Source of the DNA: a virus
DNA length: 64,000 nucleotides
Strand: one strand, 5' to 3'
IMG/VR virus record: IMGVR_UViG_3300030328_001039
Coordinates: 31,712-95,711 of that record
In this document: positions 1-64,000 of the stretch, one piece after another
Layout: the number at the start of each line of letters is the position of its first letter
Position numbering within the stretch: position 1 is the stretch's first letter
Notes under the pieces: model-generated
The model's input: only the letters and a program-made list of their open reading frames with translations
Database searches by the model: none
What the model was told of the DNA's origin: nothing
Program-made: the position numbers and the translations under genes

Positions 1-874
1 CTGAATTGTTTACCTCTGCGTAAGCAGTATCGTTTACAGCCGTAGCCACGCCTTCTACAATAACTCGATTTGATATGTTCTCAACTGGGTTGTTGATAGC
101 AGGGCCAACACGAGCGTTAGCGTCTATGAATCTACTCTTTTCTTCAAATTGGAATGGAACATAAAGCAAGTTACCAAACCTGTCAAAGTGAATAACCCTA
201 CCGTCATGGCGACTAATAAATCGCATAGCATCTACAAGTGTTATGCCGTGGAAATCTACACCAAGGAAACTACTACTGTGAAGCCTTCTATCTACCTCAG
301 AGTTGCTTGGACTCATAGGTAGTGCTATGTTCACGGATGTAAGAGAGTCAGCAATATCTTTACTAATGCGTAATGCCAAGTCTGTAGTTCTTAAACCAGC
401 ATCAATAGACTGTCCAAAGTGTGCTTGTCTACCTACAAATCCAAGCGACTCTAGTGTTTTACCCTTGGTGTTTCTAACAGCGAATGTAGTACCAGTGCCG
501 CTAGAAATTACTGAAGATGTTCGTAGTCTCTCATGCTCAGCATCTTTACCATAAAGCAGCACTGGTTTGTTTTTGTCAGTGTCGCTGGTGATTGATGAAT
601 CTAAGTAAACAATTGCTCCCTCGTAGTTTCTACCATGCGTACCTGTATGTTTTAGAATTACAGAATCTTGCAGTTCGGTCAAGGTGTAAGTATGCGGGGT
701 GGCGATACCATAGTTAGCAGTCTTGCGCTGCCTCACTGTGACTTTCTTCTCCAAGTTTCTCTGTGGGGTATACTCACCAAGATGCAGAGCATTATCCACA
801 AACTTTGGTTTACGAACCGCTTTCATTACAGCATCTGTATCTGCTGTCGCTCGCTTGTCCTTGAGTAAACCCAT
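1..874 (-). CDS. Distal tail protein, partial (runs off the left edge)
   Basis: I translated this frame by hand. It starts at the ATG at 874, sharing one base with the TGA of the upstream giant gene (TGATG), and stays open for 291 codons to the first base of the window, so the C-terminus is missing. The visible product is hydrophilic, begins MGLLKDKRATADTD and contains LVDAMRFISRHDGRVIHFD about residues 209-227, then a run with FGNLLYVPFQFEEK. An 'R-x-D-G-x-V-x-F-D-x-x-G-x-L' pattern of this kind occurs in tail hub or baseplate proteins, but I do not recognise the family. Its position after the tape measure and the giant tail gene suggests a baseplate, hub or tail-tip component. The function is inferred from position only. 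Confidence 0.8.
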   Translation of the reverse strand, partial: MGLLKDKRATADTDAVMKAVRKPKFVDNALHLGEYTPQRNLEKKVTVRQRKTANYGIATPHTYTLTELQDSVILKHTGTHGRNYEGAIVYLDSSITSDTDKNKPVLLYGKDAEHERLRTSSVISSGTGTTFAVRNTKGKTLESLGFVGRQAHFGQSIDAGLRTTDLALRISKDIADSLTSVNIALPMSPSNSEVDRRLHSSSFLGVDFHGITLVDAMRFISRHDGRVIHFDRFGNLLYVPFQFEEKSRFIDANARVGPAINNPVENISNRVIVEGVATAVNDTAYAEVNNS

Positions 875-3800
875 CACGCATCACCACTGTGGTCTGATGT
901 GTTGAACGATACATCTTCTTTATGCCCTTTACTATGCAGCGATTGACTGAACCTTGATTTAACAGTGTAGTCCTTACCTTGTCCTGTTCTTCTAGGAGCA
1001 TCGCTCTTGAAATGCTGTAGGGTATTTTCACTTATGACAAGTCTAGTAACGCTACTCTTTAATGTCGTTTTGTCAAAGCCAGTAACCCCCGTACCCGGCA
1101 ACTTCGGGCCTTTTGACACCGGCAGAGTGTCACTGCTAGACTCAACTAAGTACACTGGTTGGTACGGGGCTGATGTGTTAGGGTTAGTAGCACGCATGTA
1201 TGACCCACTGCTCGCTCTACCGCTTGGTGTTGAGTAGGTAAACAACCCATACTTACCACCAGCAGTGGCGGTAAATGCAGTGCTACCATTTTGTTTACTG
1301 CCGCTGTGTAGAGCCAATGCTGGTCTAAATACTGCTATGTGTTGATTGTCAAGTAATCGAATAGGTCTGAGCATAAACTGCACAGCATCATCAGTCATGT
1401 TTGTTGGGTTTGCTATCGAACTTGTTGTTTGGTATGGATTGCTTGTTTTATTACCACTCATACCGCTGCGCCCCCATCCTGTATCATCGAATGGACTGGC
1501 GAAACTACGAGCCTCCAAGATGTAAGTTCCACCCATTGATTTGAAGTTAGAAGTATGACTAAATCTCATTACACCACCATGAGGTTGAGCAGCAAACGAT
1601 AGCGTAGTCAAGTCATAGTGACCCAGCGTTTGAGAGCCTGACTGCATACCACCCTGTAGCACAACTCTTTGTCCTACACCTCTGTTAGTGTGTAGGCTAT
1701 GTGCCTCTGAGTTAATGGCTACCATGTTGCTATTACTGCCAGTCAAAGATTCTATTGTATCACCGTCTATACCAATTCTTGGAGAAGAGCGAGAAATAGC
1801 ATCTTTGTGTACTGATGTACCACTGATTGATTCTACCTTGTCGCTCACTGTTGCTTCAGGTTTTAACAAACCATCCTCGTCTACCTCTAGTCTACTACTG
1901 ATACCTCTTACAATTTCACTTGCTTGCAGTACATCGTTTCTTGGGCGAATTAGACCTTCACCAAATGTAGGTTCTGCTGTGTTACCTGATAATACTATAC
2001 CTGAGTTTTCGTAGACAGCACTGAGTTCTACCAATCTATCTTCGTTAAACTGAGTTGGGAATCGCACACCACGACCATTACCCATATCTCCTACTCGCAT
2101 AGCGTTTGTAGGAGCAAATACATCGACTAAGGTAGTGTCTGTATTATTGTTACCAGTGTTCTTTCTACCACCGAATCTAGGAATAGTGACTGTAGGTGAT
2201 GACAATACATTACCGTTAGTGAAATTGACAATACCCTTCAAGTCAAAGATAGGCTTACCGTTATTCCAAACTCGCTCAAATGGTGTACGACCATTGGCTC
2301 TATCATATTCGTATGCGTCTCCAGCATCCCAAGATGGGTTAATACCGAAACTACGAACTGGGAATCTTCGTACATCTTCACCACGAGTATTGCCCCACCA
2401 ATCAATCAGATAATACGATACGGCATCTTTGTAATACAACTTCCCCATACCAGCGGAATCGCCCCACCAATCTCTTAGTACAGTGCTCGCATTTCTTATG
2501 GTACGAATAGCACAACCAAATCCTCTTGTCATTCTACGCCCCTCGCTGTAACGAACTTGCCATTCGTACTTGTCAGCGTTCAACATACCCGCTGCTGTAG
2601 TGCTACGCTCGATAATACCAACATAGGTTGTTGGTAAGTTAGTATTGCTTTGTGTTGTATCTCCACCAGCGTAAAGCCACCCGTTGCTTGTTATGGCTTC
2701 GTATTCTACCAGTGGCCCTGCTTTGTAGCCTACTGCAAAGTTACTTGCTCCTGAGTGAGTGGCTTGCTCTTGGTATGCACGCATACCATAATGACCCCAT
2801 TGAGGTCTATTCCAAGCCTGTCTTAACCCAAAGCGATAACCAAACGGATAGGTACGAAGAGTGCTTAACGAACCAATGCTTACACCGCTAGAAACCGCAT
2901 AAGTACCAGCATCGTCATCATCCTCCCAATGTGTACCGGCAGCATGTGCATAACTTTGCGGTAAATGCCATGCTGCTGCTGACATAGCGTAGCCATCCAA
3001 TCGACTAACTAATGCTCCACCACGACTACCGCAAGGCCAAAAGTTCGTCAGCATAGCAGTTGGCCCGCCTTGAGATGAAATACCAGTCATACTGTGTATG
3101 TTTGCAGCGGTATCAATTGACCCATCGCCGCCTACATACACAGTATCTCCAGTTACCAAGTTACTGCTTTCAAATATCTTGGTGTAAAGTGTAATGTTAG
3201 CACTACTAACAGTGTTTACTCTACCAAGAACTCTACCCTTTGCGAATAGCACATCATTTGAAGATACACCACTAACAGTTGTGGTCATTGTTATCACTGT
3301 AACAGTAGTGGTAGTAATAGTATGAACAGTTCCAGCGAGTGGTTGAGGGGGCTTTGGTGTTTTCATTTGTAGAGAGAATGGGCCATGACTTGCGGTGTAA
3401 TTAACATCCTGATAGTGTATTGTCTCAAAATGCTGTGGCATACTGTTGTATGCTGCATTGTTTACTGCTCTATCCGTTGTGTGATTTACACCGTTTGTAA
3501 TCCATGTTCTACTTGCATCGGAATAGAAAGTATGAGGGCGACCCAAATTAGGACTCCAAGCACATAGGTATGCATCGGTTAGGAAAAGACTGTTTGTATC
3601 TCTTGTACCACTTAGTAACTGTCCTAGATTCTTTGTCATTACACTTTCACTATCTATCTTGAGAATATCATTAACAGATTTTGTAGAGTACGGTTTGCTT
3701 AATGTCAGTTTAGTACCACTCGTTAATGTAACACCTGTAGGTAGATGGAATATATCAGGCTCATTCATAGTACCTGAACTGTGTGTTGTACCTTGCCTTC

Positions 3801-6800
3801 TTGTGTAAGTAAATGATACAGTTTCTCCCGTATCAGGGTCAATATACTGTAATTTTTGACCATAATACGGTATCTCAGGGAATAGTGAACAGTCATCAAC
3901 TTGTATAGTAGTAGAAGAACTATGATTTCCTACTACTTTACAAGTAGGAGTAAGACTGACATTCTCCATTATCTTTGAGTAAATATCAGGGTATATGCTA
4001 GGATAACCAGCCAGTGTCAATTGAGCACCTATTGCTCCATAACTCGCACGACAGAACTGATAGTAATTGTCGATACGATACAAGGCGAGATGCCTGAAAC
4101 CAACAGCAGATGCATCAGATGGAGTGCCTTGGTGCATGATACTCCACCACGGAATGTTAGTTGTAAATCCGGGTGTAGCGTCTTTGAAAGAAACTTCAGA
4201 TGTAGTAGGGTGATATGGGTGACCTCTACGAGTAAAGTGAGGACTTTCGCTACCTTGAACTCCAAGTGGATTATAAAGCAGCATCGGAGGGATGTTGGTA
4301 AACTGGCTACCGTGGTCAGGGTCGTGGTCTAGTATGACCTCATTCAAGAATATCTCACAGCCTCTTACATCAGCCAATGTAGCCTCGGACAATATTAGTG
4401 TCACACCACCAATATTAGCAGAGTTAGTTAGTGTGGCGTGTCGCTCTTCATCGTACTTTATTCCTATTACAAGAGCAACTTGCTGACTTGTGAGACTCGA
4501 TAATTCTGTACCAGCAGTTGGTAAGCCTGTAGAGTCAGCATTGTTACGATGGAATCCTGTGATTTGTTGTGAGCGCAAGTTTGGTTGGATGACAATTTGA
4601 TACGCCCCAACTTCAGCAGGGTCAGGGAAATGATTGGCTTGAGTATAATTACCCCCAGCCTCAAGCACAATAGAGTGTCCTCCGGCCTTATTCATATCTC
4701 CAGCAGTGCCTTTTGATGCTAGTATACCGTAACCGTCATACTTGATTTTTGTCTCAAACATTAGGGTAAATGCACCACCGTGAATGTCACTCGGCCCTGA
4801 TGGGTTGGTAGTAAGTGAACCTACTCTTAATGCTGGGTTAAGAGGGAATATTCTCTCTTCAACTGCTGTGGGTATTGATGTTTGATTATTTGTTGTACCA
4901 TCTATTTCAACTAAGTTTTCAGCCAATGAAGTGTAATCTTCGTCACCTAGAGCAGCAAGCCTATCTGAGTTTGCCTTGTCATACAAACCTGCATACGAAG
5001 GATGCGCCCAATGACCCGGCATCATAGGCATAGTAGCATTGACGAAGTGATGACCCATACGAGGAATAGGCATTGGAGTTAGTTGTGGTTTGCTGTATCT
5101 TGAATGAATAGTGGTTTGAGAGTCACCATCAAAGTATAGAGTGTGAGCCATGTCGGGACTGTTACCACTTACTTCTGCGTGGTCACGCAATCTTCTTGCT
5201 GCGAATATACGAGTGCTACCCGCTGGGATATAGTAAGAAGGAGTAATCGTCAATGTTGTTGTAGCAGGTGGGTTATCAGCAAGGAATTGGTCAAAGTCAA
5301 TATCTCCTACCACGCCTTTGAACAAATTAACCTCACCACCAGTTCCGATAGAAGTATACGACACAACAACACTTTCACCCGCTGGATTTGCGATGCGAAG
5401 GAATCTACGGTCACCAGCCACCTCTTTTGTTCCAAATCCAGCATCGAATATAGAAGGAGTAATAGTAGCACTAGCAGTTAGAATAGGACTGGCGAAACTA
5501 CTGACCGTCAAATCTTGATTTACCACACCAGCAGCATGAGTGTAAGTTACTGGGAACTTTTCAGTGTGGCTGTGACCCATCTTAGTGATGTGGAAATACA
5601 GTGCTCTGTCTTGCTGCTCGTAAGAACTGCGTAGTGAGTTATTGCGTGTCGCCTCTACCCATCCATCACGAGTAGACTCAGGGAAGTTTTCTCCTTGCGA
5701 TATGTGTTCCCATCCTACTTCGTTCATAGTTGGCCCTTTTCTCGGCGCCTTCACTACATTGTCAAACAAATGACCAATATGAGAAGCACCCAAATCAGGA
5801 TGAATCATACCACCGTCACCAACGGTTTCAGTTTGGTACGCTTGGATTGGGTCAAAGCCACTACGGACAAGGATATTTCCGGGTATAGATTCAGGGTCGG
5901 GTAACTGAATCTCAAAGTTAGGAGCGATACCGCTGTTGGCTGGAACTGGCTGTAAACCACTTGCTAGTCTAGTCGATGTTGGTTTATACGCTCTGATAAT
6001 AATACCTAAAGGAGAGCCGCCTTCTAGTGTGTGTACCTGTCCTGTATCATCAACAACGGTAATATCTTCAAATTGTATTTCTTCATTTGGTATCTCAAGT
6101 ATACCACCAAGAGCAATAGGGTGCTCTTTTGCTAATGTAGGGTGTGCTATCTCTTGTGCCTGTAGAACTGGCATCATGGCTGAGTTTGTTGTCTCAAAAG
6201 AAAATCGAATGTTACCATACAACTTCTCTCCCATTTGATGAGCAGTTCCGGCAGCATCACCTACTACTGCATTTTTAACACGAGTAATCCACGGAACTGC
6301 TCCTAAACCACGAGCATTTGATGCTGGCATAGTAACTGTACCACCATCCATTCGTTTCCACACAATATGTTCTGTGCTGAAGTTTTTGTGAGGTGTGCGT
6401 TTAAGCACATCGTAAGCGTTTACATCACCAGCCCAAAATACTTCAGATTGATTAGTACCTACATTATGAACCATGTTAGCAGAAGGATTTGTATTCGCTG
6501 TAATAAAATCAGTAGCAAGATTTCTTTCCGCTATATCTCCTTCGTGATTTATAATACCTACATTTTTGTCAATATCGAAGAATAAATCGCCTGTTTCAGC
6601 AAAGCAAGGCTCTGCGTTTGACAATGAAGTATCAGCAGATATACTACCATGTAGGTAGAACTGAGCATCGAAAGGTGCGTTATCCAAAGCACTTGTTGCT
6701 GTATAATCAGCAATTGTAGGCGGTGCTGTGGCATCAACAATCAAAGCCTCAACATTTGGCCCAGCGTTTGCTGGAGCGATAAATCTGTCAGCGTTATGGA

Positions 6801-9800
6801 ATCTCTCATCCCATTGAGTAGTACCACCGGCCAAAAGATAATCACCAGTAGCAGTGTATGAATCTCTATCTTTCCTCGCTACTAAACTAAGTTCACCCTC
6901 ATGTGCTACTACTAACAACGCACGAGCGTAAGTACCTTGAGGGTGAACCAACTCTTTCTGTAACTCAGGCATAGTTCGCATCACTGGTGGGTTGTTGAAC
7001 TGAGCACCGTCAGCCCAGCCTACGACATATGAGCCGAATGCCACTGGGTCATCTACAGAGAAACTTACTTGGTCTGCTTCTGTATCACCGTCACTTGGGA
7101 AATTGTCAAGACTGCGACCCGGTATATCGGTAGGAGGCATACTTTCAGGCGAGTTAGGTAGAGGAGTGGTATGTGGTAAATGTCCTAGTATAGTCGCACA
7201 AGATGATGCGCCACCATATGGTGAGAACCCAAGCATAGAATGCCAAGCACCTAGACCAGCAGAATAACCACCGTCTACTGGTAAAGTGTTGAGATAAGAG
7301 TACCTTTCACCATGCCACCCAACAGCACCAACTGGTTTTGTTCTATCTATTGCATCAACGATACCGCTAAAGTGAACTGCTCCTATTCCTTTCTGAAGGT
7401 ATCTTTCAAAGTCAGCAGAGTTGTCTACACCAAGAGTTGAACTCTTTGACCATATCCATATTTTTGTACCAGTAGTAGGGGCAGGGTGAGGTAGACTTAC
7501 TCCTCCTACATTTGAACCATTTTGAGTATTAAACGGGGTAGTGGTGTTAGCATAAATACGCCAAGCCTCACCATCTTCAAACGCTTTCAAACCTGTGATT
7601 TTATTGTTAGATAAAAAGAATCTACAGAATAAATCGCTACCGTTTCTATAGGTAGCACGACTGTGATAACAAGCCCATGCTGCCGTTTTTACACTAGACG
7701 ATACAACACCGCCATAATCAGTATCTGCTTCAGTACGCAACCAACCCGAAGTAGGTATACGATTAACAATAGATTGAGTAGCAGTATCACTAGCATTGGT
7801 ATAACCCGTTATTTGTAAATCAATGAAACAGTCACCTGCTTTGAGATTTGATGCTAATGATGCCGTATTACCCAGTGTGTTGTGTGTATGCGTAATGGTT
7901 ACACCGCTGTTTGATGCATTAGGGTTAGGAGATACAGTAATACTAGAACCAGTAAAACTGACAACAACGGTGTTGGCTTGTAACCCAGTACCAGTTACAG
8001 TTTGCCCCGCTTGCATATTAGGAGGGAATGTACCAGTTACAGGAATTAATGGGTCATTGTTAGTGATATTTCCAGTAAATGTAGATGTAGTCAAAATACT
8101 TCTAGTCATAGCCTGTCCGCTAACTACATTGTTTGAATAACCTAATCCCGCAACCTGAGCATGTGGGGTCACACCACCCGCCCCTCCGCCGTAAACACTT
8201 GATGGTATAGCGGTAGACTCAGCCGCAATCCAACCATAGCGGTCTTGTTTAGTAGAGTTACCCATAGATGGCATGAATGTTCCACCTATTGCCTTCAAAG
8301 CACCTTTACCGGGGAATGTATTGATTGCTCCTCCGAGTAAACATGCTAACTCTTCTCCATTTTGACAACGGGTAGCATCTACTACAATGTATTCGTGGTC
8401 TACATCACCTTGGACTAATGTTTCCGCTGCAAAAGCAGGTGAACCTGAGTTGTCATTTGAGTAAAGCATCCTTGTAGCCAAAGTCCCTGCTACTCTAAAC
8501 GCAGTTTTGTTAATTTGAGTTGTAGTGGTTTGGGCTGGAACTCTAGCGTCATCTGCTTCTCTTGGTGGATTCATGGTAATTTGATTATCCATCCACGAGC
8601 CACCGGGATGGTTACCATTATCCATATGCCAACACAAATCAGCATTTTTAACCATACCATGACCATAAAACATAGCGTGTCTACTTGGTTGAGCCACAGA
8701 GTATGCTCGTGCAACATTATCGGTAAAGTTACCAAAACTGTTGTAATGCTTAAACGCAGCAGCGGTAAATGAACTACCATAGTTTCTACCACTTTCGGGT
8801 CGCTCCCTCAAAAATACAGTATCAGGAATACCAAGTGATGATTCCCAATTAAACACTTGGCGGTAGTGGTAACTGTGCTTGAGTAATTGAGTAGCAGCAC
8901 GCTCAGGCATATAATCGCCATCTGAATTATGAATGTGATTTGGTAAGAAGGCACGACCACCAACCCCGCTTGACATATTTGGTACTTTTGACCAGCCATT
9001 ACCAGTGCTAATAGCCGAACCGGGGTGTGGCTCAAAAGTATTATTTGGAGTGGCAGACTCTTGTGTTAATGGGAATGCTTGACCCGGCCCAAATATAATG
9101 AAAGTTGTTTTATTTTCTGTTCCATCTCTATGGTCTTGATACCTCGCAGTCGGGTGTGCAAAGCGTAATACCATAGGAGAAGGAACTTGCATATGCACGC
9201 CAGCAGTATATGGAGCAGCATTGGGGTGAATGTTACTTGGGGTATGCGAGCCTCGTTTTAGGTCTTGAGAAAGAATACTATCTTTGTTGTAAACTGGTGG
9301 GTTAATACTACCACGATGTTGCTTTAACAACGCAGTTGCTGGGAAAAATGCCATGATAGCGTTACAGTCAATTGTAGAGAAAGATGAAAGAATCTCATTG
9401 GCATTTTGAATGCCCGATGAACCAGTCGGCCCATTTGCATACGGATGTGTATTATGCTCCGAATAGTCATTTTGAGTACCATCATTTATGTCAATAGTAG
9501 CCCCACTAAACCCACCGCCAAAGAATAGAGGAACATAGTTATCAGGGCTATCACGAGCACCTGTAAAACGAATAATTGGTACAGAATGTACGCTACCAAG
9601 AGAGCGTTTACCAGCAAACAAAAATGCCCTTCTAGTGTCATTGTATTTCTGTATAACAATAGTACCACTTGGATTCGATGAAGGCCAATCCTCACTTCTC
9701 AAGTTCGCATCACTAATTGCCTTGAATGTACTTTCAGCAGCGGCTAATGTTGTTCCTCGGCTTTCAGCAATTGCTGTGTGTTTGTTGTAACTTATTGGGG

Positions 9801-12800
9801 TTTGAGTACCAAAAGAGTCTACTCTTGTTAAGTCATTTGATGAACCATTGAAAACATGATTTACATTGGATTCTTCGCCCGATGGTTTAGCAAAATGCCA
9901 CATAGCATTGTCACTATGTAGAGTTATAGCCGCACCTGCGTGGCCTATAGCACTCATCTTTAGCGTTGGATTGTCAAGATTTGGTAGAATTAAGTCACCA
10001 CTGGATTCAATGAAGTTCTCTCCTATCAAGTTTTTACGCCATGTGTTAGTATCAATTGGGTTGTTTTGTGAGTCTACTATATTTGGAGTGGGTGTGTTAG
10101 AGTTATGGCCTCTACCGCTTGTTGTAATTTGTAAAACACTTGATGGTATATACCCACAGTTTACGCTACGCCCACTATCTATCAAATCATTAGTTACTGG
10201 TCTATCCCCAGTGCCTCCTATAGACACTCCTTCATCGTCAAGTTTCAAACTCTCAACTTCACCATATTCAATATGACTGGCTCTAATACCTGTATCTTGG
10301 GATAGACTTGCTGTAAAGAAGTTAGATATGGGTTCAATGTCATTTTTCGTATTGTAAGCCTTAATTTTAATTGACTCTTCAGTGATACCCCACTCAGCAA
10401 ATGTTCTACCGTCAGCGGCGTACATTTCTGTGCAATCAAAGAAATGCCCTTTTTGTTTGTTAGGGTTATCTAAGTTGATAGCAAAAGCAGTTACAGCAGC
10501 CATTAATTCATCTGTTATCAGTGTAGTCCAATTAGCAACTGGTGTGATAAGTGCTGATGTAGATTCAGTTGTTTCGCCTACAACATAATCACCAGCCTCA
10601 AAGACCGGAGCACTGATAGTAGACGAAGAGTGATGTTTATGCCTTGAAACATATGTATCACCGACAACACCGTGGAAAACATGAGTGCCAGTTTTATCAT
10701 TCCTTGTTCGATGAGTATAGGAGTACATATTACCCCAGTTACCGTTGATGGATTCTATTAGTGTGAATTGAGCGTTAGTACCTCCTATACCACTTACGCT
10801 GATTGTATCTCCGTTAATGTAACCACCTTCACCAAGGGATGTAATAGTAACACTTGTGACTGCATTACTACCATTTGTATTGATACTCAAAGTCATTCCA
10901 CTACCACTACCGCCTACTCCTATAGCATCTGCATTTGTTTGACCTGCTGTATAACCTGAACCACCAGCGGTTATAGTGGCTGCACCCATGTGATTGAATG
11001 GGTCTGACAAATGTATGACACCATCTTCAGCAGGGAATCCCATATAGCCTAAAATATCGTGATGGTCACAAGCGTCATATGGAGCATAGGGGGTGACAGT
11101 AATTGTTTGATTCGCCACACTGTAAACTACATTTGCGTTGTAAGAAGCATTTGGAGCAGGTGCTCCTCTCCAATAGTTACCTCTCCAACTTGCTAAATTA
11201 GCGTTATCAGGTATAGCAGGGAATCTACCAGTTGGGTCACTTATACCATGCATATGTTTTCCAATTGTAAAGCCGCCTTGAGAGCAGTCTTTGTGATTGA
11301 AATAGATAGCAATTTCATTATCCAAAGTTTTTGGTAAAGTTGTATTATCTAAAGCAAAATTGTCACCCATATTTTTGTAAATGTAACGCAGTCCGTGACT
11401 TACTCCTCTATGGTCTTGAAGGCGTAGCCCATAGAGATTGGTGTCTCCTATGTTTTCAGGGAATGTATCAGGTGTAGGTACATGACCTGTGTATGTAGAA
11501 GCCGGGTCTGTGTTACTTACTGTTGTTAGTAAGCCATAATCGTTAGCAAATCTATTATCTCCCTTTCTACCGAATCCCCACTTACCCGCATCAGGAGCAA
11601 AGCCCGGAATACCAGCCGCTACAAGACCACCAAAGTTTATTCTTGCTACGGCATTAGTACCCACTCTCAATCCTTCAGTAAATGATGTGTTGAATCCTTC
11701 TACTTCAAGAGATTCAGTGTTGAGTGTATTATGGTTTTGACCGCTACCGCTATGCGCTGATACGGCACGCAATCTTGGTGTTGTAGTTTCATCGTGATTG
11801 TTAGAAAACTCCCCTTTTGGTGCTACTGCTTGCATTGATTCATCGGGTTGCGTATACTGTCGTAGAGAAGTAATAGGAGCAAAAGGTCTGCCGTGTTTAT
11901 TTAGCGGCATCGGTGCTGGGTGCATATTTTCTCCACTTATTTCATCAGGCATACACCAAAATGTTCTGAATCTACCTCCGTGGCCTATCATAAACTCAGG
12001 TCTGTAAGGTAATTGCCCCTTACTATTGTCGAGCCATACACAGAAATTACGGCCAGTAGCACCCGGTACAGTGCTGTGAATAATTATTGAAAATCCTTCT
12101 TCGCTACCATCTATATTTTTAACAACCCTACCAAGGTGAGCACGAATGTAACCCATGTGAGTTCCTTTATCGTGAGACTCAAACGCCTTGTCCTCATCCC
12201 ACCATACAGCGGGGTCGTGAGTAGAACCAGTTGTAGCAAAGTCAGCCTCACCAGCAACTTTTACGGGATATTGTTTGTTGTTATTATCGCTGTGGGTGCG
12301 CCCTTTTTTAGCAGCAGCCTGATTTATCATACGAACTACTTCAGTCGCTGCTGCTTCGACATTAGTAATACCATCCTTAACGGCAACCTCTCCTAAATCA
12401 ATAGTCATCCTTCTTGTGAAATCCATTTGAGTCCACTGAGGCAAGTGTTGTAGTCTTGTTTCATTCATGTTAGATAAATCAAGAGCCTCAGACCTAATGC
12501 CCTTTAATGCAAGGAATGCTGGGATTACACGAGTTCCATCCGGTGTATCGAAGAGAGTAGATGTTTCATCGTTAGTATTGTTAATGTTTAATGTAAAACT
12601 ACCTTTGCCATCACCAGCCACAAAAGGCGGTGTTGCTGTAGGTAAGTCATTGACCCTTCTATCAGCGATAAAAATTGTATCTCCATCTTTGTATAGACTG
12701 TTACCATGCCTTCTTACTGTGGCTGTAGCCACTGCTCCACTTGATATTACAACATCTACAGTCATTCCTTTTCCTTTACCATCAGATGTTGTTCTTACAT

Positions 12801-15800
12801 TAAAGAAAGTACCATTGTTGTAAGTAGACCCACCTGCTTTCAAAGTCAATGTTTTTCCTTTCTTTATTCGATGCTGCATTAAAGCCTTGACTAAAATATC
12901 ATTTGATGAAAATAATTTTCTTGTCTTTTTATGCTCTTTATTTGCATGGTATATTGTAACTGCTGCATTATTTGTTCTTGATGCAATACTATCACCAAGA
13001 GCACGCTCTTTTGCTAATGGCCCACCAGTGTGGAAACCTGTATGTATGAAATGACCGTGGGCTTTACCATAAATCATACTCTGAGTCATGGTAGTTAATG
13101 TGTTAATCAAAGATGTACCTGTGTGTGTGAATACTTTGAAAACAGCATTGTTATTTCCACCAGTGACTCTTATTTTTGATTCAAAGCCCCCACCACCGAC
13201 TCTTGAAGTTAAATAGCCGCTACCGGGAGTATTAACAGCAATAGTAGTAATTTGACCGGATGTTGTAGTAATATCTACAGTTAATCCAGTACCTCCAGCG
13301 TTTATAGCAGTTGTAGCCACATTAGTAGTTGTACCTGATGGGTAACCAGTACCATTTTGTCTGTTAAATGATGATTGCCCTTGCACTGGTTCTATTCTTG
13401 AAACAATACCTTTTACTGGTTCTAGCATTTCACTTGCCATATTGTTAGCAATATTATGAGCATAAGCACTTTCCATAAAATTAGAATGCTGATACTCTCT
13501 GATGTATTTATTTTGAGAAGGATAACCATTAGCAACATCTACTTGGGTAATAAATGGATTTTGACTGCCACCATTGTACTTGATAGAATAATAACTTAAA
13601 TCAACTTCATCAGTTCCATCGGCTACATTCTGAGAAGTAGACAATCTTTCAAAGCCAATTTCAGCAGCCTTCGGAGATGTTTGAACTTGCATATGTATGT
13701 CTTGGAATGCTATGAACTCACGGTCATGCGCTACATCGTATAACAATACACGAGCGTGTCCTTCTGTTGCTAAGTACGGGTCAAGATAAGCAATTGTTGG
13801 TGGGTTACTAATACCAAGGTTAGTGTAATTTAACTCAATTGTTTTATTCACATGCTGAACAAAATTACGAGCAGTATCAATACAACTGTCTCCAATCAAG
13901 AAGTTTTCAAGTGGTATAGAATCACGAGGCTCAGCCGCCATTAAACCTAAACCACCGTTGAAGCCTTTCCAAACAAGTGCTTCATTTAGCACACCACGAC
14001 TCTTAGCAAACATCCCTTGAACAGCATGGGGATTATTGTAAGTCATATTCATCCATATTGTATCTCCCCTACGCAAACCACCTTGGGCGTAAGGAAATAG
14101 CCAAGTTCTGTTTAGACAAGCCTCTTCATCATTTACCATCATTGAATGACAACCAGTTCTAAGGTAGACAAACTCTGTAGCAGAAAGAGCCGCTGCTCCT
14201 AACATAGCGGTTAGGCTGGTTTTGTTAGCAGTAGGTACTGCTGCTTTAAGATGAACTATCCCAGCAGTCTGAGGAATAGTAACTGGATTACCCAAAATTA
14301 TACTCTCATTTATGTAATCAACTTGTCCTAGTATTGTTACTTTAACTACTTCTCCATCCTTATGATGCTCAGCATAAAGCCAGTCCTCATGTTGGACATT
14401 TAGATTAAAAGTGTTTGATTGAAGTATTTCGCTCTTTTGTATGCTTAGTGTAATTTGGTCATCACCACCAATTAACGCACTAATTTGCCAAGGTGCTGAA
14501 TAATGAACTGGTCTACCAGTATGTGACATGTTTACTGTATTATCCAATAATGTGTTGTACTTGTCACTTGAAAAGAAAACATCATATCCATATTTAGTAA
14601 GGGTGGCGACTTCTCCCTTCAAAGTGTCGTTGTCAAGATAAGATGGAATTGAATTGTTTTCCTTTGTCATTACTATAATACTTGAGAGTGTATCAAGAGA
14701 ATCAGTAGGAGTTGTACCACTGGTAACCAGCGTGCTTTTGTTTTTGTTACCTTCTCCAAAGTAAACAAATGTATTAGTGCCAATTTCTAAACTATAGTGT
14801 GCTTGACCCATTTCCCATTTATAATCAGCGTTTATAGCATTAGGTTGCCTTTCAATATTCGGGAACTTATCTACATCTTCTTGACTCATAATAAGATGAG
14901 CGAATCCAGTATAAACAGACCCGTTCATAATAGGCTCTACACTCAGAATAGTTCCCGCTGCACGCTTAGATTGAATCTTTGCTGCGTGAGGATTTGATAG
15001 TGGCCCTGCTTTGAACTCTACTGCACTTACATACTGGCGTAAACCATAGTCAATATTGCCGCCTTGTGTTTTTGCACTAGCAGCATCGTAGTAATATTCA
15101 CTTCTATTTTCAAAGTCAGCAGCGGCATTAAGAGCATCACCTTTGAGTGGGACTAAGACTTCTGAATCGTATATATTCCCTATGAGTAAAGGTAAACCTA
15201 CCACTGCTTCACCTACAAATGTTTCAGATACATACGAATCTTCTTTTACAATTTCTATGTAACCATCTGTTGCTGGGTTATTAGAATATATAGCCCATGC
15301 GCCTGATGGTAAAAATACTCTACGGTAGAGCAGTACATCATCTACATTGAAATATTTATCAGATGATGTGTCACCTGCTGGGTACATTTTAGGATTAGTC
15401 ACATAGATTCGATAAGTAGAAGTAAGTATCTCAAAATTAGTAATGTTAGACTGATTATTTCTCTCATTACTAAGTATGCTCTTTGCGAATGCTCCGTATG
15501 CACTTCTATCAGAAGGAGGCATATCTTGGTATCTACGACCAACTGGAGATGGATTCCATGTATGCGCTGTCATAGTAGGGTCAATATGTAGTTTCAAAGA
15601 GTTGTCAGGGCTTGGATAACTGTTACGGAATCTATCTACAAAGAATTGCCCTCTAAACAAAGGAATCTCTACTAGCGCACGAGTAGAAGCAAATTGAGTT
15701 CCAAGTTGATAGTCATGCGATATATTATCCATAGATTGGAACATTCTGTCATTTACAGTCGTACCATCTGACTGCAAGTTTTCGACAAAGAAATGCCCGT

Positions 15801-18800
15801 CTCCCATAATAATTTCACCAAGCGGGAAATCTTGAGACTGAGTACCTGTTAAAGCCCCAGCATCTTTACGCAATCCACTACCAACTACCCAGTCTTGGAA
15901 TGTAGCAACTGCGTTACCATTTGGTAAAAGGAATCTTCGTGTACTAACAGTAGAATCATCAAACAAAAAGCAAGACCCGTTCTTACTCTGATACTCTGCA
16001 TTTGCTCCGTTCTTCAAATATATTCTCCCAACTTTAGGGAATGGGTATGTACCCCAACTTGCTAAATCAGGCGACTCATTGTTCAGAGGAGATACTTCTA
16101 TGAACTGAGTTTCGTTACTTGAACTCAAATCAACTCTTACTTTAGTAGCAAGACAAGAGAAACCTCTTCTGCTACTGTAAGGTAAATGTGCTAGTGTGCT
16201 TCTGTCAAACGATGGCTTTGTGTCATACGCCCCTTGACCCACTCCTCCTAGTGTTACACTCACAACTGGTGCGTTAGGGTCTATCTCTTTGACAACATGA
16301 GAGTCAGGACTACCTGAGCCTAACTCATTGATACTACGAGTCGCTGCTACATCAGAAAGACCTACACAGTTTACCACTGTGAAACGCCCTTCATCGCCTT
16401 CTATCTGCTCAACACCACGCAATTTTGAGCGACCCATAAGGAACATTACAACGGCTATGTTACTAGAGTCAGGTCTATCCCCTGTTGAGTAAATGTACTG
16501 TAATTGATTAGTTCTAGTTCTATCAGATGGCTGAATAAAGAAGCGATGTGTAACTCCAACTAGAGTTGTAATTTCTACATTGTCAATAATGTCAAACATC
16601 TCATGTATGGCAGAGGCAGAAGAAGTTACACCAATATCAAATTGACCAGCACTTGGGCTACCGTGAACAGTATGAGGAGTCATACGATTGAACTCAGATG
16701 TAATCTCTAAAGCGTCAGCGTTTTGCACTCTTTCAATAAGTATGCGATGGAAAACAGAGTCGTGCTGAGCCTTTGTTGTATGAGACGCAGTAAGACTTTG
16801 AGGAGTAGTATTACCATTAGTGGTTGTTGCTGTAAAATTAGCAGGTGTGAGTCTCTCGTCTAATTCAACATCAGCCTCAAATCCTTCGCTATTATCCCCA
16901 ACTAGAGAATGAGAGAAATTAATAGAGCCTAAGTTTCCTTCTTTTGATTTACCAACATCAATGTAGCCACCGGGGGAGTAAAGTGTAGCAGTTCCAGCAG
17001 CAACATCTGTGGCTATGTCATCGTAAACATATACCCCACTTGCTACTTCATAATTTGAAGCAGGTACAGTTTTTTCGACCATTAACATTGGTGCGGTTTT
17101 ACTCATTGATGCGCCTGTAAAATCAATTGCGTTGTAGTGTACTTCTACATATGGTGCTAAGCCACGAGAAGCAAGAGTGGGTACATGTAAAAGAGCAATA
17201 CGGCTATTTCTTGAAGGGTGTAGATGGAACTTACGAACATTACTATCAACATTATCTAAGTCTGACGGAACTGGCCCTTTCAAAACAAACGGTAGTGGGT
17301 TAAAGTTACGAGCACCAGTCTTAGAACCACCAATTGCTATCAAAGTTCTATTAGCCCCTGCTAGACCATTTGATACTATTTCGTGCGGAGCACTTGAGTT
17401 CACAACTGTCTTGATTTCAAACGCTGCTGTGTCTTTGTAATAATCAACTTGAGAATTAATAGGGAACATTTTGTCAATGCCTTTTGTAGCAGCATCGTAC
17501 ATCAGCGTAAGAATGTCTGAATTACCAGCCTGTTGGTCTAGGTTTTCCTCGTTAGCACGAGGCATCATTCTAAGATATGAATGTCCTTCAATATGATTTA
17601 GAATATGGCGACCTGAATGACCTATCTGAAAACTTTCGTCTAAATCTGTAGGCCATGCTACAGCAAATGGATTATCAGTATCAACAGCGGTTGTAGACAT
17701 ACGGCTTGAATATGCCATAGCGTGTTGCTCATACTCACCTTCATCAATCAACATTTGACCTGCTCTATCAATCAACTGAGTAGCAAGGTGCGGTGGTTGA
17801 TACGGGCGACCTGTACCATTTTCAATTAAACAATCTGCTGAAATAACAACAAACGAGTTTGCTCCATTAGCAGAAGTGTGAGTAGAGTGAAGAATAGGTC
17901 GCAATCCATTGGTGTTTGTTGTATTTTTGAAATCTAAATGAACGCTTGATACCAATAATTCGCCTGATGAGATATTGATACGGTGCAGTCGCACACGCTC
18001 AGGTGGTTTGCCGTTTGGCTTCTTTGAGTTTTGATTTATCGAGCCGGGATTAATGAGAAGATTGTAAGGAACATGAGGCACAAGATGATTAGTAGTCGTA
18101 CCGGGAGTGCTGTATCTGTCAATAACAGAATAGTCACCAGTTGAGTATGGGGAGATTGTGAAATCAACATAAGTGTCTGTAATTGTTTTACCAGTCAAAG
18201 CATTAGCCAAAGACTGAGCATCAGCAGTGGGTATGGTGATAGCAGTGAGGTCATTTTCAGTAACCCCTGAGTCACTGTATGTAGAATCTATACTGCTAAT
18301 AGTGTAAACAGTATCTAGCGGTGAGATAGGCTCTTCAAATCTAAATAATGATATGGTTCTGTCACTTACCATTGAAGGATTACGAGTTATCATTTCGTTA
18401 CTAAATGAAGAAGAGACATGAATACCCTCAATTACACCTCTAAACTCACCGCCCTTTCCTCCAATGTAAACATGAGAGTTTTTACTCTTCAAAGCACTAC
18501 CAATAGGAATATTTTGATTGGCAACTAAATCACCATTTACATAGATTTCAGCGTTACTTTGATTAATACACGCAACGATATGGTATAACGGTCTTTGATT
18601 TCTGCTTAACGATGTTGCTTTATCTTTACCACTATCAAAACGATTGTATGAATCATCTAAACCACCAAATGTTGTAACTGGGTAAACTTGACCATCGTAG
18701 CCGTTTGTTTCAGGTTGAGCACTACGGAGTAAAACTTTGAAATCACCAATAGAAGAAGATGTAAGATTGGCTTCAAACTCAATTGGGCCGGGTGTATCGA

Positions 18801-19080
18801 CAGTACCCATGCTTAGCCTAAACTGACCGTCTTTCATCAGAATAACACCACCGCAGTCCGGTACAACCCATGCTTCAATAGCAAGTCCACTGCCTAACGC
18901 ATCAGCAATCATACCTCGCCCTGATGAATGAGATACGATTTCTTCAGAACTTCTTCTAGTGATGGCTGTCTCTTTATCGTAATCTTGCCCTAACTTGCTA
19001 AAATTACCTTGAGGGATAATCACGCTGTCGCTTACTCCGTCAAAAAATAAAGCGTGATTAGATTGAAGCATAATTGGCAT
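874..19080 (-). CDS. Giant tail/adhesion protein (6068 aa)
   Basis: One uninterrupted 18.2-kb frame, about 28% of the window. A clear ribosome-binding site (GAGGTGAT) precedes the ATG. The N-terminal ~270 residues resemble a concanavalin/LamG-type laminin-G sandwich (HALFFDGVSDSVIIP, AIEAWVVPD, YHIVACINQSNAEIYVNGD). A second LamG-like segment lies near residues 4760-4990 (GAFTLMFETKIKYDG). Gly-rich beta modules with 'GSGYxxG' and 'GDTIxI' occur near residues 1927-1960, 2080-2140 and 2697-2773; related Ser/Thr/Val-rich beta segments lie near 3670-3735 and 5248-5317. I see no signal peptide, membrane helix or catalytic motif. Modules of this kind are known in tail fibres and surface adhesins. 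The position after the tape measure points to a tail-tip or fibre protein that binds the host surface. Composition and overlapping stops at both ends argue against a fusion artefact. Confidence 0.85.
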   Translation of the reverse strand: MPIMLQSNHALFFDGVSDSVIIPQGNFSKLGQDYDKETAITRRSSEEIVSHSSGRGMIADALGSGLAIEAWVVPDCGGVILMKDGQFRLSMGTVDTPGPIEFEANLTSSSIGDFKVLLRSAQPETNGYDGQVYPVTTFGGLDDSYNRFDSGKDKATSLSRNQRPLYHIVACINQSNAEIYVNGDLVANQNIPIGSALKSKNSHVYIGGKGGEFRGVIEGIHVSSSFSNEMITRNPSMVSDRTISLFRFEEPISPLDTVYTISSIDSTYSDSGVTENDLTAITIPTADAQSLANALTGKTITDTYVDFTISPYSTGDYSVIDRYSTPGTTTNHLVPHVPYNLLINPGSINQNSKKPNGKPPERVRLHRINISSGELLVSSVHLDFKNTTNTNGLRPILHSTHTSANGANSFVVISADCLIENGTGRPYQPPHLATQLIDRAGQMLIDEGEYEQHAMAYSSRMSTTAVDTDNPFAVAWPTDLDESFQIGHSGRHILNHIEGHSYLRMMPRANEENLDQQAGNSDILTLMYDAATKGIDKMFPINSQVDYYKDTAAFEIKTVVNSSAPHEIVSNGLAGANRTLIAIGGSKTGARNFNPLPFVLKGPVPSDLDNVDSNVRKFHLHPSRNSRIALLHVPTLASRGLAPYVEVHYNAIDFTGASMSKTAPMLMVEKTVPASNYEVASGVYVYDDIATDVAAGTATLYSPGGYIDVGKSKEGNLGSINFSHSLVGDNSEGFEADVELDERLTPANFTATTTNGNTTPQSLTASHTTKAQHDSVFHRILIERVQNADALEITSEFNRMTPHTVHGSPSAGQFDIGVTSSASAIHEMFDIIDNVEITTLVGVTHRFFIQPSDRTRTNQLQYIYSTGDRPDSSNIAVVMFLMGRSKLRGVEQIEGDEGRFTVVNCVGLSDVAATRSINELGSGSPDSHVVKEIDPNAPVVSVTLGGVGQGAYDTKPSFDRSTLAHLPYSSRRGFSCLATKVRVDLSSSNETQFIEVSPLNNESPDLASWGTYPFPKVGRIYLKNGANAEYQSKNGSCFLFDDSTVSTRRFLLPNGNAVATFQDWVVGSGLRKDAGALTGTQSQDFPLGEIIMGDGHFFVENLQSDGTTVNDRMFQSMDNISHDYQLGTQFASTRALVEIPLFRGQFFVDRFRNSYPSPDNSLKLHIDPTMTAHTWNPSPVGRRYQDMPPSDRSAYGAFAKSILSNERNNQSNITNFEILTSTYRIYVTNPKMYPAGDTSSDKYFNVDDVLLYRRVFLPSGAWAIYSNNPATDGYIEIVKEDSYVSETFVGEAVVGLPLLIGNIYDSEVLVPLKGDALNAAADFENRSEYYYDAASAKTQGGNIDYGLRQYVSAVEFKAGPLSNPHAAKIQSKRAAGTILSVEPIMNGSVYTGFAHLIMSQEDVDKFPNIERQPNAINADYKWEMGQAHYSLEIGTNTFVYFGEGNKNKSTLVTSGTTPTDSLDTLSSIIVMTKENNSIPSYLDNDTLKGEVATLTKYGYDVFFSSDKYNTLLDNTVNMSHTGRPVHYSAPWQISALIGGDDQITLSIQKSEILQSNTFNLNVQHEDWLYAEHHKDGEVVKVTILGQVDYINESIILGNPVTIPQTAGIVHLKAAVPTANKTSLTAMLGAAALSATEFVYLRTGCHSMMVNDEEACLNRTWLFPYAQGGLRRGDTIWMNMTYNNPHAVQGMFAKSRGVLNEALVWKGFNGGLGLMAAEPRDSIPLENFLIGDSCIDTARNFVQHVNKTIELNYTNLGISNPPTIAYLDPYLATEGHARVLLYDVAHDREFIAFQDIHMQVQTSPKAAEIGFERLSTSQNVADGTDEVDLSYYSIKYNGGSQNPFITQVDVANGYPSQNKYIREYQHSNFMESAYAHNIANNMASEMLEPVKGIVSRIEPVQGQSSFNRQNGTGYPSGTTTNVATTAINAGGTGLTVDITTTSGQITTIAVNTPGSGYLTSRVGGGGFESKIRVTGGNNNAVFKVFTHTGTSLINTLTTMTQSMIYGKAHGHFIHTGFHTGGPLAKERALGDSIASRTNNAAVTIYHANKEHKKTRKLFSSNDILVKALMQHRIKKGKTLTLKAGGSTYNNGTFFNVRTTSDGKGKGMTVDVVISSGAVATATVRRHGNSLYKDGDTIFIADRRVNDLPTATPPFVAGDGKGSFTLNINNTNDETSTLFDTPDGTRVIPAFLALKGIRSEALDLSNMNETRLQHLPQWTQMDFTRRMTIDLGEVAVKDGITNVEAAATEVVRMINQAAAKKGRTHSDNNNKQYPVKVAGEADFATTGSTHDPAVWWDEDKAFESHDKGTHMGYIRAHLGRVVKNIDGSEEGFSIIIHSTVPGATGRNFCVWLDNSKGQLPYRPEFMIGHGGRFRTFWCMPDEISGENMHPAPMPLNKHGRPFAPITSLRQYTQPDESMQAVAPKGEFSNNHDETTTPRLRAVSAHSGSGQNHNTLNTESLEVEGFNTSFTEGLRVGTNAVARINFGGLVAAGIPGFAPDAGKWGFGRKGDNRFANDYGLLTTVSNTDPASTYTGHVPTPDTFPENIGDTNLYGLRLQDHRGVSHGLRYIYKNMGDNFALDNTTLPKTLDNEIAIYFNHKDCSQGGFTIGKHMHGISDPTGRFPAIPDNANLASWRGNYWRGAPAPNASYNANVVYSVANQTITVTPYAPYDACDHHDILGYMGFPAEDGVIHLSDPFNHMGAATITAGGSGYTAGQTNADAIGVGGSGSGMTLSINTNGSNAVTSVTITSLGEGGYINGDTISVSGIGGTNAQFTLIESINGNWGNMYSYTHRTRNDKTGTHVFHGVVGDTYVSRHKHHSSSTISAPVFEAGDYVVGETTESTSALITPVANWTTLITDELMAAVTAFAINLDNPNKQKGHFFDCTEMYAADGRTFAEWGITEESIKIKAYNTKNDIEPISNFFTASLSQDTGIRASHIEYGEVESLKLDDEGVSIGGTGDRPVTNDLIDSGRSVNCGYIPSSVLQITTSGRGHNSNTPTPNIVDSQNNPIDTNTWRKNLIGENFIESSGDLILPNLDNPTLKMSAIGHAGAAITLHSDNAMWHFAKPSGEESNVNHVFNGSSNDLTRVDSFGTQTPISYNKHTAIAESRGTTLAAAESTFKAISDANLRSEDWPSSNPSGTIVIQKYNDTRRAFLFAGKRSLGSVHSVPIIRFTGARDSPDNYVPLFFGGGFSGATIDINDGTQNDYSEHNTHPYANGPTGSSGIQNANEILSSFSTIDCNAIMAFFPATALLKQHRGSINPPVYNKDSILSQDLKRGSHTPSNIHPNAAPYTAGVHMQVPSPMVLRFAHPTARYQDHRDGTENKTTFIIFGPGQAFPLTQESATPNNTFEPHPGSAISTGNGWSKVPNMSSGVGGRAFLPNHIHNSDGDYMPERAATQLLKHSYHYRQVFNWESSLGIPDTVFLRERPESGRNYGSSFTAAAFKHYNSFGNFTDNVARAYSVAQPSRHAMFYGHGMVKNADLCWHMDNGNHPGGSWMDNQITMNPPREADDARVPAQTTTTQINKTAFRVAGTLATRMLYSNDNSGSPAFAAETLVQGDVDHEYIVVDATRCQNGEELACLLGGAINTFPGKGALKAIGGTFMPSMGNSTKQDRYGWIAAESTAIPSSVYGGGAGGVTPHAQVAGLGYSNNVVSGQAMTRSILTTSTFTGNITNNDPLIPVTGTFPPNMQAGQTVTGTGLQANTVVVSFTGSSITVSPNPNASNSGVTITHTHNTLGNTASLASNLKAGDCFIDLQITGYTNASDTATQSIVNRIPTSGWLRTEADTDYGGVVSSSVKTAAWACYHSRATYRNGSDLFCRFFLSNNKITGLKAFEDGEAWRIYANTTTPFNTQNGSNVGGVSLPHPAPTTGTKIWIWSKSSTLGVDNSADFERYLQKGIGAVHFSGIVDAIDRTKPVGAVGWHGERYSYLNTLPVDGGYSAGLGAWHSMLGFSPYGGASSCATILGHLPHTTPLPNSPESMPPTDIPGRSLDNFPSDGDTEADQVSFSVDDPVAFGSYVVGWADGAQFNNPPVMRTMPELQKELVHPQGTYARALLVVAHEGELSLVARKDRDSYTATGDYLLAGGTTQWDERFHNADRFIAPANAGPNVEALIVDATAPPTIADYTATSALDNAPFDAQFYLHGSISADTSLSNAEPCFAETGDLFFDIDKNVGIINHEGDIAERNLATDFITANTNPSANMVHNVGTNQSEVFWAGDVNAYDVLKRTPHKNFSTEHIVWKRMDGGTVTMPASNARGLGAVPWITRVKNAVVGDAAGTAHQMGEKLYGNIRFSFETTNSAMMPVLQAQEIAHPTLAKEHPIALGGILEIPNEEIQFEDITVVDDTGQVHTLEGGSPLGIIIRAYKPTSTRLASGLQPVPANSGIAPNFEIQLPDPESIPGNILVRSGFDPIQAYQTETVGDGGMIHPDLGASHIGHLFDNVVKAPRKGPTMNEVGWEHISQGENFPESTRDGWVEATRNNSLRSSYEQQDRALYFHITKMGHSHTEKFPVTYTHAAGVVNQDLTVSSFASPILTASATITPSIFDAGFGTKEVAGDRRFLRIANPAGESVVVSYTSIGTGGEVNLFKGVVGDIDFDQFLADNPPATTTLTITPSYYIPAGSTRIFAARRLRDHAEVSGNSPDMAHTLYFDGDSQTTIHSRYSKPQLTPMPIPRMGHHFVNATMPMMPGHWAHPSYAGLYDKANSDRLAALGDEDYTSLAENLVEIDGTTNNQTSIPTAVEERIFPLNPALRVGSLTTNPSGPSDIHGGAFTLMFETKIKYDGYGILASKGTAGDMNKAGGHSIVLEAGGNYTQANHFPDPAEVGAYQIVIQPNLRSQQITGFHRNNADSTGLPTAGTELSSLTSQQVALVIGIKYDEERHATLTNSANIGGVTLILSEATLADVRGCEIFLNEVILDHDPDHGSQFTNIPPMLLYNPLGVQGSESPHFTRRGHPYHPTTSEVSFKDATPGFTTNIPWWSIMHQGTPSDASAVGFRHLALYRIDNYYQFCRASYGAIGAQLTLAGYPSIYPDIYSKIMENVSLTPTCKVVGNHSSSTTIQVDDCSLFPEIPYYGQKLQYIDPDTGETVSFTYTRRQGTTHSSGTMNEPDIFHLPTGVTLTSGTKLTLSKPYSTKSVNDILKIDSESVMTKNLGQLLSGTRDTNSLFLTDAYLCAWSPNLGRPHTFYSDASRTWITNGVNHTTDRAVNNAAYNSMPQHFETIHYQDVNYTASHGPFSLQMKTPKPPQPLAGTVHTITTTTVTVITMTTTVSGVSSNDVLFAKGRVLGRVNTVSSANITLYTKIFESSNLVTGDTVYVGGDGSIDTAANIHSMTGISSQGGPTAMLTNFWPCGSRGGALVSRLDGYAMSAAAWHLPQSYAHAAGTHWEDDDDAGTYAVSSGVSIGSLSTLRTYPFGYRFGLRQAWNRPQWGHYGMRAYQEQATHSGASNFAVGYKAGPLVEYEAITSNGWLYAGGDTTQSNTNLPTTYVGIIERSTTAAGMLNADKYEWQVRYSEGRRMTRGFGCAIRTIRNASTVLRDWWGDSAGMGKLYYKDAVSYYLIDWWGNTRGEDVRRFPVRSFGINPSWDAGDAYEYDRANGRTPFERVWNNGKPIFDLKGIVNFTNGNVLSSPTVTIPRFGGRKNTGNNNTDTTLVDVFAPTNAMRVGDMGNGRGVRFPTQFNEDRLVELSAVYENSGIVLSGNTAEPTFGEGLIRPRNDVLQASEIVRGISSRLEVDEDGLLKPEATVSDKVESISGTSVHKDAISRSSPRIGIDGDTIESLTGSNSNMVAINSEAHSLHTNRGVGQRVVLQGGMQSGSQTLGHYDLTTLSFAAQPHGGVMRFSHTSNFKSMGGTYILEARSFASPFDDTGWGRSGMSGNKTSNPYQTTSSIANPTNMTDDAVQFMLRPIRLLDNQHIAVFRPALALHSGSKQNGSTAFTATAGGKYGLFTYSTPSGRASSGSYMRATNPNTSAPYQPVYLVESSSDTLPVSKGPKLPGTGVTGFDKTTLKSSVTRLVISENTLQHFKSDAPRRTGQGKDYTVKSRFSQSLHSKGHKEDVSFNTSDHSGDA

Positions 19081-19089
19081 TTTATCACC

Positions 19090-20331
19090 TCAAATAATCA
19101 TGTCAATCGGAGCAAAGACCATTTGGAATGTATAGTGTTGCTCACCAGCATTGTACCCAACATCAAACTTCTGTATTGTACCTTGAATGCCAGTGGTTTC
19201 ATCTGTTGTACTAAAATCTACATTTGCTGACTTTGTATTACCCGATGCTATTTTTTCATTTGTATCTACAAAAAGACCAGTCTGAATCATAAAGTTACGA
19301 ACACTATATTTTTTACCACCATCGGCAGTAATCATTGAGTTGTAAGGTATTTGTAAACCAATAGGATAATCGCCGTTAAATAAACCATCAAAGGCTAAAA
19401 CACCACCTGCTACAATACCAGCGGCTAAACCAACACCGCCAGTTGCCACACCAACTGCTAAGCCAGCAACTAAAGCAGCAGTGCCTCTGTCTGTATTGTG
19501 TAAGATACCATACAAGTCTTGCACTTTATCTCCAGCCGATTTATTGTTCAAATCAGTTGCGCTTGAACCTCCACTGAATGGTCGATGATATGGTGCATAG
19601 TTGTCAGCATCTACGAACCATTTCACGCTATCATTAACTAACATCGCACCATTAACGCCTTGTGTAAGTGTAAGTTTTGAACTACCAGCAGCAGGTGCAA
19701 ACTCAGATGTTGATACAGAGCCAGTGATTGTTGAGTTTAGATGACTTGCTCCTAATGCTGTAACGACAGAAGCAGCGATATGTGCTGGTGTTGTTGATGA
19801 AGAATGAGTGTATACTTTTGTACCGGATGGAGAATTAGTGTCTGTTACGACATTTGAAACACCGGGGTTTGAAAAGTTCTTACTGTTGTCAGGCACAAAA
19901 TGAATAGTCTCTGTTGTAGTGACGCTGCTATCAGCAGATTGCTTTTCCTTTAACTCCAGTTTTTCTAAATTATTAAAAAAAACTGAGTTTGCTATTTGTA
20001 CGAACTTACCAACGCTAGTAGTTTCTGCTTGATTAACTGCAAAATCAATTACACTGGTAGCAGCGGTGGCAGATGATGAGCGTCTGTTTACATCATCGTC
20101 TGTAAAAATACCCTCAATAACAATTGTAGAATTAACCATGTTCAAATCAATACCTATTCTTGACCCTCCAAATAATGGTATAGGCATTCCACCAACTTTA
20201 CGCTCTACACTGAGAGCAATAGAGAGTGCTTGGAGTTCCATAGGAGGGAACGGTTTGTCACCAATACCTATTTTGTGACCTATTCCTCCGTCAAAATGGA
20301 GGCGAATAGGTGTACCATATCCGTCACTCAT
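19090..20331 (-). CDS. Tail protein downstream of the tape measure (413 aa)
   Basis: Starts at an ATG overlapping the tape-measure stop (ATGA), nine bases before the giant tail gene's start region, so it belongs to the tail-tip block. The N-terminus (YGTPIRLHFDGGIGHKIGIG) and the segment IDLNMVNSTIVIEGIF look like a beta-rich baseplate or distal-tail fold. A hydrophobic Gly/Ala-rich stretch (about residues 285-315, GLAVGVATGGVGLAAGIVAG) could insert in or cross a membrane. The C-terminus (NFMIQTGLFVD, QHYTFQMVFAPID) is again beta-like. The order tape measure, this gene, giant fibre fits a distal tail protein or hub. I do not recognise the family, and the Gly/Ala segment could instead be a structural linker. 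Confidence 0.75.
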   Translation of the reverse strand: MSDGYGTPIRLHFDGGIGHKIGIGDKPFPPMELQALSIALSVERKVGGMPIPLFGGSRIGIDLNMVNSTIVIEGIFTDDDVNRRSSSATAATSVIDFAVNQAETTSVGKFVQIANSVFFNNLEKLELKEKQSADSSVTTTETIHFVPDNSKNFSNPGVSNVVTDTNSPSGTKVYTHSSSTTPAHIAASVVTALGASHLNSTITGSVSTSEFAPAAGSSKLTLTQGVNGAMLVNDSVKWFVDADNYAPYHRPFSGGSSATDLNNKSAGDKVQDLYGILHNTDRGTAALVAGLAVGVATGGVGLAAGIVAGGVLAFDGLFNGDYPIGLQIPYNSMITADGGKKYSVRNFMIQTGLFVDTNEKIASGNTKSANVDFSTTDETTGIQGTIQKFDVGYNAGEQHYTFQMVFAPIDMII

Positions 20332-21644
20332 CTACCCGACCTCATTGTTGAGCCACCGCTTGCACGAGCAATCTCTTGTTGGATGGCATTACTCATTTTT
20401 CTTGCGAACTCACGCTTGTCAGTTCTGTCTGTCATGCCTGATGGATTGATTGTAATATTGTAGGTATTACCGCCCCCTGTTCCAGTACCACCGTTAATTT
20501 CAACTGGTATAGAACGGTTACCTGAAAGCGGAACTACAGCCTCAGTGCCGTGTAACATTACCGGGTAACCCGACTCAGGCCCAGTCGCTATACCACCTTC
20601 AGCGAATCCCATCATTTCTAAACCCGCATCAACAATTTTACCACCATATTCCCACACCTTTTCGATTGCTTTGAGAATTGGTTTTATTGTATCATATAAT
20701 ATATCTAGTGCTAACGCAAAAGCCTCAAGTACAGGTGAAAAGATATTTTCCCAAGTCCATTCAAATGCTGACACTACAGCATCCCAAACAACTTTTAGAT
20801 TTTCCATACCCTCTACTATACCCGGCCCTGCTGCCTCCCATAGAGCACCAAGAGTGTTATCCCAAGCCATTTTCATACCGCTTGTGAATACATTCCAATA
20901 TATTCCGAGAACCTCAAAACCAGCCTTCATTGGCGGGCCGACTAGATTCCAAAGTGGTACAACTATAGCATCCCAAATCTTTTTCATACCATCTGCGAGT
21001 AAATCCCACCCTTCACCGATAGCACTTATACCAGTCATCATTGGTGTGCCGACTAGATTCCACAAAGGAACTGTGATGTTATTCCAAGCCAAGGCCATAC
21101 CAGCCATGATTGTGTCCCAAAGTAAACCAATCGCAGTTAAGCCAGCCGTGATAGGAATACCCACTAAGTTCCAAAGAGGCACAATCAAATTATCCCATAA
21201 TAATTTCATTCCTTTAACAAGACCATCCCATAAGATACCTATTACAACAAGACCGCCTTCAATAACTGGGCCAACTAGACTCCATAACGGTACTATTATT
21301 TCTTGCCACATTAAGTCCATTCCTACCATGAGAATATCCCATGCTATCTTTAATGCATCAAACGCAAGGCCAAGCGTGTCCATTATGAACTGCCCTATTG
21401 TCATTATAATAGGCTCAGAGAACTCCCAAAGTGCTTGGAAAATTGGCATGATATGTTCATTAAACCAATCTTTGACAACTTGAAACTTCTCTTTTATGAA
21501 TGTAACAGCACCAGCAAAAGCACCAGTTATTGCTGCAATTGCACTACCAAATATACCACCAAGAGCACCAAAGATACCTGAGACTACACCTGCACCGCTT
21601 GACAACCCACTAAGGGCTACGGTTAGGCCAGCCAGTGCTACCAT
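20328..21644 (-). CDS. Tail tape measure protein (438 aa, internally repeated)
   Basis: The N-terminus is hydrophobic and Gly/Ala-rich. It is followed by five tandem 37-residue units (residues 106-290) built around IVPLWNLVG and W-D/N-x-x-x-x-GM. The C-terminus carries FAEGGIATGPESGYPVMLHG then TEAVVPL, the Gly-rich signature seen near the end of many siphophage tape measure proteins. The position directly after two small tail-assembly genes and before distal tail proteins is the classical tape-measure slot. The start is the ATG at 21644, overlapping the upstream stop and preceded by AGGGAGGA. At the usual 0.15 nm per residue the length would set a tail of about 65 nm. This is short beside the giant tail-tip protein that follows. 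Confidence 0.85.
   Translation of the reverse strand: MVALAGLTVALSGLSSGAGVVSGIFGALGGIFGSAIAAITGAFAGAVTFIKEKFQVVKDWFNEHIMPIFQALWEFSEPIIMTIGQFIMDTLGLAFDALKIAWDILMVGMDLMWQEIIVPLWSLVGPVIEGGLVVIGILWDGLVKGMKLLWDNLIVPLWNLVGIPITAGLTAIGLLWDTIMAGMALAWNNITVPLWNLVGTPMMTGISAIGEGWDLLADGMKKIWDAIVVPLWNLVGPPMKAGFEVLGIYWNVFTSGMKMAWDNTLGALWEAAGPGIVEGMENLKVVWDAVVSAFEWTWENIFSPVLEAFALALDILYDTIKPILKAIEKVWEYGGKIVDAGLEMMGFAEGGIATGPESGYPVMLHGTEAVVPLSGNRSIPVEINGGTGTGGGNTYNITINPSGMTDRTDKREFARKMSNAIQQEIARASGGSTMRSGR
20775..21329 (-). repeat. Five 111-bp tandem coding repeats in the tape measure gene
   Basis: Five diverged 111-bp units encode 37-residue repeats (residues 106-142, 143-179, 180-216, 217-253 and 254-290). 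Each has a conserved VPLWNLVG core and a GM-x-x-x-W segment; the fifth unit is the most diverged. Adding or losing a unit would change tape length in steps of about 5.5 nm. Confidence 0.85.
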
Positions 21645-21922
21645 CAGAAGTCCTCCCTATTTAGGAAATCATAGTCAAGAGACACTGTTTCTCGACTGCC
21701 ATTTTTCGCTGACTGCGATGCTCTTTTGTTTGCTTTCTCCTCTTCTTCACGAGCAATTGTCGCCCAAGTATAGGATTGATAGAATTGCTGTGGAGTCATC
21801 TCATGTACCTCTTTTATTGAAATTGTATAATGCTTTGCTACAATGTATGCTTTCATCTCAAGAGAGAGTTCTAAATCGGCAGGTGTCTCTATGACTTTGC
21901 GACTCAGGAAATCCCGAATCAC
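21644..21922 (-). CDS. Small tail assembly protein (92 aa), gpT-like position
   Basis: Starts at GTG overlapping the upstream stop (GTGA). The product is acidic and helical (LELSLEMKAYIVAKHYTISI, then EVHEMTPQQFYQSYTW) with a charged C-terminal tail. Small genes in this slot, between tail tube and tape measure, usually encode tail assembly chaperones comparable in position to lambda gpG/gpT. There is no sequence motif that proves this; the call rests on order, size and translational coupling with both neighbours. Confidence 0.65.
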   Translation of the reverse strand: MIRDFLSRKVIETPADLELSLEMKAYIVAKHYTISIKEVHEMTPQQFYQSYTWATIAREEEEKANKRASQSAKNGSRETVSLDYDFLNREDF

Positions 21923-22296
21923 TTCTTCCCGCCTTTGGTAAACCCCCCTGCCATCATTTCACCCAGTTCGTTAGGACTTGGTAGGAGTGCAGATATTTGT
22001 TCACCAATGTGACCCTTGAGTTTCAATAAGTCATCATTTGACATGGCTGGGTTAGTTCGCACTACCCAGTTTGAAAAAGCGTATTTGTAAAAGCCTTCTA
22101 GGTTTAGAGACATTTGACCATCTTTACCGATGTTAAACATTTCTTGTGCAGCCTTTTGAATGTCGAAGAAAGAAACATCACGCACCCAAACCTCCATGAT
22201 AATATCAGGATTATCGGGGTCTACGCTAATTTCGTGTTTCTGTTCATCATGCCGTCTCATCAAAAGATTCTTGTTTGCTACTACTGTTTTCGTCAT
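21919..22296 (-). CDS. Tail assembly chaperone candidate (125 aa), gpG-like position
   Basis: I place the start at the ATG at 22296 because GGTGA lies five bases before it; an in-frame ATG at 22308 lacks this spacing. The product (MTKTVVANKNLLMRRHDEQ...) has a short beta-rich front half (EISVDPDNPDIIMEVWVRDV) and a helical back half, and ends in a Gly/Lys-rich tail. The first 50 bases overlap the upstream SAP-domain gene in another frame, and the stop overlaps the next gene's GTG. The size and position between tube and tape measure fit a tail assembly chaperone. A programmed frameshift joining it to a neighbour is possible, but I see no classical slippery heptamer. Confidence 0.65.
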   Translation of the reverse strand: MTKTVVANKNLLMRRHDEQKHEISVDPDNPDIIMEVWVRDVSFFDIQKAAQEMFNIGKDGQMSLNLEGFYKYAFSNWVVRTNPAMSNDDLLKLKGHIGEQISALLPSPNELGEMMAGGFTKGGKK

Positions 22297-22813
22297 CTGT
22301 CTCACCATTGGTCACAGCCGCTTCAGCGGGGGTGTCCGACTCAACTTCAGCAGCCGCTTCAGCGGGGGCTTCAGTCTCAGTCGTGGACTCGGATATGCCT
22401 TCATCGTCACGCTTCAAGCGTAGAGCGATTTCGGCTTTTGTGCCGTAGACAGGTAGCCCACGGTCTTTGCATAGTGCCTGAAGTTCCTTGAGGGTCATAG
22501 CGTCATAGGTCAGGTCTGTTGGAAAATCTTCGCTATCACCAATCTCTTCAGGTGTAGCCAATTCTGATGTTGCTTCATATACTTCTTCTGTTGGCTCTTC
22601 AGCAATATCTTGCTCATCCACTGTAGGTAAAAGTGCAGTAACTGCATCTTCAATAAGTTCTACTGAGCGCATTTTACCAGCAGAAATAATGTCATCCCTA
22701 GAATATGCATCGGCTGGGAGGTCAGGGAGATTAAGTTGCATAGCGTACCAAAAAGCGTACTCTTCGTGAGACAGTTCTCCGTATTTTTTTGCTCGTTGTG
22801 CTGGTGTTACCAT
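22247..22813 (-). CDS. SAP-domain protein in the tail operon (188 aa)
   Basis: Preceded by TGAGGTGATTTA, a strong ribosome site. Residues about 105-136 (MTLKELQALCKDRGLPVYG then TKAEIALRLKRD) match the SAP motif, a 35-residue helix-loop-helix that usually binds DNA. The N-terminus has a compact segment (ELSHEEYAFWYAMQLNLPDL). The rest is very acidic and Ala/Glu/Thr-rich, probably disordered. The tail of the gene overlaps the chaperone candidate by about 50 bases. SAP or HeH-type modules appear in some phage head-tail proteins. Here it may be an assembly factor rather than a genome-binding protein. Confidence 0.75.
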   Translation of the reverse strand: MVTPAQRAKKYGELSHEEYAFWYAMQLNLPDLPADAYSRDDIISAGKMRSVELIEDAVTALLPTVDEQDIAEEPTEEVYEATSELATPEEIGDSEDFPTDLTYDAMTLKELQALCKDRGLPVYGTKAEIALRLKRDDEGISESTTETEAPAEAAAEVESDTPAEAAVTNGETDDENSSSKQESFDETA

Positions 22814-22824
22814 GTTAAATCACC

Positions 22825-24834
22825 TCAAGAATGTAGTATCGTGTCTCTTGAAACAACACGCAAAGCCTTTGGTAAAATCTTCAAAGGTGCTTTGATTACG
22901 CCCTTATCTTCAGGAATTGGTAGTGGCGCTTCTGTGATGTAGAAGTCATCCACTATAATGTCAATCTGCTCACGAGGAGTGGTAGACCCCGGTTTTGTAA
23001 AGGATAAGCGAATCATATTATCAGAACTTGATGGGTGGTCTACTGCCCTTCGCATCTTATGATAGAATACTGGGTCATCTACAATAATCTCACAGTCCAT
23101 GCTGTACTCAGTTTTACCCTCAATAGCAAGTGAAGCGTTACGAGAGCCACCGAATGGGATTTGGTCAGTAACACTGTCGGATGTAGCAGCACCGTTGATG
23201 GTGTAGAATTGCTGCACTCCAGTGTTACCAGTAATAGTGAATGAAACAACTTGACCTATGTTTACTCCAGCAATTACAACTGTTCCGTTGTAGAACATGT
23301 ATGGCTTTTGTGTACCCTTCTCAATACCAGCCTCTTTTCTCTTCGCAAGAGTAGATGCAGTCTCTTCAAACATACGATGAGTTTTGTATCGGTCACCTTT
23401 TGTACCAGTTGAGTAATTAGATACAGCAGTGGTTTCAAGACGACCAGTATCTGTGTAGCATAGTGCTGAATCAAAGTTTACGCTAAGTCGAAGAGCAGCA
23501 TCTGTATCAGCAGTCATAGAGAAATCTTTGACCTTGCACCCCTTAAACACACGAGTGAGTTGCTTAGGGTCTGTTGTTCCTCCGTCTGTAACATCAGCAT
23601 CAGCACCCTCTACATCTCTTCTACGAATGCTTACCTCCATAGCAAAGGATGGTACGCTATCACGAGAATAAAGCAAACGACTGATAGGGAATGTAAGAGC
23701 ACCTGTTGATGCACGATGAGGGCTACCAGTATTGGTTGCTCCTCCTCCTTCTTGATAGCGAATGATACGCACTTGACAACCATCAGCGTGACCGTAACAA
23801 AGACCATCATCTAGGAAAATAGTAGTACCATTAATAGCAGCGATTCTACGAATCTCATTCTTTTGAGTGGTGTCAAAGAAGTCATCTCCTTCAATATTCA
23901 CCGCACCAAAAGCAGCACCAGTCGCTGTTGTGCCTTCACGGTGAGTTATAATATCCTCTACTGTTGTGTCGATGATAAGAATGTAATCACCTGCTTGAGC
24001 ACCCGAAGTACCACCAAGAGGATTTGACGGGGCGGTAAACTCAAGCGCACCGTCTACTGTAATCAGAGACTGTCCTTTTTCGACAGCACCGTTTAGAGCA
24101 CGAGTAGCACTCATAAGTGAATTATACAGACCCGCAGCAGCACCGTTTGCCATGTAAGATATAGACTCCATACCTAAGCAATAATACAACCATCGTGGAT
24201 TGTGTAGATTGACTTCAAATGACCCACCTTCGTTTAGGAAACGACCCGGTACTTGCACCGCAGTATCACGGCCAAGTCCTACAATGTGGTAACGCTTGAG
24301 GTCTACTTTTGTTTCAGGTAGAGTAACAGTAGCAGCAAGACCGAGGAACTGGTCAGTAAGCACACGCTCACTACTAGAGGCCGCTGTAATATTCCATCCA
24401 GTCATATTTGCATCAAAGGTTGGTGTGCCAAAAGAGTTGATGATGAGTACATCGTTTGTGTTAGAATTACCAATTCCTGATTTCAAAGCAGGTGTAACGG
24501 TTAATTCCGTTCCATTTGAAGAGTGATTTTTGTGCTCTAATACAGTGTAAGTGCGACCAGTATCGTGAGAATCGTCTGCCGTGAAGTTTGCCTTACCAAT
24601 AATAGAGATTTTACAACCAACAAGCATACCAACTGGGTATCGTAAAAGCCCCCCAGTACAAGGTAAAGCAGAGCCACCGCCTGAAAATCCAATAACACTG
24701 GTGTTTGAATTAGCATCTGTGGACACATGTTTGAACAAAAACGATGAGCCAAATCCATTGTGTTTTAGTTCTAATGCTGTTTCGTGACCGAATGAGACTT
24801 CGGTTAAATCCCCTTTGTATACTGTAGATGGCAT
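22825..24834 (-). CDS. Major tail tube protein candidate (669 aa)
   Basis: Large beta-rich protein between the tail terminator candidate and the tail assembly genes, the usual place of the tail tube gene. It opens MPSTVYKGDLTEVSFGHETA. A mid-region segment (RYHIVGLGRDTAVQVPGRF) resembles the beta-strand entry of tail-tube folds. The C-terminal third (FGGSRNASLAIEGKTEYSMD, then IDIIVDDFYITEAPLPIPE) looks like the second half of such a sandwich, with late strands ending KAPLKILPKALRVVSRD. It is longer than most tube proteins (150-400 aa), so extra surface domains are likely, for example around FTAPSNPLGGTSGAQAGDYI. The tube role is inferred from order and composition. Confidence 0.6.
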   Translation of the reverse strand: MPSTVYKGDLTEVSFGHETALELKHNGFGSSFLFKHVSTDANSNTSVIGFSGGGSALPCTGGLLRYPVGMLVGCKISIIGKANFTADDSHDTGRTYTVLEHKNHSSNGTELTVTPALKSGIGNSNTNDVLIINSFGTPTFDANMTGWNITAASSSERVLTDQFLGLAATVTLPETKVDLKRYHIVGLGRDTAVQVPGRFLNEGGSFEVNLHNPRWLYYCLGMESISYMANGAAAGLYNSLMSATRALNGAVEKGQSLITVDGALEFTAPSNPLGGTSGAQAGDYILIIDTTVEDIITHREGTTATGAAFGAVNIEGDDFFDTTQKNEIRRIAAINGTTIFLDDGLCYGHADGCQVRIIRYQEGGGATNTGSPHRASTGALTFPISRLLYSRDSVPSFAMEVSIRRRDVEGADADVTDGGTTDPKQLTRVFKGCKVKDFSMTADTDAALRLSVNFDSALCYTDTGRLETTAVSNYSTGTKGDRYKTHRMFEETASTLAKRKEAGIEKGTQKPYMFYNGTVVIAGVNIGQVVSFTITGNTGVQQFYTINGAATSDSVTDQIPFGGSRNASLAIEGKTEYSMDCEIIVDDPVFYHKMRRAVDHPSSSDNMIRLSFTKPGSTTPREQIDIIVDDFYITEAPLPIPEDKGVIKAPLKILPKALRVVSRDTILHS

Positions 24835-24845
24835 GTCGGCTCAAC

Positions 24846-25292
24846 TCAAGGCACTAACTCCGCAAAGATAACTACTTCTATCTGAAAGGTCATACGAAAT
24901 AAAACCTTTGACCTATCAGATAAATCGGTACGGGTCTTGTAAACCATGCGGTCAAAGTTTATACCGTCACCTTTTCTTACGGAGTGAATCAATCTTCTAA
25001 TCTCATTCTCCATCAACTGAAGATGCTTTCTACCCTTTGATGTACGGGCATCAACTGTTATGTTGAGACGAGTGGTAACGAAGTCATACAGCAACTCAGG
25101 TGCTTCTTCGTTGTGTGCTGTTTCGTAGCACAGAATATAGTCGTGGCGAGATAAATCAAGCCTCTTTCCACGCTCAGGAACAAGGGTAGCAATATCGGCT
25201 ATGACTGGTTTGATGTTGCTAGTGTTAGCACGATTCCAGTCATTAAGAGTGCTAATAACCATATCAAGAGACTCAGTAAATGTAGCAACCAT
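24846..25292 (-). CDS. Tail terminator/completion protein candidate (148 aa)
   Basis: A GGAGTGAT site precedes the ATG. The mixed alpha/beta product (ESLDMVISTLNDWNRANTS, then LNITVDARTSKGRKHLQLME, then FRMTFQIEVVIFAEL) has the size and alternating pattern of tail terminator or gpU-like proteins, which cap the tail tube and join it to the head. It sits between the connector block and the putative tube gene, as expected. No diagnostic residue pattern is known to me, so this is a positional call. Confidence 0.55.
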   Translation of the reverse strand: MVATFTESLDMVISTLNDWNRANTSNIKPVIADIATLVPERGKRLDLSRHDYILCYETAHNEEAPELLYDFVTTRLNITVDARTSKGRKHLQLMENEIRRLIHSVRKGDGINFDRMVYKTRTDLSDRSKVLFRMTFQIEVVIFAELVP

Positions 25293-25296
25293 ATTA

Positions 25297-25632
25297 TCAC
25301 TCCGCCTTCATTTTCTTGTACGCCTTCTTATCAGGCAGCAACAAACCACCCTTAAACACCAACTTTCTCTCAATTAGCATTGGTGATTCACGGAGCATAC
25401 GCTTATCGGCCTCTTTTAATGCAGCATCAATCTCAGACTGAGATGCTGCTTGGTTACCTTTTTTGTAACCATCATCAGTTTTTCTAATGCTATACATGCC
25501 TAATTCCTGTGCTTCTACCTTTTTACGGTAATTCTCAGGTCTTTGAGTAATAACCATTCGTAGTTCCTCTTGGTATTTTGGGTCTGACATTTCAATAGTC
25601 AGCATTTCCAAAAACTCATCTTGAGGCTTCAT
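25297..25632 (-). CDS. Small head-tail joining protein candidate (111 aa)
   Basis: Four bases upstream of the tail terminator candidate. It is highly charged and helical (DEFLEMLTIEMSDPKYQEEL, then EIDAALKEADKRMLRESPML) with a basic C-terminus (LPDKKAYKKMKAE). A GAGTGATG site precedes its ATG. Size and order suggest a neck or head-tail joining protein of the HK97 gp10 type, but no motif confirms this. Confidence 0.5.
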   Translation of the reverse strand: MKPQDEFLEMLTIEMSDPKYQEELRMVITQRPENYRKKVEAQELGMYSIRKTDDGYKKGNQAASQSEIDAALKEADKRMLRESPMLIERKLVFKGGLLLPDKKAYKKMKAE

Positions 25633-25638
25633 ACGGCA

Positions 25639-27201
25639 TCACTCAAACACAACAATTTCAATATATCGGGCTAAGATAGCATCAACTTCAGCCCGTAGCA
25701 ACTGAATCTTTGAAGTCAAATCTACATTCTGAGTTCCTTCAGGAATCAATACACTTCTGTCGTCTGACATTAAAACATCAATCGCCACCATCTTTGTAGC
25801 AGCCTCTTCAATGGCTTTCTCTAAGTATCGCTCACCATAAATGTATGAGCACTTGATAGCATTCCATTCAAAGAAAGGATAGGAGTTGTTGAAGTAGATA
25901 ATACCCATCTCATAGTCAGCCCACCAATCTCTTAGACGGGCGTTATCACCACTTGCTGAGCCACCTTGTAGGTCGATGGTAAAAGTGTGCTGAATGATTT
26001 CCCCACTAAGGTCACCGAGAGGACTACCTACAACAATAACGCATCCTGTAAATGATGTAGCGGTTTTACCAGTATATCTGAACACAGTGTCACCTTTTAC
26101 ACAGACACCAGCATGTGAAAAAGAATTGGTATCATCTACATTGACAGTAGTAGATACGATACTGGTAATAGTTGCTGTATGCTTAGTGGTTTGTTTGAGT
26201 TGAATATTGCTGTCAGTGGTAACAATAGAACAAGTTTCACCACCTTTACCAGCACGCATACTGGTGACCTTTATTTTACCAGTACCGTAATCAGCATTTG
26301 CTGTAGCGAGGAACTCATTATCGACATTGATGTTGCTTGAAGAACCTTCTAATTTGTATGCTGGTGAAAACTCCACTGCTGCTTTATTTACTCTGTCCTC
26401 TTTATTGATAAGGTCAGCAAGATTTTGTGCAGTTGTAGCAGGGTCAAAGTCAGCACGCCATTGATTAGTACCAGTGCCGATAGTCAATGTAGCAGCCGAG
26501 CCGTTACCTGTAGACATGATGATAGAGCCTGAAAGTGCTCTTACATCGTCAGGTATGTGAATACGAGCCTCAGCACTACAGATTTCTCGATAGTCGTCTC
26601 CCTGCCATAATTCAAGACGAAGAATCTGTTGCACATTTCTAAACAGTAGAGGAGCAGTACCGACATAATCTGTATAGTATCTTCTCCTGTATGGCTTGTA
26701 TGTATCGAAGTTAATGTACTCGGCACTCACAAGATATGGTCGCCAAGCGTTGTGTGTAAGATTGTCAATTTTATCCTGAGCCTCTTTGATACGAGCCTCT
26801 ACAACTGACCTTTTCATACCACGAGTTTTACCATTGGTAAACGATGCTGTGTTTTGAACATAGGTATTGTCAGCAGCCTGATAATCAGAAGCGGTGATTG
26901 TAGTATCAAAATTAAGTTCAACCCCATTTGCACTTGTGCTTATGGTTGTAATTACTCTCTCAATACCTAGTGGGTCAGCATCGGAGTAAATGAGTATAGT
27001 GTCATCTTTTTGAAATCCCACAGTCCTGTAATCAGCACCAGTGACGAAAACGGTATTAGTAGTGCTATCTGCGCTAACAAGTACCGCATCTTGAGGGCCA
27101 ATTGAGAGGAAATCAGCAACTTTCTGTGCAGTAGTATAGACAATTGCCGTAGGGTCAAGTGGTCGTGTTTCAGCCTCACCGGGATTAAAAATTATTGGCA
27201 T
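25639..27201 (-). CDS. Head-tail connector/adaptor candidate (520 aa)
   Basis: A GGGGGAT site precedes ATGCC. The N-terminal part is beta-rich. A helical segment (GMKRSVVEARIKEAQDKIDN, about residues 130-150) is followed by LTHNAWRPYLVSAEYINFD and YKPYRRRYYTDYVGTAPLLF. The C-terminus has a helix pair (YLEKAIEEAATKMVAIDVLM, then LLRAEVDAILARYIEIVVFE) of the kind seen in gp6/gp15-like adaptors bound to the portal. The middle (about 220-410) is Thr/Gly-rich beta and may be an inserted surface domain. Adaptors of known phages are usually 100-200 aa, so this one is either much enlarged or a fusion. The adaptor role is inferred from the order after the capsid genes. Confidence 0.5.
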   Translation of the reverse strand: MPIIFNPGEAETRPLDPTAIVYTTAQKVADFLSIGPQDAVLVSADSTTNTVFVTGADYRTVGFQKDDTILIYSDADPLGIERVITTISTSANGVELNFDTTITASDYQAADNTYVQNTASFTNGKTRGMKRSVVEARIKEAQDKIDNLTHNAWRPYLVSAEYINFDTYKPYRRRYYTDYVGTAPLLFRNVQQILRLELWQGDDYREICSAEARIHIPDDVRALSGSIIMSTGNGSAATLTIGTGTNQWRADFDPATTAQNLADLINKEDRVNKAAVEFSPAYKLEGSSSNINVDNEFLATANADYGTGKIKVTSMRAGKGGETCSIVTTDSNIQLKQTTKHTATITSIVSTTVNVDDTNSFSHAGVCVKGDTVFRYTGKTATSFTGCVIVVGSPLGDLSGEIIQHTFTIDLQGGSASGDNARLRDWWADYEMGIIYFNNSYPFFEWNAIKCSYIYGERYLEKAIEEAATKMVAIDVLMSDDRSVLIPEGTQNVDLTSKIQLLRAEVDAILARYIEIVVFE

Positions 27202-27305
27202 TTCTTATCCCCCGTTACAAAACACTTCTTGGTTTTAGCCTCGGTTTTATCAACCTGCTTTGATTTAGCATCAAACCATTCATCAAGGAGTTTACAACGG
27301 GTCAT
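27192..27305 (-). CDS. Tiny coupled ORF (37 aa)
   Basis: Found by hand in the gap before the connector gene. The ATG at 27305 overlaps the stop of the zinc-ribbon gene (ATGA), and the TAA at 27192 overlaps the start of the connector gene, so it fills the gap exactly with coupling at both ends. The product begins MTRCKLLDEWFDAKSK and ends KKCFVTGDKKCQ, with three cysteines that could bind metal. The function is unknown. The tight fit makes translation likely. Confidence 0.6.
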   Translation of the reverse strand: MTRCKLLDEWFDAKSKQVDKTEAKTKKCFVTGDKKCQ

Positions 27306-27601
27306 GCTCTTGCCTCCTCATCAACAGAAGCAAGGTTGTATTCCATAGGTTTACTGCAACTACCGCAGTTTTCTCGCCATAGGAAATGAAGCATACCACA
27401 GTGTTGGCAGCGAGTGCCTGAGCCAATGTTTAGAACATCACTGGCCTCAAGATTACGCTTACGCTGTGTTTGAGTTACACCCTTTAGCGGGTTTTCCTCA
27501 TCAATGACTTTACCAAGTAGAGTTTGTGCGTCAGAACGAATGCCTTGCTTTTGAAAACGCTCAATATCCGTTAGGTCAATTGATTGCTCTTTCAGTGACA
27601 T
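27302..27601 (-). CDS. Zinc-ribbon protein (99 aa)
   Basis: A GTGAGGAGTAT site precedes the ATG. The N-terminal half is charged and helical (MSLKEQSIDLTDIERFQKQG). The C-terminal half holds two CxxC knuckles, RCQHCGMLHF and CGSCSKPME, spaced as in a zinc ribbon. It lies in the head-connector block. Zinc ribbons recur in several proteins of this virus, including the portal, so a structural zinc site in a head or neck protein is as likely as nucleic-acid binding. The specific role is unknown. Confidence 0.7.
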   Translation of the reverse strand: MSLKEQSIDLTDIERFQKQGIRSDAQTLLGKVIDEENPLKGVTQTQRKRNLEASDVLNIGSGTRCQHCGMLHFLWRENCGSCSKPMEYNLASVDEEARA

Positions 27602-27616
27602 ACATACTCCTCACGC

Positions 27617-27790
27617 TCAACTGGTGGTGACAAATATGTAAATGTTGCCAAGAATATGATGCGGGTCGCAAGATACACATGTGTTAGAAGCAATAGCGGT
27701 GCTGATTGCAGTCGCTATAGCAGTCCTTGCTGTATCGTCATTGAAATCCTTTGGCGGATAAGGGCCAAGGATTGTCACGGTCTTTGCCAA
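27617..27790 (-). CDS. Small ORF with TTG start (57 aa)
   Basis: Fills most of a 200-base gap. GAGGTGG at 27797-27803 sits seven bases before the TTG at 27790 and overlaps the upstream gene's stop, as elsewhere in this operon. The product starts with AKTVTILGPYPPKDFNDDT and continues with an Ala/Thr-rich helix (ARTAIATAISTAIAS), then CVSCDPHHILGNIYIF. The CxxC plus His-His could bind a metal. The function is unknown. The use of TTG is supported by the Shine-Dalgarno spacing and by TTG/GTG starts in neighbouring genes. Confidence 0.55.
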   Translation of the reverse strand: MAKTVTILGPYPPKDFNDDTARTAIATAISTAIASNTCVSCDPHHILGNIYIFVTTS

Positions 27791-27801
27791 TTACAGCCAC
27801 C

Positions 27802-28119
27802 TCAAGAGCGTCTGCCAATTACAAAGAAAGTACCAGCATTAGTGGTTTGACCTGTTAGCGGCGGCTCAATAGTAATTGTAGTACCATCAAAGGTTGCTAT
27901 GTCCTCTGATGCACCTACAACTGCTGCGTATGAAGAGCCACCTGTAATATCTACATCTTGGTGCTTCAATACTTGTGCTGCGCTAAAGTTTACAATTATT
28001 GCATCAATTTCAGCCAGCATATCACCTAATGTAATAGATGTTTCACCTGCATCAAATGAGCCTGTTATAATCATTCTGTCTCCCATGTAAGTCGGTCTTG
28101 GGTCAATTGTTACTGCCAT
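27802..28119 (-). CDS. Small beta-rich head protein, decoration candidate (105 aa)
   Basis: The start has the same style of leader (GGAGATGAATAAAT then ATGGC) as the major capsid and 133-aa head genes. The sequence is beta-rich (MIITGSFDAGETSITLGDML, IDAIIVNFSAAQVLKHQDVD, TTITIEPPLTGQTTNAGTFF). It shares the MAVT N-terminus with the 133-aa protein at 28507. This composition and place, just downstream of the capsid gene, fit a decoration or cement protein. No catalytic motif is seen. Confidence 0.55.
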   Translation of the reverse strand: MAVTIDPRPTYMGDRMIITGSFDAGETSITLGDMLAEIDAIIVNFSAAQVLKHQDVDITGGSSYAAVVGASEDIATFDGTTITIEPPLTGQTTNAGTFFVIGRRS

Positions 28120-28121
28120 AT

Positions 28122-28496
28122 TTATTCATCTCCAGTTGTTTCTTCTTCTGCACTCTCTTCTATAAGTGCTTCTGTCTCCTCAGCACCGTCAGGACTCATA
28201 ACAGTCTCGACAAGTTGTAGGAGAGTAGTTTTAGTTGCATAGCCTTTTGGCTTAATATCATACTTTGCGAGCCATGCTGCTATATCAGCACGACTCCATC
28301 CAGCATCAGGAATATCATCACTACCTGACTCTACAGATTCATAGCCTTCTACGATAAAATCGTCACTAAGTCTATGCCCCCACTTATCAAGCCACGCTGT
28401 TGTGACTTCAATGGGTCTACCCCTTACAAAGTCGGGATAAGAAGCGTCTATATTTCTTGTAGTCCAAGAACGCCCCATGTAGGTTACTGTAGGCAT
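28122..28496 (-). CDS. SAP/HeH-like head protein (124 aa)
   Basis: I start it at the ATG at 28496 (MPTVTYMGRSW), because GAGGTGAA at 28501-28508 gives ideal spacing; an upstream in-frame extension overlaps the previous gene. The N-terminal 60 residues contain TWLDKW-like segments (IEVTTAWLDKWGHRLSDDFI). Residues about 70-105 (WSRADIAAWLAKYDIKPKG then YATKTTLLQLVETV) form a SAP/HeH-type helix-extended-loop-helix. The C-terminus is acidic (EETEALIEESAEEETTGDE). Small HeH-bearing proteins next to capsid genes are often connector or FI-like head completion factors; that role is inferred here. Confidence 0.65.
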   Translation of the reverse strand: MPTVTYMGRSWTTRNIDASYPDFVRGRPIEVTTAWLDKWGHRLSDDFIVEGYESVESGSDDIPDAGWSRADIAAWLAKYDIKPKGYATKTTLLQLVETVMSPDGAEETEALIEESAEEETTGDE

Positions 28497-28506
28497 GAGG
28501 TTCACC

Positions 28507-28908
28507 TCAAGCCACGATAGCCATGAATCCAACTGTAGTATCAATGGTTGCTTCTGCGGTAAATGTGATTGTACCACCGCTTGCTACTGCTGTCAAAGAC
28601 TTACCAGCCGCACCGCTACCACCAATGATAACGGATTGAACAATACTTGCATCTCCTCCAACTGTGAATACATTTGCATTTTGAACCAAAGTGCATTCTC
28701 CAACAATGAGTTTCAATCCAGCAACTGCATTTGTAGTGTTAGTGTTCTTTGCTTGGAATCCAGCAAGAGCACCCGGATAAGAGTCAGCCGCTGCTCCACC
28801 ATCGAGCCATGCTGTACTGTCATTCGGGCTACCTGCGTAAAGGTCTAGTTCAGTCTTGACGGTCATTACTCCACCACTGCCTGTTGTTCTTTCAAAAGTT
28901 ACTGCCAT
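28507..28908 (-). CDS. Capsid decoration/stabilisation protein candidate (133 aa)
   Basis: Immediately downstream of the major capsid gene and preceded by almost the same A-rich leader and ribosome site, which implies similarly high expression. The product begins MAVTFERTTGSGGVMTVKTE. It is Gly/Thr/Val-rich with many short strands (LKLIVGECTLVQNANVFTVG, then GTITFTAEATIDTTVGFMAI) and almost no charged helices. This is typical of head decoration proteins. The role is inferred from position, size, composition and leader. Confidence 0.6.
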   Translation of the reverse strand: MAVTFERTTGSGGVMTVKTELDLYAGSPNDSTAWLDGGAAADSYPGALAGFQAKNTNTTNAVAGLKLIVGECTLVQNANVFTVGGDASIVQSVIIGGSGAAGKSLTAVASGGTITFTAEATIDTTVGFMAIVA

Positions 28909-28942
28909 ATTTTTTCATCTCCTATATTTTTTTTTATTATCC
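28909..28942 (-). promoter_or_regulatory. A-rich leader and strong ribosome site of the 133-aa head gene
   Basis: Read on the minus strand, the 34 bases between capsid stop and start codon are an A9 tract, TATAGGAG, then ATGAAAAAAT before ATGGC. The leader of the major capsid gene is almost identical. The ATG inside GGAGATG is out of frame here, so the start is the later ATGGC. Confidence 0.6.
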
Positions 28943-30118
28943 TCACTTCAAGTCACGGATGCTTGCCTGTGCTCCGAAGAAAGTAGTCCAAACTTCACCC
29001 ATTGTGCGGTAAAGTCCTTCCTGTCCTAGTCTGTTGATAGCGAATGGGTCGCCAGTTTCGATACCGGACTCAAAGTATTGAGTAGGGATTGCTGTGCTAA
29101 AGTACATGTAGTCAGTGTCTAAGAGGTACATTCTGCTTAGGCCATCTGTCTTTACAACATCCTTGGATGGAATGATAGGTACACCATTGTAGGTTGCTAC
29201 AATGAAACCTGCTTCGATACCGGGTACACCCTTAACACCGTTGTAGGTTGGAGTAACTCTCTTCTCTTCCATGAACCTTTGCTGAGCCTGTAGCAATTGC
29301 TGTAGTCTCATTAGAGTGTCATATCCAGTTAGGATAACCTTTGGATTACCACCACGCTCCCAAACTTGCTGGAAGATTGTGTCAAGGTGGTCTAATGATA
29401 GAACACGCTTGTTACTTGCTGTAGTATCTGCTGCACAGTTTACTTCTGCACTAGCCCAAGCATTGTCTCTGCGGTCAATGCTGTAAATGTCAAGGTCACC
29501 GTCATCAGCGTGGTTGTTGCTGGATGTGGTTTTCAAGGTAGTTGCTGAACCTGCTCCGTTGCTTGCTTCAGCAGCGGTGATTCTGTCAAGTGATTCAAAG
29601 TTGTTACCTGCTGCTGTAGAACAGTCAGTCAAGAGCATCTTGTTTACCATTTCAGCGTGGTGCTTACCCATTTCTTCTTTGAGAACTGAGCGCATGTCGC
29701 CAAGGCCGTCATCCTTGTCAGCAAGGAATACTGCAACTTCGCTTACATCGAAAGAGTGAGCGATTGTCTTTGGCTTTGCTGCTACATGTTGGAAAGTAGG
29801 CTTAACAGTTTCAGGTAGTGTACCGTTTTCTGCGATTCCACCGTGTACTGCTCCGCTGTTAGGCTTCTCAGTGATGACTCTCCATCCACTGCGCTCCCAC
29901 GGCTTCTTTGGTAGAATTGAAAATGCGTTGAACTCTTGGTTCAACTGTGACCAAACTTTGCGACCATAGATTGCTTGGTATGTTCCAGCGGTGGTGCTTA
30001 GCATTGGTGCGTCTGCTTTGAGAAGTTCACTACCAGTGTAAGTGTAACCCATTGAGTTACCTGCTCCGTAGTAGTATCTTTCCATGTCTGTTACTGTGCG
30101 TACATAATTTCGTGCCAT
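28943..30118 (-). CDS. Major capsid protein, HK97-fold type (391 aa)
   Basis: I set the start at the ATG at 30118 (MARNYVRTVTDME). The upstream in-frame ATG lies inside the GGAGATG ribosome site and cannot be served by it. The protein has the layout of HK97-fold capsid proteins: a helical N-arm, an E-loop-like region around ITEKPNSGAVHGGIAENGTL, a long spine-type helix (RSVLKEEMGKHHAEMVNKML) and a C-terminal domain with VNCAADTTASNKRVLSLDHL, VILTGYDTLMRLQQLL and TYNGVPIIPSKDV. It directly follows the protease-scaffold gene, the standard order. The residues expected for the HK97 Lys-Asn crosslink were not checked. Confidence 0.8.
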   Translation of the reverse strand: MARNYVRTVTDMERYYYGAGNSMGYTYTGSELLKADAPMLSTTAGTYQAIYGRKVWSQLNQEFNAFSILPKKPWERSGWRVITEKPNSGAVHGGIAENGTLPETVKPTFQHVAAKPKTIAHSFDVSEVAVFLADKDDGLGDMRSVLKEEMGKHHAEMVNKMLLTDCSTAAGNNFESLDRITAAEASNGAGSATTLKTTSSNNHADDGDLDIYSIDRRDNAWASAEVNCAADTTASNKRVLSLDHLDTIFQQVWERGGNPKVILTGYDTLMRLQQLLQAQQRFMEEKRVTPTYNGVKGVPGIEAGFIVATYNGVPIIPSKDVVKTDGLSRMYLLDTDYMYFSTAIPTQYFESGIETGDPFAINRLGQEGLYRTMGEVWTTFFGAQASIRDLK

Positions 30119-30153
30119 ATTTTTCATCTCCTATTTTTTTTATTTTGTGAGCC
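30119..30153 (-). promoter_or_regulatory. A-rich leader and strong ribosome site of the capsid gene
   Basis: Minus-strand leader: CACAAAAT, A8, TAGGAG, ATGAAAAAT, then ATGGC. It matches the leader at 28909-28942 almost base for base. It may enhance translation of the most abundant virion proteins, or include a TATA-like internal promoter. Confidence 0.5.
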
Positions 30154-31017
30154 TTATTCGCCTCGGTATAGCCCTCCAGCCAATTGGTGAACTTCTTCCC
30201 AAGTCATGTTAGCCAAGTCTTGTGTGCTTGGTACATCAATAGTTGGTGAAGCAGACTTAGCGATTAATTCGCCTCCGCCATTAGATAGAGTGTCGATTCT
30301 CTCGTTGAGTGCTCCTAGAGCCTTCATTACCTCGTCAAGAGGAGCACGAGCGTCAAAGTTTGCAGCCTGAGCCTTTGCGATTTCTGCTTGAGATTCTTGT
30401 GCGAAGCGACCTTCAAAGTTTGCTTCAAGAGACTTGCGGAACTCTTCTTCTTGCTTTGCTGCTTTGAATACGCCATATGCTTCTTCAATGCGGTGAGAAT
30501 CAATGTTGTGACCTGTGACAAAGGCAGACTTTTCAAGACTGCCACCGCCACTTAGTCCAGCACGCTTGATAGCGTTAGTAGATGGGTTGCCTCCTTCTTG
30601 AGCACGACCCTTAACTTGTCCAGCAAAGTAATCAGCGCCATCGCCAATTGCTTCAGGAGTAGAACCGAGGTTTGCTTTTGCGACTCCATCAAAGTGAGAG
30701 CGAGCAGCACCAGTATCTACACCAGCGGATTTCAAAGTGTTCTCCATCCAATCTAGGTATTCAGAAGTGATAACATCTGAAAACTCAGATTTCATCTTGT
30801 CATCTTTCTTGTCGTCTTTCTCTTCATCTTTCTTCTCGTCTTTATCCATGTACTTCGCCTTCATTTTCTCGTCTTTCTCATCGTCAGAAGATTCTTCTTT
30901 CTTCTTCTTTTGAGCGTCTTTTAATGCTTGAGGTAGTTCTCCTTTCTCCATAGAGTCAAGTCTGCCTTCTAGTCGTGTTAGTACATCGTTCATTTGTTCC
31001 ATTACTTCATCAGTCAT
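30154..31017 (-). CDS. Nested scaffold ORF from an internal start (287 aa)
   Basis: Inside the protease-scaffold gene, in the same frame, an ATG at 31017 (MTDEVMEQMNDVL) follows AAGGTGA at 31023-31029 with a five-base gap. This is as good a ribosome site as those of real starts in the operon. It falls exactly at the protease/scaffold boundary, so it would make free scaffold without protease. Nested scaffolds of this type are known (lambda C/Nu3). This instance is predicted from spacing and domain position only. Confidence 0.55.
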   Translation of the reverse strand: MTDEVMEQMNDVLTRLEGRLDSMEKGELPQALKDAQKKKKEESSDDEKDEKMKAKYMDKDEKKDEEKDDKKDDKMKSEFSDVITSEYLDWMENTLKSAGVDTGAARSHFDGVAKANLGSTPEAIGDGADYFAGQVKGRAQEGGNPSTNAIKRAGLSGGGSLEKSAFVTGHNIDSHRIEEAYGVFKAAKQEEEFRKSLEANFEGRFAQESQAEIAKAQAANFDARAPLDEVMKALGALNERIDTLSNGGGELIAKSASPTIDVPSTQDLANMTWEEVHQLAGGLYRGE

Positions 31018-31542
31018 TTTGTTCACCTTGTTTTTATCTTCTTTTAGTATGTTGAATGTGGCTTCGGGGTTAATTCCTTTTTCGCATATTGTGATTTCGT
31101 GTAATTCTAGTTTTGATATTTCTTGATATGAGCCGTGGGATTTATCGCTTTTGTTTACTCGCTTGAATGCCTGTCCTCCGATGCTGAATCCCGTTAGGTT
31201 TCCTTTTCGGATTTCGCTTGCTACTTCTCGTGCCTTCTCAATGTCGTTTCTTAATTGTACTACAACAAACATTCCAGCATCGTCTACTTCGCTTTTCCAC
31301 AACCTCCCTTGATTATCTGTATAATTTGAAATTACTTCTCCTACTTGTATGTTTGAATGTGCTAGTTGGACATTTCTGTATTTTGGGTCGGACATAAACT
31401 TCTTGAAAGCGTCTTTCAATGCTGACCTTGTGATTAAATCCCCTTGTTTGTCTACGAGTTCAACTGAAGCATACCCTGCCACAATGAGGTCATTGACCCC
31501 CTTGAGGAGTTCGATACCATTCCTCCGCTGACTTCGCAACAC
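30154..31542 (-). CDS. Prohead protease fused to scaffold domain (462 aa)
   Basis: Starts with GTG after GAGAGTGA. Residues about 10-170 match the XkdF-like/HK97 prohead serine protease layout: LIVAGYASVELVDKQGDLIT, catalytic His62 in LAHSNIQVGEV and catalytic Ser120 in GFSIGGQAF. From about residue 176 the protein becomes a scaffold: a coiled-coil helix (MEQMNDVLTRLEGRLDSME), a very charged Lys/Asp/Glu linker, then helices. It ends in a short terminal helix, LANMTWEEVHQLAGGLYRGE. The protease cleaves scaffold and capsid arms during maturation, and the scaffold guides shell assembly. The last helix is mirrored in the 115-aa protein at 37919. The gene lies just upstream of the capsid gene, as expected. 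Confidence 0.8.
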   Translation of the reverse strand: MLRSQRRNGIELLKGVNDLIVAGYASVELVDKQGDLITRSALKDAFKKFMSDPKYRNVQLAHSNIQVGEVISNYTDNQGRLWKSEVDDAGMFVVVQLRNDIEKAREVASEIRKGNLTGFSIGGQAFKRVNKSDKSHGSYQEISKLELHEITICEKGINPEATFNILKEDKNKVNKMTDEVMEQMNDVLTRLEGRLDSMEKGELPQALKDAQKKKKEESSDDEKDEKMKAKYMDKDEKKDEEKDDKKDDKMKSEFSDVITSEYLDWMENTLKSAGVDTGAARSHFDGVAKANLGSTPEAIGDGADYFAGQVKGRAQEGGNPSTNAIKRAGLSGGGSLEKSAFVTGHNIDSHRIEEAYGVFKAAKQEEEFRKSLEANFEGRFAQESQAEIAKAQAANFDARAPLDEVMKALGALNERIDTLSNGGGELIAKSASPTIDVPSTQDLANMTWEEVHQLAGGLYRGE

Positions 31543-31586
31543 ACTAATTCACTCTCTGTTTGTTTACCTATATGAATAAAGCGGCA

Positions 31587-34500
31587 TCACTCTTCTTCAC
31601 CATACTTATTGAAATCGCTGTGCTGCTTGCCCTTTTTCCTCTTTTTGCGTTTGTTACGCAAATGGTCGTATTCTTCTTCGGAATCCTCTGTAGGTCGCTC
31701 TATCATATCCCAATCAGGCAGACTTTCTTCACTTGTCAGTGAAGTTGGCCCTCTAGGAGATTCAGTACCGTCTCCAACATTAATACCTAATCCTTGAGCA
31801 CCTACTCTACCTGACATTTTTTCTTTTTGTATAGTATCAATTCGCTCTGTAAGGTCATTAATACGAGTAATTGTTTTGAGCATTTTCTTCATATTCGGCT
31901 TGATGATATTCATTTCATCATCAGCATCAATGATACCAGCAGAGTTTTTCTCACTCTCCTTTCTATCTTTTTTTGAATGCATTGAATGGTAGTCCTTCTC
32001 AGGAATAATTTCTTCAACTATGCTTTCTTCTTTTTTATTGATACCTTTCATCATCAATGAAACAGCCTGATTCCATAGCGGTCTAACGCTTTCTGCTAGT
32101 TGTAGAGAGTAATCAGACTGGGCTAAAGCGCCCATAACTGACTGTGGAGAGTGCGCCCAATTTCCAGTATGACTGGATTCTGACTTGTAAATTACCTCGT
32201 CTAACCCATCAAAAACGATGGATATTTGGTTTTCTTTGAGGGTTATATCGTAAGGAACATGGATAATAGGATGAGATTTAGCCAAAAGAGATAATGTTTC
32301 AAGACTTGCTGGACTTTCAGAATCAGCCTCTCCTACTATCTTTGAAGAAGTTACATCATAGATTGTTTTATCATTTCGCTTCCGCTTTTTAACACCTGAT
32401 ACAGATATTGATACAGTGTCTCCTTCTTTGAATGGCTTAGGGCTTTTGATAGTACCAACATCAAGATACTGCTTACCTTCGTAATCAACTCCTCTATTAC
32501 CAAATCCTTCGGAGTCAAGTGGCCCTGCTCCTAAACGATAGGTGTATGGACTTTTACCTCTTACATCTAAGATAATGAAACTGACATTCTTATTTTTACG
32601 AAGTAAAAACCACTTAGGGTGTCTACGCTCACCACGCATATATGTCGATTTAGCATCACGGAGTAATAGTTGCTTATGCTCTTCTTGTAGATTTTCTACT
32701 GTAGATTCCAAACCACCATCTTCTGTGATTCGTGTATCATGTGGAGCAGGTACTAAGATATGTTCGTGACTATCGAACTGCCCTCTTAGAATCTTGAGCC
32801 TTTCTCTAACTGTCATGTCTGAAACATTTGTATCATCATAGTCAATCAAATCTATGATGTGTATGCAGTCTTTCATTCTAACAGCATCTACGATGTAGTT
32901 CTTTTCAGTTAAGGCTTTCAGACTTTTCTTATCTTCTCCACTTAATGGAACAGCATCGTTATTTTCATCATAAGCAGTAAAGCGACTACCCTTTCTCATA
33001 ATTATCATACGCTTTCCATCATAGAACGCAGATACAACCCAGTCACCGCTGAATCCTCTTAACGCTTCAAAATCTTTCAAACTAAAGATACGATGCATCG
33101 GTAAAATAGGTGGAGGGCGTGATTTATCAGCCTTTAACAAAGCATCAGGGTTCATCAAAACCATTAGTGTTTCAGATGGGTCGCTTGTTGAAATGTAACC
33201 CGGTTCAATATTTGGAGGCAGACCGAGAATGTTGGGTCTATTCATATTTGTAGTAGCAACAGGAACTTGATAGCCTGATGATAATACTTGTTTTACAGGT
33301 TCTTGACCATGCACAGAAGTCATCAATGATTCGCTAATACTGTGTAGATATTCAGGTTGAGTATTATTCCCAACCATGATTGTTTTGTTACCGGGGAACT
33401 CAGCGCCAACTGATGGCTCTAACAAATATCCACTATCCATAGCACCTGACGCAAACATATCTTGAACTGAAACTCCATTACCACTGGTTGCTGAATGAAT
33501 TGGGAACATACCAAAATTGGCAGTTCTAACTGTAGTAGATGGTGCTACAACCTTATCCATTGTTTGTGCTATTGTTGGGTCGAACACAAAAAGGTCGTGA
33601 ACTGCGCTTTTAGCATTATTAATGGGTTCATTCATATGCCCTTTAAGACTACCAATAGCGTTCATTTTTTTACCATAGTTACCATCACGATGACTTAGTT
33701 TTACCCGACTTAAACCATGTAACTGAAGTTGATTTTGTTGATTAGGTCTGAATAAAGGCTCTAACTGAGATAGACTCTTACCGTACTTTTCTCTAAAAAC
33801 TCCAGCAAACTTTCTATCAGCCTTATGTCTTTCAGTAGGTTGCTCCTTTGCTGAAGGTCGTGTGTTAATATGCTCTCTCAAAATTGACTCGATTGCCCCG
33901 TGATGGTCGTCAGTAGTAAACATAAAGTTAGGCTTTTCGCCTACAAAACTCATACCTGAACCTAGTAAATCACCATGACTTAGGACTTTCACAGGAGCAT
34001 CCATTCCCTCAAGTAACCTATCAATCATGTTATTATGTGCTTTATCATTAGGTAAATTGAGTAGAGAGCGAACTTTTTCTTTAGAGAAGGTGGGTAGGAT
34101 TTCTTTACCAACAGCACCTAATACAGATGCTATAGTATGATGAGGAGACACAACTTCATCTCCACTAGACATTAATTCACTAGCACTTTTTTGCTCTTTC
34201 ATAATTTCCCCATAACCATATGATTCTAAACCATGAACTGAATTAGGTAGACGCATTAAAGCAATATTTGCATCTTTGAATAATCGGGATGTATTTGCTA
34301 TGAACTTATCAGGGAACTCAGGATTAAAAGCATCAGGGTCTGCTTTTTCATACTCAGGTTTCATTTTTATCGCCATATCTACAATAGCGTCTAAGTCAGC
34401 CTCTTGCTTTTTTTGAGCATGATTTGAAACATGTTCAAATATATTTTTCTCATCTTTTGTAGCAACAGCGTAAATATCATCTATCTCAGCCTCTATTTCG

Positions 34501-37067
34501 TGAAGCCTCAAGTTGGCTCGTGCAAACTCATCACTGCCTTCTTCAAAGTCCATTATTGAGTTGCTAATCCCATCATACTCGTCATTTAGGTCTGCTACTG
34601 CACTCTTCTGACCAGCGGTAAGAGATTCTATACCACCAGTTTTCTTTTTCTTATGTCTTTGAAAAATCTTGAAAGTCTCTCTATTTTTTTCATTGTGACT
34701 AAGTTTTGCTCCAGCAGGGAGGTTGTCTTTAGTAAGCCACCTGTTCTTTTTCATTGGGTCGTGAGGAGGATGAAGCCTACCACCTGATGTAGCATTACGA
34801 TGTGTATGTAGTGCATTAGTATCACTTTGAGTTGTAGCAAGTGCTTTACCACCTATAGCATTAATCGCATTTGTAGTAAAATGGTTATCCCCATCTTTAT
34901 GAATATTCCAAGCAGGGCCATTGAAGTATATTCTTCTTTCATCATCTGTCATGTAACGAATACTATTAGCATAACCACCACTCAAAGAAGTTGCTTGACG
35001 AAAAGGCATATTCTTTGGATTTCTAGGCGAGCCATGAATGTGAGATGAAGAATCCCATAGTGAAATTATACCATGTGAACCAGCGTGCTCTCTTGATTCT
35101 CTTGAAAACAAAGAAGGGAGGTATCTGCCCCAAAGACCGCTAGTTTTGGGATTGGGAATAAACTGGTCGCCATCTATTTTACCAATAACAGAAAATCCAT
35201 CACTGTCTTTTGGTAAAGAGTCATGTATCATTTCTAAATAATGAAGTACATTTCTACCCATACCACCTTGATGATGAAAGTCCTCAGCAAAGTGAGCACC
35301 AAGACCTATGATGTTATTTTCATCATCAGTAAGATAATGCTCTCTTTCGTCTACTGGAATATCAGTAATATCATACCCATTAGACCCACCGGAATGAAAC
35401 CAATCGTGATTACGAATTGATTTTTGATTAGCGTTTGTTTTGGAAAAATACTTCGCCTTGTTTAGAACCTCTTTGATTTTAGTAGGAGATACCAGTGCTC
35501 CTTCAAATCCAAGTAAAAGAGGATGACTTTCCATTTCGGTCATATCTTCATTATAACCCATAAGATTTAGCATAGTTCTAATATCTAAATGATTTTGCTC
35601 TGACTCATCAAGAATCTTTAGTTCTTCAAGTATACCTTGACCGTGATGAAGTGGGTGTTTTTTTGAGCCAGCATTAATTTTAGCACCCTGCCTCATACCC
35701 TTTACTGGTAGTTGCATTAATTGATTTTCTTCATCTTCCTCAAATAAAAAATCATTACGATGTTCATTGAGGTACTCATTGTATTCTTCTAATAAATTGT
35801 CATAAACACTCGTTGTAGATTTGCTATCAACATCAAAGGGTATACTTTTCAACGCTTGCATCAATGCTTGATTAGTAAATCTTACTTCACCATCGGGTAT
35901 GTCATCAACTGTTTCATAATGTTTTTTGACATTCGCACCATGCATATGTTGTGGTCGCATGTAGTGGTCAAACTCACCAGTAAATCGCTGAGCAAGATTT
36001 CTCTTGATACGACCAGTGCTTATGGTAAACCCATTTCCTAAGTCTATAGTCTGAACATCGTGTGCGTCAGTGCCTTTATCGTGAATGTGATTAATCACTT
36101 TTTGCCTTTCTACTGGAGACAAAAACTCTAGTCCATAGAGATAGCCCTCATAACCAAGTGCTTCTCTAAGAGCAGATGCCTCAAGTTCAGATTCACTTTT
36201 ACCGCTGTAAAGATGGTCGTGAATCTCTTGCTCTGTCATTCCTTCTTTTGGGTCATACATTTCATCGTGATATTGGTCACTCTCCCACCTATCAGCAGCA
36301 TCTTCAAAATGCATTAATTGTAAAGCGTGCTCATGTTCAATAGGCATTGGATATTTGTCTATCATTTCTTTGACAAGAGATGGATTTTCACTTTTCCATT
36401 TTTCAAAATCACGCATATACAAATCGTGAGCGTAAACTCCCTTTAGTGGCCCTAAGAAGGCTTGATGGTCTACATCTTTACCAGCCTCCATGTCGTATTT
36501 TTTATTACCAGTTATAGAGGGATTATTTTGTTTAAGTTCGTAATTTTCTTTACCCTTTTCGGTTTCTCTATATCTCTCAGATAAACTAGGCACTCCGGGT
36601 TTAGATGGTAAATAGAATCTTCTTAATTTTTCAATCATTTTCGACCTATTAGTAATAGTATTCTTTTGTCGTAAGGGATGATGATTTTTGTGATGAGGAT
36701 GAGACTCAGCATAATGTTGGCCTTGAGCGAAATTAGCAACAGGGAATGACGATGCTAAGTCCATCAAACTACGCTCTTGCATTCTGTTTTGCCAAGGATG
36801 CTCACCTAGTTTCATTTCTGCCCCTCTTAAAAAACTAAACTCACCAGTTTGTTTTTTGTCAAAACGATGCCGTCTTTGTTTTGCTTTGAGTATTGAGTTG
36901 CAGATTTGGTCAGATGGTGTCTCTTCTATTTTTACACCATATCTTTCTAAGTTCATCTTAGCAAAATAATAATCTCCAATGGCATTACTAATGTCGATAC
37001 CATCGACTATAGATTTGAGAAGTTCGTTACGACTTCTATAATACCAATCTGATGGCGTTTCAATCAA
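31587..37067 (-). CDS. 1826-aa virion-associated protein with a degenerate DNA-ligase-like module
   Basis: Starts at TTG (IETPSDWYYRSRNELL follows) after AGGGGGG. Most of the protein is His-, Asn- and Met-rich and unrecognised. Residues about 1315-1585 look like an ATP-dependent ligase: an adenylation-domain entry (IFSLKDFEALRGFSGDWVVS), a motif-I-like FYDGKR at 1348-1353, a motif-III-like IVDAVRMKDCIHIIDLIDYD, then MTVRERLKILRG. Next come a motif-V-like KWFLLRKNK and an OB-fold-like YLDVGTIKSPKPFKEGDTVS. The nucleophile lysine of KxDGxR is Phe1348, and the EG of motif IV is not evident, so ligation is unlikely. The C-terminus is Lys/Glu-rich. Its place between portal-side genes and the protease suggests an internal or ejected virion protein. 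This is inferred. Confidence 0.7.
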   Translation of the reverse strand: MIETPSDWYYRSRNELLKSIVDGIDISNAIGDYYFAKMNLERYGVKIEETPSDQICNSILKAKQRRHRFDKKQTGEFSFLRGAEMKLGEHPWQNRMQERSLMDLASSFPVANFAQGQHYAESHPHHKNHHPLRQKNTITNRSKMIEKLRRFYLPSKPGVPSLSERYRETEKGKENYELKQNNPSITGNKKYDMEAGKDVDHQAFLGPLKGVYAHDLYMRDFEKWKSENPSLVKEMIDKYPMPIEHEHALQLMHFEDAADRWESDQYHDEMYDPKEGMTEQEIHDHLYSGKSESELEASALREALGYEGYLYGLEFLSPVERQKVINHIHDKGTDAHDVQTIDLGNGFTISTGRIKRNLAQRFTGEFDHYMRPQHMHGANVKKHYETVDDIPDGEVRFTNQALMQALKSIPFDVDSKSTTSVYDNLLEEYNEYLNEHRNDFLFEEDEENQLMQLPVKGMRQGAKINAGSKKHPLHHGQGILEELKILDESEQNHLDIRTMLNLMGYNEDMTEMESHPLLLGFEGALVSPTKIKEVLNKAKYFSKTNANQKSIRNHDWFHSGGSNGYDITDIPVDEREHYLTDDENNIIGLGAHFAEDFHHQGGMGRNVLHYLEMIHDSLPKDSDGFSVIGKIDGDQFIPNPKTSGLWGRYLPSLFSRESREHAGSHGIISLWDSSSHIHGSPRNPKNMPFRQATSLSGGYANSIRYMTDDERRIYFNGPAWNIHKDGDNHFTTNAINAIGGKALATTQSDTNALHTHRNATSGGRLHPPHDPMKKNRWLTKDNLPAGAKLSHNEKNRETFKIFQRHKKKKTGGIESLTAGQKSAVADLNDEYDGISNSIMDFEEGSDEFARANLRLHEIEAEIDDIYAVATKDEKNIFEHVSNHAQKKQEADLDAIVDMAIKMKPEYEKADPDAFNPEFPDKFIANTSRLFKDANIALMRLPNSVHGLESYGYGEIMKEQKSASELMSSGDEVVSPHHTIASVLGAVGKEILPTFSKEKVRSLLNLPNDKAHNNMIDRLLEGMDAPVKVLSHGDLLGSGMSFVGEKPNFMFTTDDHHGAIESILREHINTRPSAKEQPTERHKADRKFAGVFREKYGKSLSQLEPLFRPNQQNQLQLHGLSRVKLSHRDGNYGKKMNAIGSLKGHMNEPINNAKSAVHDLFVFDPTIAQTMDKVVAPSTTVRTANFGMFPIHSATSGNGVSVQDMFASGAMDSGYLLEPSVGAEFPGNKTIMVGNNTQPEYLHSISESLMTSVHGQEPVKQVLSSGYQVPVATTNMNRPNILGLPPNIEPGYISTSDPSETLMVLMNPDALLKADKSRPPPILPMHRIFSLKDFEALRGFSGDWVVSAFYDGKRMIIMRKGSRFTAYDENNDAVPLSGEDKKSLKALTEKNYIVDAVRMKDCIHIIDLIDYDDTNVSDMTVRERLKILRGQFDSHEHILVPAPHDTRITEDGGLESTVENLQEEHKQLLLRDAKSTYMRGERRHPKWFLLRKNKNVSFIILDVRGKSPYTYRLGAGPLDSEGFGNRGVDYEGKQYLDVGTIKSPKPFKEGDTVSISVSGVKKRKRNDKTIYDVTSSKIVGEADSESPASLETLSLLAKSHPIIHVPYDITLKENQISIVFDGLDEVIYKSESSHTGNWAHSPQSVMGALAQSDYSLQLAESVRPLWNQAVSLMMKGINKKEESIVEEIIPEKDYHSMHSKKDRKESEKNSAGIIDADDEMNIIKPNMKKMLKTITRINDLTERIDTIQKEKMSGRVGAQGLGINVGDGTESPRGPTSLTSEESLPDWDMIERPTEDSEEEYDHLRNKRKKRKKGKQHSDFNKYGEEE

Positions 37068-37079
37068 TCAAAGCCCCCC

Positions 37080-37922
37080 TCAATAGGGGTTGTTGCTCAA
37101 AACCCCGTTGTTATCAAGACGACTTACTCCGCCACCTTCATGTGGGTTTAACATAGCGGCCAATCTGTCAAGACTAACTTGTACTGATGTAGCACCTTTG
37201 TTGGTAACATCTTCAGCATTATATGGATATTGATTTGTAGTATAGTAGGCATTTCTTGTTTGACCACCAGTTTCAGACATAAACATAACACCTTGAGGTG
37301 TTGAATCGTAAGCCGTAGTAAATCCGGGTTGGCTACCTGCTTCTACAGATTTAGCAACTTCTTTTGGCGGGTTTCTCTGTTCAGGAGACATTCTCTTAGG
37401 ACTCTCTTCTCCCGGCCTTCTGAATACTTTCACTCCACGACCACGCTCGCCACGCTTTTGGTCACGAGATTTACCTTCACTCAATGGTAAAGTAACACCT
37501 GTGGTTTCAGGAGGGGAGTCACTTCCTTCTAATTCAGATGGAGTATTCCCTCCCATTCTTTGCCTCAATCTCTCATATGCCATAGGAGATGTTCTAGTTT
37601 GAGAGTCCGGCATAATACCTGCGTTTTCTCTTTGAGCATCAGCGATTGTGAATGTATCACCTTTCTTCTTTTCATCTTTTGCGCCCTTACCATCAGCGGC
37701 AAACTTAGGAACTTTCTTACCTTCGTGCTCGACCATATCAAGCCCTTTCTCCATTTTACACATAGAGCAACCCTCGTTTTGACAAGAAGGGCATGTTGGT
37801 GTAGGCTCGTTAATTTTTCGATTGTTTTGCTTTACAAGCGTGTCTATACGCTCAGAAAGATATTGTGCTTTGTTCATTAAGTCAAACGCTTCTCGGCTTA
37901 TTGGGGATGGTATCGGCTTCAT
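37080..37922 (-). CDS. Cysteine-motif head-block protein (280 aa)
   Basis: I start it at the ATG at 37922 (MKPIPSPISREAFDLM), since AGAGGTGA precedes it with good spacing and it overlaps the upstream stop as ATGA; a longer frame upstream lacks a site. An N-terminal helix (FDLMNKAQYLSERIDTLVKQ) precedes a metal knuckle TCPSCQNEGCSMC (CxxC, CxxC). The rest is low-complexity, rich in Gly, Lys, Pro and Arg. The C-terminus has SVQVSLDRLAAMLNPHEGGG. I do not recognise it. It could be a minor virion or assembly protein. Confidence 0.65.
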   Translation of the reverse strand: MKPIPSPISREAFDLMNKAQYLSERIDTLVKQNNRKINEPTPTCPSCQNEGCSMCKMEKGLDMVEHEGKKVPKFAADGKGAKDEKKKGDTFTIADAQRENAGIMPDSQTRTSPMAYERLRQRMGGNTPSELEGSDSPPETTGVTLPLSEGKSRDQKRGERGRGVKVFRRPGEESPKRMSPEQRNPPKEVAKSVEAGSQPGFTTAYDSTPQGVMFMSETGGQTRNAYYTTNQYPYNAEDVTNKGATSVQVSLDRLAAMLNPHEGGGVSRLDNNGVLSNNPY

Positions 37923-38266
37923 TGTGTCACCTCTGTTGATTTTGCTTGTTCGGCCATTTCGTGAATCTCTTCCCAAGACATTAAGTGAATCTCATTATTT
38001 GTATATTCGTTTTGGCTTTTCAAGAGAGCAGAGTCATCGTTTGTACCAACTCCAATGTCACCTCTAAATGCATCTGTTTCAACATCTTGACTCAAAGGAG
38101 TCATGGTTGCTACAAACCCTGCCTTTCTAAGCATAGAAATAGGATTTTGTAAAGCCTGTTTAAGTTGTATGTTTTCTGATTTCAAAACTTGAAGGTCACT
38201 ATCCATTGACTCCATTTTTGTTACCAATGCATTCATCAAACGCTCAGCGACAGATTCTTCAGCCAT
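37919..38266 (-). CDS. Coiled-coil head protein with scaffold-like C-terminal helix (115 aa)
   Basis: Preceded by AAGGTGATTA before the ATG. The N-terminal half is a strong coiled coil (AEESVAERLMNALVTKMESM, then DLQVLKSENIQLKQALQ). The C-terminal segment EIHLMSWEEIHEMAEQAKS closely resembles the last helix of the protease-scaffold protein (LANMTWEEVHQLAGGL). In many phages the scaffold's last helix binds the capsid protein. A second protein with the same helix may bind the same site, as a minor scaffold or vertex protein. The stop overlaps the next start. Confidence 0.65.
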   Translation of the reverse strand: MAEESVAERLMNALVTKMESMDSDLQVLKSENIQLKQALQNPISMLRKAGFVATMTPLSQDVETDAFRGDIGVGTNDDSALLKSQNEYTNNEIHLMSWEEIHEMAEQAKSTEVTQ

Positions 38267-38275
38267 TTAATCACC

Positions 38276-38623
38276 TTATTGAGAATAACGACCAAAAGTA
38301 CCAGTATGTTTCTTAAATCCTCGACCTACACGACCTGAAATAATTGTTCCCGGTAGTATGTCGCTTCTTTGTGCGAGATTAAATCTAGCACCACTTTCAT
38401 TCATCTTCATTAGAGTTGATTCACCCGGTTGAACAACTGCAACTTCTTTTTGCGATTTCTTGATAGCCGAATGAATATCATCATTCAAAAATCCAGCAAA
38501 CTTTAGGATTTCATTAAGATGTTGCTGAGCAGCAAACGGGTCACTGCTCTCTAATGCTTTGTTAAATGCATCTGTGTGAACAGTTAGTTTTCTAGCCATA
38601 GGATTCATTTTTAGTAAGTCCAT
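38276..38623 (-). CDS. Small protein downstream of the portal (115 aa)
   Basis: A weak AGAGGCGAG site precedes the ATG. The front is helical (MDLLKMNPMARKLTVHTDAF, then NKALESSDPFAAQQHLNEIL) and the rear Gly/Arg-rich (DILPGTIISGRVGRGFKKHT). No known motif. It sits between the portal and the coiled-coil head protein, so a head assembly role is plausible but unproven. Confidence 0.6.
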   Translation of the reverse strand: MDLLKMNPMARKLTVHTDAFNKALESSDPFAAQQHLNEILKFAGFLNDDIHSAIKKSQKEVAVVQPGESTLMKMNESGARFNLAQRSDILPGTIISGRVGRGFKKHTGTFGRYSQ

Positions 38624-38668
38624 AGTCTCGCCTCTACTGTACTCGTAGCAATACCACCCTAAATAGCC

Positions 38669-40465
38669 TTACTGTCCTCTAAGCCTCCGACTGGCTTGTA
38701 GTCTTTGTGAGTTTTGCTGCGGAAGAGTAGGTGGTAACCCTCTTTGCTGAACACTACTTACTGGAGCACCTGCTCCCGGTGTTGCTCTTTGTTGAGGTCT
38801 TGCTGGAGAGCGTGGAGTCCGAATACCCATACCTTCACCACCCGGTTGAGACGGTGGCATAACTGGTGGCATACCTCGTCTACCCTGCATCATTTGAGGA
38901 GGCATTCTACCACCTTGCATCATTTGAGGAGGCATTCTACCACCTTGCATCATTTGAGGAGGCATTCCTCCGGGTGGCATTCCTCCTCCGGGCGGCATAC
39001 CGCCCTGTGGCATTCCACCTGCTTGTTGTTGAGCAGCCTGTTGCTCTTCTTGCTTTCGATATGTGAATCGAATATCACGCTCTCCCTCCTCCATTAGTTC
39101 AGGTTTGTAACCAAGCATAGCCATGCGCTGAGCAAGATTAACCTCCATCTCATCTCTTCGCAATCTAGTGATTTCATCTTCTTCTTCGTTTGGATAGAGC
39201 GTTAGTTTCCAATCAGTAACATCTAACTCTTTGAGCATACGAGGGAATAAGACTTCAGTATACACTTTCTGACCGTATTCTACTGCACGATTAGTAACAA
39301 GAATCTGTAGACCTTCATTATTCAAACCACCAGCCTTACCATTGTCAATCATAAAGATTGAAGATACACCATAGAAAGCAGCAATACGATTTCTAATTTC
39401 ATCACGCACAGCGATGTATTGCATTTCTTCAAGGGTGTCCATGAACTTAATCCAATTTACACCACCACGACCCGATGCTGACTCGATACCAACTTTTGGA
39501 ATATAGTGAGGGTCACGCTCCATTTTTTCATCAACGCCTTTCCAAAAAGACTTCATTGACTCAAGATTATCTGTGGTCACACTCACTATACCTTTTGGAA
39601 TCCTACGCTTTTGATAGGCTGTATAGATGTAATTATCCATAGCAGTCAGTGTCATGGCTTGTCGCCAAAGAGTGTTTACTGGAGCACGACCATACAATTT
39701 ACCGGGATTATACTTTGATATGTGAAGCACTTCACCTTTCATAAAGTATTGATTCTTACCCGACCCAGCCATATTGACATAGTGAGCATCGACTAAACGA
39801 GCACCACATGTTTGACATTTAGGTTCTTGACCGGGATAAGCAACTTGGTCACGATGAATACGGCAAATCTTGTAACGCCCTCCACGGACTCCACGCTTGT
39901 CAGCGATGATTCGCATAAAGATAGGGTCACCACGAATTAACTCTTTGATTCTGTAAAACTGCACTTCTCCAGTCTTTTCATCGACATAATACTCTTTAAT
40001 CATCAAAACGAATGCATCATCTACAATATTCAAATCACGCTCAACTTCATGCAATACTTGCATGAAACTTTGCTCCATAGAGTTCTGTTGTTGTAGCAAC
40101 CACTTAGCATAGACTACCTGCTCAGGGTCAGGGTCACGAACTTGTCCACCACAGGAGTTACATTCAGTAACTTCATGTTGGAACTCTTCTTCACATTCAA
40201 TACACTTCTTACGGAACTTTTTCTCCCAAAAGTAACCTCTACGAAATATCTCTTGACCAAGTTTTGTTATGACAGTTCTGAGAATAAGATTTTCATTTGA
40301 CACAGCATAAAGTGCTGGAAGAGTGATACCTTGTGCTAATACTGGCTCTTGTATACCAGTAGTATACAATGGCATCTGAGGTTGAGGTGTAGTCCTTCTT
40401 CTGAAAGGACTCGCTAATGTAGAAAGGAAGCGACTGACAATACCTTCTTTTTCTTCAGCCATCAT
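38669..40465 (-). CDS. Portal protein with zinc knuckles and a repetitive C-terminus (598 aa)
   Basis: Starts ATGATG after GGGAGGGT, overlapping the LAGLIDADG gene's stop. It follows the portal layout: an N-terminal adapter, a central stem and crown region with LRTVITKLGQEIFRRGYFWE, and the portal-typical IKFMDTLEEMQYIAVRDEIR then IAAFYGVSSIFMIDNGKAGG. It ends in a Gln/Pro/Met-rich tail with a thrice repeated MPPQMMQGG unit. Unusually, two zinc knuckles are inserted, CIECEEEFQHEVTECNSCG near residues 85-105 and CRIHRDQVAYPGQEPKCQTC near 190-215. The portal is the dodecameric DNA gate; it fits the gene order near large terminase and protease. Extra cysteine knuckles are not normal in textbook portals. 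Confidence 0.8.
   Translation of the reverse strand: MMAEEKEGIVSRFLSTLASPFRRRTTPQPQMPLYTTGIQEPVLAQGITLPALYAVSNENLILRTVITKLGQEIFRRGYFWEKKFRKKCIECEEEFQHEVTECNSCGGQVRDPDPEQVVYAKWLLQQQNSMEQSFMQVLHEVERDLNIVDDAFVLMIKEYYVDEKTGEVQFYRIKELIRGDPIFMRIIADKRGVRGGRYKICRIHRDQVAYPGQEPKCQTCGARLVDAHYVNMAGSGKNQYFMKGEVLHISKYNPGKLYGRAPVNTLWRQAMTLTAMDNYIYTAYQKRRIPKGIVSVTTDNLESMKSFWKGVDEKMERDPHYIPKVGIESASGRGGVNWIKFMDTLEEMQYIAVRDEIRNRIAAFYGVSSIFMIDNGKAGGLNNEGLQILVTNRAVEYGQKVYTEVLFPRMLKELDVTDWKLTLYPNEEEDEITRLRRDEMEVNLAQRMAMLGYKPELMEEGERDIRFTYRKQEEQQAAQQQAGGMPQGGMPPGGGMPPGGMPPQMMQGGRMPPQMMQGGRMPPQMMQGRRGMPPVMPPSQPGGEGMGIRTPRSPARPQQRATPGAGAPVSSVQQRGLPPTLPQQNSQRLQASRRLRGQ
38884..38973 (-). repeat. Three 30-bp tandem coding repeats in the portal gene
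   Basis: Three near-perfect 30-bp units (period CTTGCATCATTTGAGGAGGC plus ten more bases on the plus strand) encode GGRMPPQMMQ repeats near the portal C-terminus. Such repeats vary easily in copy number and are probably disordered. Confidence 0.85.
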
Positions 40466-41694
40466 AGACCCTCCCTATATTTCCCAATTGCGTCAGCATC
40501 AATACCCCAACCATCTAACAAAGCACGAGATTTTTTCCTATCGTCTTTCCAATTCTCATACCTTACTAATCGCTTGAGTTCTTCTTTACGAGTTTTATCT
40601 TTTTCATCAAGATAGGCTAAAACAGCCTTTGCTTGAACAGACTTCATCTTGAGGTGGGGAGACACCCCATCAAGTAACTTTCGTAAATCAGCCTTAGAAT
40701 AAAATTGTAATCGGTGCTGACTTCTTTGTGAATCTTTGTAGACCTTGTTATCTACTGATAATACACCACAGTCAAGTGTCTTGAATAAATCTTCACAGTG
40801 TACTTTTCCTCTATCACCAGTAGCAATCATACCAGCACGAGGTTCACCACGCTCAGTAATAGTGATGTAACCATCAGCGTCAATGAACCCAGCACTGTAA
40901 GACCATACATCTTTCATAACTAAACCATCGCTAGAAATTACAACATATGTGCCTCTTACTGCTCCCTTGACAATATCTACATTTTCTCCATACATATTCA
41001 TAAGAGTCGTAAGTTTTCTATCGGTCTGAGATTTCTTTAACATCCCAGCATCAGAAAAGTTACTGCGTATAGTAGTGACTTTCATTGGCCCTTTTCGCAT
41101 TAATTCTTCAGCAGCATAATGCAAGAAATCTTGCTCGGCTTTAGTTAGTTTATCAACAGGCTGTAGAGTAGTAGTCCACATTTTACGGGCTGTGCTTCTA
41201 TCTTTCATAGCACCAGCCCAAGCCTGTTGCTCTTCGACCCCCCAAACATCTTCATGCTCATCTAGCATTTTCAAAGTTGTTTCAGCGTTATCCCACATCA
41301 TACAGGCTCTCTCAAGATTAACACAGCGAGATTCGCCAAACTTTCTCAGACTCTTGAGTTTACGGTCACTAAGTCCAAGTTGTTTAATGGTATTCTCATA
41401 ACCATCGCTCCAAGATAGATTTTGAATCGTCATATCTGTCTCAAGCGATTTTATCATTCTAATATCATTAATGAAGTTATCAATCTCACTCCGATTGTCT
41501 TTGTTACCTCTTCTTGCTTTTCGTAGACGCTTTACAAGTGTCTCAGCATTACAACCAAGTGTTGCTTCAAACCAACCATCTCCATTTGGAGCAAAGCGAT
41601 GTTGCTTCTTAATTGGTATAACCTCTCCATCGGAAACAGGGGTAAACGAAACGACCTCCCCGAAGTCATCTTCAATCAATGCCGACCCCCACAT
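40462..41694 (-). CDS. LAGLIDADG-domain protein upstream of the portal (410 aa)
   Basis: GGGAGGTC precedes the ATG. The last third (about 260-385) reads as a single LAGLIDADG domain: SAGFIDADGYITITERG with IDADG at 271-275, then LKTLDCGVLSVDNKVYKDSQ, and HLKMKSVQAKAVLAYLD, the typical 'pxLxxKxxQA' ending. A winged-helix-like segment lies around 190-250 (LTKAEQDFLHYAAEELMRKG). The N-terminal 180 residues are unrecognised. Only one LAGLIDADG motif is seen, so an active enzyme would need to dimerise. The gene overlaps the portal start (ATGA) and is not inside an intein or intron that I can see. It may be a free-standing homing endonuclease or a domesticated DNA-binding protein with a packaging role. 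Confidence 0.75.
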   Translation of the reverse strand: MWGSALIEDDFGEVVSFTPVSDGEVIPIKKQHRFAPNGDGWFEATLGCNAETLVKRLRKARRGNKDNRSEIDNFINDIRMIKSLETDMTIQNLSWSDGYENTIKQLGLSDRKLKSLRKFGESRCVNLERACMMWDNAETTLKMLDEHEDVWGVEEQQAWAGAMKDRSTARKMWTTTLQPVDKLTKAEQDFLHYAAEELMRKGPMKVTTIRSNFSDAGMLKKSQTDRKLTTLMNMYGENVDIVKGAVRGTYVVISSDGLVMKDVWSYSAGFIDADGYITITERGEPRAGMIATGDRGKVHCEDLFKTLDCGVLSVDNKVYKDSQRSQHRLQFYSKADLRKLLDGVSPHLKMKSVQAKAVLAYLDEKDKTRKEELKRLVRYENWKDDRKKSRALLDGWGIDADAIGKYREGL

Positions 41695-41718
41695 AATTTG
41701 ACCTCCCTATTGACCTAT

Positions 41719-42633
41719 TTACCATTTGCTACTCACAGGATTTTTACTGAAGAGTTCCTCAAGCCTATTTTTTACTCGCAATCGAATTGGAGTGCGAGGC
41801 TCAACTTGTTTAGGAGAATAGATTTGAGCAATCTGATTTAACTCAAAAATATCGAGTCCAGTTTCATATTCATTCTTGTGTAAAAAGCGTACCATGTCGT
41901 TTGTTGAAAGATTACTACCGCTATCCGGTATGAAAGGGCAACCACCTAAGCCACCAATGCTTGTGTCAAACTGGGTAATACCCCAGTCCAAAGCACTTTG
42001 GATATTTGGGAACATATTGTCCTTCTTGTCAGCCTTGTGATGGAGGTGTAATGCTATTTCAGAATCAATGTGTCTTGATAATTCAAGAGTTCGATGAATA
42101 AGAGAAGGATGTGCTTTACCTATGGTGTCACATAATACAACAGTGTCACCCATATGTTGTGCTGCTTGCATGGCTTCTAACAATTTATGCTCGTCTACTT
42201 TTTCATTAGGAGCACCAAAAGCGCATGAAATGTAAGCCCTGACATTTTTTGGGTCTGTCTCCTGTAGCATAGAGTCAAGTTCTGCGATTATATCATCCAT
42301 GCTTTTTCCTAAGTTTGCTTTGTTAAAGAACTCAGATGCAGAAAAGAATACATTGATTTTTTCAGCACCAACGGCCAATGCTCTATCCATTCCTTTTTGA
42401 TTTGGTACAAGAGTAGCAAAATTACCAATGTCTTGAGTTGCAGTAAATACTTCTTCTGCATCAGCCATATTAGGTACAAGTTTAGGATGCACAAAAGATG
42501 TAATTTCCATTTCCTTTAGACCAGCGTGGTAAAGACGATTTACCAAATCAATTTTATCAGAAGTAGGAGTAAACTCTTCGATGTTTTGTAGACCGTCACG
42601 AGGGCCAACTTCGTAGAGTTTTACATCACTCAT
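41719..42633 (-). CDS. HMG-CoA-lyase-like enzyme (304 aa)
   Basis: I choose the ATG at 42633 (MSDVKLYEVGPRDGLQN), which follows GAGGGGTGGG; the longer frame overlaps the upstream gene without a site. The family is the DRE-TIM metallolyases. GPRDGLQ at 10-16 holds the catalytic Arg-Asp pair, the metal-binding HLHH is at 196-199 and the active-site Cys232 lies in GLGGCPF. Known HMG-CoA lyases split HMG-CoA into acetoacetate and acetyl-CoA in leucine breakdown. The HxHD pattern is HLHH and the signature after Cys is FIPDSGSNLST, so the substrate may differ. It sits between a membrane protein and the LAGLIDADG gene in a packaging operon, an odd place for a metabolic enzyme. It is probably a captured host gene. 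Confidence 0.85.
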   Translation of the reverse strand: MSDVKLYEVGPRDGLQNIEEFTPTSDKIDLVNRLYHAGLKEMEITSFVHPKLVPNMADAEEVFTATQDIGNFATLVPNQKGMDRALAVGAEKINVFFSASEFFNKANLGKSMDDIIAELDSMLQETDPKNVRAYISCAFGAPNEKVDEHKLLEAMQAAQHMGDTVVLCDTIGKAHPSLIHRTLELSRHIDSEIALHLHHKADKKDNMFPNIQSALDWGITQFDTSIGGLGGCPFIPDSGSNLSTNDMVRFLHKNEYETGLDIFELNQIAQIYSPKQVEPRTPIRLRVKNRLEELFSKNPVSSKW

Positions 42634-42898
42634 TTCTTTCCCACCCCTCTTCTGTTTGAGTGTAACCTGCTGTTGAGCGAGCATCCATTCTATTTGTTAG
42701 CCATGCCATAAAATGACCAACAGCAGCACCACCAAGCCCTGCTAAAAGACCTGTTTGGAGAACTTCAGGTGGGATTGGTAGAGCCTTCTTTTTTGTATCA
42801 GGGTCGGCGGCATGAGTAGGGTCTTTGTCACCTTTTTTACCAACTGAAATGATTAGTACCATTCCGTGTTTCTTTCCGCCTACTTTGCTTTCTTTCAT
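42626..42898 (-). CDS. Small single-helix membrane protein (90 aa)
   Basis: I start at the ATG at 42898 (MKESKVGGKKHGMVL), which overlaps the large terminase stop as ATGA. The basic N-terminus is followed by a possible strand (MVLIISVGKKGD) and one membrane segment (VLQTGLLAGLGGAAVGHFMA, about residues 46-66). A charged tail follows. One such helix with a charged tail resembles small holin-like or spanin-like proteins, but placement in the packaging block also allows a minor capsid or membrane anchor. Function unknown. Confidence 0.6.
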   Translation of the reverse strand: MKESKVGGKKHGMVLIISVGKKGDKDPTHAADPDTKKKALPIPPEVLQTGLLAGLGGAAVGHFMAWLTNRMDARSTAGYTQTEEGWERNE

Positions 42899-44379
42899 GG
42901 TATCATCCATCCATTATTTGGTCTGCCTGTGATAATGTTATCAAGACCGGGTAATATGTCATCAAGCAAGACAATAGAGCCTTTGAACTCTTTTGTACCC
43001 CAGTTTGCTAGAGCAAGAGACATAGCCAAGTCATCGTGTACTCCTACGCTCTCTAGTCTACCGTTTTTCTGCATTCCAAATCTGTTCAATTCCTCTTCTA
43101 ACTTATGTGTAAATTGTCTACTTTTTTCGTTACCGTATGGTGTCTTGATTTGCCCCTGTTCAAAAGCCATGAGTAGGGACATGAAGAGGCTTTCCTTTCT
43201 TGTCTTGGTTGTCATAAAGGTTCTGATAGGAATATCTTCACGCATTTCTTTGAGTTCCATAGCGAACATACGCTGAAAGTTGTTACCTTCAAGTTCAATT
43301 AAATCAGGTTGGAATCTTTGATTCAATAGAATAATCTGACGCTTCTGCGCTACAGAACTCATACCACGCTCATGCACTATGCCAACGATTTGTTTGACAT
43401 TATCATCAGGTGGAGTACGCAATACAGTCATAGCAGTAAAGTCAGCATTCTTATCAGATGCAATCGCTGTGTCCCAGCCGATGAAGTGCTGACCAAACAA
43501 GCCCATACTATTCCCATCTTCGTCATATTCATGTTCAGCATGGTCGAGTAGGACTAGATTTTTGTCACGAGCCTTCTCAAGAATAGTCATTGGGAACATA
43601 CTCGCAACATCGTGGATTGGTTCGCAAAGATATTCACGAGTGAATTGAATCGCTGGCATGGATAATCGTCTTTGTGCCAATGCATCGAGACTCCAACGCT
43701 CAGGCCAAAGTGGTTCACCTTCTCGATTGATAGCGGGGTATGTCTCCACTTGGAATGTCTCTTTCTTTTCAAGTTCAGCGTACAAATCGTTGTAACTAAA
43801 CGGAGTTCCTACCATCATCATTTTTCCTGTGTGGTGGAGAACTGGTAATAGAACACCATAGAACCAGTCGGCTGCACGCTGTAGTTCACTACCAGTCGTA
43901 CCCCATAGAATATCGTCACATACTACAACATCAGGGTGGAAACCACGAGTACCTCCACCAACCGATTTCGCCATAATACGACTACCGTTAGTGAACTCAA
44001 AGTAGGTCTTTCGCCACGGTATACCACCGGGCTTTAGATGATGTAGACAAGGAGCACCATCTATGTTGTTACGAATAAAGCGCATATGCTCCAGTGTCTG
44101 TTCAAGAGAGTGACTGAATACCATAACATGCGTTTTGGGATTGAATGCTGCTAACCAAAGAGCATATGACATAAAGAATACAGATTTACCGTGGTCACGA
44201 GACGCTTTGACACAGTAATATCGGTTGTCTTTCAAACCTTCATCCCACTGAGCGTGGTGGTCAGCGTAGTCAAATCCTAGCACTGTTTCAAAAAAATACT
44301 TGAAAGAACGCTTAGACATATTAATGTCCATCTCAACAAGAAGTTCTTTCATTTGTGCTTCTTCATCACGCTTGCTCAT
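42895..44379 (-). CDS. terL: Terminase large subunit (494 aa)
   Basis: The packaging motor ATPase-nuclease. The ATPase half shows a Walker-A-like SRDHGKS at 60-66, Walker B VVVCDD at 151-156 and the VGTPFSYNDL coupling motif. The RNase-H-fold nuclease half begins near residue 300 with GWDTAIASDKNADFTAM, continues with a mid acidic region (LIELEGNNFQRMFAMEL) and ends with GVHDDLAMSLALANWG. It pumps DNA through the portal, which is encoded three genes downstream. The length fits a standard TerL. The stop overlaps the 90-aa membrane gene. Confidence 0.9.
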   Translation of the reverse strand: MSKRDEEAQMKELLVEMDINMSKRSFKYFFETVLGFDYADHHAQWDEGLKDNRYYCVKASRDHGKSVFFMSYALWLAAFNPKTHVMVFSHSLEQTLEHMRFIRNNIDGAPCLHHLKPGGIPWRKTYFEFTNGSRIMAKSVGGGTRGFHPDVVVCDDILWGTTGSELQRAADWFYGVLLPVLHHTGKMMMVGTPFSYNDLYAELEKKETFQVETYPAINREGEPLWPERWSLDALAQRRLSMPAIQFTREYLCEPIHDVASMFPMTILEKARDKNLVLLDHAEHEYDEDGNSMGLFGQHFIGWDTAIASDKNADFTAMTVLRTPPDDNVKQIVGIVHERGMSSVAQKRQIILLNQRFQPDLIELEGNNFQRMFAMELKEMREDIPIRTFMTTKTRKESLFMSLLMAFEQGQIKTPYGNEKSRQFTHKLEEELNRFGMQKNGRLESVGVHDDLAMSLALANWGTKEFKGSIVLLDDILPGLDNIITGRPNNGWMIP

Positions 44380-45707
44380 CAGACCACCCCGATAAGTTGC
44401 ATAGGATTGAAAGATTTCTTCTTTGTCATAGATTTACCCGCCATTGATTCTTCAGTATCAGTTTTTTTAGCAGCATCTGTTTGCTCTTTGATGTGCTCAC
44501 CTGCTTCAGTATCTTTAACCCCTACAGTATTATCACCGATTACATTACCAACATCTTCAGGAGTAGGCTCAGTAGACTCAGTTGTAGGTGGAGCAACTTT
44601 GACATTTCTCGCTTGTTGGGCGGCTACTTCTGGTCGTGGGGTTGCTCCAACATCAAGACCGGGTGACCCTCCATCTATAGCGACCATTCCATCTTTTCTT
44701 TCTACTTGCTGAGGCATACCCATATCGTCTATATCTGCGGCTACAGTATTAACGCTCGTGTCACGACCTATATTTTCATTGACTCTTTGTTTAGCCCCTC
44801 CTTGCGACCTTGCTCTCGCACCGGGGTTGCTAGCACGAGCACCAAACTGAACTGGTAAACCGTGTTTATCAGTAGTCATAATTTTTTTCGGCCCTGCGTA
44901 ATATTCTGTCATTTGCTGTTCATCGTGAGTAGGAGTAGGGCTTGCTAAATTATGATTAAACTCAGTTTGTCGTAAATGTCGTTTGTCGTATGGTAGAACA
45001 CCAACAGACTTACCAGCCACTTTTGCTGCTGCTCCACCAAGACCTTCACCCAAAGGTTTCTGCATTGTATCAGAAGTAAATTGACCAGTCTGATATGCAC
45101 CAAGACCACCTGAAAGTGCATCTTGACCAGTAGCACCAGCATTAGCGAGCGAGACTAAGCCTGAGAGAACACCAACTCCTCTTGCTAATCCTCTACCAAA
45201 CCTGTCACCAAGTTCACCAGCCTTTGCTCCTCTTTCAAACGCTACTTGAGCAGCAGATTTACCAGTGTCTGCTCCTCCTCCTTTTTCCTCTGATACATAC
45301 CTCATTGGGTTTAATTTACCCCTTTGATAACCTCCTTCTATTTCTCCAGTAACAGGATTTGTAGTAGGAATAGCACGACTCTGACCCTCTTTCAGTTTTC
45401 TTTGATTCATTTGATTAATGGATTGAGCACCATATTTGTCACCAAGGTGCGAACCAAGTTCGTTACCTGTTTGTACCATTTCCCCTTTTTCATTTTGTTT
45501 TGTTTCCATAACTGGTGTTGCTTGATAAGCACCAGTTACTGGGTGTTGTGATAGACCAGCCATACCTTGAGGATTTACACCGGGAAACTGTTGTGGCTGT
45601 GCTTCTTGAGATTGAGAGCCAATCATCATCATAGGCGTTATTTGAGCACCCCCCATTGGCATACCCATTTGCATAGACGATTGCTTACGAACTAAGATGC
45701 TACCCAT
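44379..45707 (-). CDS. Low-complexity virion-type protein with SILVRK N-terminus (442 aa)
   Basis: Starts at the ATG at 45707, overlapping the 778-aa gene's stop. The N-terminus GSILVRKQSS is shared with that neighbour (SILVRKSII). The product is Gln/Gly/Met-rich at first, with a Gly/Ala-rich helix near residues 155-195 (FERGAKAGELGDRFGRGLAR, then GVGVLSGLVSLANAGATG) that may be membrane-active. The C-terminus is acidic and Thr/Glu-rich. It sits between terminase and other large late genes. I do not recognise it; an internal, ejected head protein is a guess. Confidence 0.6.
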   Translation of the reverse strand: MGSILVRKQSSMQMGMPMGGAQITPMMMIGSQSQEAQPQQFPGVNPQGMAGLSQHPVTGAYQATPVMETKQNEKGEMVQTGNELGSHLGDKYGAQSINQMNQRKLKEGQSRAIPTTNPVTGEIEGGYQRGKLNPMRYVSEEKGGGADTGKSAAQVAFERGAKAGELGDRFGRGLARGVGVLSGLVSLANAGATGQDALSGGLGAYQTGQFTSDTMQKPLGEGLGGAAAKVAGKSVGVLPYDKRHLRQTEFNHNLASPTPTHDEQQMTEYYAGPKKIMTTDKHGLPVQFGARASNPGARARSQGGAKQRVNENIGRDTSVNTVAADIDDMGMPQQVERKDGMVAIDGGSPGLDVGATPRPEVAAQQARNVKVAPPTTESTEPTPEDVGNVIGDNTVGVKDTEAGEHIKEQTDAAKKTDTEESMAGKSMTKKKSFNPMQLIGVV

Positions 45708-48043
45708 CAGACACCACCTACACTTACTTTGACTACCTTAACGACATCAGTAGAAACATTGAGTCGCTTTGCGATTCTCTCCCAGTCACCAGTGGCATAC
45801 GCAATTGAGCGAATATCAACTGGCGTTAGGTCTACACTCTTGGCAAGATGATGAACACCTGATAGGTCTGCAACATTGATTGGTCGAACCAGTGCGTGTT
45901 TCATAATCTTAGAATCAGCACGAGCATCATCCATCTGCATATCCTCCATAGCCTTCATCACTCTATCCATAGGTGAGAGTTCTTGTGATTGTGATTTCAT
46001 GTATTGGGTGAGCAAACGCTGTCGTGGGTCGCCCATTGTTTGTTGATACATTTGCTCTTGAGGGGATAGTTGCATACCTTGTCCTTGAGGTACTCTTGCG
46101 CCAGCCGCTTGTATAATTCTACGGAGAGATGCTGGTTCAGCCACGCCAACATGCCTTCGTGCTGCTACTAACTCAGGGCTTTGCGGTGTAAATGTTGGTG
46201 CTCCCCTTGGGGGTACTGACGGGGTTGAAGCAGCCGCTGGGGGAGCAGCAGCGGCTGGAGGTGGAGATGGGGCGGCAGCAGCAGGTCTTGGTGCTGCTGG
46301 AGCAGAAGGAGGTCTTTCTGTTGCTGGAGCAGTTCTTGAAGTGCTCATACTAGGAGCAAGAGATACATCATTGTAGAATGGAACATGAGCAGGTAGTCTT
46401 TCAACTAATTCATCAGGGTATGTCATGTAACGAGAAGATAGACCACCAGTTGGGAGAGTATCAGGTAATTGTCTACGAGTTTGATGACCAAATGCTTCAC
46501 TTACCAAATCAGCCAAAGCCTCAGTTGCCTGTCTGCGTTGTTCAACAGTTTCGTAACTCTGAAGATTTAATCCCAATCCTTGAATTACGCCAGCGTCAAT
46601 GTTACCTTCGGCATCTCTTGGCATATAGGCTCGTAATGCGCTATCGTGTTCATCATGAGTACCACTCAACATAGCCTTAGCATAGAACTCAGCAGCGTTC
46701 TTATGTGTTCCCAATCCTTGTGTAGTTTTTTGACCATCAAGAGTTTCTAGGTGTTTACCCGGAATAGCGTGTGAGTTTATCGCATCGAATCCAACATCAT
46801 GGTCTTTTCCAAATGCTTGAAGAATATGGTCAAACGCTCTTTTTCCTATACCGGGCTTTGCTGCTGACCCACTGTTAATACGACCAAACAACATATTGAA
46901 TGCTGGAGTTCTTGATAGTTCTTTTAGCATACCTTCAGTAAGAGTTGGTGTCCTCAATACTGTTCTAAGGTTCATCATAGTGTATCTAGGTTTTCCCGTA
47001 GTTCCCGGTGTAGTATTAATTGGAACATCAACATCAGGCACCTTATTAGGGTCAATGACTTTTAACGCCTCAGCGATATGGATTCTAGCACTATCAATAC
47101 CATTACTTAACCCAGTTTGCTGTCGATTACTCATCATGTGCATAAAGTCAGGAGTGTGATTCATAATCTCCCAAGACCGGATTCCAGTATGGGCTGCATC
47201 GTGAACGACACCGGGAGGAGCATTAGTAATGTGGAGACTTGGTAACATATACCCTTCAGAGGTCTGCATAATTTTATCCCCACCTCTACCACGAATACGA
47301 TTACCACGAGGGTGTAAATCCTTAATGTCAATATGAGGATTGTCAATAAACTCAGCACCGACTAAATCTTTCAGCCCAAGTTTTTCTAGTAGTATCTTTT
47401 GTAAATTATGATTGTAAGGAACAGCATATGATTCAATCATAGCACCTACTTTTTCGTTACGGTTTTGACGATTAGTATATGCTGTAATGTAGTCACCACT
47501 TTGAGACACATGAGCACGAGTTGTAGGTTTACGACCACCATAGCCAGCAACACGAATCTTTCGATGTTTTATATCATCAACATCAGGAATATTATGATAC
47601 CCGCTTTTATCTTCATGTTCTGCATTTGTCATATCAATTGCTGTTTGAACAAGATTTTGCGGAGTAAGAACTCCTAACTCCGGGTCATTTTGACCTAGCA
47701 ATCCATTTTTCTCTAATGATTCACCTACAGCATGGAGTACACCATCAATACCGTGGTGATGTGACTCTCCGTTCTCATCTAGGTATACCATCTCACCATG
47801 TTTACCTGTAGCAAACTTACCGGGAATTAACTCACCCATACCGAAGTGTCCTGACGGGTGATGCTTTGCTGCACCATGATGTGCAAAAGCGGGTACATCG
47901 GGAGTATTAGGGTCAGGATGGAATGCTTCGGGAGGAGGAGCAGTCTTTAGATACGGCTCAAGTCGCCCTGTTTCGGGATTAGTGTAGTAACCGTAAACAC
48001 CGTCACCCTTGCGAATAATGGATTTGCGAACTAAGATACTCAA
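45707..48043 (-). CDS. Unrecognised 778-aa late protein with SILVRK N-terminus
   Basis: Uses TTG at 48043, overlapping the upstream stop as TTGA, and begins SILVRKSIIRKGDGVYGYYT. His-rich stretches (FAHHGAAKHHPSGHFGMGEL, ESHHHGIDGVLHAVG) suggest metal binding. The middle has a globular, Asn/His-rich region (DPNKVPDVDVPINTTPGTTG). Residues ~570-620 are a Pro/Ala-rich linker, and the C-terminal 150 residues are helical, ending TPVDIRSIAYATGDWERIAK. The function is unknown. Its size and location in the late operon suggest a virion component. Confidence 0.65.
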   Translation of the reverse strand: MSILVRKSIIRKGDGVYGYYTNPETGRLEPYLKTAPPPEAFHPDPNTPDVPAFAHHGAAKHHPSGHFGMGELIPGKFATGKHGEMVYLDENGESHHHGIDGVLHAVGESLEKNGLLGQNDPELGVLTPQNLVQTAIDMTNAEHEDKSGYHNIPDVDDIKHRKIRVAGYGGRKPTTRAHVSQSGDYITAYTNRQNRNEKVGAMIESYAVPYNHNLQKILLEKLGLKDLVGAEFIDNPHIDIKDLHPRGNRIRGRGGDKIMQTSEGYMLPSLHITNAPPGVVHDAAHTGIRSWEIMNHTPDFMHMMSNRQQTGLSNGIDSARIHIAEALKVIDPNKVPDVDVPINTTPGTTGKPRYTMMNLRTVLRTPTLTEGMLKELSRTPAFNMLFGRINSGSAAKPGIGKRAFDHILQAFGKDHDVGFDAINSHAIPGKHLETLDGQKTTQGLGTHKNAAEFYAKAMLSGTHDEHDSALRAYMPRDAEGNIDAGVIQGLGLNLQSYETVEQRRQATEALADLVSEAFGHQTRRQLPDTLPTGGLSSRYMTYPDELVERLPAHVPFYNDVSLAPSMSTSRTAPATERPPSAPAAPRPAAAAPSPPPAAAAPPAAASTPSVPPRGAPTFTPQSPELVAARRHVGVAEPASLRRIIQAAGARVPQGQGMQLSPQEQMYQQTMGDPRQRLLTQYMKSQSQELSPMDRVMKAMEDMQMDDARADSKIMKHALVRPINVADLSGVHHLAKSVDLTPVDIRSIAYATGDWERIAKRLNVSTDVVKVVKVSVGGV

Positions 48044-50883
48044 ACTCGCCCACTCCCTCTACCTACAAGAGCACCGGGGTCAAGCCCAAAATCTCGTGGC
48101 TCATTGTTTGCATCCTCTGTACCACCTTGGTTTCGATTTGTTTGTTTGGGATTATTGGCTGGGTAGTTGGGTAAAGTGCTCGCAGCACCAGCGGTGTCAG
48201 GTTCACCCTTACCTTTCTTTTTACTATCCTTGTCTTTCTTTTCACGCATCAATTCACGAATCTCTTTGAGAGCAATTCGCATCAATGCTGCTTGATATGC
48301 ATTCGCTTTGAGAATATCACTGTGCTGAGGAGTGTCCTCGCTCATTGTTATCATACCCGGCATCTTAGGTCGGACTAAGTGAGGCATCTTCATCTTAGGT
48401 GGTTGAATACTTGGAGCACGAACTGCATGTAGTCGTGGTCTTGGGACACGAGGATATTGTAGAGTGTTTGTCAAACGACCACCACCAGTTTGACCTGATA
48501 TGAATGAGCGTTGGCTATGTCTCATGTGTGGTGTGTATACTGTTCTTACACCGCCCAAGAGTTTACGAGCATCTTGTGAAGCAAGATAAGGTCTGTATTT
48601 TTGAGGGTCTTTAGATGGAGGTTGTTTACTAGCAAGACCTCGGTGTGAAAACTCAACGGAAAGGTGTGGCCTCATTAGCCCAGTTTTACGCCCCATCGGT
48701 AGATTACGACTGATATTTTTAGAGCGTCTTGATGAAATATTCCGAGGGTCGCCACCGCCCTTTGGTTTCTCAAACTGACCAGTAGATGGTCGCCACTTAG
48801 CATAACCCTCTTTCTTGCGTCTACGGGCTACACTACGCTTAGATTCTGATTTTTGGAGGTTTTGTTGTGAAGGATGTTCGCCTCTCGCCATATCAGTTTC
48901 TAAGTATTGGTCATAAACATCTCCTGTTATTTCGTGATACCTCCCACATTTAGGGCAAAATATGTCTACCAATTCTTTAGGGTTATCTTCAGGGCCACGA
49001 TAATGTGCTTCATAACTTCCATCGCATTCTTCTTCAGTATTGTCACAACGAGAACTTGGCCCTTTAGCGGAATAACCAACTGGTATCTGTTTCAACAAAG
49101 ACCAAGCAAAGTCCATAGGACTACTTTTTTTCACACGAGGGTCAGGGACTAATTGACCATTAACAAACGCCATTCCGGGTACTGGTGAATCTTGAATATC
49201 AGGTTCAGGTTCAGGTTCAGGTTCAGTGAATGGGCCGGGTGGTAGCATCTGAGAGGAGTACAATTGTCGATTATAAACAGTTTGAGGGTTCAGTTTAATT
49301 TTTCTAGCGACCTCTCTTAAATCAGCAATTTTATTTTTCTCATCCACAGTAGTGGGTAGTAGAGGTGTTTTATCATCATCCATTTCAGCCCTGTGTCTCA
49401 TCATTTCAGGATGGCTGCTATGTGCATATCGTAGCCATTCAGGAATACCCGCTGCTACATTTCTTTCTGCTCTATCCTCCGCATCTCGTCTTATTTTATG
49501 TGACAAACCTTGCCTCATGTGACCTCCTGAATGTCCTGAAGAAGCCCTTTTTCTATCAATATAACGCTGTGCTTCAATATCAGGATGGTGGTAATCTAAG
49601 GCTTCAGCCTCAGACATTTTGAGTAGTTGCCAAGCCAAGTCCATAGGCTCACCTGCTAGTTTATTTTGCCAATCATCATCAGGTTGCTCTTGCATCTGCG
49701 GCCCTAATAAATTACCAAGATAGTTTGCATGGGTATAGAGTGCGGCAAGATTACCTGCTATATGGGCCATAGGGTGTGCGTTACCTAATTCTTGGGTCAT
49801 CATAGCGTTTTTATGTTGGTCTACTAACCAACTTGGTAATTCATGCCCTCGCCCATCTAAGGTTTCGCTTAAATAAATCAATGAGTTTCTATGTTCCATT
49901 AAAGAGTCCATAGATTCTTGCGCTCCCCAAATATGCCGGTCATTATGCATCTGATTCATCATATCGGGGTCACCATGTATATGATTATCAAATCCTAACC
50001 CCTCCATCATACCCATATCTACCATATTGCTAATCGTAGGCATATCAAAGCCCATTATTTGTTTAAGCCATGTCTCTTTAGGTGTTTTTGATATATCATC
50101 AAAATTAATACGATGGCCTTCTTCCTCTTCCTTTAGTAATTGATAAGCCAAGTCCATAGGCTCACCTGCTAGTTTTTGACTAGAAAGGAAATCCGCAATA
50201 CTTTGTTTAAGTTCCTCTTCTTCTCTCTCTTTGTCAGTAACCGCTGGTTCAGGTTTTTCATAGAAGCCGGGAGATTCTCTAAGTTCTTCAATTTCATCTT
50301 GTAGTTCTTCACCCGCTTCGTTATGCATTATTTCTTTTTCAAACTCAGGGTCAAGATTTTGGCGAGGGTCACGAGGATTACCATCATAGTCATAGTAAAA
50401 CTCTTCATCGTAGAGGTCATCGTCATCGTCATCGTCATCGTATTTCAATAACCGCCAAGCCAAATCCATAGGCTCAGACATCTGAATCATTTGACCCCCA
50501 GCAGCACCCGGCCCTTTTGCTCCCATAGCAAGACTTGTTAGGAATCCACCAGCACCGCTTGGCATAGTTTGGTCTGATGGATTATCAGTAGAACCACGAG
50601 GCTTGAACTTCTCTTCTTCTTCGTCTACATCTTCTGTAGGTTTTTCGCCCTCAAGACCAAGATGATGTGAACGGACTTTGATATGACGGATTTTCTTATC
50701 TTCTTTTTCCTCTCGTTCTCGCTTGGCTTGTTTTTTGTCTCTGCGTCTTTCCTTGCTTTTAGCATCTTCAATACCGCTTGGTGGCCTTTCATCTTCGTGA
50801 TTAGCCCTAAACATTTCAGAGGACTCTGAGCGAGGGTTGTATATCCTCGTATCAGAGGTTCGGCCTTGCATACCCTCCGTCAT
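48040..50883 (-). CDS. 947-aa protein with four copies of the EPMDLAWQLLK helix
   Basis: Starts at an ATG overlapping the stop upstream (ATGA). It is acidic and low-complexity with an Asp8 run. Four copies of a short helix occur: SEPMDLAWRLLKY, GEPMDLAYQLLKE, GEPMDLAWQLLKM and SSPMDFAWSLLKQ, separated by unrelated segments. A zinc ribbon (SSRCDNTEEECDGSYEA, then FCPKCGRYHE) lies near residues 612-655. The C-terminal third is Arg/Lys/His-rich (KSESKRSVARRRKKEGYAKW) and could bind DNA. The helix recurs in the proteins at 56-61 kb. I do not recognise a family. An internal head protein that contacts both DNA and a common docking partner is an inference. Confidence 0.65.
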   Translation of the reverse strand: MTEGMQGRTSDTRIYNPRSESSEMFRANHEDERPPSGIEDAKSKERRRDKKQAKREREEKEDKKIRHIKVRSHHLGLEGEKPTEDVDEEEEKFKPRGSTDNPSDQTMPSGAGGFLTSLAMGAKGPGAAGGQMIQMSEPMDLAWRLLKYDDDDDDDDLYDEEFYYDYDGNPRDPRQNLDPEFEKEIMHNEAGEELQDEIEELRESPGFYEKPEPAVTDKEREEEELKQSIADFLSSQKLAGEPMDLAYQLLKEEEEGHRINFDDISKTPKETWLKQIMGFDMPTISNMVDMGMMEGLGFDNHIHGDPDMMNQMHNDRHIWGAQESMDSLMEHRNSLIYLSETLDGRGHELPSWLVDQHKNAMMTQELGNAHPMAHIAGNLAALYTHANYLGNLLGPQMQEQPDDDWQNKLAGEPMDLAWQLLKMSEAEALDYHHPDIEAQRYIDRKRASSGHSGGHMRQGLSHKIRRDAEDRAERNVAAGIPEWLRYAHSSHPEMMRHRAEMDDDKTPLLPTTVDEKNKIADLREVARKIKLNPQTVYNRQLYSSQMLPPGPFTEPEPEPEPDIQDSPVPGMAFVNGQLVPDPRVKKSSPMDFAWSLLKQIPVGYSAKGPSSRCDNTEEECDGSYEAHYRGPEDNPKELVDIFCPKCGRYHEITGDVYDQYLETDMARGEHPSQQNLQKSESKRSVARRRKKEGYAKWRPSTGQFEKPKGGGDPRNISSRRSKNISRNLPMGRKTGLMRPHLSVEFSHRGLASKQPPSKDPQKYRPYLASQDARKLLGGVRTVYTPHMRHSQRSFISGQTGGGRLTNTLQYPRVPRPRLHAVRAPSIQPPKMKMPHLVRPKMPGMITMSEDTPQHSDILKANAYQAALMRIALKEIRELMREKKDKDSKKKGKGEPDTAGAASTLPNYPANNPKQTNRNQGGTEDANNEPRDFGLDPGALVGRGSGRV
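49201..49226 (-). repeat. AGGTTC hexamer repeat coding (EP)n
   Basis: Four tandem AGGTTC units (plus strand) encode an alternating Glu-Pro linker in the 947-aa protein. Confidence 0.8.
50416..50440 (-). repeat. GTCATC hexamer repeat coding Asp8
   Basis: Four tandem GTCATC units (plus strand) encode an eight-Asp run just after the first EPMDLAW helix of the 947-aa protein. It is a slippage-prone microsatellite inside a gene. Confidence 0.85.
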
Positions 50884-51278
50884 GTATTATCCCCCATGAT
50901 ATGGTATTCAAAACACTGTCGCAACTTTTCGCTTATTTTTCTATAGAATGACATTATTCTCGGACTATCTTGAAACGCCGAAGTCATGTTTTCCATCGTA
51001 TATTCAAACTCCTCAAGCAAGCGAGGTATAAGATTGTAAGCAGGGAAAAATGTAGTAGGGTTATCATCTTCAAATACGGTTTCAAAAGACTTTGCTAACA
51101 ACTTGAATAAATCAGGTGGTGTGATATTTAGTTCACCATAGTGCTCAAATCTTTCTATGACGCAGCGACAAAAATCAAGATACATCGGTACATGACTTTC
51201 AAAAATAACCAATTCACTATCTACCATTGAATAACCCGGATGGGTCATCTGCAACAAATCAGGCACTGGAACTGGCAT
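50880..51278 (-). CDS. Helical late protein (132 aa)
   Basis: I use the ATG at 51278, which overlaps the zinc-HTH gene's stop (TGATG) and is served by AGGTGAT; an adjacent TTG is less likely. Almost wholly helical (VPMYLDFCRCVIERFEHYGE, LLAKSFETVFEDDNPTTFFP, SFYRKISEKLRQCFEYHIMG). Three cysteines, no CxxC. It lies between a candidate small terminase and a large late gene. Function unknown. Confidence 0.6.
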   Translation of the reverse strand: MPVPVPDLLQMTHPGYSMVDSELVIFESHVPMYLDFCRCVIERFEHYGELNITPPDLFKLLAKSFETVFEDDNPTTFFPAYNLIPRLLEEFEYTMENMTSAFQDSPRIMSFYRKISEKLRQCFEYHIMGDNT

Positions 51279-51961
51279 CAATTCATATCACCTGCGTGCT
51301 CTAATAGTTGTTTACGAACTCTAGCCCAAGATTCAGGACTCTCTTTTCCAAGTTCAAGTTTGAGAATGTTAATTGTGTTGTTAATTTGGTTGTTTTCAGT
51401 TGTAGGACTCCATTGTTCATTCATCTTCAATAAGTCCTTTATTGATTCTCTGACTTCTTTGTGTAGAGAAACTGCGTCTCTAACAAAACCATCTTCATGC
51501 ACGCTACCCTCATTTAGTAACTCAGTTAGTTTAACATTAAGTAATTCAACATTTGACCTAAGCGCATTGATTTCTTCTCCCACCACTAATGTAATTTCAG
51601 CGGCTGCGCTTCTTTGAACTAAAGGTTGAAAGTGATGTTTCATATGATGGTAGACTGATGACTCAGCAATTTCAAGTTCCTCAGCAATAGCCTCGGATTC
51701 AGAGCCATCTTCAAAAAATCTACGCTCAAAATCAGCCCTTTCGGGGTGAGCGCATACTTTGCATTGAGGGTTAGAAGCCATATGATATTGACCCATGTGA
51801 TTACGGAAATGACGGTCAGTTGTGTTGAGCCGCCAGCCCATATCTTTGTCAAGTTGTTTAGGTGATATTTCACCATCAAGCAGACCCTTTTCTAAATCGG
51901 CACGACTAGGATGTTGGCACAAAGGGCAAGACCTTTTTGTGATACCACCACCCTCCGCCAT
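51278..51961 (-). CDS. Duplicated zinc-knuckle helix-turn-helix protein, candidate small terminase (227 aa)
   Basis: Two copies of one module: residues 12-55 (CPLCQHPSRADLEKGLLDGE ... DRHFRNH) and 67-110 (CKVCAHPERADFERRFFEDG ... SSVYHHMKHH). Each pairs a CxxC with a trailing His cluster around a helix-turn-helix (EAIAEELEIAESSVYHHMK). This is a DNA-binding design known from phage small-terminase-like and regulatory proteins. The C-terminal half is a long coiled coil (EINALRSNVELLNVKLTELL). DNA-binding N-terminus, oligomerising C-terminus and a place upstream of TerL fit a small terminase; a transcription factor is the alternative. A dyad lies just upstream of its start. Confidence 0.6.
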   Translation of the reverse strand: MAEGGGITKRSCPLCQHPSRADLEKGLLDGEISPKQLDKDMGWRLNTTDRHFRNHMGQYHMASNPQCKVCAHPERADFERRFFEDGSESEAIAEELEIAESSVYHHMKHHFQPLVQRSAAAEITLVVGEEINALRSNVELLNVKLTELLNEGSVHEDGFVRDAVSLHKEVRESIKDLLKMNEQWSPTTENNQINNTINILKLELGKESPESWARVRKQLLEHAGDMN

Positions 51962-52021
51962 GACACGCTTAAAGCAGCATTACCCATAATGCTTTTTCTC
52001 CTGAACCTTTTCGGAGGTATT
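51962..52021. promoter_or_regulatory. Divergent intergenic region with a perfect dyad
   Basis: This 60-base gap separates the leftward zinc-HTH gene from the only rightward gene. It holds AGCATTA-CCCA-TAATGCT (51976-51993), an exact 7-bp inverted repeat, followed by TTTTT on the plus strand, and the ribosome site GGAGGT (52013-52018). The dyad may be an operator shared by both directions or a terminator-like hairpin; an operator fits the divergent layout better. Confidence 0.5.
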
Positions 52022-52306
52022 ATGCTGCCACCTTACGAGAGAGTACCGAAACAGCCTCTCAAAAAGCGTGGTAAAGATTTACTTAATGCTTCAAAAGATG
52101 CACTGAAAGGTCGTAGAGTCTCAAAAGAAGAATACATGGAGAGGCTTGATGAGTGTTATCAATGCCCTTACATGCAAAAAAGAATGGGTACTTGCCGACT
52201 GTGCAATTGTGTAATGAAAATTAAGGCACTTGCACCCTCAGTTGGCTGTCCTATAGACAAGTGGTTACCGAGTAATTCGGGAGTAGAGAGTAGTCAGGAA
52301 AACTAA
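52022..52306 (+). CDS. Six-cysteine zinc protein, the only rightward gene (94 aa)
   Basis: I start it at the ATG at 52022, six bases after GGAGGT; an upstream frame from 51911 would overlap the divergent gene and has no site. The N-terminal 40 residues are basic (PKQPLKKRGKDLLNASKDAL). The rest has Cys45, 48, 58, 61, 63 and 76 in CYQCPYM..TCRLCNCVMKIKALA..GCPIDKW. This pattern is seen in small marine phage proteins of unknown role. The 3' end overlaps the convergent gene by 42 bases. Orientation and own ribosome site imply separate regulation from the late operon. Confidence 0.75.
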   Translation: MLPPYERVPKQPLKKRGKDLLNASKDALKGRRVSKEEYMERLDECYQCPYMQKRMGTCRLCNCVMKIKALAPSVGCPIDKWLPSNSGVESSQEN

Positions 52307-52516
52307 TCCTCCAAAGATACCCACTACAAATACACTAACATCTCCGCTGCTCATTGAATCTCCCTTGAAAACTAAGATAGATGCACAAGCGATAATGATT
52401 GAAATAAACTGAACCATTATCATTTCTACAATGATGTTTCTGCTTGGAGCAAATATAGTGCTACTTGCTTGACTTATTCTCATGCTGTAATCAGACATAC
52501 TACCTGCTTGAACCAT
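52265..52516 (-). CDS. Small two-helix membrane protein (83 aa)
   Basis: A clean AAGGTGATAAA site precedes the ATG. Two hydrophobic helices (IIVEMIMVQFISIIIACASI, then VSVFVVGIFGGLVFLTTLYS) follow a short Ser-rich head. The size and topology would fit a holin, but nothing identifies lysis genes beside it. The frame's end overlaps the rightward gene tail-to-tail. It heads a set of membrane-linked genes running to the GTPase. Confidence 0.65.
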   Translation of the reverse strand: MVQAGSMSDYSMRISQASSTIFAPSRNIIVEMIMVQFISIIIACASILVFKGDSMSSGDVSVFVVGIFGGLVFLTTLYSRITR

Positions 52517-52525
52517 TTTATCACC

Positions 52526-53188
52526 TTAATTTCTTGGTAGTCCTATGAGTCCACGAGCGACACTACCAATTCCGCCACCGACTTTGTTCATCATTCCTTC
52601 ATCTTGTAAAGCAGCACCAAGAGCATTACCCATTAGAGACTGTTGAGCCATATTGAAAATCTGTTGTCTTTGCATTTCAGCATCTTGGAACTTTTGATTA
52701 CTTGTAGCCACCATGTTGTTAAGAATCATACTAACATTTTCTATGCTAAGTGTCTGTAAGTCAGAAGGTAAAGTAGAGGGGTCAAGTTTCATACCGCCTT
52801 CTTCTTCATCAATAACAAATGTAGCATTCTTTAGAATGTTAAGCAAACTTAGGCTTGTAGTAGCAGCAATCAAATCTATTAAAGTCCCAAGCCCTCCGTC
52901 TTTGATAAAACGATGAATTGGATTTTGAGATTGTAGTAAAGCACCCATCAACTCCATTTCGCTTGGAGGAGTGAATTGTTGTTGTTGATACATTTGTTGC
53001 TGTTGCTGATTCATCCCAGCCCCATTCATCAAACCAGCCATTAATCCTTGATTTTGCTGTTGCTGCATAGGTTGTGCTCCAAGAGTAAAGTTGCTTTGTG
53101 GTTGCTGCATTCCGTAGTTTATCCCTCCGCCAGTTGCTGAAAGATTCAACCCACCAGTTTGCTGTTGTTGATTACCAAGACCTAACAT
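52526..53188 (-). CDS. Gln-rich protein of the GTPase cassette (220 aa)
   Basis: GGAGAGGC lies upstream of the ATG. The first 75 residues are Gln/Gly/Met-rich and probably disordered (QQQQTGGLNLSATGGGINYG). The remainder is helical, with a hydrophobic segment LGTLIDLIAATTSLSLLNIL near residues 100-120 and IFNMAQQSLMGNALGAALQD. It follows the 312-aa zinc protein with a four-base gap. Unrecognised; a minor virion or membrane-associated protein. Confidence 0.55.
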   Translation of the reverse strand: MLGLGNQQQQTGGLNLSATGGGINYGMQQPQSNFTLGAQPMQQQQNQGLMAGLMNGAGMNQQQQQMYQQQQFTPPSEMELMGALLQSQNPIHRFIKDGGLGTLIDLIAATTSLSLLNILKNATFVIDEEEGGMKLDPSTLPSDLQTLSIENVSMILNNMVATSNQKFQDAEMQRQQIFNMAQQSLMGNALGAALQDEGMMNKVGGGIGSVARGLIGLPRN

Positions 53189-53192
53189 CGTA

Positions 53193-54131
53193 TCATGCCT
53201 CTCCAGTAACTAATCCACCATCAAGGTTCTGTTGTATTTTGCCATTTTCAGTATTAAGTAATTCTTGAAATGCTTGTGTCGGCATATTCATTTGTTGTAG
53301 TTCCATTTGGAATATACGCAAGTCGAATACAACCATCGTTACATCGTTTTGACCAGTTGCTGGATTTGCATAATGTAGTATATTGATACCTTTTGTTTTA
53401 CCTGCATCTCTTTCTAGTTCAGCAAAGAAAGGCTCATACTTTTGCAGCATAGCAGGTGTTGGGTCACTTTTCTTCACAGATGAAATAGGAACGGTAACAA
53501 TTGATACTCCTCTCTTTACTTTATCACGAAGGCGGCTTGGATTCATCTCATTTTGCTTATCCTCTTCAGCCTCCCACTTTACCAAAAGATGGTAGAGATG
53601 CATATGCTCAGGGCAATATGTTCCTTTGAGTTTACGACCACTGGTTACCTTATCCTGAGCGATGAAGGCTTCAGGCTGGCCTGTAACTGGATTTTGCCAA
53701 TACATTTCCCATAAAGAGCGACCAGTTTCTTCGTCACTAATTTTCATGTAGAGATTGTCATGTTGAATTAAATTAGCACAGTTACAACCGTCTACAACAC
53801 ATGTGCCAGTATCTTTTGCGTATCTGTATTTTCTACCAAACAACCATCTCATAGGATTGAATGCTGAATGCTTTGCTGGTTGAAGTAATTTGTAGGCTTG
53901 CTTGATGTCTTTACGGCGAGCCTTTCTTGGGTCAGGATGACGACTTGGATAAAAATTAACTTTGGGAACTTCAATATTTCCCGATGCTGCTGCTGCCGCT
54001 TGCATACCTTGTTGAGCCATCAACATTTCTTGTAGAGCAGCCTGAGTAAGTTGGTCGTTACCTTGCATAGCCAAAGTTGCTAATTGTGCTTCGTTAAGAT
54101 TCTGTTGTTGATTTCTACTGAAGTTCATCAT
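53193..54131 (-). CDS. Zinc-site protein of the GTPase cassette (312 aa)
   Basis: Overlaps the AbrB gene's stop (ATGATG). A Gln/Ala-rich helix (LTQAALQEMLMAQQGMQAAA) leads to a basic linker (PRKARRKDIKQAYKLLQPAK) and a metal-like cluster (CVVDGCNCANLIQHDNLYMK ... YCPEHMHLYHLLVKWE, about residues 110-195). The C-terminal domain is mixed alpha/beta (IVTVPISSVKKSDPT, GKTKGINILHYANPATGQND). Unknown family. The cysteine and histidine cluster suggests a zinc-stabilised fold. Confidence 0.6.
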   Translation of the reverse strand: MMNFSRNQQQNLNEAQLATLAMQGNDQLTQAALQEMLMAQQGMQAAAAASGNIEVPKVNFYPSRHPDPRKARRKDIKQAYKLLQPAKHSAFNPMRWLFGRKYRYAKDTGTCVVDGCNCANLIQHDNLYMKISDEETGRSLWEMYWQNPVTGQPEAFIAQDKVTSGRKLKGTYCPEHMHLYHLLVKWEAEEDKQNEMNPSRLRDKVKRGVSIVTVPISSVKKSDPTPAMLQKYEPFFAELERDAGKTKGINILHYANPATGQNDVTMVVFDLRIFQMELQQMNMPTQAFQELLNTENGKIQQNLDGGLVTGEA

Positions 54132-54325
54132 CCTATCACAACCTGTTCAGGCGTAGGGGTCATTACTACAACAATTTGTCCCTCTTGAACTACAAACCTC
54201 CAATGAACATCATCACCAGCATTTAACCCAAAATGCTCAACTATCCACATAGGAACTGTGGTTCTAAGACTACGGCTACCACCGCCAGTAGATACCAATG
54301 TTGTTGAAGAGTTCTTACCTGACAT
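54128..54325 (-). CDS. AbrB/SpoVT-type DNA-binding protein (65 aa)
   Basis: I start it at the ATG at 54325 (MSGKNSSTTLVSTGGG), because GGTGAGG lies just upstream; a longer TTG frame has no site. Residues 18-45 (RSLRTTVPMWIVEHFGLNAG, then DDVHWRF) are the swapped-hairpin AbrB fold, which dimerises and binds DNA. Archaea and bacteria use these as transition-state regulators and antitoxins, but no toxin gene is adjacent. It lies between the GTPase and the zinc protein, and may regulate this cassette or a host promoter. Confidence 0.75.
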   Translation of the reverse strand: MSGKNSSTTLVSTGGGSRSLRTTVPMWIVEHFGLNAGDDVHWRFVVQEGQIVVVMTPTPEQVVIG

Positions 54326-54380
54326 ATCCTCACCGAAAGAGTTGTTATTCAAAAGGCTACCTATGGGGTCATTTTTTGGG

Positions 54381-55103
54381 TCACGAGGTCAAAAGACTCA
54401 CCATTGTCTTTTCTACATTCCATCCTATTCTTGTTGCCATGAATGACCTTCTAGTAGGAATACCTGCTTTTTGTAAACGAATTAAATCATCTCTAAACGG
54501 GTCAAATATCTTATGTTCGCCTATTCTCCCATCGTGCCAAAGTTTTGAAGCAGTCTCATCAAAAAATCGGTCAGCCTTGTTAGCGACTAACATAATGACT
54601 TTTGGATGGTATTTTCTACCTTTTAATCTCGACCAAAATGAACGATAGCGATAGTTTCTATTGATAAGAGAATCTACAAGATAACGGAAACCTGCAATTT
54701 GTTGTAAACCTTCATCTCCTCCTTTGAATGCTCTATCGTCAAAAATGTAGATAATTGCTTCTACACCACGAGTAACCATATCTTCAATCCAAAGATTCCA
54801 AAAACGCTCTTGCCCTCCTATATCAGCAGAATATACAACTCGCTTTTCACCTTGCCAAGATACTCTTTTTCTTGTCGGCTTTGGCATTTTGTACTTACCA
54901 ATTTTTAGTATACGAGAATGAATGGTTCTTTCATCTTCAGGTATTTCCTCCATTTCACCCGGAGTTGTGAGGTAACGGTCAAGCGTAGTTTTACCAACCA
55001 TAGGTGCTCCATAGACACCGACCTTTCTTGGTTTGTAAGAATTATAGAGATTCTGACCCCACATCGCTGCGCCTACTAAGGCTGTGCCACCTGCATCTAC
55101 CAT
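54381..55103 (-). CDS. Viral small GTPase, Ras/Arf-like (240 aa)
   Basis: All main guanine-nucleotide motifs are visible: P-loop GAPMVGKT at 32-39, switch II DIGGQE at 94-99 and NKAD at 175-178. The GQE glutamine is the one that assists GTP hydrolysis in Ras/Arf proteins. The N-terminal 26 residues (GGTALVGAAMWGQNLYNSYK) could form an amphipathic, membrane-lying helix as in Arf. No C-terminal lipid box is seen. Two membrane proteins precede it, 6-16 bases apart, so it may act at a membrane. Ras-superfamily GTPases are known in archaea and bacteria, but one inside a viral late operon is uncommon. Confidence 0.85.
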   Translation of the reverse strand: MVDAGGTALVGAAMWGQNLYNSYKPRKVGVYGAPMVGKTTLDRYLTTPGEMEEIPEDERTIHSRILKIGKYKMPKPTRKRVSWQGEKRVVYSADIGGQERFWNLWIEDMVTRGVEAIIYIFDDRAFKGGDEGLQQIAGFRYLVDSLINRNYRYRSFWSRLKGRKYHPKVIMLVANKADRFFDETASKLWHDGRIGEHKIFDPFRDDLIRLQKAGIPTRRSFMATRIGWNVEKTMVSLLTS

Positions 55104-55109
55104 AGAACA

Positions 55110-55367
55110 TCAATCCCACCATTTTAGCCAAATAACAAGTTGCTCTAACTTATTAACAGTCCACTCTACAGTATTTTCATAAACACTGAAACTGTTATTA
55201 TGAAACTCAATACCACTGATAACTAAGGCTGTGATAAGGGATGCAAGAACAGTTTTTATCCAACCCCATGTTCTTTCGTAGGCATTATCCACAGTGTTGG
55301 CTATGTGAATAGCACGAAGGGTACTCTCAGTTGCATCGTCAGAAGGTGTACGAAAGATTCGACCCAT
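55110..55367 (-). CDS. Single-pass membrane protein beside the GTPase (85 aa)
   Basis: GTGAGGA precedes the ATG. One membrane helix (IKTVLASLITALVISGI) follows an N-terminal segment with a helical face (ESTLRAIHIANTVDNAYERT) and leaves a C-terminal amphipathic tail (YENTVEWTVNKLEQLVIWLK). It is six bases upstream of the GTPase. It might anchor or regulate the GTPase, inferred from co-transcription. Confidence 0.6.
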   Translation of the reverse strand: MGRIFRTPSDDATESTLRAIHIANTVDNAYERTWGWIKTVLASLITALVISGIEFHNNSFSVYENTVEWTVNKLEQLVIWLKWWD

Positions 55368-55376
55368 TCATATTCC

Positions 55377-55994
55377 TCACTCTTTCTTTTGATACCTTTT
55401 GTCAGGAGTGCCGTCTTTCTTCAGTGGTACTTCTTCATCTATACCAAGAGTAAGTGGTTGTCGGATTTTTGCCTCGTGAGTGGGAATACGACTACTATCA
55501 AAGACTGAAGAACCTCCGCCCCTATTATCAAATGAGCCAATCATAGATGGTGAGCCACCTGTTACTCCCCAACTTGGGGGCATCTGACCGGGGTTTTCCT
55601 CCATCCAGCGAAGTTCACGCTCAAGTTGCGCTTCTTGCATTCGCATTTCCATTTCAGCCCTACGGTTATCAAACTGTTGCTGCATCACACGGTATTGGTG
55701 GCTTCTTTGTTTCTCAATGTTACCATGCCGTACTTTTTCTTGTAGATTTTGCTCAAAGAACATTTTGAAAAAGTAGTAAGCAATACCTTGCATAAAGAAA
55801 GCACCCATAGCATAGGTGAATCCATTTACCCAAACGCTGTCTTGACGCAACCAAACCTCTGCATCAAAGATACCGATTGCTACTCCAACAAGTGTGCTTT
55901 GGGCTAAAATCAATCCCATTAGCCTAATTTCTGCTTCGTGATGGTCAGTTGAATCCATAGTGTCCACTGGTATGTCCACTCCGGGGGTCACCAT
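55377..55994 (-). CDS. Two-helix membrane protein with coiled coil (205 aa)
   Basis: Residues about 25-75 hold two membrane helices (MGLILAQSTLVGVAIGIF, then VNGFTYAMGAFFMQGIAYYF). A long charged coiled coil follows (NIEKQRSHQYRVMQQQFDNR, MEMRMQEAQLERELRWMEEN), then a Pro/Gly-rich tail. The start at 55994 has no strong ribosome site; the gene may be leaderless or start at a later Met (55955 region). A promoter-like region with dyads sits just upstream. It leads the membrane/GTPase group. Confidence 0.65.
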   Translation of the reverse strand: MVTPGVDIPVDTMDSTDHHEAEIRLMGLILAQSTLVGVAIGIFDAEVWLRQDSVWVNGFTYAMGAFFMQGIAYYFFKMFFEQNLQEKVRHGNIEKQRSHQYRVMQQQFDNRRAEMEMRMQEAQLERELRWMEENPGQMPPSWGVTGGSPSMIGSFDNRGGGSSVFDSSRIPTHEAKIRQPLTLGIDEEVPLKKDGTPDKRYQKKE

Positions 55995-56096
55995 AAAGGT
56001 TGCTGGGGCTGTTGTCCGAGTTGTCCGTTGTATTGTTTATACATTTTACAAGAATATATTATTTGTCTATATCAGACATTAGACAAGTCGGACAAC
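55995..56096 (-). promoter_or_regulatory. Promoter/operator region of the membrane-GTPase cassette
   Basis: The largest gap between leftward genes outside the right edge, about 100 bases. It holds GTTGTCCGA at 56011-56019, GTTGTCCG at 56020-56027 and the inverted TCGGACAAC at 56088-56096. A perfect TTGTCTA/TAGACAA dyad spans 56063-56086, and an AT-rich TATA-like core (AATATATTATT) lies around 56053-56063. Promoter plus repressor/activator sites is the natural reading. Experimental mapping is absent. Confidence 0.55.
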
Positions 56097-57983
56097 TTAG
56101 AATGGATAAGGGTGCGTCAATTCTTTTCTATCTTCGCCACCCTCTTCTTGTTTGTAGTCATCTAACGATGTAAGAAGAGCCTGTGCTATCTTTTTGTCTT
56201 GCTCATCCATTGGCCCATTCATAAGATTTCTTAACAATTCTAAATCGCCTTTGAGTCCTTTTGTTAGAGGGCGTTTTGTACCTTTCTCTCGGAAATGTCG
56301 TGCTCGGTTATCGTGCTCATCTTCTACTGTCAATTTACCACCTTCGGTATGGGAAATGTCACGGTGAGAGTGGTCACCGTACATACCACGCTTTCGTCTT
56401 TCTCTATTCAACTCTTCTCGGTATTTGATTCGCTCAGGCGATGACTCATACTTTGTGTCATATTCTTTTTTATGACGCTTTGCTTCAGGAGACTTACGCT
56501 CTTTACGAACTACACCAATATCTGTCATACTAACACCACTTTTTTTGACTTTTTCGGGATAGTGGTAAAGGAATACAGGCACTGATGTATCACCATGCCC
56601 CATTTGTCTTAGAGCCTCCATACGATGACCACCATCTTGTTCTCCAGTAAACTCATTATTTCGGAAATATAAAGAAGGCATACCGATTGGTTTTCCTTCT
56701 TTAATACCCTCCATAATACGGTCTATATTTTCACGACTGCCCCCCCACGGAGAAAACTTCATTCCATCCCATCTATATTTTGCTTCTTTACCGGGTATGG
56801 GCGGTGCTGTGAATAATCCTCTATCTACTCCACCTTCTTTTTCAGCAAGGGCTTGAATAACATCAAAGTATTCATTAGGAGTCATTTGACCAATTTGGGT
56901 CTTACTATTTAGGTCACCGCCACCCATACCTTCACCGTCAAAATCTGTAAAATACGGTTGAGTGCCAATAGTAGGTTCAGGATAATTATGAGGATGAATC
57001 CATTTTTCATTGTAACCCATACGGACACCGGGAATGTCAGTGTCTATTATAGGCATTTTGAGTAATCGCATAGCAATTTCCATTGGTTCACTTCGTACAA
57101 TAGCAGGGTGTCTACTTGCTAAATCTTGTGCTACTTGTTCGCCTGACATGAAAGACGGGTAAAAATCAGGACTTGGTGTATGACCGACTTGCGCTCTTAT
57201 TGCACCGTATTCATCCCAGTTTGTAAAATCTTGAGGAGTAGGATTGTTACCGGCTAATATCTGCTCTCTAAATGCTTCAGACAAAGGTACTTTTTGTGCT
57301 TCGTGCATAGCCTCATGCGTAGCAGTTTGTCCCATGTGGTCTATGAGTTTACGCTCTTGTGTTTCTTCATCATCACCCAATTGACCTAAACCTAATCTTC
57401 GCCCGTATTCGCTAAGGTTAATTCCCCTAAAGGGCATATCTTTGCTTTGACCCCCCCAAGCAGATTGCATGTTCCATGACATAGGTGAAATCATACTACC
57501 CATCTCTTGATGACCTCCTGTTGCTGCACGAGTTTTCGCATCTGCAATCATTATAGGTTCGTCTATTGTTGGGTCTAAAGCCCATTCATGCCCTTCTTTT
57601 CTTGCTTGTTGTAGTCCTTTTGGGTCTGTGTCACCAAAATAAAAAGATGCTTTGAGTAATCGCATAGCAATTTCCATTGGCTCGCCTGTCATTATATCTT
57701 GAAACTCAGGAGTAAACTTTGTTTCATTTCTAAACATTGATTGCTGGCTAAGTGGGTGCTCATCAGGTAGAGGGAAATAATCTTGGTCACGCTCTCTTAT
57801 CTTTGACTCCCGTATAAGTTCATCGAGCACATTACTTAGTTGTTCACCATTAATAGGTAAAGATAACATACTTCTAGGAATGTGTTTATCTAATAACCTC
57901 ATCGTTTTATCCGAATTAGGATTCAACATTTCTGATAAATCTTGCATAGGTATCATAGCAAAAGGGCGAGCCTCTTCAGGCAT
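56097..57983 (-). CDS. 628-aa protein with HExxH zincin motif, ParB-like domain and two EPMEIAMRLLK helices
   Basis: One base after the 911-aa gene's stop, with AGGTGTGATG upstream. Helix copies GEPMEIAMRLLKA and SEPMEIAMRLLKM lie near residues 99-111 and 300-312. HEAMH (223-227) in THEAMHEAQ is a zinc metallopeptidase signature; a later WDEYGAIRAQ could give the third ligand. Residues about 425-480 look like a ParB/sulfiredoxin-type fold: SLYFRNNEFTGEQDGGHRME, then ALRQMGHGDTSVPVFLY, with the DGGHR near 452-455. The Lys/Arg/Asp-rich C-terminus (KRHKKEYDTKYESSPERIKY) is disordered. A packaged, injected enzyme is the inference; activity is unproven. Confidence 0.7.
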   Translation of the reverse strand: MPEEARPFAMIPMQDLSEMLNPNSDKTMRLLDKHIPRSMLSLPINGEQLSNVLDELIRESKIRERDQDYFPLPDEHPLSQQSMFRNETKFTPEFQDIMTGEPMEIAMRLLKASFYFGDTDPKGLQQARKEGHEWALDPTIDEPIMIADAKTRAATGGHQEMGSMISPMSWNMQSAWGGQSKDMPFRGINLSEYGRRLGLGQLGDDEETQERKLIDHMGQTATHEAMHEAQKVPLSEAFREQILAGNNPTPQDFTNWDEYGAIRAQVGHTPSPDFYPSFMSGEQVAQDLASRHPAIVRSEPMEIAMRLLKMPIIDTDIPGVRMGYNEKWIHPHNYPEPTIGTQPYFTDFDGEGMGGGDLNSKTQIGQMTPNEYFDVIQALAEKEGGVDRGLFTAPPIPGKEAKYRWDGMKFSPWGGSRENIDRIMEGIKEGKPIGMPSLYFRNNEFTGEQDGGHRMEALRQMGHGDTSVPVFLYHYPEKVKKSGVSMTDIGVVRKERKSPEAKRHKKEYDTKYESSPERIKYREELNRERRKRGMYGDHSHRDISHTEGGKLTVEDEHDNRARHFREKGTKRPLTKGLKGDLELLRNLMNGPMDEQDKKIAQALLTSLDDYKQEEGGEDRKELTHPYPF

Positions 57984-57984
57984 T

Positions 57985-60720
57985 TTACATCACACCTATT
58001 GATTTTGGGAAATTATAATCATTCAAAACTAGAGCCGAATTGTTTCTACTTGCTTCTGTTGCTTGTTGCATAAAGTCATCAGCCCAAGTAGCACCATCTC
58101 TCATTGGTGAGCCAAATATTTGTTTTTCTCGCTCATTGTCTCCTATTTTGCGAGTGTAAGTACCCGGTGCTGTTTCGGTTTCACGCAAAGGTCTGTTTAC
58201 CAATTCTCTAATATGGTCATAGTCCGTAATAGGTTGCATACCTTGTTTGTCAAAGATTCTAGGCCATGCTCCACTGACTTCTATGTAATGACCCGGTATC
58301 TGCATATGCTCCGTCATATGGTCTACAGTGGCACGCTTTGCTGCTGTTTGTCCATCATGTGCTGTTATGGAGGCTTTGAATCCCTGCTCTTGTTGAGAAA
58401 ATACTCTTGCTGCGTCTACATATGGGTCTTGGTCATTGTCAATCATATCATACCGAGCGTGCTTGCCTTCATTTTTCAAATCATTACCATCGCTGTATTT
58501 ATCGTGACCACCCACTGGTTTGTAAGCGATATTCATAGCATTCGCTACTTCATCATATAATTGAGGTCGTGCATCCATCCCCTCTTTTGGTAAACTCACC
58601 CATGAATCTTTGATACCAAAATACTCATTGAAGTTTCTCGGAGAAGGTGCGTGCATATCTGTTTGACTTTCCCATTTCAACAACTGCATAGCAATCTCCA
58701 TTGGTTCGCTTGCTACTTTACGAGCACCACCTCTCTTGTCACGGAGCGTTTCATCCATATCAAGCCCAAGTTCTTCAGCCTTCTCTCTAACTTTACGCAT
58801 GGCTATTTCTGCTGGTACTCTTTCTTCACTAAAAGCCTCAAAGCCTTCGCCTTCAGGAGATGTGAATTGTCCAGTGAGTGCTCGGAATCCAGCATCACCA
58901 ATTGTTGTATTCCAATCACGATTGTATTCTGACTCTTGTATAGGTAGACCAATCTCTTCCATCAATTTTCTTTGATTACCTAAAGCACGAGTTTCCCAAT
59001 CTATCGCTCTTAGCATTTCACGAGGAGTTCTTTGTCCTAATTTACCAAGCCTACGACCCTCTCCCCATTCTGCGTTCAAATCTTCAAGACCTTGTGCGTG
59101 CCCAAGTTCATGCAGTTTTCTCCAATTATCAGTGAATGGTTTGTTAGCGCCAAATGAAGTCGCTGCAACTCCGGGGTCAAAAATAGCAAGATGACCTGTA
59201 TTGTAGTTCTTCTTATCTAAATCGGGATTAGGGTATTCACCACCGAAGTAATATGGTTCGTAACCATAACTTGCTAACAACTCATTTACTTGAGGTGACA
59301 TTTCTGCTAATTCAGATGAGTAAGGTTGTACTGGTTTATCCACCATATCAAGATTCTGTTTACCATAGTGCCTCATAACATCCCAAAAGCGTGGGTCATT
59401 TCTTGGAGCGTGCTGTCCGCTAACATCAATCGCTTCTTTCAACAACTGAAAGGCGATGTCCATTGGTTCACTGGCTAACTTCTTCCATTGTGAAGGGTCA
59501 ATAGCGTGCGCTCTAAATCCTAATTCACTTCCCGGCTCGCCATAATTAAGTCCTTCAACCATAGAGGCTCTATCGTGCCATGTGTCCAGTAAATCACCGG
59601 GGTCAATCCCCTGCGCTATCGCATAATCAAATAATTCATTTGTTTTGGTTTTAAGGTGTTCATCAGCCTCATCGTTCCATAGTTGCTCGTGAGGGGCAAG
59701 TTCCATTTGATTCTCATAATCTATTTGTTCTTTCAACAACTGATAAGCGATGCCCATTGGTTCACTGCGAGTGAAGTATTTCTTAGGGTCAGCATCAGGT
59801 GTATCTAGTGATAATCCTTCAAATGTACCCTCTCTTGTAAATGGATGAACTCTCCTTTGTATTCCTTGACTAGCGTTAGGGGGCGTTAATTTAGTCGGTA
59901 ATTGAATTGGCCCACCGCCCGGTGGCTGAGTAAATGGTACTTTTTCTTTCAGACCCATTGGTACATTTTCTGTATTCTCAGCCATGTTGGGGTCTGCTTG
60001 TCGCCCCTTGATTCTTTTCGCTCTTTCTCTTAGTGCCTCGACATAATCTTCTTGAGGCATTTTGAACTTACGAGGGTCGGGAACTTCATCATCTTCTTCT
60101 TTGAGTAACCGCCAAGCGAGGTTCATTGGTTCACCAGTTTGTACCGATGCACCACGGCGAGCCATTTCCATAGCACGCTGCTCTTGCGCTTGTTTTCTCT
60201 GAGCATTTTGTGCTTGCATTTGTCCGGCTAACTGCATACCGACTTTTTTGTAATCAGTTTTGTTACCACCAGCACCACTTGGCTCTTCAGGTTCAGGTAT
60301 TTCAGCCGCTGGTTCAGCAGCAGGTGATTCAGGTAAAGGTACGCTGTCTGTTCCATCACTTGCTTTGGGTAAACTCGGCTTAGGTGCAGCAGACTCCACT
60401 GCTTCAGCAGCACTAGCCATGCCTTCAGCAGCACCTGCTGCCTCTGTTGCAGCACCGCCACCTTTGACACCGACTTTCGCTTTGATGTTCTTCAGTCCAC
60501 CGCCGAGAGCGACCTTCAATCCTGTGCCTAGTTTACCTAAACCAGTTTTCATAGCACCTCTAACGCCCTGCGTGGCTACTGCATTAGCAGCACCTTGAGC
60601 GCCTACACGAGTAAGAAGTCCTACTAATGGTGCCCACTTTTCAATATCATCAAAATTGAAAAACTTATGAATGTCATCGGGAGAATCCCACGGCACAAAG
60701 TCGTAGTTTTCACTCGGCAT
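57985..60720 (-). CDS. 911-aa protein with HELGH zincin motif and four EPMDIAWQLLK helices
   Basis: Opens with MPSENYDFVPWDSPDDIHKF, then a Gly/Ala-rich helix (THR: GLGKLGTGLKVALGGGLKNI). Four helix copies are visible: GEPMNLAWRLLKE, SEPMGIAYQLLKE, SEPMDIAFQLLKE and SEPMEIAMQLLKW. HELGH at 537-541 sits in RKLHELGHAQGLEDLNAEWG, the gluzincin pattern, with a Trp-Glu (DWETRA) about 30 residues on as a candidate third ligand. The C-terminal domain (FKASITAHDGQTAAKRATVD, HIRELVNRPLRETETAPGTY) is unrecognised. Multi-copy helix plus peptidase motif makes this the clearest member of the packaged-protein group. Substrate unknown. Confidence 0.7.
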   Translation of the reverse strand: MPSENYDFVPWDSPDDIHKFFNFDDIEKWAPLVGLLTRVGAQGAANAVATQGVRGAMKTGLGKLGTGLKVALGGGLKNIKAKVGVKGGGAATEAAGAAEGMASAAEAVESAAPKPSLPKASDGTDSVPLPESPAAEPAAEIPEPEEPSGAGGNKTDYKKVGMQLAGQMQAQNAQRKQAQEQRAMEMARRGASVQTGEPMNLAWRLLKEEDDEVPDPRKFKMPQEDYVEALRERAKRIKGRQADPNMAENTENVPMGLKEKVPFTQPPGGGPIQLPTKLTPPNASQGIQRRVHPFTREGTFEGLSLDTPDADPKKYFTRSEPMGIAYQLLKEQIDYENQMELAPHEQLWNDEADEHLKTKTNELFDYAIAQGIDPGDLLDTWHDRASMVEGLNYGEPGSELGFRAHAIDPSQWKKLASEPMDIAFQLLKEAIDVSGQHAPRNDPRFWDVMRHYGKQNLDMVDKPVQPYSSELAEMSPQVNELLASYGYEPYYFGGEYPNPDLDKKNYNTGHLAIFDPGVAATSFGANKPFTDNWRKLHELGHAQGLEDLNAEWGEGRRLGKLGQRTPREMLRAIDWETRALGNQRKLMEEIGLPIQESEYNRDWNTTIGDAGFRALTGQFTSPEGEGFEAFSEERVPAEIAMRKVREKAEELGLDMDETLRDKRGGARKVASEPMEIAMQLLKWESQTDMHAPSPRNFNEYFGIKDSWVSLPKEGMDARPQLYDEVANAMNIAYKPVGGHDKYSDGNDLKNEGKHARYDMIDNDQDPYVDAARVFSQQEQGFKASITAHDGQTAAKRATVDHMTEHMQIPGHYIEVSGAWPRIFDKQGMQPITDYDHIRELVNRPLRETETAPGTYTRKIGDNEREKQIFGSPMRDGATWADDFMQQATEASRNNSALVLNDYNFPKSIGVM

Positions 60721-60780
60721 TATCTAATGCCAAAGCGTGGCTAGACAAAAGCATATCGCTTATCAAGCGACATCAAGAGT
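60721..60780 (-). promoter_or_regulatory. 60-base intergenic region with a hairpin
   Basis: Contains TCGCTT-ATC-AAGCGA (60756-60770), an exact 6-bp stem with a 3-base loop, in one of the few gaps between genes. No T-run follows on the minus strand, so a strong terminator is not evident; it may be an attenuator, an RNA-processing site or an operator. Confidence 0.4.
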
Positions 60781-61629
60781 TTACTGAAGATTCTCGTAAT
60801 CTATACGAGGAGCAAACTGGTCACCGTATGCGCCTTGTGGTGCTGATGGTGCGCCATAGAACTCATAGCCTCTACTCGCAAATCGTCTATCCGCTTGCAG
60901 TTTAGGCTCACCTACCGCTGGCTGGCCTTGATGTAAGTATGCAGTTTTATTGTAAGGTGTTTGTCCTTTTATGTTTGAAAGACTTGGATTGCGGTCAGGC
61001 GGGGTATGAGTTTGTATTTGAGTGTTACCGGGATATGGGCCGGGTCGTGGTATACGAGTTACTTCAGCCCCCGGTGCTGCTTCTACACCCAATATACCTT
61101 CATGTGGGCGTCTTGTGTTTTCTTGAACATCCATTGTTTGAGGCCCACCAGTAGTTGTATCACCAGTTGGTTTCATTCTACCAAAAAACCCTGTTGGTTG
61201 CATTTCAGGAACTTGAGGGCGTTGAGCCATAGATGCGACTGATGGAGGCATATTGTATTCTGTTCCGTCTTGCATTCCAATTACATTCTTCTTGAGTGTA
61301 TTCCAAGCCTTCATCATTGGATGCTCAGGTGGTGCTCGACCACCAGCCATAGCACCCAAAGAGCCACCTTCGCCAATTGGCCCTCCATGTGCTAACATAG
61401 GTGAAGTGCGTGACTGAGCACTCATAATACGAGTTATATGTTCATACATGTCCTCAGCCGCTTGTCGCTTTGCTGGGTCAGGTGAGTTTTCATTGTCAAG
61501 AACAAACTGCCTCATCTGTTGTAGTTGTATCATTTCTTCGGCCTTACCTTTACGGAGCAGTGCGTCATATGTCATATCAAACATGTGTTCGTTTTTCAAT
61601 ATGTAAAAGGCTTCAGCGAATGCGCTCAT
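60781..61629 (-). CDS. 282-aa protein with degenerate AWxxLK helix
   Basis: The N-terminus SAFAEAFYILKNEHMF and a later HPMMKAWNTLKKNVIG (about residues 103-118) resemble the helix found in the neighbouring large proteins (A-[FW]-x-x-LK). The rest is Pro/Gly/Met/Thr-rich and probably disordered (TTGGPQTMDVQENTRRPHEG). A weak GGATGAAAC precedes the ATG. No enzyme fold is seen. It probably belongs to the same packaged-protein group. Confidence 0.6.
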   Translation of the reverse strand: MSAFAEAFYILKNEHMFDMTYDALLRKGKAEEMIQLQQMRQFVLDNENSPDPAKRQAAEDMYEHITRIMSAQSRTSPMLAHGGPIGEGGSLGAMAGGRAPPEHPMMKAWNTLKKNVIGMQDGTEYNMPPSVASMAQRPQVPEMQPTGFFGRMKPTGDTTTGGPQTMDVQENTRRPHEGILGVEAAPGAEVTRIPRPGPYPGNTQIQTHTPPDRNPSLSNIKGQTPYNKTAYLHQGQPAVGEPKLQADRRFASRGYEFYGAPSAPQGAYGDQFAPRIDYENLQ

Positions 61630-61671
61630 GTTTCATCCGATGATGTTGCTTGATAAAAGCCTAGTGGTCTT

Positions 61672-62790
61672 TCAAGTTCTGTTTAAGGAATCTAACATAA
61701 ATCTGTAACGCCTTGCGTGTTCATCATCACCAAACTCATACAAGCGTTTTTGCTCAGGGGGAGTATTCATCCATTGCAGAGCATTACCTGCTGCTCTATA
61801 ATTATCACGACCCTGACCAATTGCCATTTCTAATTGCTCTCTTTGAGTTGGGTTTGGTTCATATTCACCAAATGCAGAAGGGTTGTCAAGCAATTTTTGC
61901 TCGGCAGCATCCCAAGGCTTGAACTGCTCTTGGTCGTGATATAATTGAGTAAACGAGTCAAGTTGCATTGGGTCTACATCTTTGAAGTCTTGATACAGTT
62001 CCCTCGCTCTTCTTCTTCGTCTTAGGGCGTGCGTGTTACCGGGCTGTCTTGCATGTTCACCATAGTTTTCTGATGCAGGGCCTTTTTGACTCTGCCATAC
62101 CGGTTGAGCCGCTGAATGTAATGTTCGCCCAAAGTTTTCAATCTGCCTAAAGTTACCTACAAAGGGGTCAATTGCTACAAGTTTTCCGTCTTTGTAGCCT
62201 ACATTTTCATCATTTTGTATTATGTCGCCTAAATCTAACGCCAGTCCTAGTGGAGATTCAAGAACTGCCTCTCTATCAAGGGCTCTTAGGTCATTACCGA
62301 AAGCCCTTTTATGCTCTTTCCAATCTTCTAGTGATTCATGCATATTAAAAGGTTCAAGATAATCTCTGAAACTCATATCTACTTTCTCTTGCTCTGTTGG
62401 GAAAAAGCGAGGGTTATTTGTAGCAATAGGTCTTTCAGGGAGAATAGGATAACCAAGTGAAGCAAGTGCATTTATCATAGCCAATGAAGTTTTATCTTGT
62501 GCATAACCATAATTTTGAGGTATTTTTTCTACAGTCTTGTCACCAACTAACGCATATCGGTTCGCCCCATGACCTATTTTTCCCGACCTATCACCTCTCC
62601 AATCTCTTAGAATCTGTGGTAAATGTCGCTCTTCAACTTCGTCTCGCCCACCGTAGTCATCTTCTCCCCAATCATCCATTAGTATGGGTGTATACGCCCG
62701 GTCAAAATAAGTGCGTGGGTCATTTCTTGAAGGATGCAATTTAGGAGTGCGATTCTTTAGCACTTGGTAGGCTTTCTCAAAAGGTAACAC
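61672..62790 (-). CDS. Protein-kinase-like protein with LPFEKAYQVLK N-terminus (372 aa)
   Basis: Starts GTG at 62790. The N-terminus LPFEKAYQVLKNRTP is a helix of the A-x-x-LK type. Residues about 70-215 read as a small-lobe/large-lobe kinase: Gly-rich GHGANRYALVGDKTVEKIPQ (73-92) with a candidate lysine near 89, a catalytic-loop-like LDLGDIIQNDENVGY with Asp189, and the metal-site-like AIDPFVG with Asp208. The C-terminus (ALRRRRRARELYQDFKDVDP) is basic and helical. Known APH/kinase-type folds use these positions to move phosphate. The HRD motif itself is altered, so activity is uncertain. A virus-carried kinase that acts on host proteins early after entry is one idea. Confidence 0.55.
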   Translation of the reverse strand: MLPFEKAYQVLKNRTPKLHPSRNDPRTYFDRAYTPILMDDWGEDDYGGRDEVEERHLPQILRDWRGDRSGKIGHGANRYALVGDKTVEKIPQNYGYAQDKTSLAMINALASLGYPILPERPIATNNPRFFPTEQEKVDMSFRDYLEPFNMHESLEDWKEHKRAFGNDLRALDREAVLESPLGLALDLGDIIQNDENVGYKDGKLVAIDPFVGNFRQIENFGRTLHSAAQPVWQSQKGPASENYGEHARQPGNTHALRRRRRARELYQDFKDVDPMQLDSFTQLYHDQEQFKPWDAAEQKLLDNPSAFGEYEPNPTQREQLEMAIGQGRDNYRAAGNALQWMNTPPEQKRLYEFGDDEHARRYRFMLDSLNRT

Positions 62791-62796
62791 ATTAAA

Positions 62797-63735
62797 TCAG
62801 CCTCTTGGGTGAGAAAATCTATGACTGTGAGTACCATGTTTCATTCTTCCTTCTTTTACACCAAATGGGCTTCCCGGTGCAGCCCTGTTAGGGTTGTGAG
62901 AAATCTCTTCAGAGTTTTTGTTACCGAAGAATTGTCCACCGCTGTCATGCATTCTTCGGTTGAACTCCGGGCCTTGAGCGATGCTCATTCCAGCCTCACC
63001 GTATGCATCTTCAGGGAAACTACTAAATCGCTTTCTATCAGACTGTATTCTTGTATCAGCATCTCTACCCAAATCCAAGTTTAAGTTTGGTGACATACCG
63101 TAATGTTGGTGGTAGTCATCAGTTCTTCGCTGTAGCATACCAAGAATAGCAGGGTGAACAGTTCCCATTGAGCGAGCACCGTAGCGGTCAATCTCAGGTT
63201 TGTCATAATGGTCATCGTAACCATCTTCACCTGCGTTTTCACGAGGAGTGCGCTCTACGAACATTTGCTGCTCAGGTAGTGCTTTCAAAAACTCCCATGC
63301 CTTCTTCATAGGAATATGAAACTCGTCTGCTAGGTTTTGTATGTCACCTTCTTTGAGTCTACCCATTGGGTTACCACTAACAGTGACTGGTTTAATTGGC
63401 TGAGGTTGGTCTCCCATCTGTTCTTCTATGTAATCCATCATCTCAAGAGAAGGCTCAGGTGCTGGGCGTTCAGGCTCTATGGTAGGGTCAGGTAGACTGC
63501 TCATCCTTGGGCCACCCGGCCCACTGAATGGGAACTGTCCGGGGTTTAAGTTGCGTAGAGGTTGGCTTTCAGGCATAGGTAGTGGGTGTTCAACCTGACC
63601 ACCAAAGCGTGCCTTCATTCGCTGCATGTTATTGTAATGGCGCATTTGCTCCTCAGATAACCCCTCATCCATGTGGTGAGGCGAGGGCTGCAAAGCCTTC
63701 AAGAAGGAGAATGCGGTAGCAAAAGCGTCAGCCAT
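62797..63735 (-). CDS. 312-aa first gene of the late operon, with AWEFLK helices
   Basis: First coding sequence after the right-hand non-coding region; the ATG at 63735 has no clear ribosome site and may be leaderless or nearly so. DAFATAFSFLKALQ (residues 3-16) and HIPMKKAWEFLKALPE (about 140-155) are members of the recurrent helix family. The rest is Pro/Gly/Met/Asp-rich and largely disordered. No domain is recognised. Its place suggests it is transcribed from the promoter region at 63736-64000. Confidence 0.6.
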   Translation of the reverse strand: MADAFATAFSFLKALQPSPHHMDEGLSEEQMRHYNNMQRMKARFGGQVEHPLPMPESQPLRNLNPGQFPFSGPGGPRMSSLPDPTIEPERPAPEPSLEMMDYIEEQMGDQPQPIKPVTVSGNPMGRLKEGDIQNLADEFHIPMKKAWEFLKALPEQQMFVERTPRENAGEDGYDDHYDKPEIDRYGARSMGTVHPAILGMLQRRTDDYHQHYGMSPNLNLDLGRDADTRIQSDRKRFSSFPEDAYGEAGMSIAQGPEFNRRMHDSGGQFFGNKNSEEISHNPNRAAPGSPFGVKEGRMKHGTHSHRFSHPRG

Positions 63736-64000
63736 GACTAGCCCGATGCGTAACTAACCTATCAATAATCCGGTAATCAAAGGACTACGCAGGGGTCAAT
63801 TTTTTTTTGTAATTTTTTTTTGCTGGAGAGGTATGCGTGGTCATAAGAAGCGTAACTAGGGGGCGTAACTACATCCCTCCGGCTAAGGGGCGTAACTAGC
63901 CCTGCGTAACAAGGCACTGCAAGCCTGTTTCGGGTGGGCGCAGCCGCACGCTATTGGTTGGCGTAACAAGCCACTCATAGGCGAGCAGCACCACGCTGCG
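63736..64000. promoter_or_regulatory. Right-edge non-coding region with six GCGTAAC elements and two T9 tracts
   Basis: No convincing gene in 265 bases. Direct GCGTAAC(T/A)A elements occur at 63748-63756, 63850-63858, 63863-63871, 63890-63898, 63904-63912 and 63961-63969, all in one orientation. Two T9 tracts (63800-63808 and 63813-63821) are 13 bases apart inside an AATTTTTTTTTG repeat. A tiny ORF (ATG at 63832, eight codons) with GGAGAGGT upstream is seen but not supported. The region is more GC-rich than the rest. It could be the late-operon promoter with activator sites, or part of an origin or packaging site. Confidence 0.6.
63798..63822. repeat. Tandem AATTTTTTTTTG A/T-tract repeat
   Basis: Two 12-base copies, 13 bases apart, upstream of the late-operon lead gene. 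Tracts at this spacing bend DNA and may support protein binding. Confidence 0.75.

Follow-up and report, generated by a model that had tools for sequence, protein, structure and literature searches.

To our knowledge, little is understood outside T4 of how phages select the proteins that they pack for injection. In T4, the unrelated injected proteins IPI-III carry a capsid-targeting sequence (CTS), an N-terminal amphipathic leader of about ten residues, and the phage has a prohead protease that cuts after Glu. Encapsulins, which are non-viral compartments, load cargo into an HK97-fold shell by means of short cargo-loading peptides that are C-terminal and extended.

Further systems come from other phages. 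The Dar internal proteins of phage P1 are packaged in the head and co-injected, and the N-termini of DarA and the major capsid protein (MCP) are cut by the prohead protease; the passages on these proteins describe no ten-residue tag common to many proteins (PMC12810830). SPN3US ejects many head proteins, and its prohead protease gp245 has been shown to process nine proteins at the short motif A-X-E, cutting N-terminal propeptides after Glu and leaving 42 head proteins uncut (PMC10052503). Polyvalent proteins (Iyer et al. 2017, PMC5512222) combine several shuffled effector domains (zincin, ADP-ribosyltransferase (ART), GNAT, ParB-like, kinase) that also occur solo. Their genes lie close to head genes, and the proteins are predicted to travel in the head and to be injected. 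Searching the paper for terms, we found nothing on linkers or short motifs and a single use of 'archaeal'.

Here we describe a ten-residue motif, [PA]-[MF]-[DE]-x-A-[WF]-x-L-L-K, that labels late proteins of a virus which we treat as a magrovirus. It differs from the encapsulin peptide in consensus, most of its copies are not C-terminal, and binding to the shell is in this case a proposal. The role that we propose for the tagged cargo is that of the P1 Dar proteins as those passages present them, whereas DarA uses a larger N-terminal region (PMC12810830). A sequence-only reading of this DNA, made before our analysis, knew of no described system with this consensus. This holds for the tag itself, for which we found no description, and does not hold for the modules, which resemble polyvalent proteins (PMC5512222). 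Capsid-targeting leaders and polyvalent proteins are thus kinds already known, and the tag is the new part as far as we found: the open-access literature yielded no single position-independent helix labelling both solo effectors and polyvalent modules across an archaeal virus group, and an earlier description is possible.

The virus and its late genes

The window analysed is a 64-kb stretch (record positions 31,712-95,711) of the 95.7-kb IMG/VR virus record IMGVR_UViG_3300030328_001039. The minus strand carries all of its large genes, which follow in the order tail region, MCP, S78 prohead protease, portal- and terminase-like genes and, furthest upstream, the tagged genes (Table 1); the portal- and terminase-like genes are our reading of the open reading frames. 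A 6068-aa ORF (window 874-19080) probably encodes a tail or adhesin protein. The C-terminal part of a 410-aa ORF (window 40462-41694) between terminase and portal includes the LAGLIDADG-like SAGFIDADG, and a 1826-aa ORF (window 31587-37067), which adjoins the protease and has homologues in both clades (see below), contains a stretch resembling the active site of ATP-dependent DNA ligases (YDGKR).

Table 1. Genes and tag copies in the window, with positions counted from its first letter
Feature	Position	Strand	Remarks
HK97-fold MCP	28943-30127	-	phrog_24667, E 3.6e-59; invariant GSELLK-[AS]D near N-terminus
S78 prohead protease with long scaffold-like C-terminal part	30154-31542	-	PF04586, E 2.9e-10; ELLK just before S78 domain
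HMG-CoA lyase-like gene	41719-42684		between terminase and portal
947-aa protein	48040-50883	-	136-aa N part, tag and basic C part, plus three tag-module cassettes
Backbone tag PMDLAWRLLK (947 aa)	50443-50472	-	kept in 49 homologues
Tag PMDLAYQLLK (947 aa)	50131-50160	-	pattern match
Tag PMDLAWQLLK (947 aa)	49618-49647	-	pattern match
Tag PMDFAWSLLK (947 aa)	49090-49119	-	pattern match
628-aa protein	56097-57983	-	N module, HExxH module (HEAMH), ParB-like module, C-terminal SPEA module (phrog_6437)
Tag PMEIAMRLLK (628 aa)	57651-57680	-	pattern match
Tag PMEIAMRLLK (628 aa)	57057-57086	-	directly before ParB-like module
911-aa protein	57985-60720	-	five modules with four tags between; one HELGH zincin-like module
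Tag PMNLAWRLLK (911 aa)	60100-60129	-	pattern match
Tag PMGIAYQLLK (911 aa)	59731-59760	-	pattern match
Tag PMDIAFQLLK (911 aa)	59437-59466	-	pattern match
Tag PMEIAMQLLK (911 aa)	58675-58704	-	pattern match
282-aa protein	60781-61629	-	N-terminal and internal tag
Degenerate tag AFAEAFYILK (282 aa)	61594-61623	-	N-terminal
Degenerate tag PMMKAWNTLK (282 aa)	61291-61320	-	internal; absent from sequence-only reading
372-aa kinase-like protein	61672-62790	-	N-terminal tag
Degenerate tag PFEKAYQVLK (372 aa)	62755-62784	-	N-terminal
312-aa protein	62797-63735	-	N-terminal and internal tag
Degenerate tag AFATAFSFLK (312 aa)	63697-63726	-	N-terminal
Degenerate tag PMKKAWEFLK (312 aa)	63283-63312	-	internal; absent from sequence-only reading

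With the MCPs of the haloviruses HVTV-1, HCTV-1 and HCTV-5, the MCP of the record shares 33-35% identity. Magroviruses, which infect marine Poseidoniales, are reported to be close to Druskaviridae, the family of these haloviruses (PMC12999244), and an HMG-CoA lyase-like gene is known from them (PMC10160649). Because the MCP is Druskaviridae-like and an HMG-CoA lyase-like gene is present, we treat the record as a magrovirus; the assignment was made through the halovirus-like MCP and the gene content. In line with the order Magrovirales, the record shows kinship with Druskaviridae, a length within the 90-110 kb of such genomes and Caudoviricetes head genes. The host would then be marine archaea (Poseidoniales).

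The tag and its distribution

The sequence-only reading had reported ten strong copies of a short helix and degenerate copies near the N-termini of the 282-, 372- and 312-aa proteins. Exact matches to PM[DEGN][LIF]A[WFYM]xLLK confirm all ten strong copies where it had placed them (four each in the 947- and 911-aa ORFs, two in the 628-aa ORF). The degenerate copies are also present, and we add two internal ones, which brings the window to 10 strong and 5 degenerate copies, all within one 15-kb stretch. Strictly, strong copies occur in three proteins, and the six named in that reading are reached if degenerate copies are included. We include them because the tag is retained in their orthologues. 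The N-terminal ones fit the form M-x-[PA]F[DE]xAWxLLK. A relaxed DNA pattern, which does not cover copies with Met at the aromatic position, matches the whole record at 11 places, all on the minus strand at window 49090-63726, and its reversed control at none. A 16-column profile gave 176 matches at or above 16 bits among 1047 genes from the window and relatives, and none in shuffled proteins; its third iteration drifted and was left out.

The tag is not confined to the N-terminus. In the window and relatives together, it lies within the first 20 residues of 86 of 1008 genes (shuffle mean 0.06) and near the last residues of 17 of 1007 (0.11 by shuffle), with only 2-7 residues following the C-terminal tags. 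A profile of the internal form finds 170 internal, 13 C-terminal and 15 N-terminal copies. The N-terminal consensus, M-x-[PA]-F-[DE]-x-A-W-x-L-L-K, was derived from 522 distinct examples, and A5 and K10 carry no weight in it because the search required them. Many small late genes begin with the tag, sometimes in coupled rows; in some viruses, such as L244, it stands at the start of up to six overlapping small genes in succession. The analogy to the T4 CTS, drawn in the sequence-only reading, is apt, and it is closer than that reading could tell because relatives carry the N-terminal form M-x-[PA]FDxAWxLLK. As with the CTS, a short N-terminal leader is found on several unrelated proteins of a virus with a prohead protease, here of the S78 type. 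Unlike the CTS, the tag is also internal or C-terminal, marks domain borders and belongs to archaeal viruses, and its consensus differs from what we take to be the T4 leader.

In the 49 homologues that keep the backbone tag, E, M, A, W, L, L and K are nearly invariant, and conservation falls right after the lysine. Information peaks at positions 2, 5, 6, 9 and 10 of the tag, with minima at 4 and 7, and the spacing of positions 2, 6 and 9 together with alanine 5 suggests one face of a helix. AlphaFold models a helix that spans residues 3-13 in the 372-aa protein, with a low-confidence stretch after it, and residues 10-19 in a ParB construct; confidence at the tag is low in both. A variant with one extra residue, EPM[ED][DN]AWS[ST]L[LM]K, occupies the same backbone position in L186, L192, L226, L230 and other relatives.

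An exact degenerate DNA pattern of the internal form matches 75 stretches in IMG/VR. We checked 49 records, 39 found through this pattern and 10 chosen as relatives, and the same MCP is present in 47 of them, with identities mostly of 72-99%. The N-terminal form matches at least 120 stretches; among 50 records carrying it, 40 encode the MCP and 42 the terminase, and they include a second clade with MCPs 62-67% and terminases 46-49% identical. A broader pattern finds the tag in 49 of 50 relatives and in none of the reversed controls, and the sole relative without it (G046) is a fragment that stops before the expected region. The N-terminal pattern matches three stretches in 257 Gb of bacterial and archaeal genomes, approximately the chance estimate. 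The 47 kb of HVTV-1 (Druskaviridae) that we searched yielded no tag. The tag is specific to one virus group, and within it the motif is kept at equivalent places.

Modules and candidate cargo delimited by the tag

The backbone of the 947-type protein measures 415-422 aa in relatives and carries the tag there also without insertions. The 778- and 442-aa proteins (window 44379-48043) have a second N-terminal motif in common, M(G)SILVRK, and a backbone homologue (L190) has a comparable MGKILIRK.

We cut 177 tagged proteins at their tags and obtained 415 segments, the families of which recur beside different neighbours. Each protein has 2-9 segments from shuffled families, and an 80-aa module is preceded by any of 14 different neighbours on its left. 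In pairwise alignments, 893 of 1624 internal ends on the left side fall inside a tag, and 75% lie within 10 residues of one, against approximately 25% of random positions (the pairs are not independent in either count). Sixteen of 79 multi-member module families occur both as solo N-tagged genes and inside long proteins; the tag of the ParB-like module of the 628-aa protein is internal in one virus and N-terminal in another (alignment A6), and in L195 a gene of its own, with an N-terminal tag, encodes what is the second module of the 312-aa protein in the window. The tag therefore delimits mobile, shuffled modules.

In total, 277 module families that are separate at BLAST level follow the tag, which agrees with the earlier statement that the flanking protein is otherwise unrelated and rules out an ordinary helix of one domain. 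Given these families and the lack of matches in shuffled proteins, we regard a helix of one repeated domain, or a chance similarity, as extremely unlikely; the short length of the motif is all that speaks for it. Since module boundaries coincide with the tag, the motif might also be a DNA recombination joint for module swapping with no role as a peptide. The tag has 117 DNA spellings in 124 contexts. On average, 9.5 of 33 bases differ between the copies in the window, and many of these changes are synonymous. This synonymous variation of the codons indicates that selection acts on the peptide, and it leads us to reject a DNA-level joint. The tag is also present at the N-termini of single-module genes and in the insertion-free backbone, and we consider this explanation very unlikely.

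Pfam searches with single cargo proteins gave almost no matches, and only family alignments gave results. Scored on modules of relatives and not on the window, one tagged family is a GNAT acetyltransferase (PF00583, E 9.1e-6) and another is ADP-ribosyltransferase-like, its profile matching Tpt1-type RNA 2'-phosphotransferase in the PDB (E 1.4e-4) and one member matching PF18760, 'ART-PolyVal' (E 0.0018). The nearest Foldseek neighbours are ParB-N and sulfiredoxin for the ParB-like module (best E 0.24) and protein-kinase-like structures for the 372-aa protein (best E 0.04), neither significant alone; the ParB-like family had no useful match in Pfam or PDB profile searches, nor the kinase-like family in a PDB profile search. 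Two window modules contain HExxH and are zincin-like by this motif only. The SPEA module is nearly always the last in tagged proteins and is also found in Synechococcus phages; a module can thus exist outside the magrovirus-like group.

Judged from these matches, the cargo families resemble the polyvalent-protein set, with ART, GNAT, ParB-like, kinase-like and zincin-like members. Further likenesses are the varied order of the multi-domain tagged proteins, in which differing activities apply to the identified families only, and the position of the tagged genes among the late head genes, with which they share the strand, terminase, portal, protease and MCP lying downstream of them. What sets the tagged proteins apart from polyvalent proteins is the shared tag, which separates the modules and also marks their solo versions.

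Proposed role and the question of cleavage

We consider it probable that the motif is a portable capsid cargo tag of magroviruses, functionally like the T4 CTS. It would act as a short amphipathic helix that begins single-domain late proteins, separates the domains of polyvalent ones and sometimes sits at the C-terminus. During head assembly, the helix face formed by positions 2, 5, 6 and 9 would dock on a partner inside the procapsid; candidates for this partner are the protease's scaffold part, the shell's inner face and the 947-type backbone protein. Approximately 5-15 effector-type proteins would thereby enter the head and be co-delivered with the DNA. The S78 protease would then probably cut after the LLK lysine, which would free single-domain cargo and split long proteins into modules. 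The several tags per long protein weigh against a cargo tag, being more than docking alone should need.

The partner on which the tag docks all these proteins could instead lie outside the capsid, such as a host complex after injection or a late intracellular assembly. One partner for many effectors would explain the conserved helix face, and binding to the capsid is itself a proposal. We nevertheless find an outside partner quite improbable: internal tags lie on the MCP strand in 119 of 121 cases, tags in the window and relatives are mostly upstream of the head genes on the strand of these genes, and the backbone protein, which is always tagged, has its gene just upstream of the terminase region. 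The cargo types also match those predicted to be packaged (PMC5512222).

As for cleavage, the sequence-only reading had suggested G/S-E-P as a possible cut site. G/S-E is not an essential part of the tag because it is absent before the P or A of N-terminal tags, and we reject G/S-E-P as an essential cleavage site; Pro in P1' is unfavourable for most proteases. The idea of a sorting tag is otherwise in keeping with the sequence evidence, since the motif is kept at equivalent places, is not part of one domain and marks unrelated modules. If the tag is cut, a cut after the invariant Lys of LLK appears more likely. The MCP has an invariant LLK-[AS] near its N-terminus, and the HVTV-1 MCP aligns at this site with the lysine kept (GMSK-AD). 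In the second clade, the MCP (GTDLLK-AD) and the protease leader (GSDF[IL]LK-S) resemble each other, and the scaffold part of the protease contains repeated sites such as SGNKNVIK-A. Since hydrophobic-hydrophobic-K sites similar to that of the tag occur in all three of MCP, protease leader and scaffold, a cut by S78 after LLK is possible.

The pattern [LIV][LIV]K[AS] occurs 15-fold over shuffle in the second-clade scaffold and is absent from the S78 domain; other long ORFs also have it 4.7-fold above shuffle, and the scaffold of the window's own clade has no such sites. Cleavage is therefore the weaker step of our proposal, the scaffold evidence coming from the other clade. Furthermore, the LLK before the S78 domain could merely be the start of its fold, and the LLK of the MCP stands out little from a region that is highly conserved as a whole. 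The HK97 S78 protease probably has lysine specificity, a trait for which our literature search found no support. SPN3US gp245, unlike the cut proposed here, acts after Glu on N-terminal propeptides (PMC10052503).

These sites raise the question of whether the motif is mainly a processing site of the prohead protease, with polyproteins or propeptides cut after LLK and a helix that docks nothing. The LLK-type sites of the MCP, protease leader and scaffold are consistent with this, as are the end of conservation at the lysine and the Ala at +1, which is 4-fold enriched in N-terminal tags, as in the MCP site. Protease sites usually span 3-5 residues, whereas here ten residues with helix-face periodicity are kept, and a C-terminal tag with so few residues after it would be pointless. 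We therefore judge a pure processing site unlikely. Going beyond the cargo tag that we favour, a single helix might target any protein to the procapsid and end in a maturation-protease site, so that beads-on-a-string polyvalent proteins would be packed whole and cut inside the head, the tag alone being sufficient for the injected arsenal; this extension seems to us possible but tentative.

If the tag is the selector, the injected effectors of abundant ocean archaeal viruses could be listed from sequence alone, and the list would run to hundreds of proteins, most of them unannotated and so far spanning 277 families. The rule would be testable in any laboratory host that assembles the capsid, and the tag peptide would lend itself directly to loading cargo into HK97-type shells.

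Other short helices are common to head proteins of the window (30154-31542, 37080-37976, 31587-37067 and 37919-38266). A helix L[NST]ERIDT[LI] is present in three of these proteins, and a C-terminal M[ST]WEE[VI]H is common to the protease-scaffold and a 115-aa protein.
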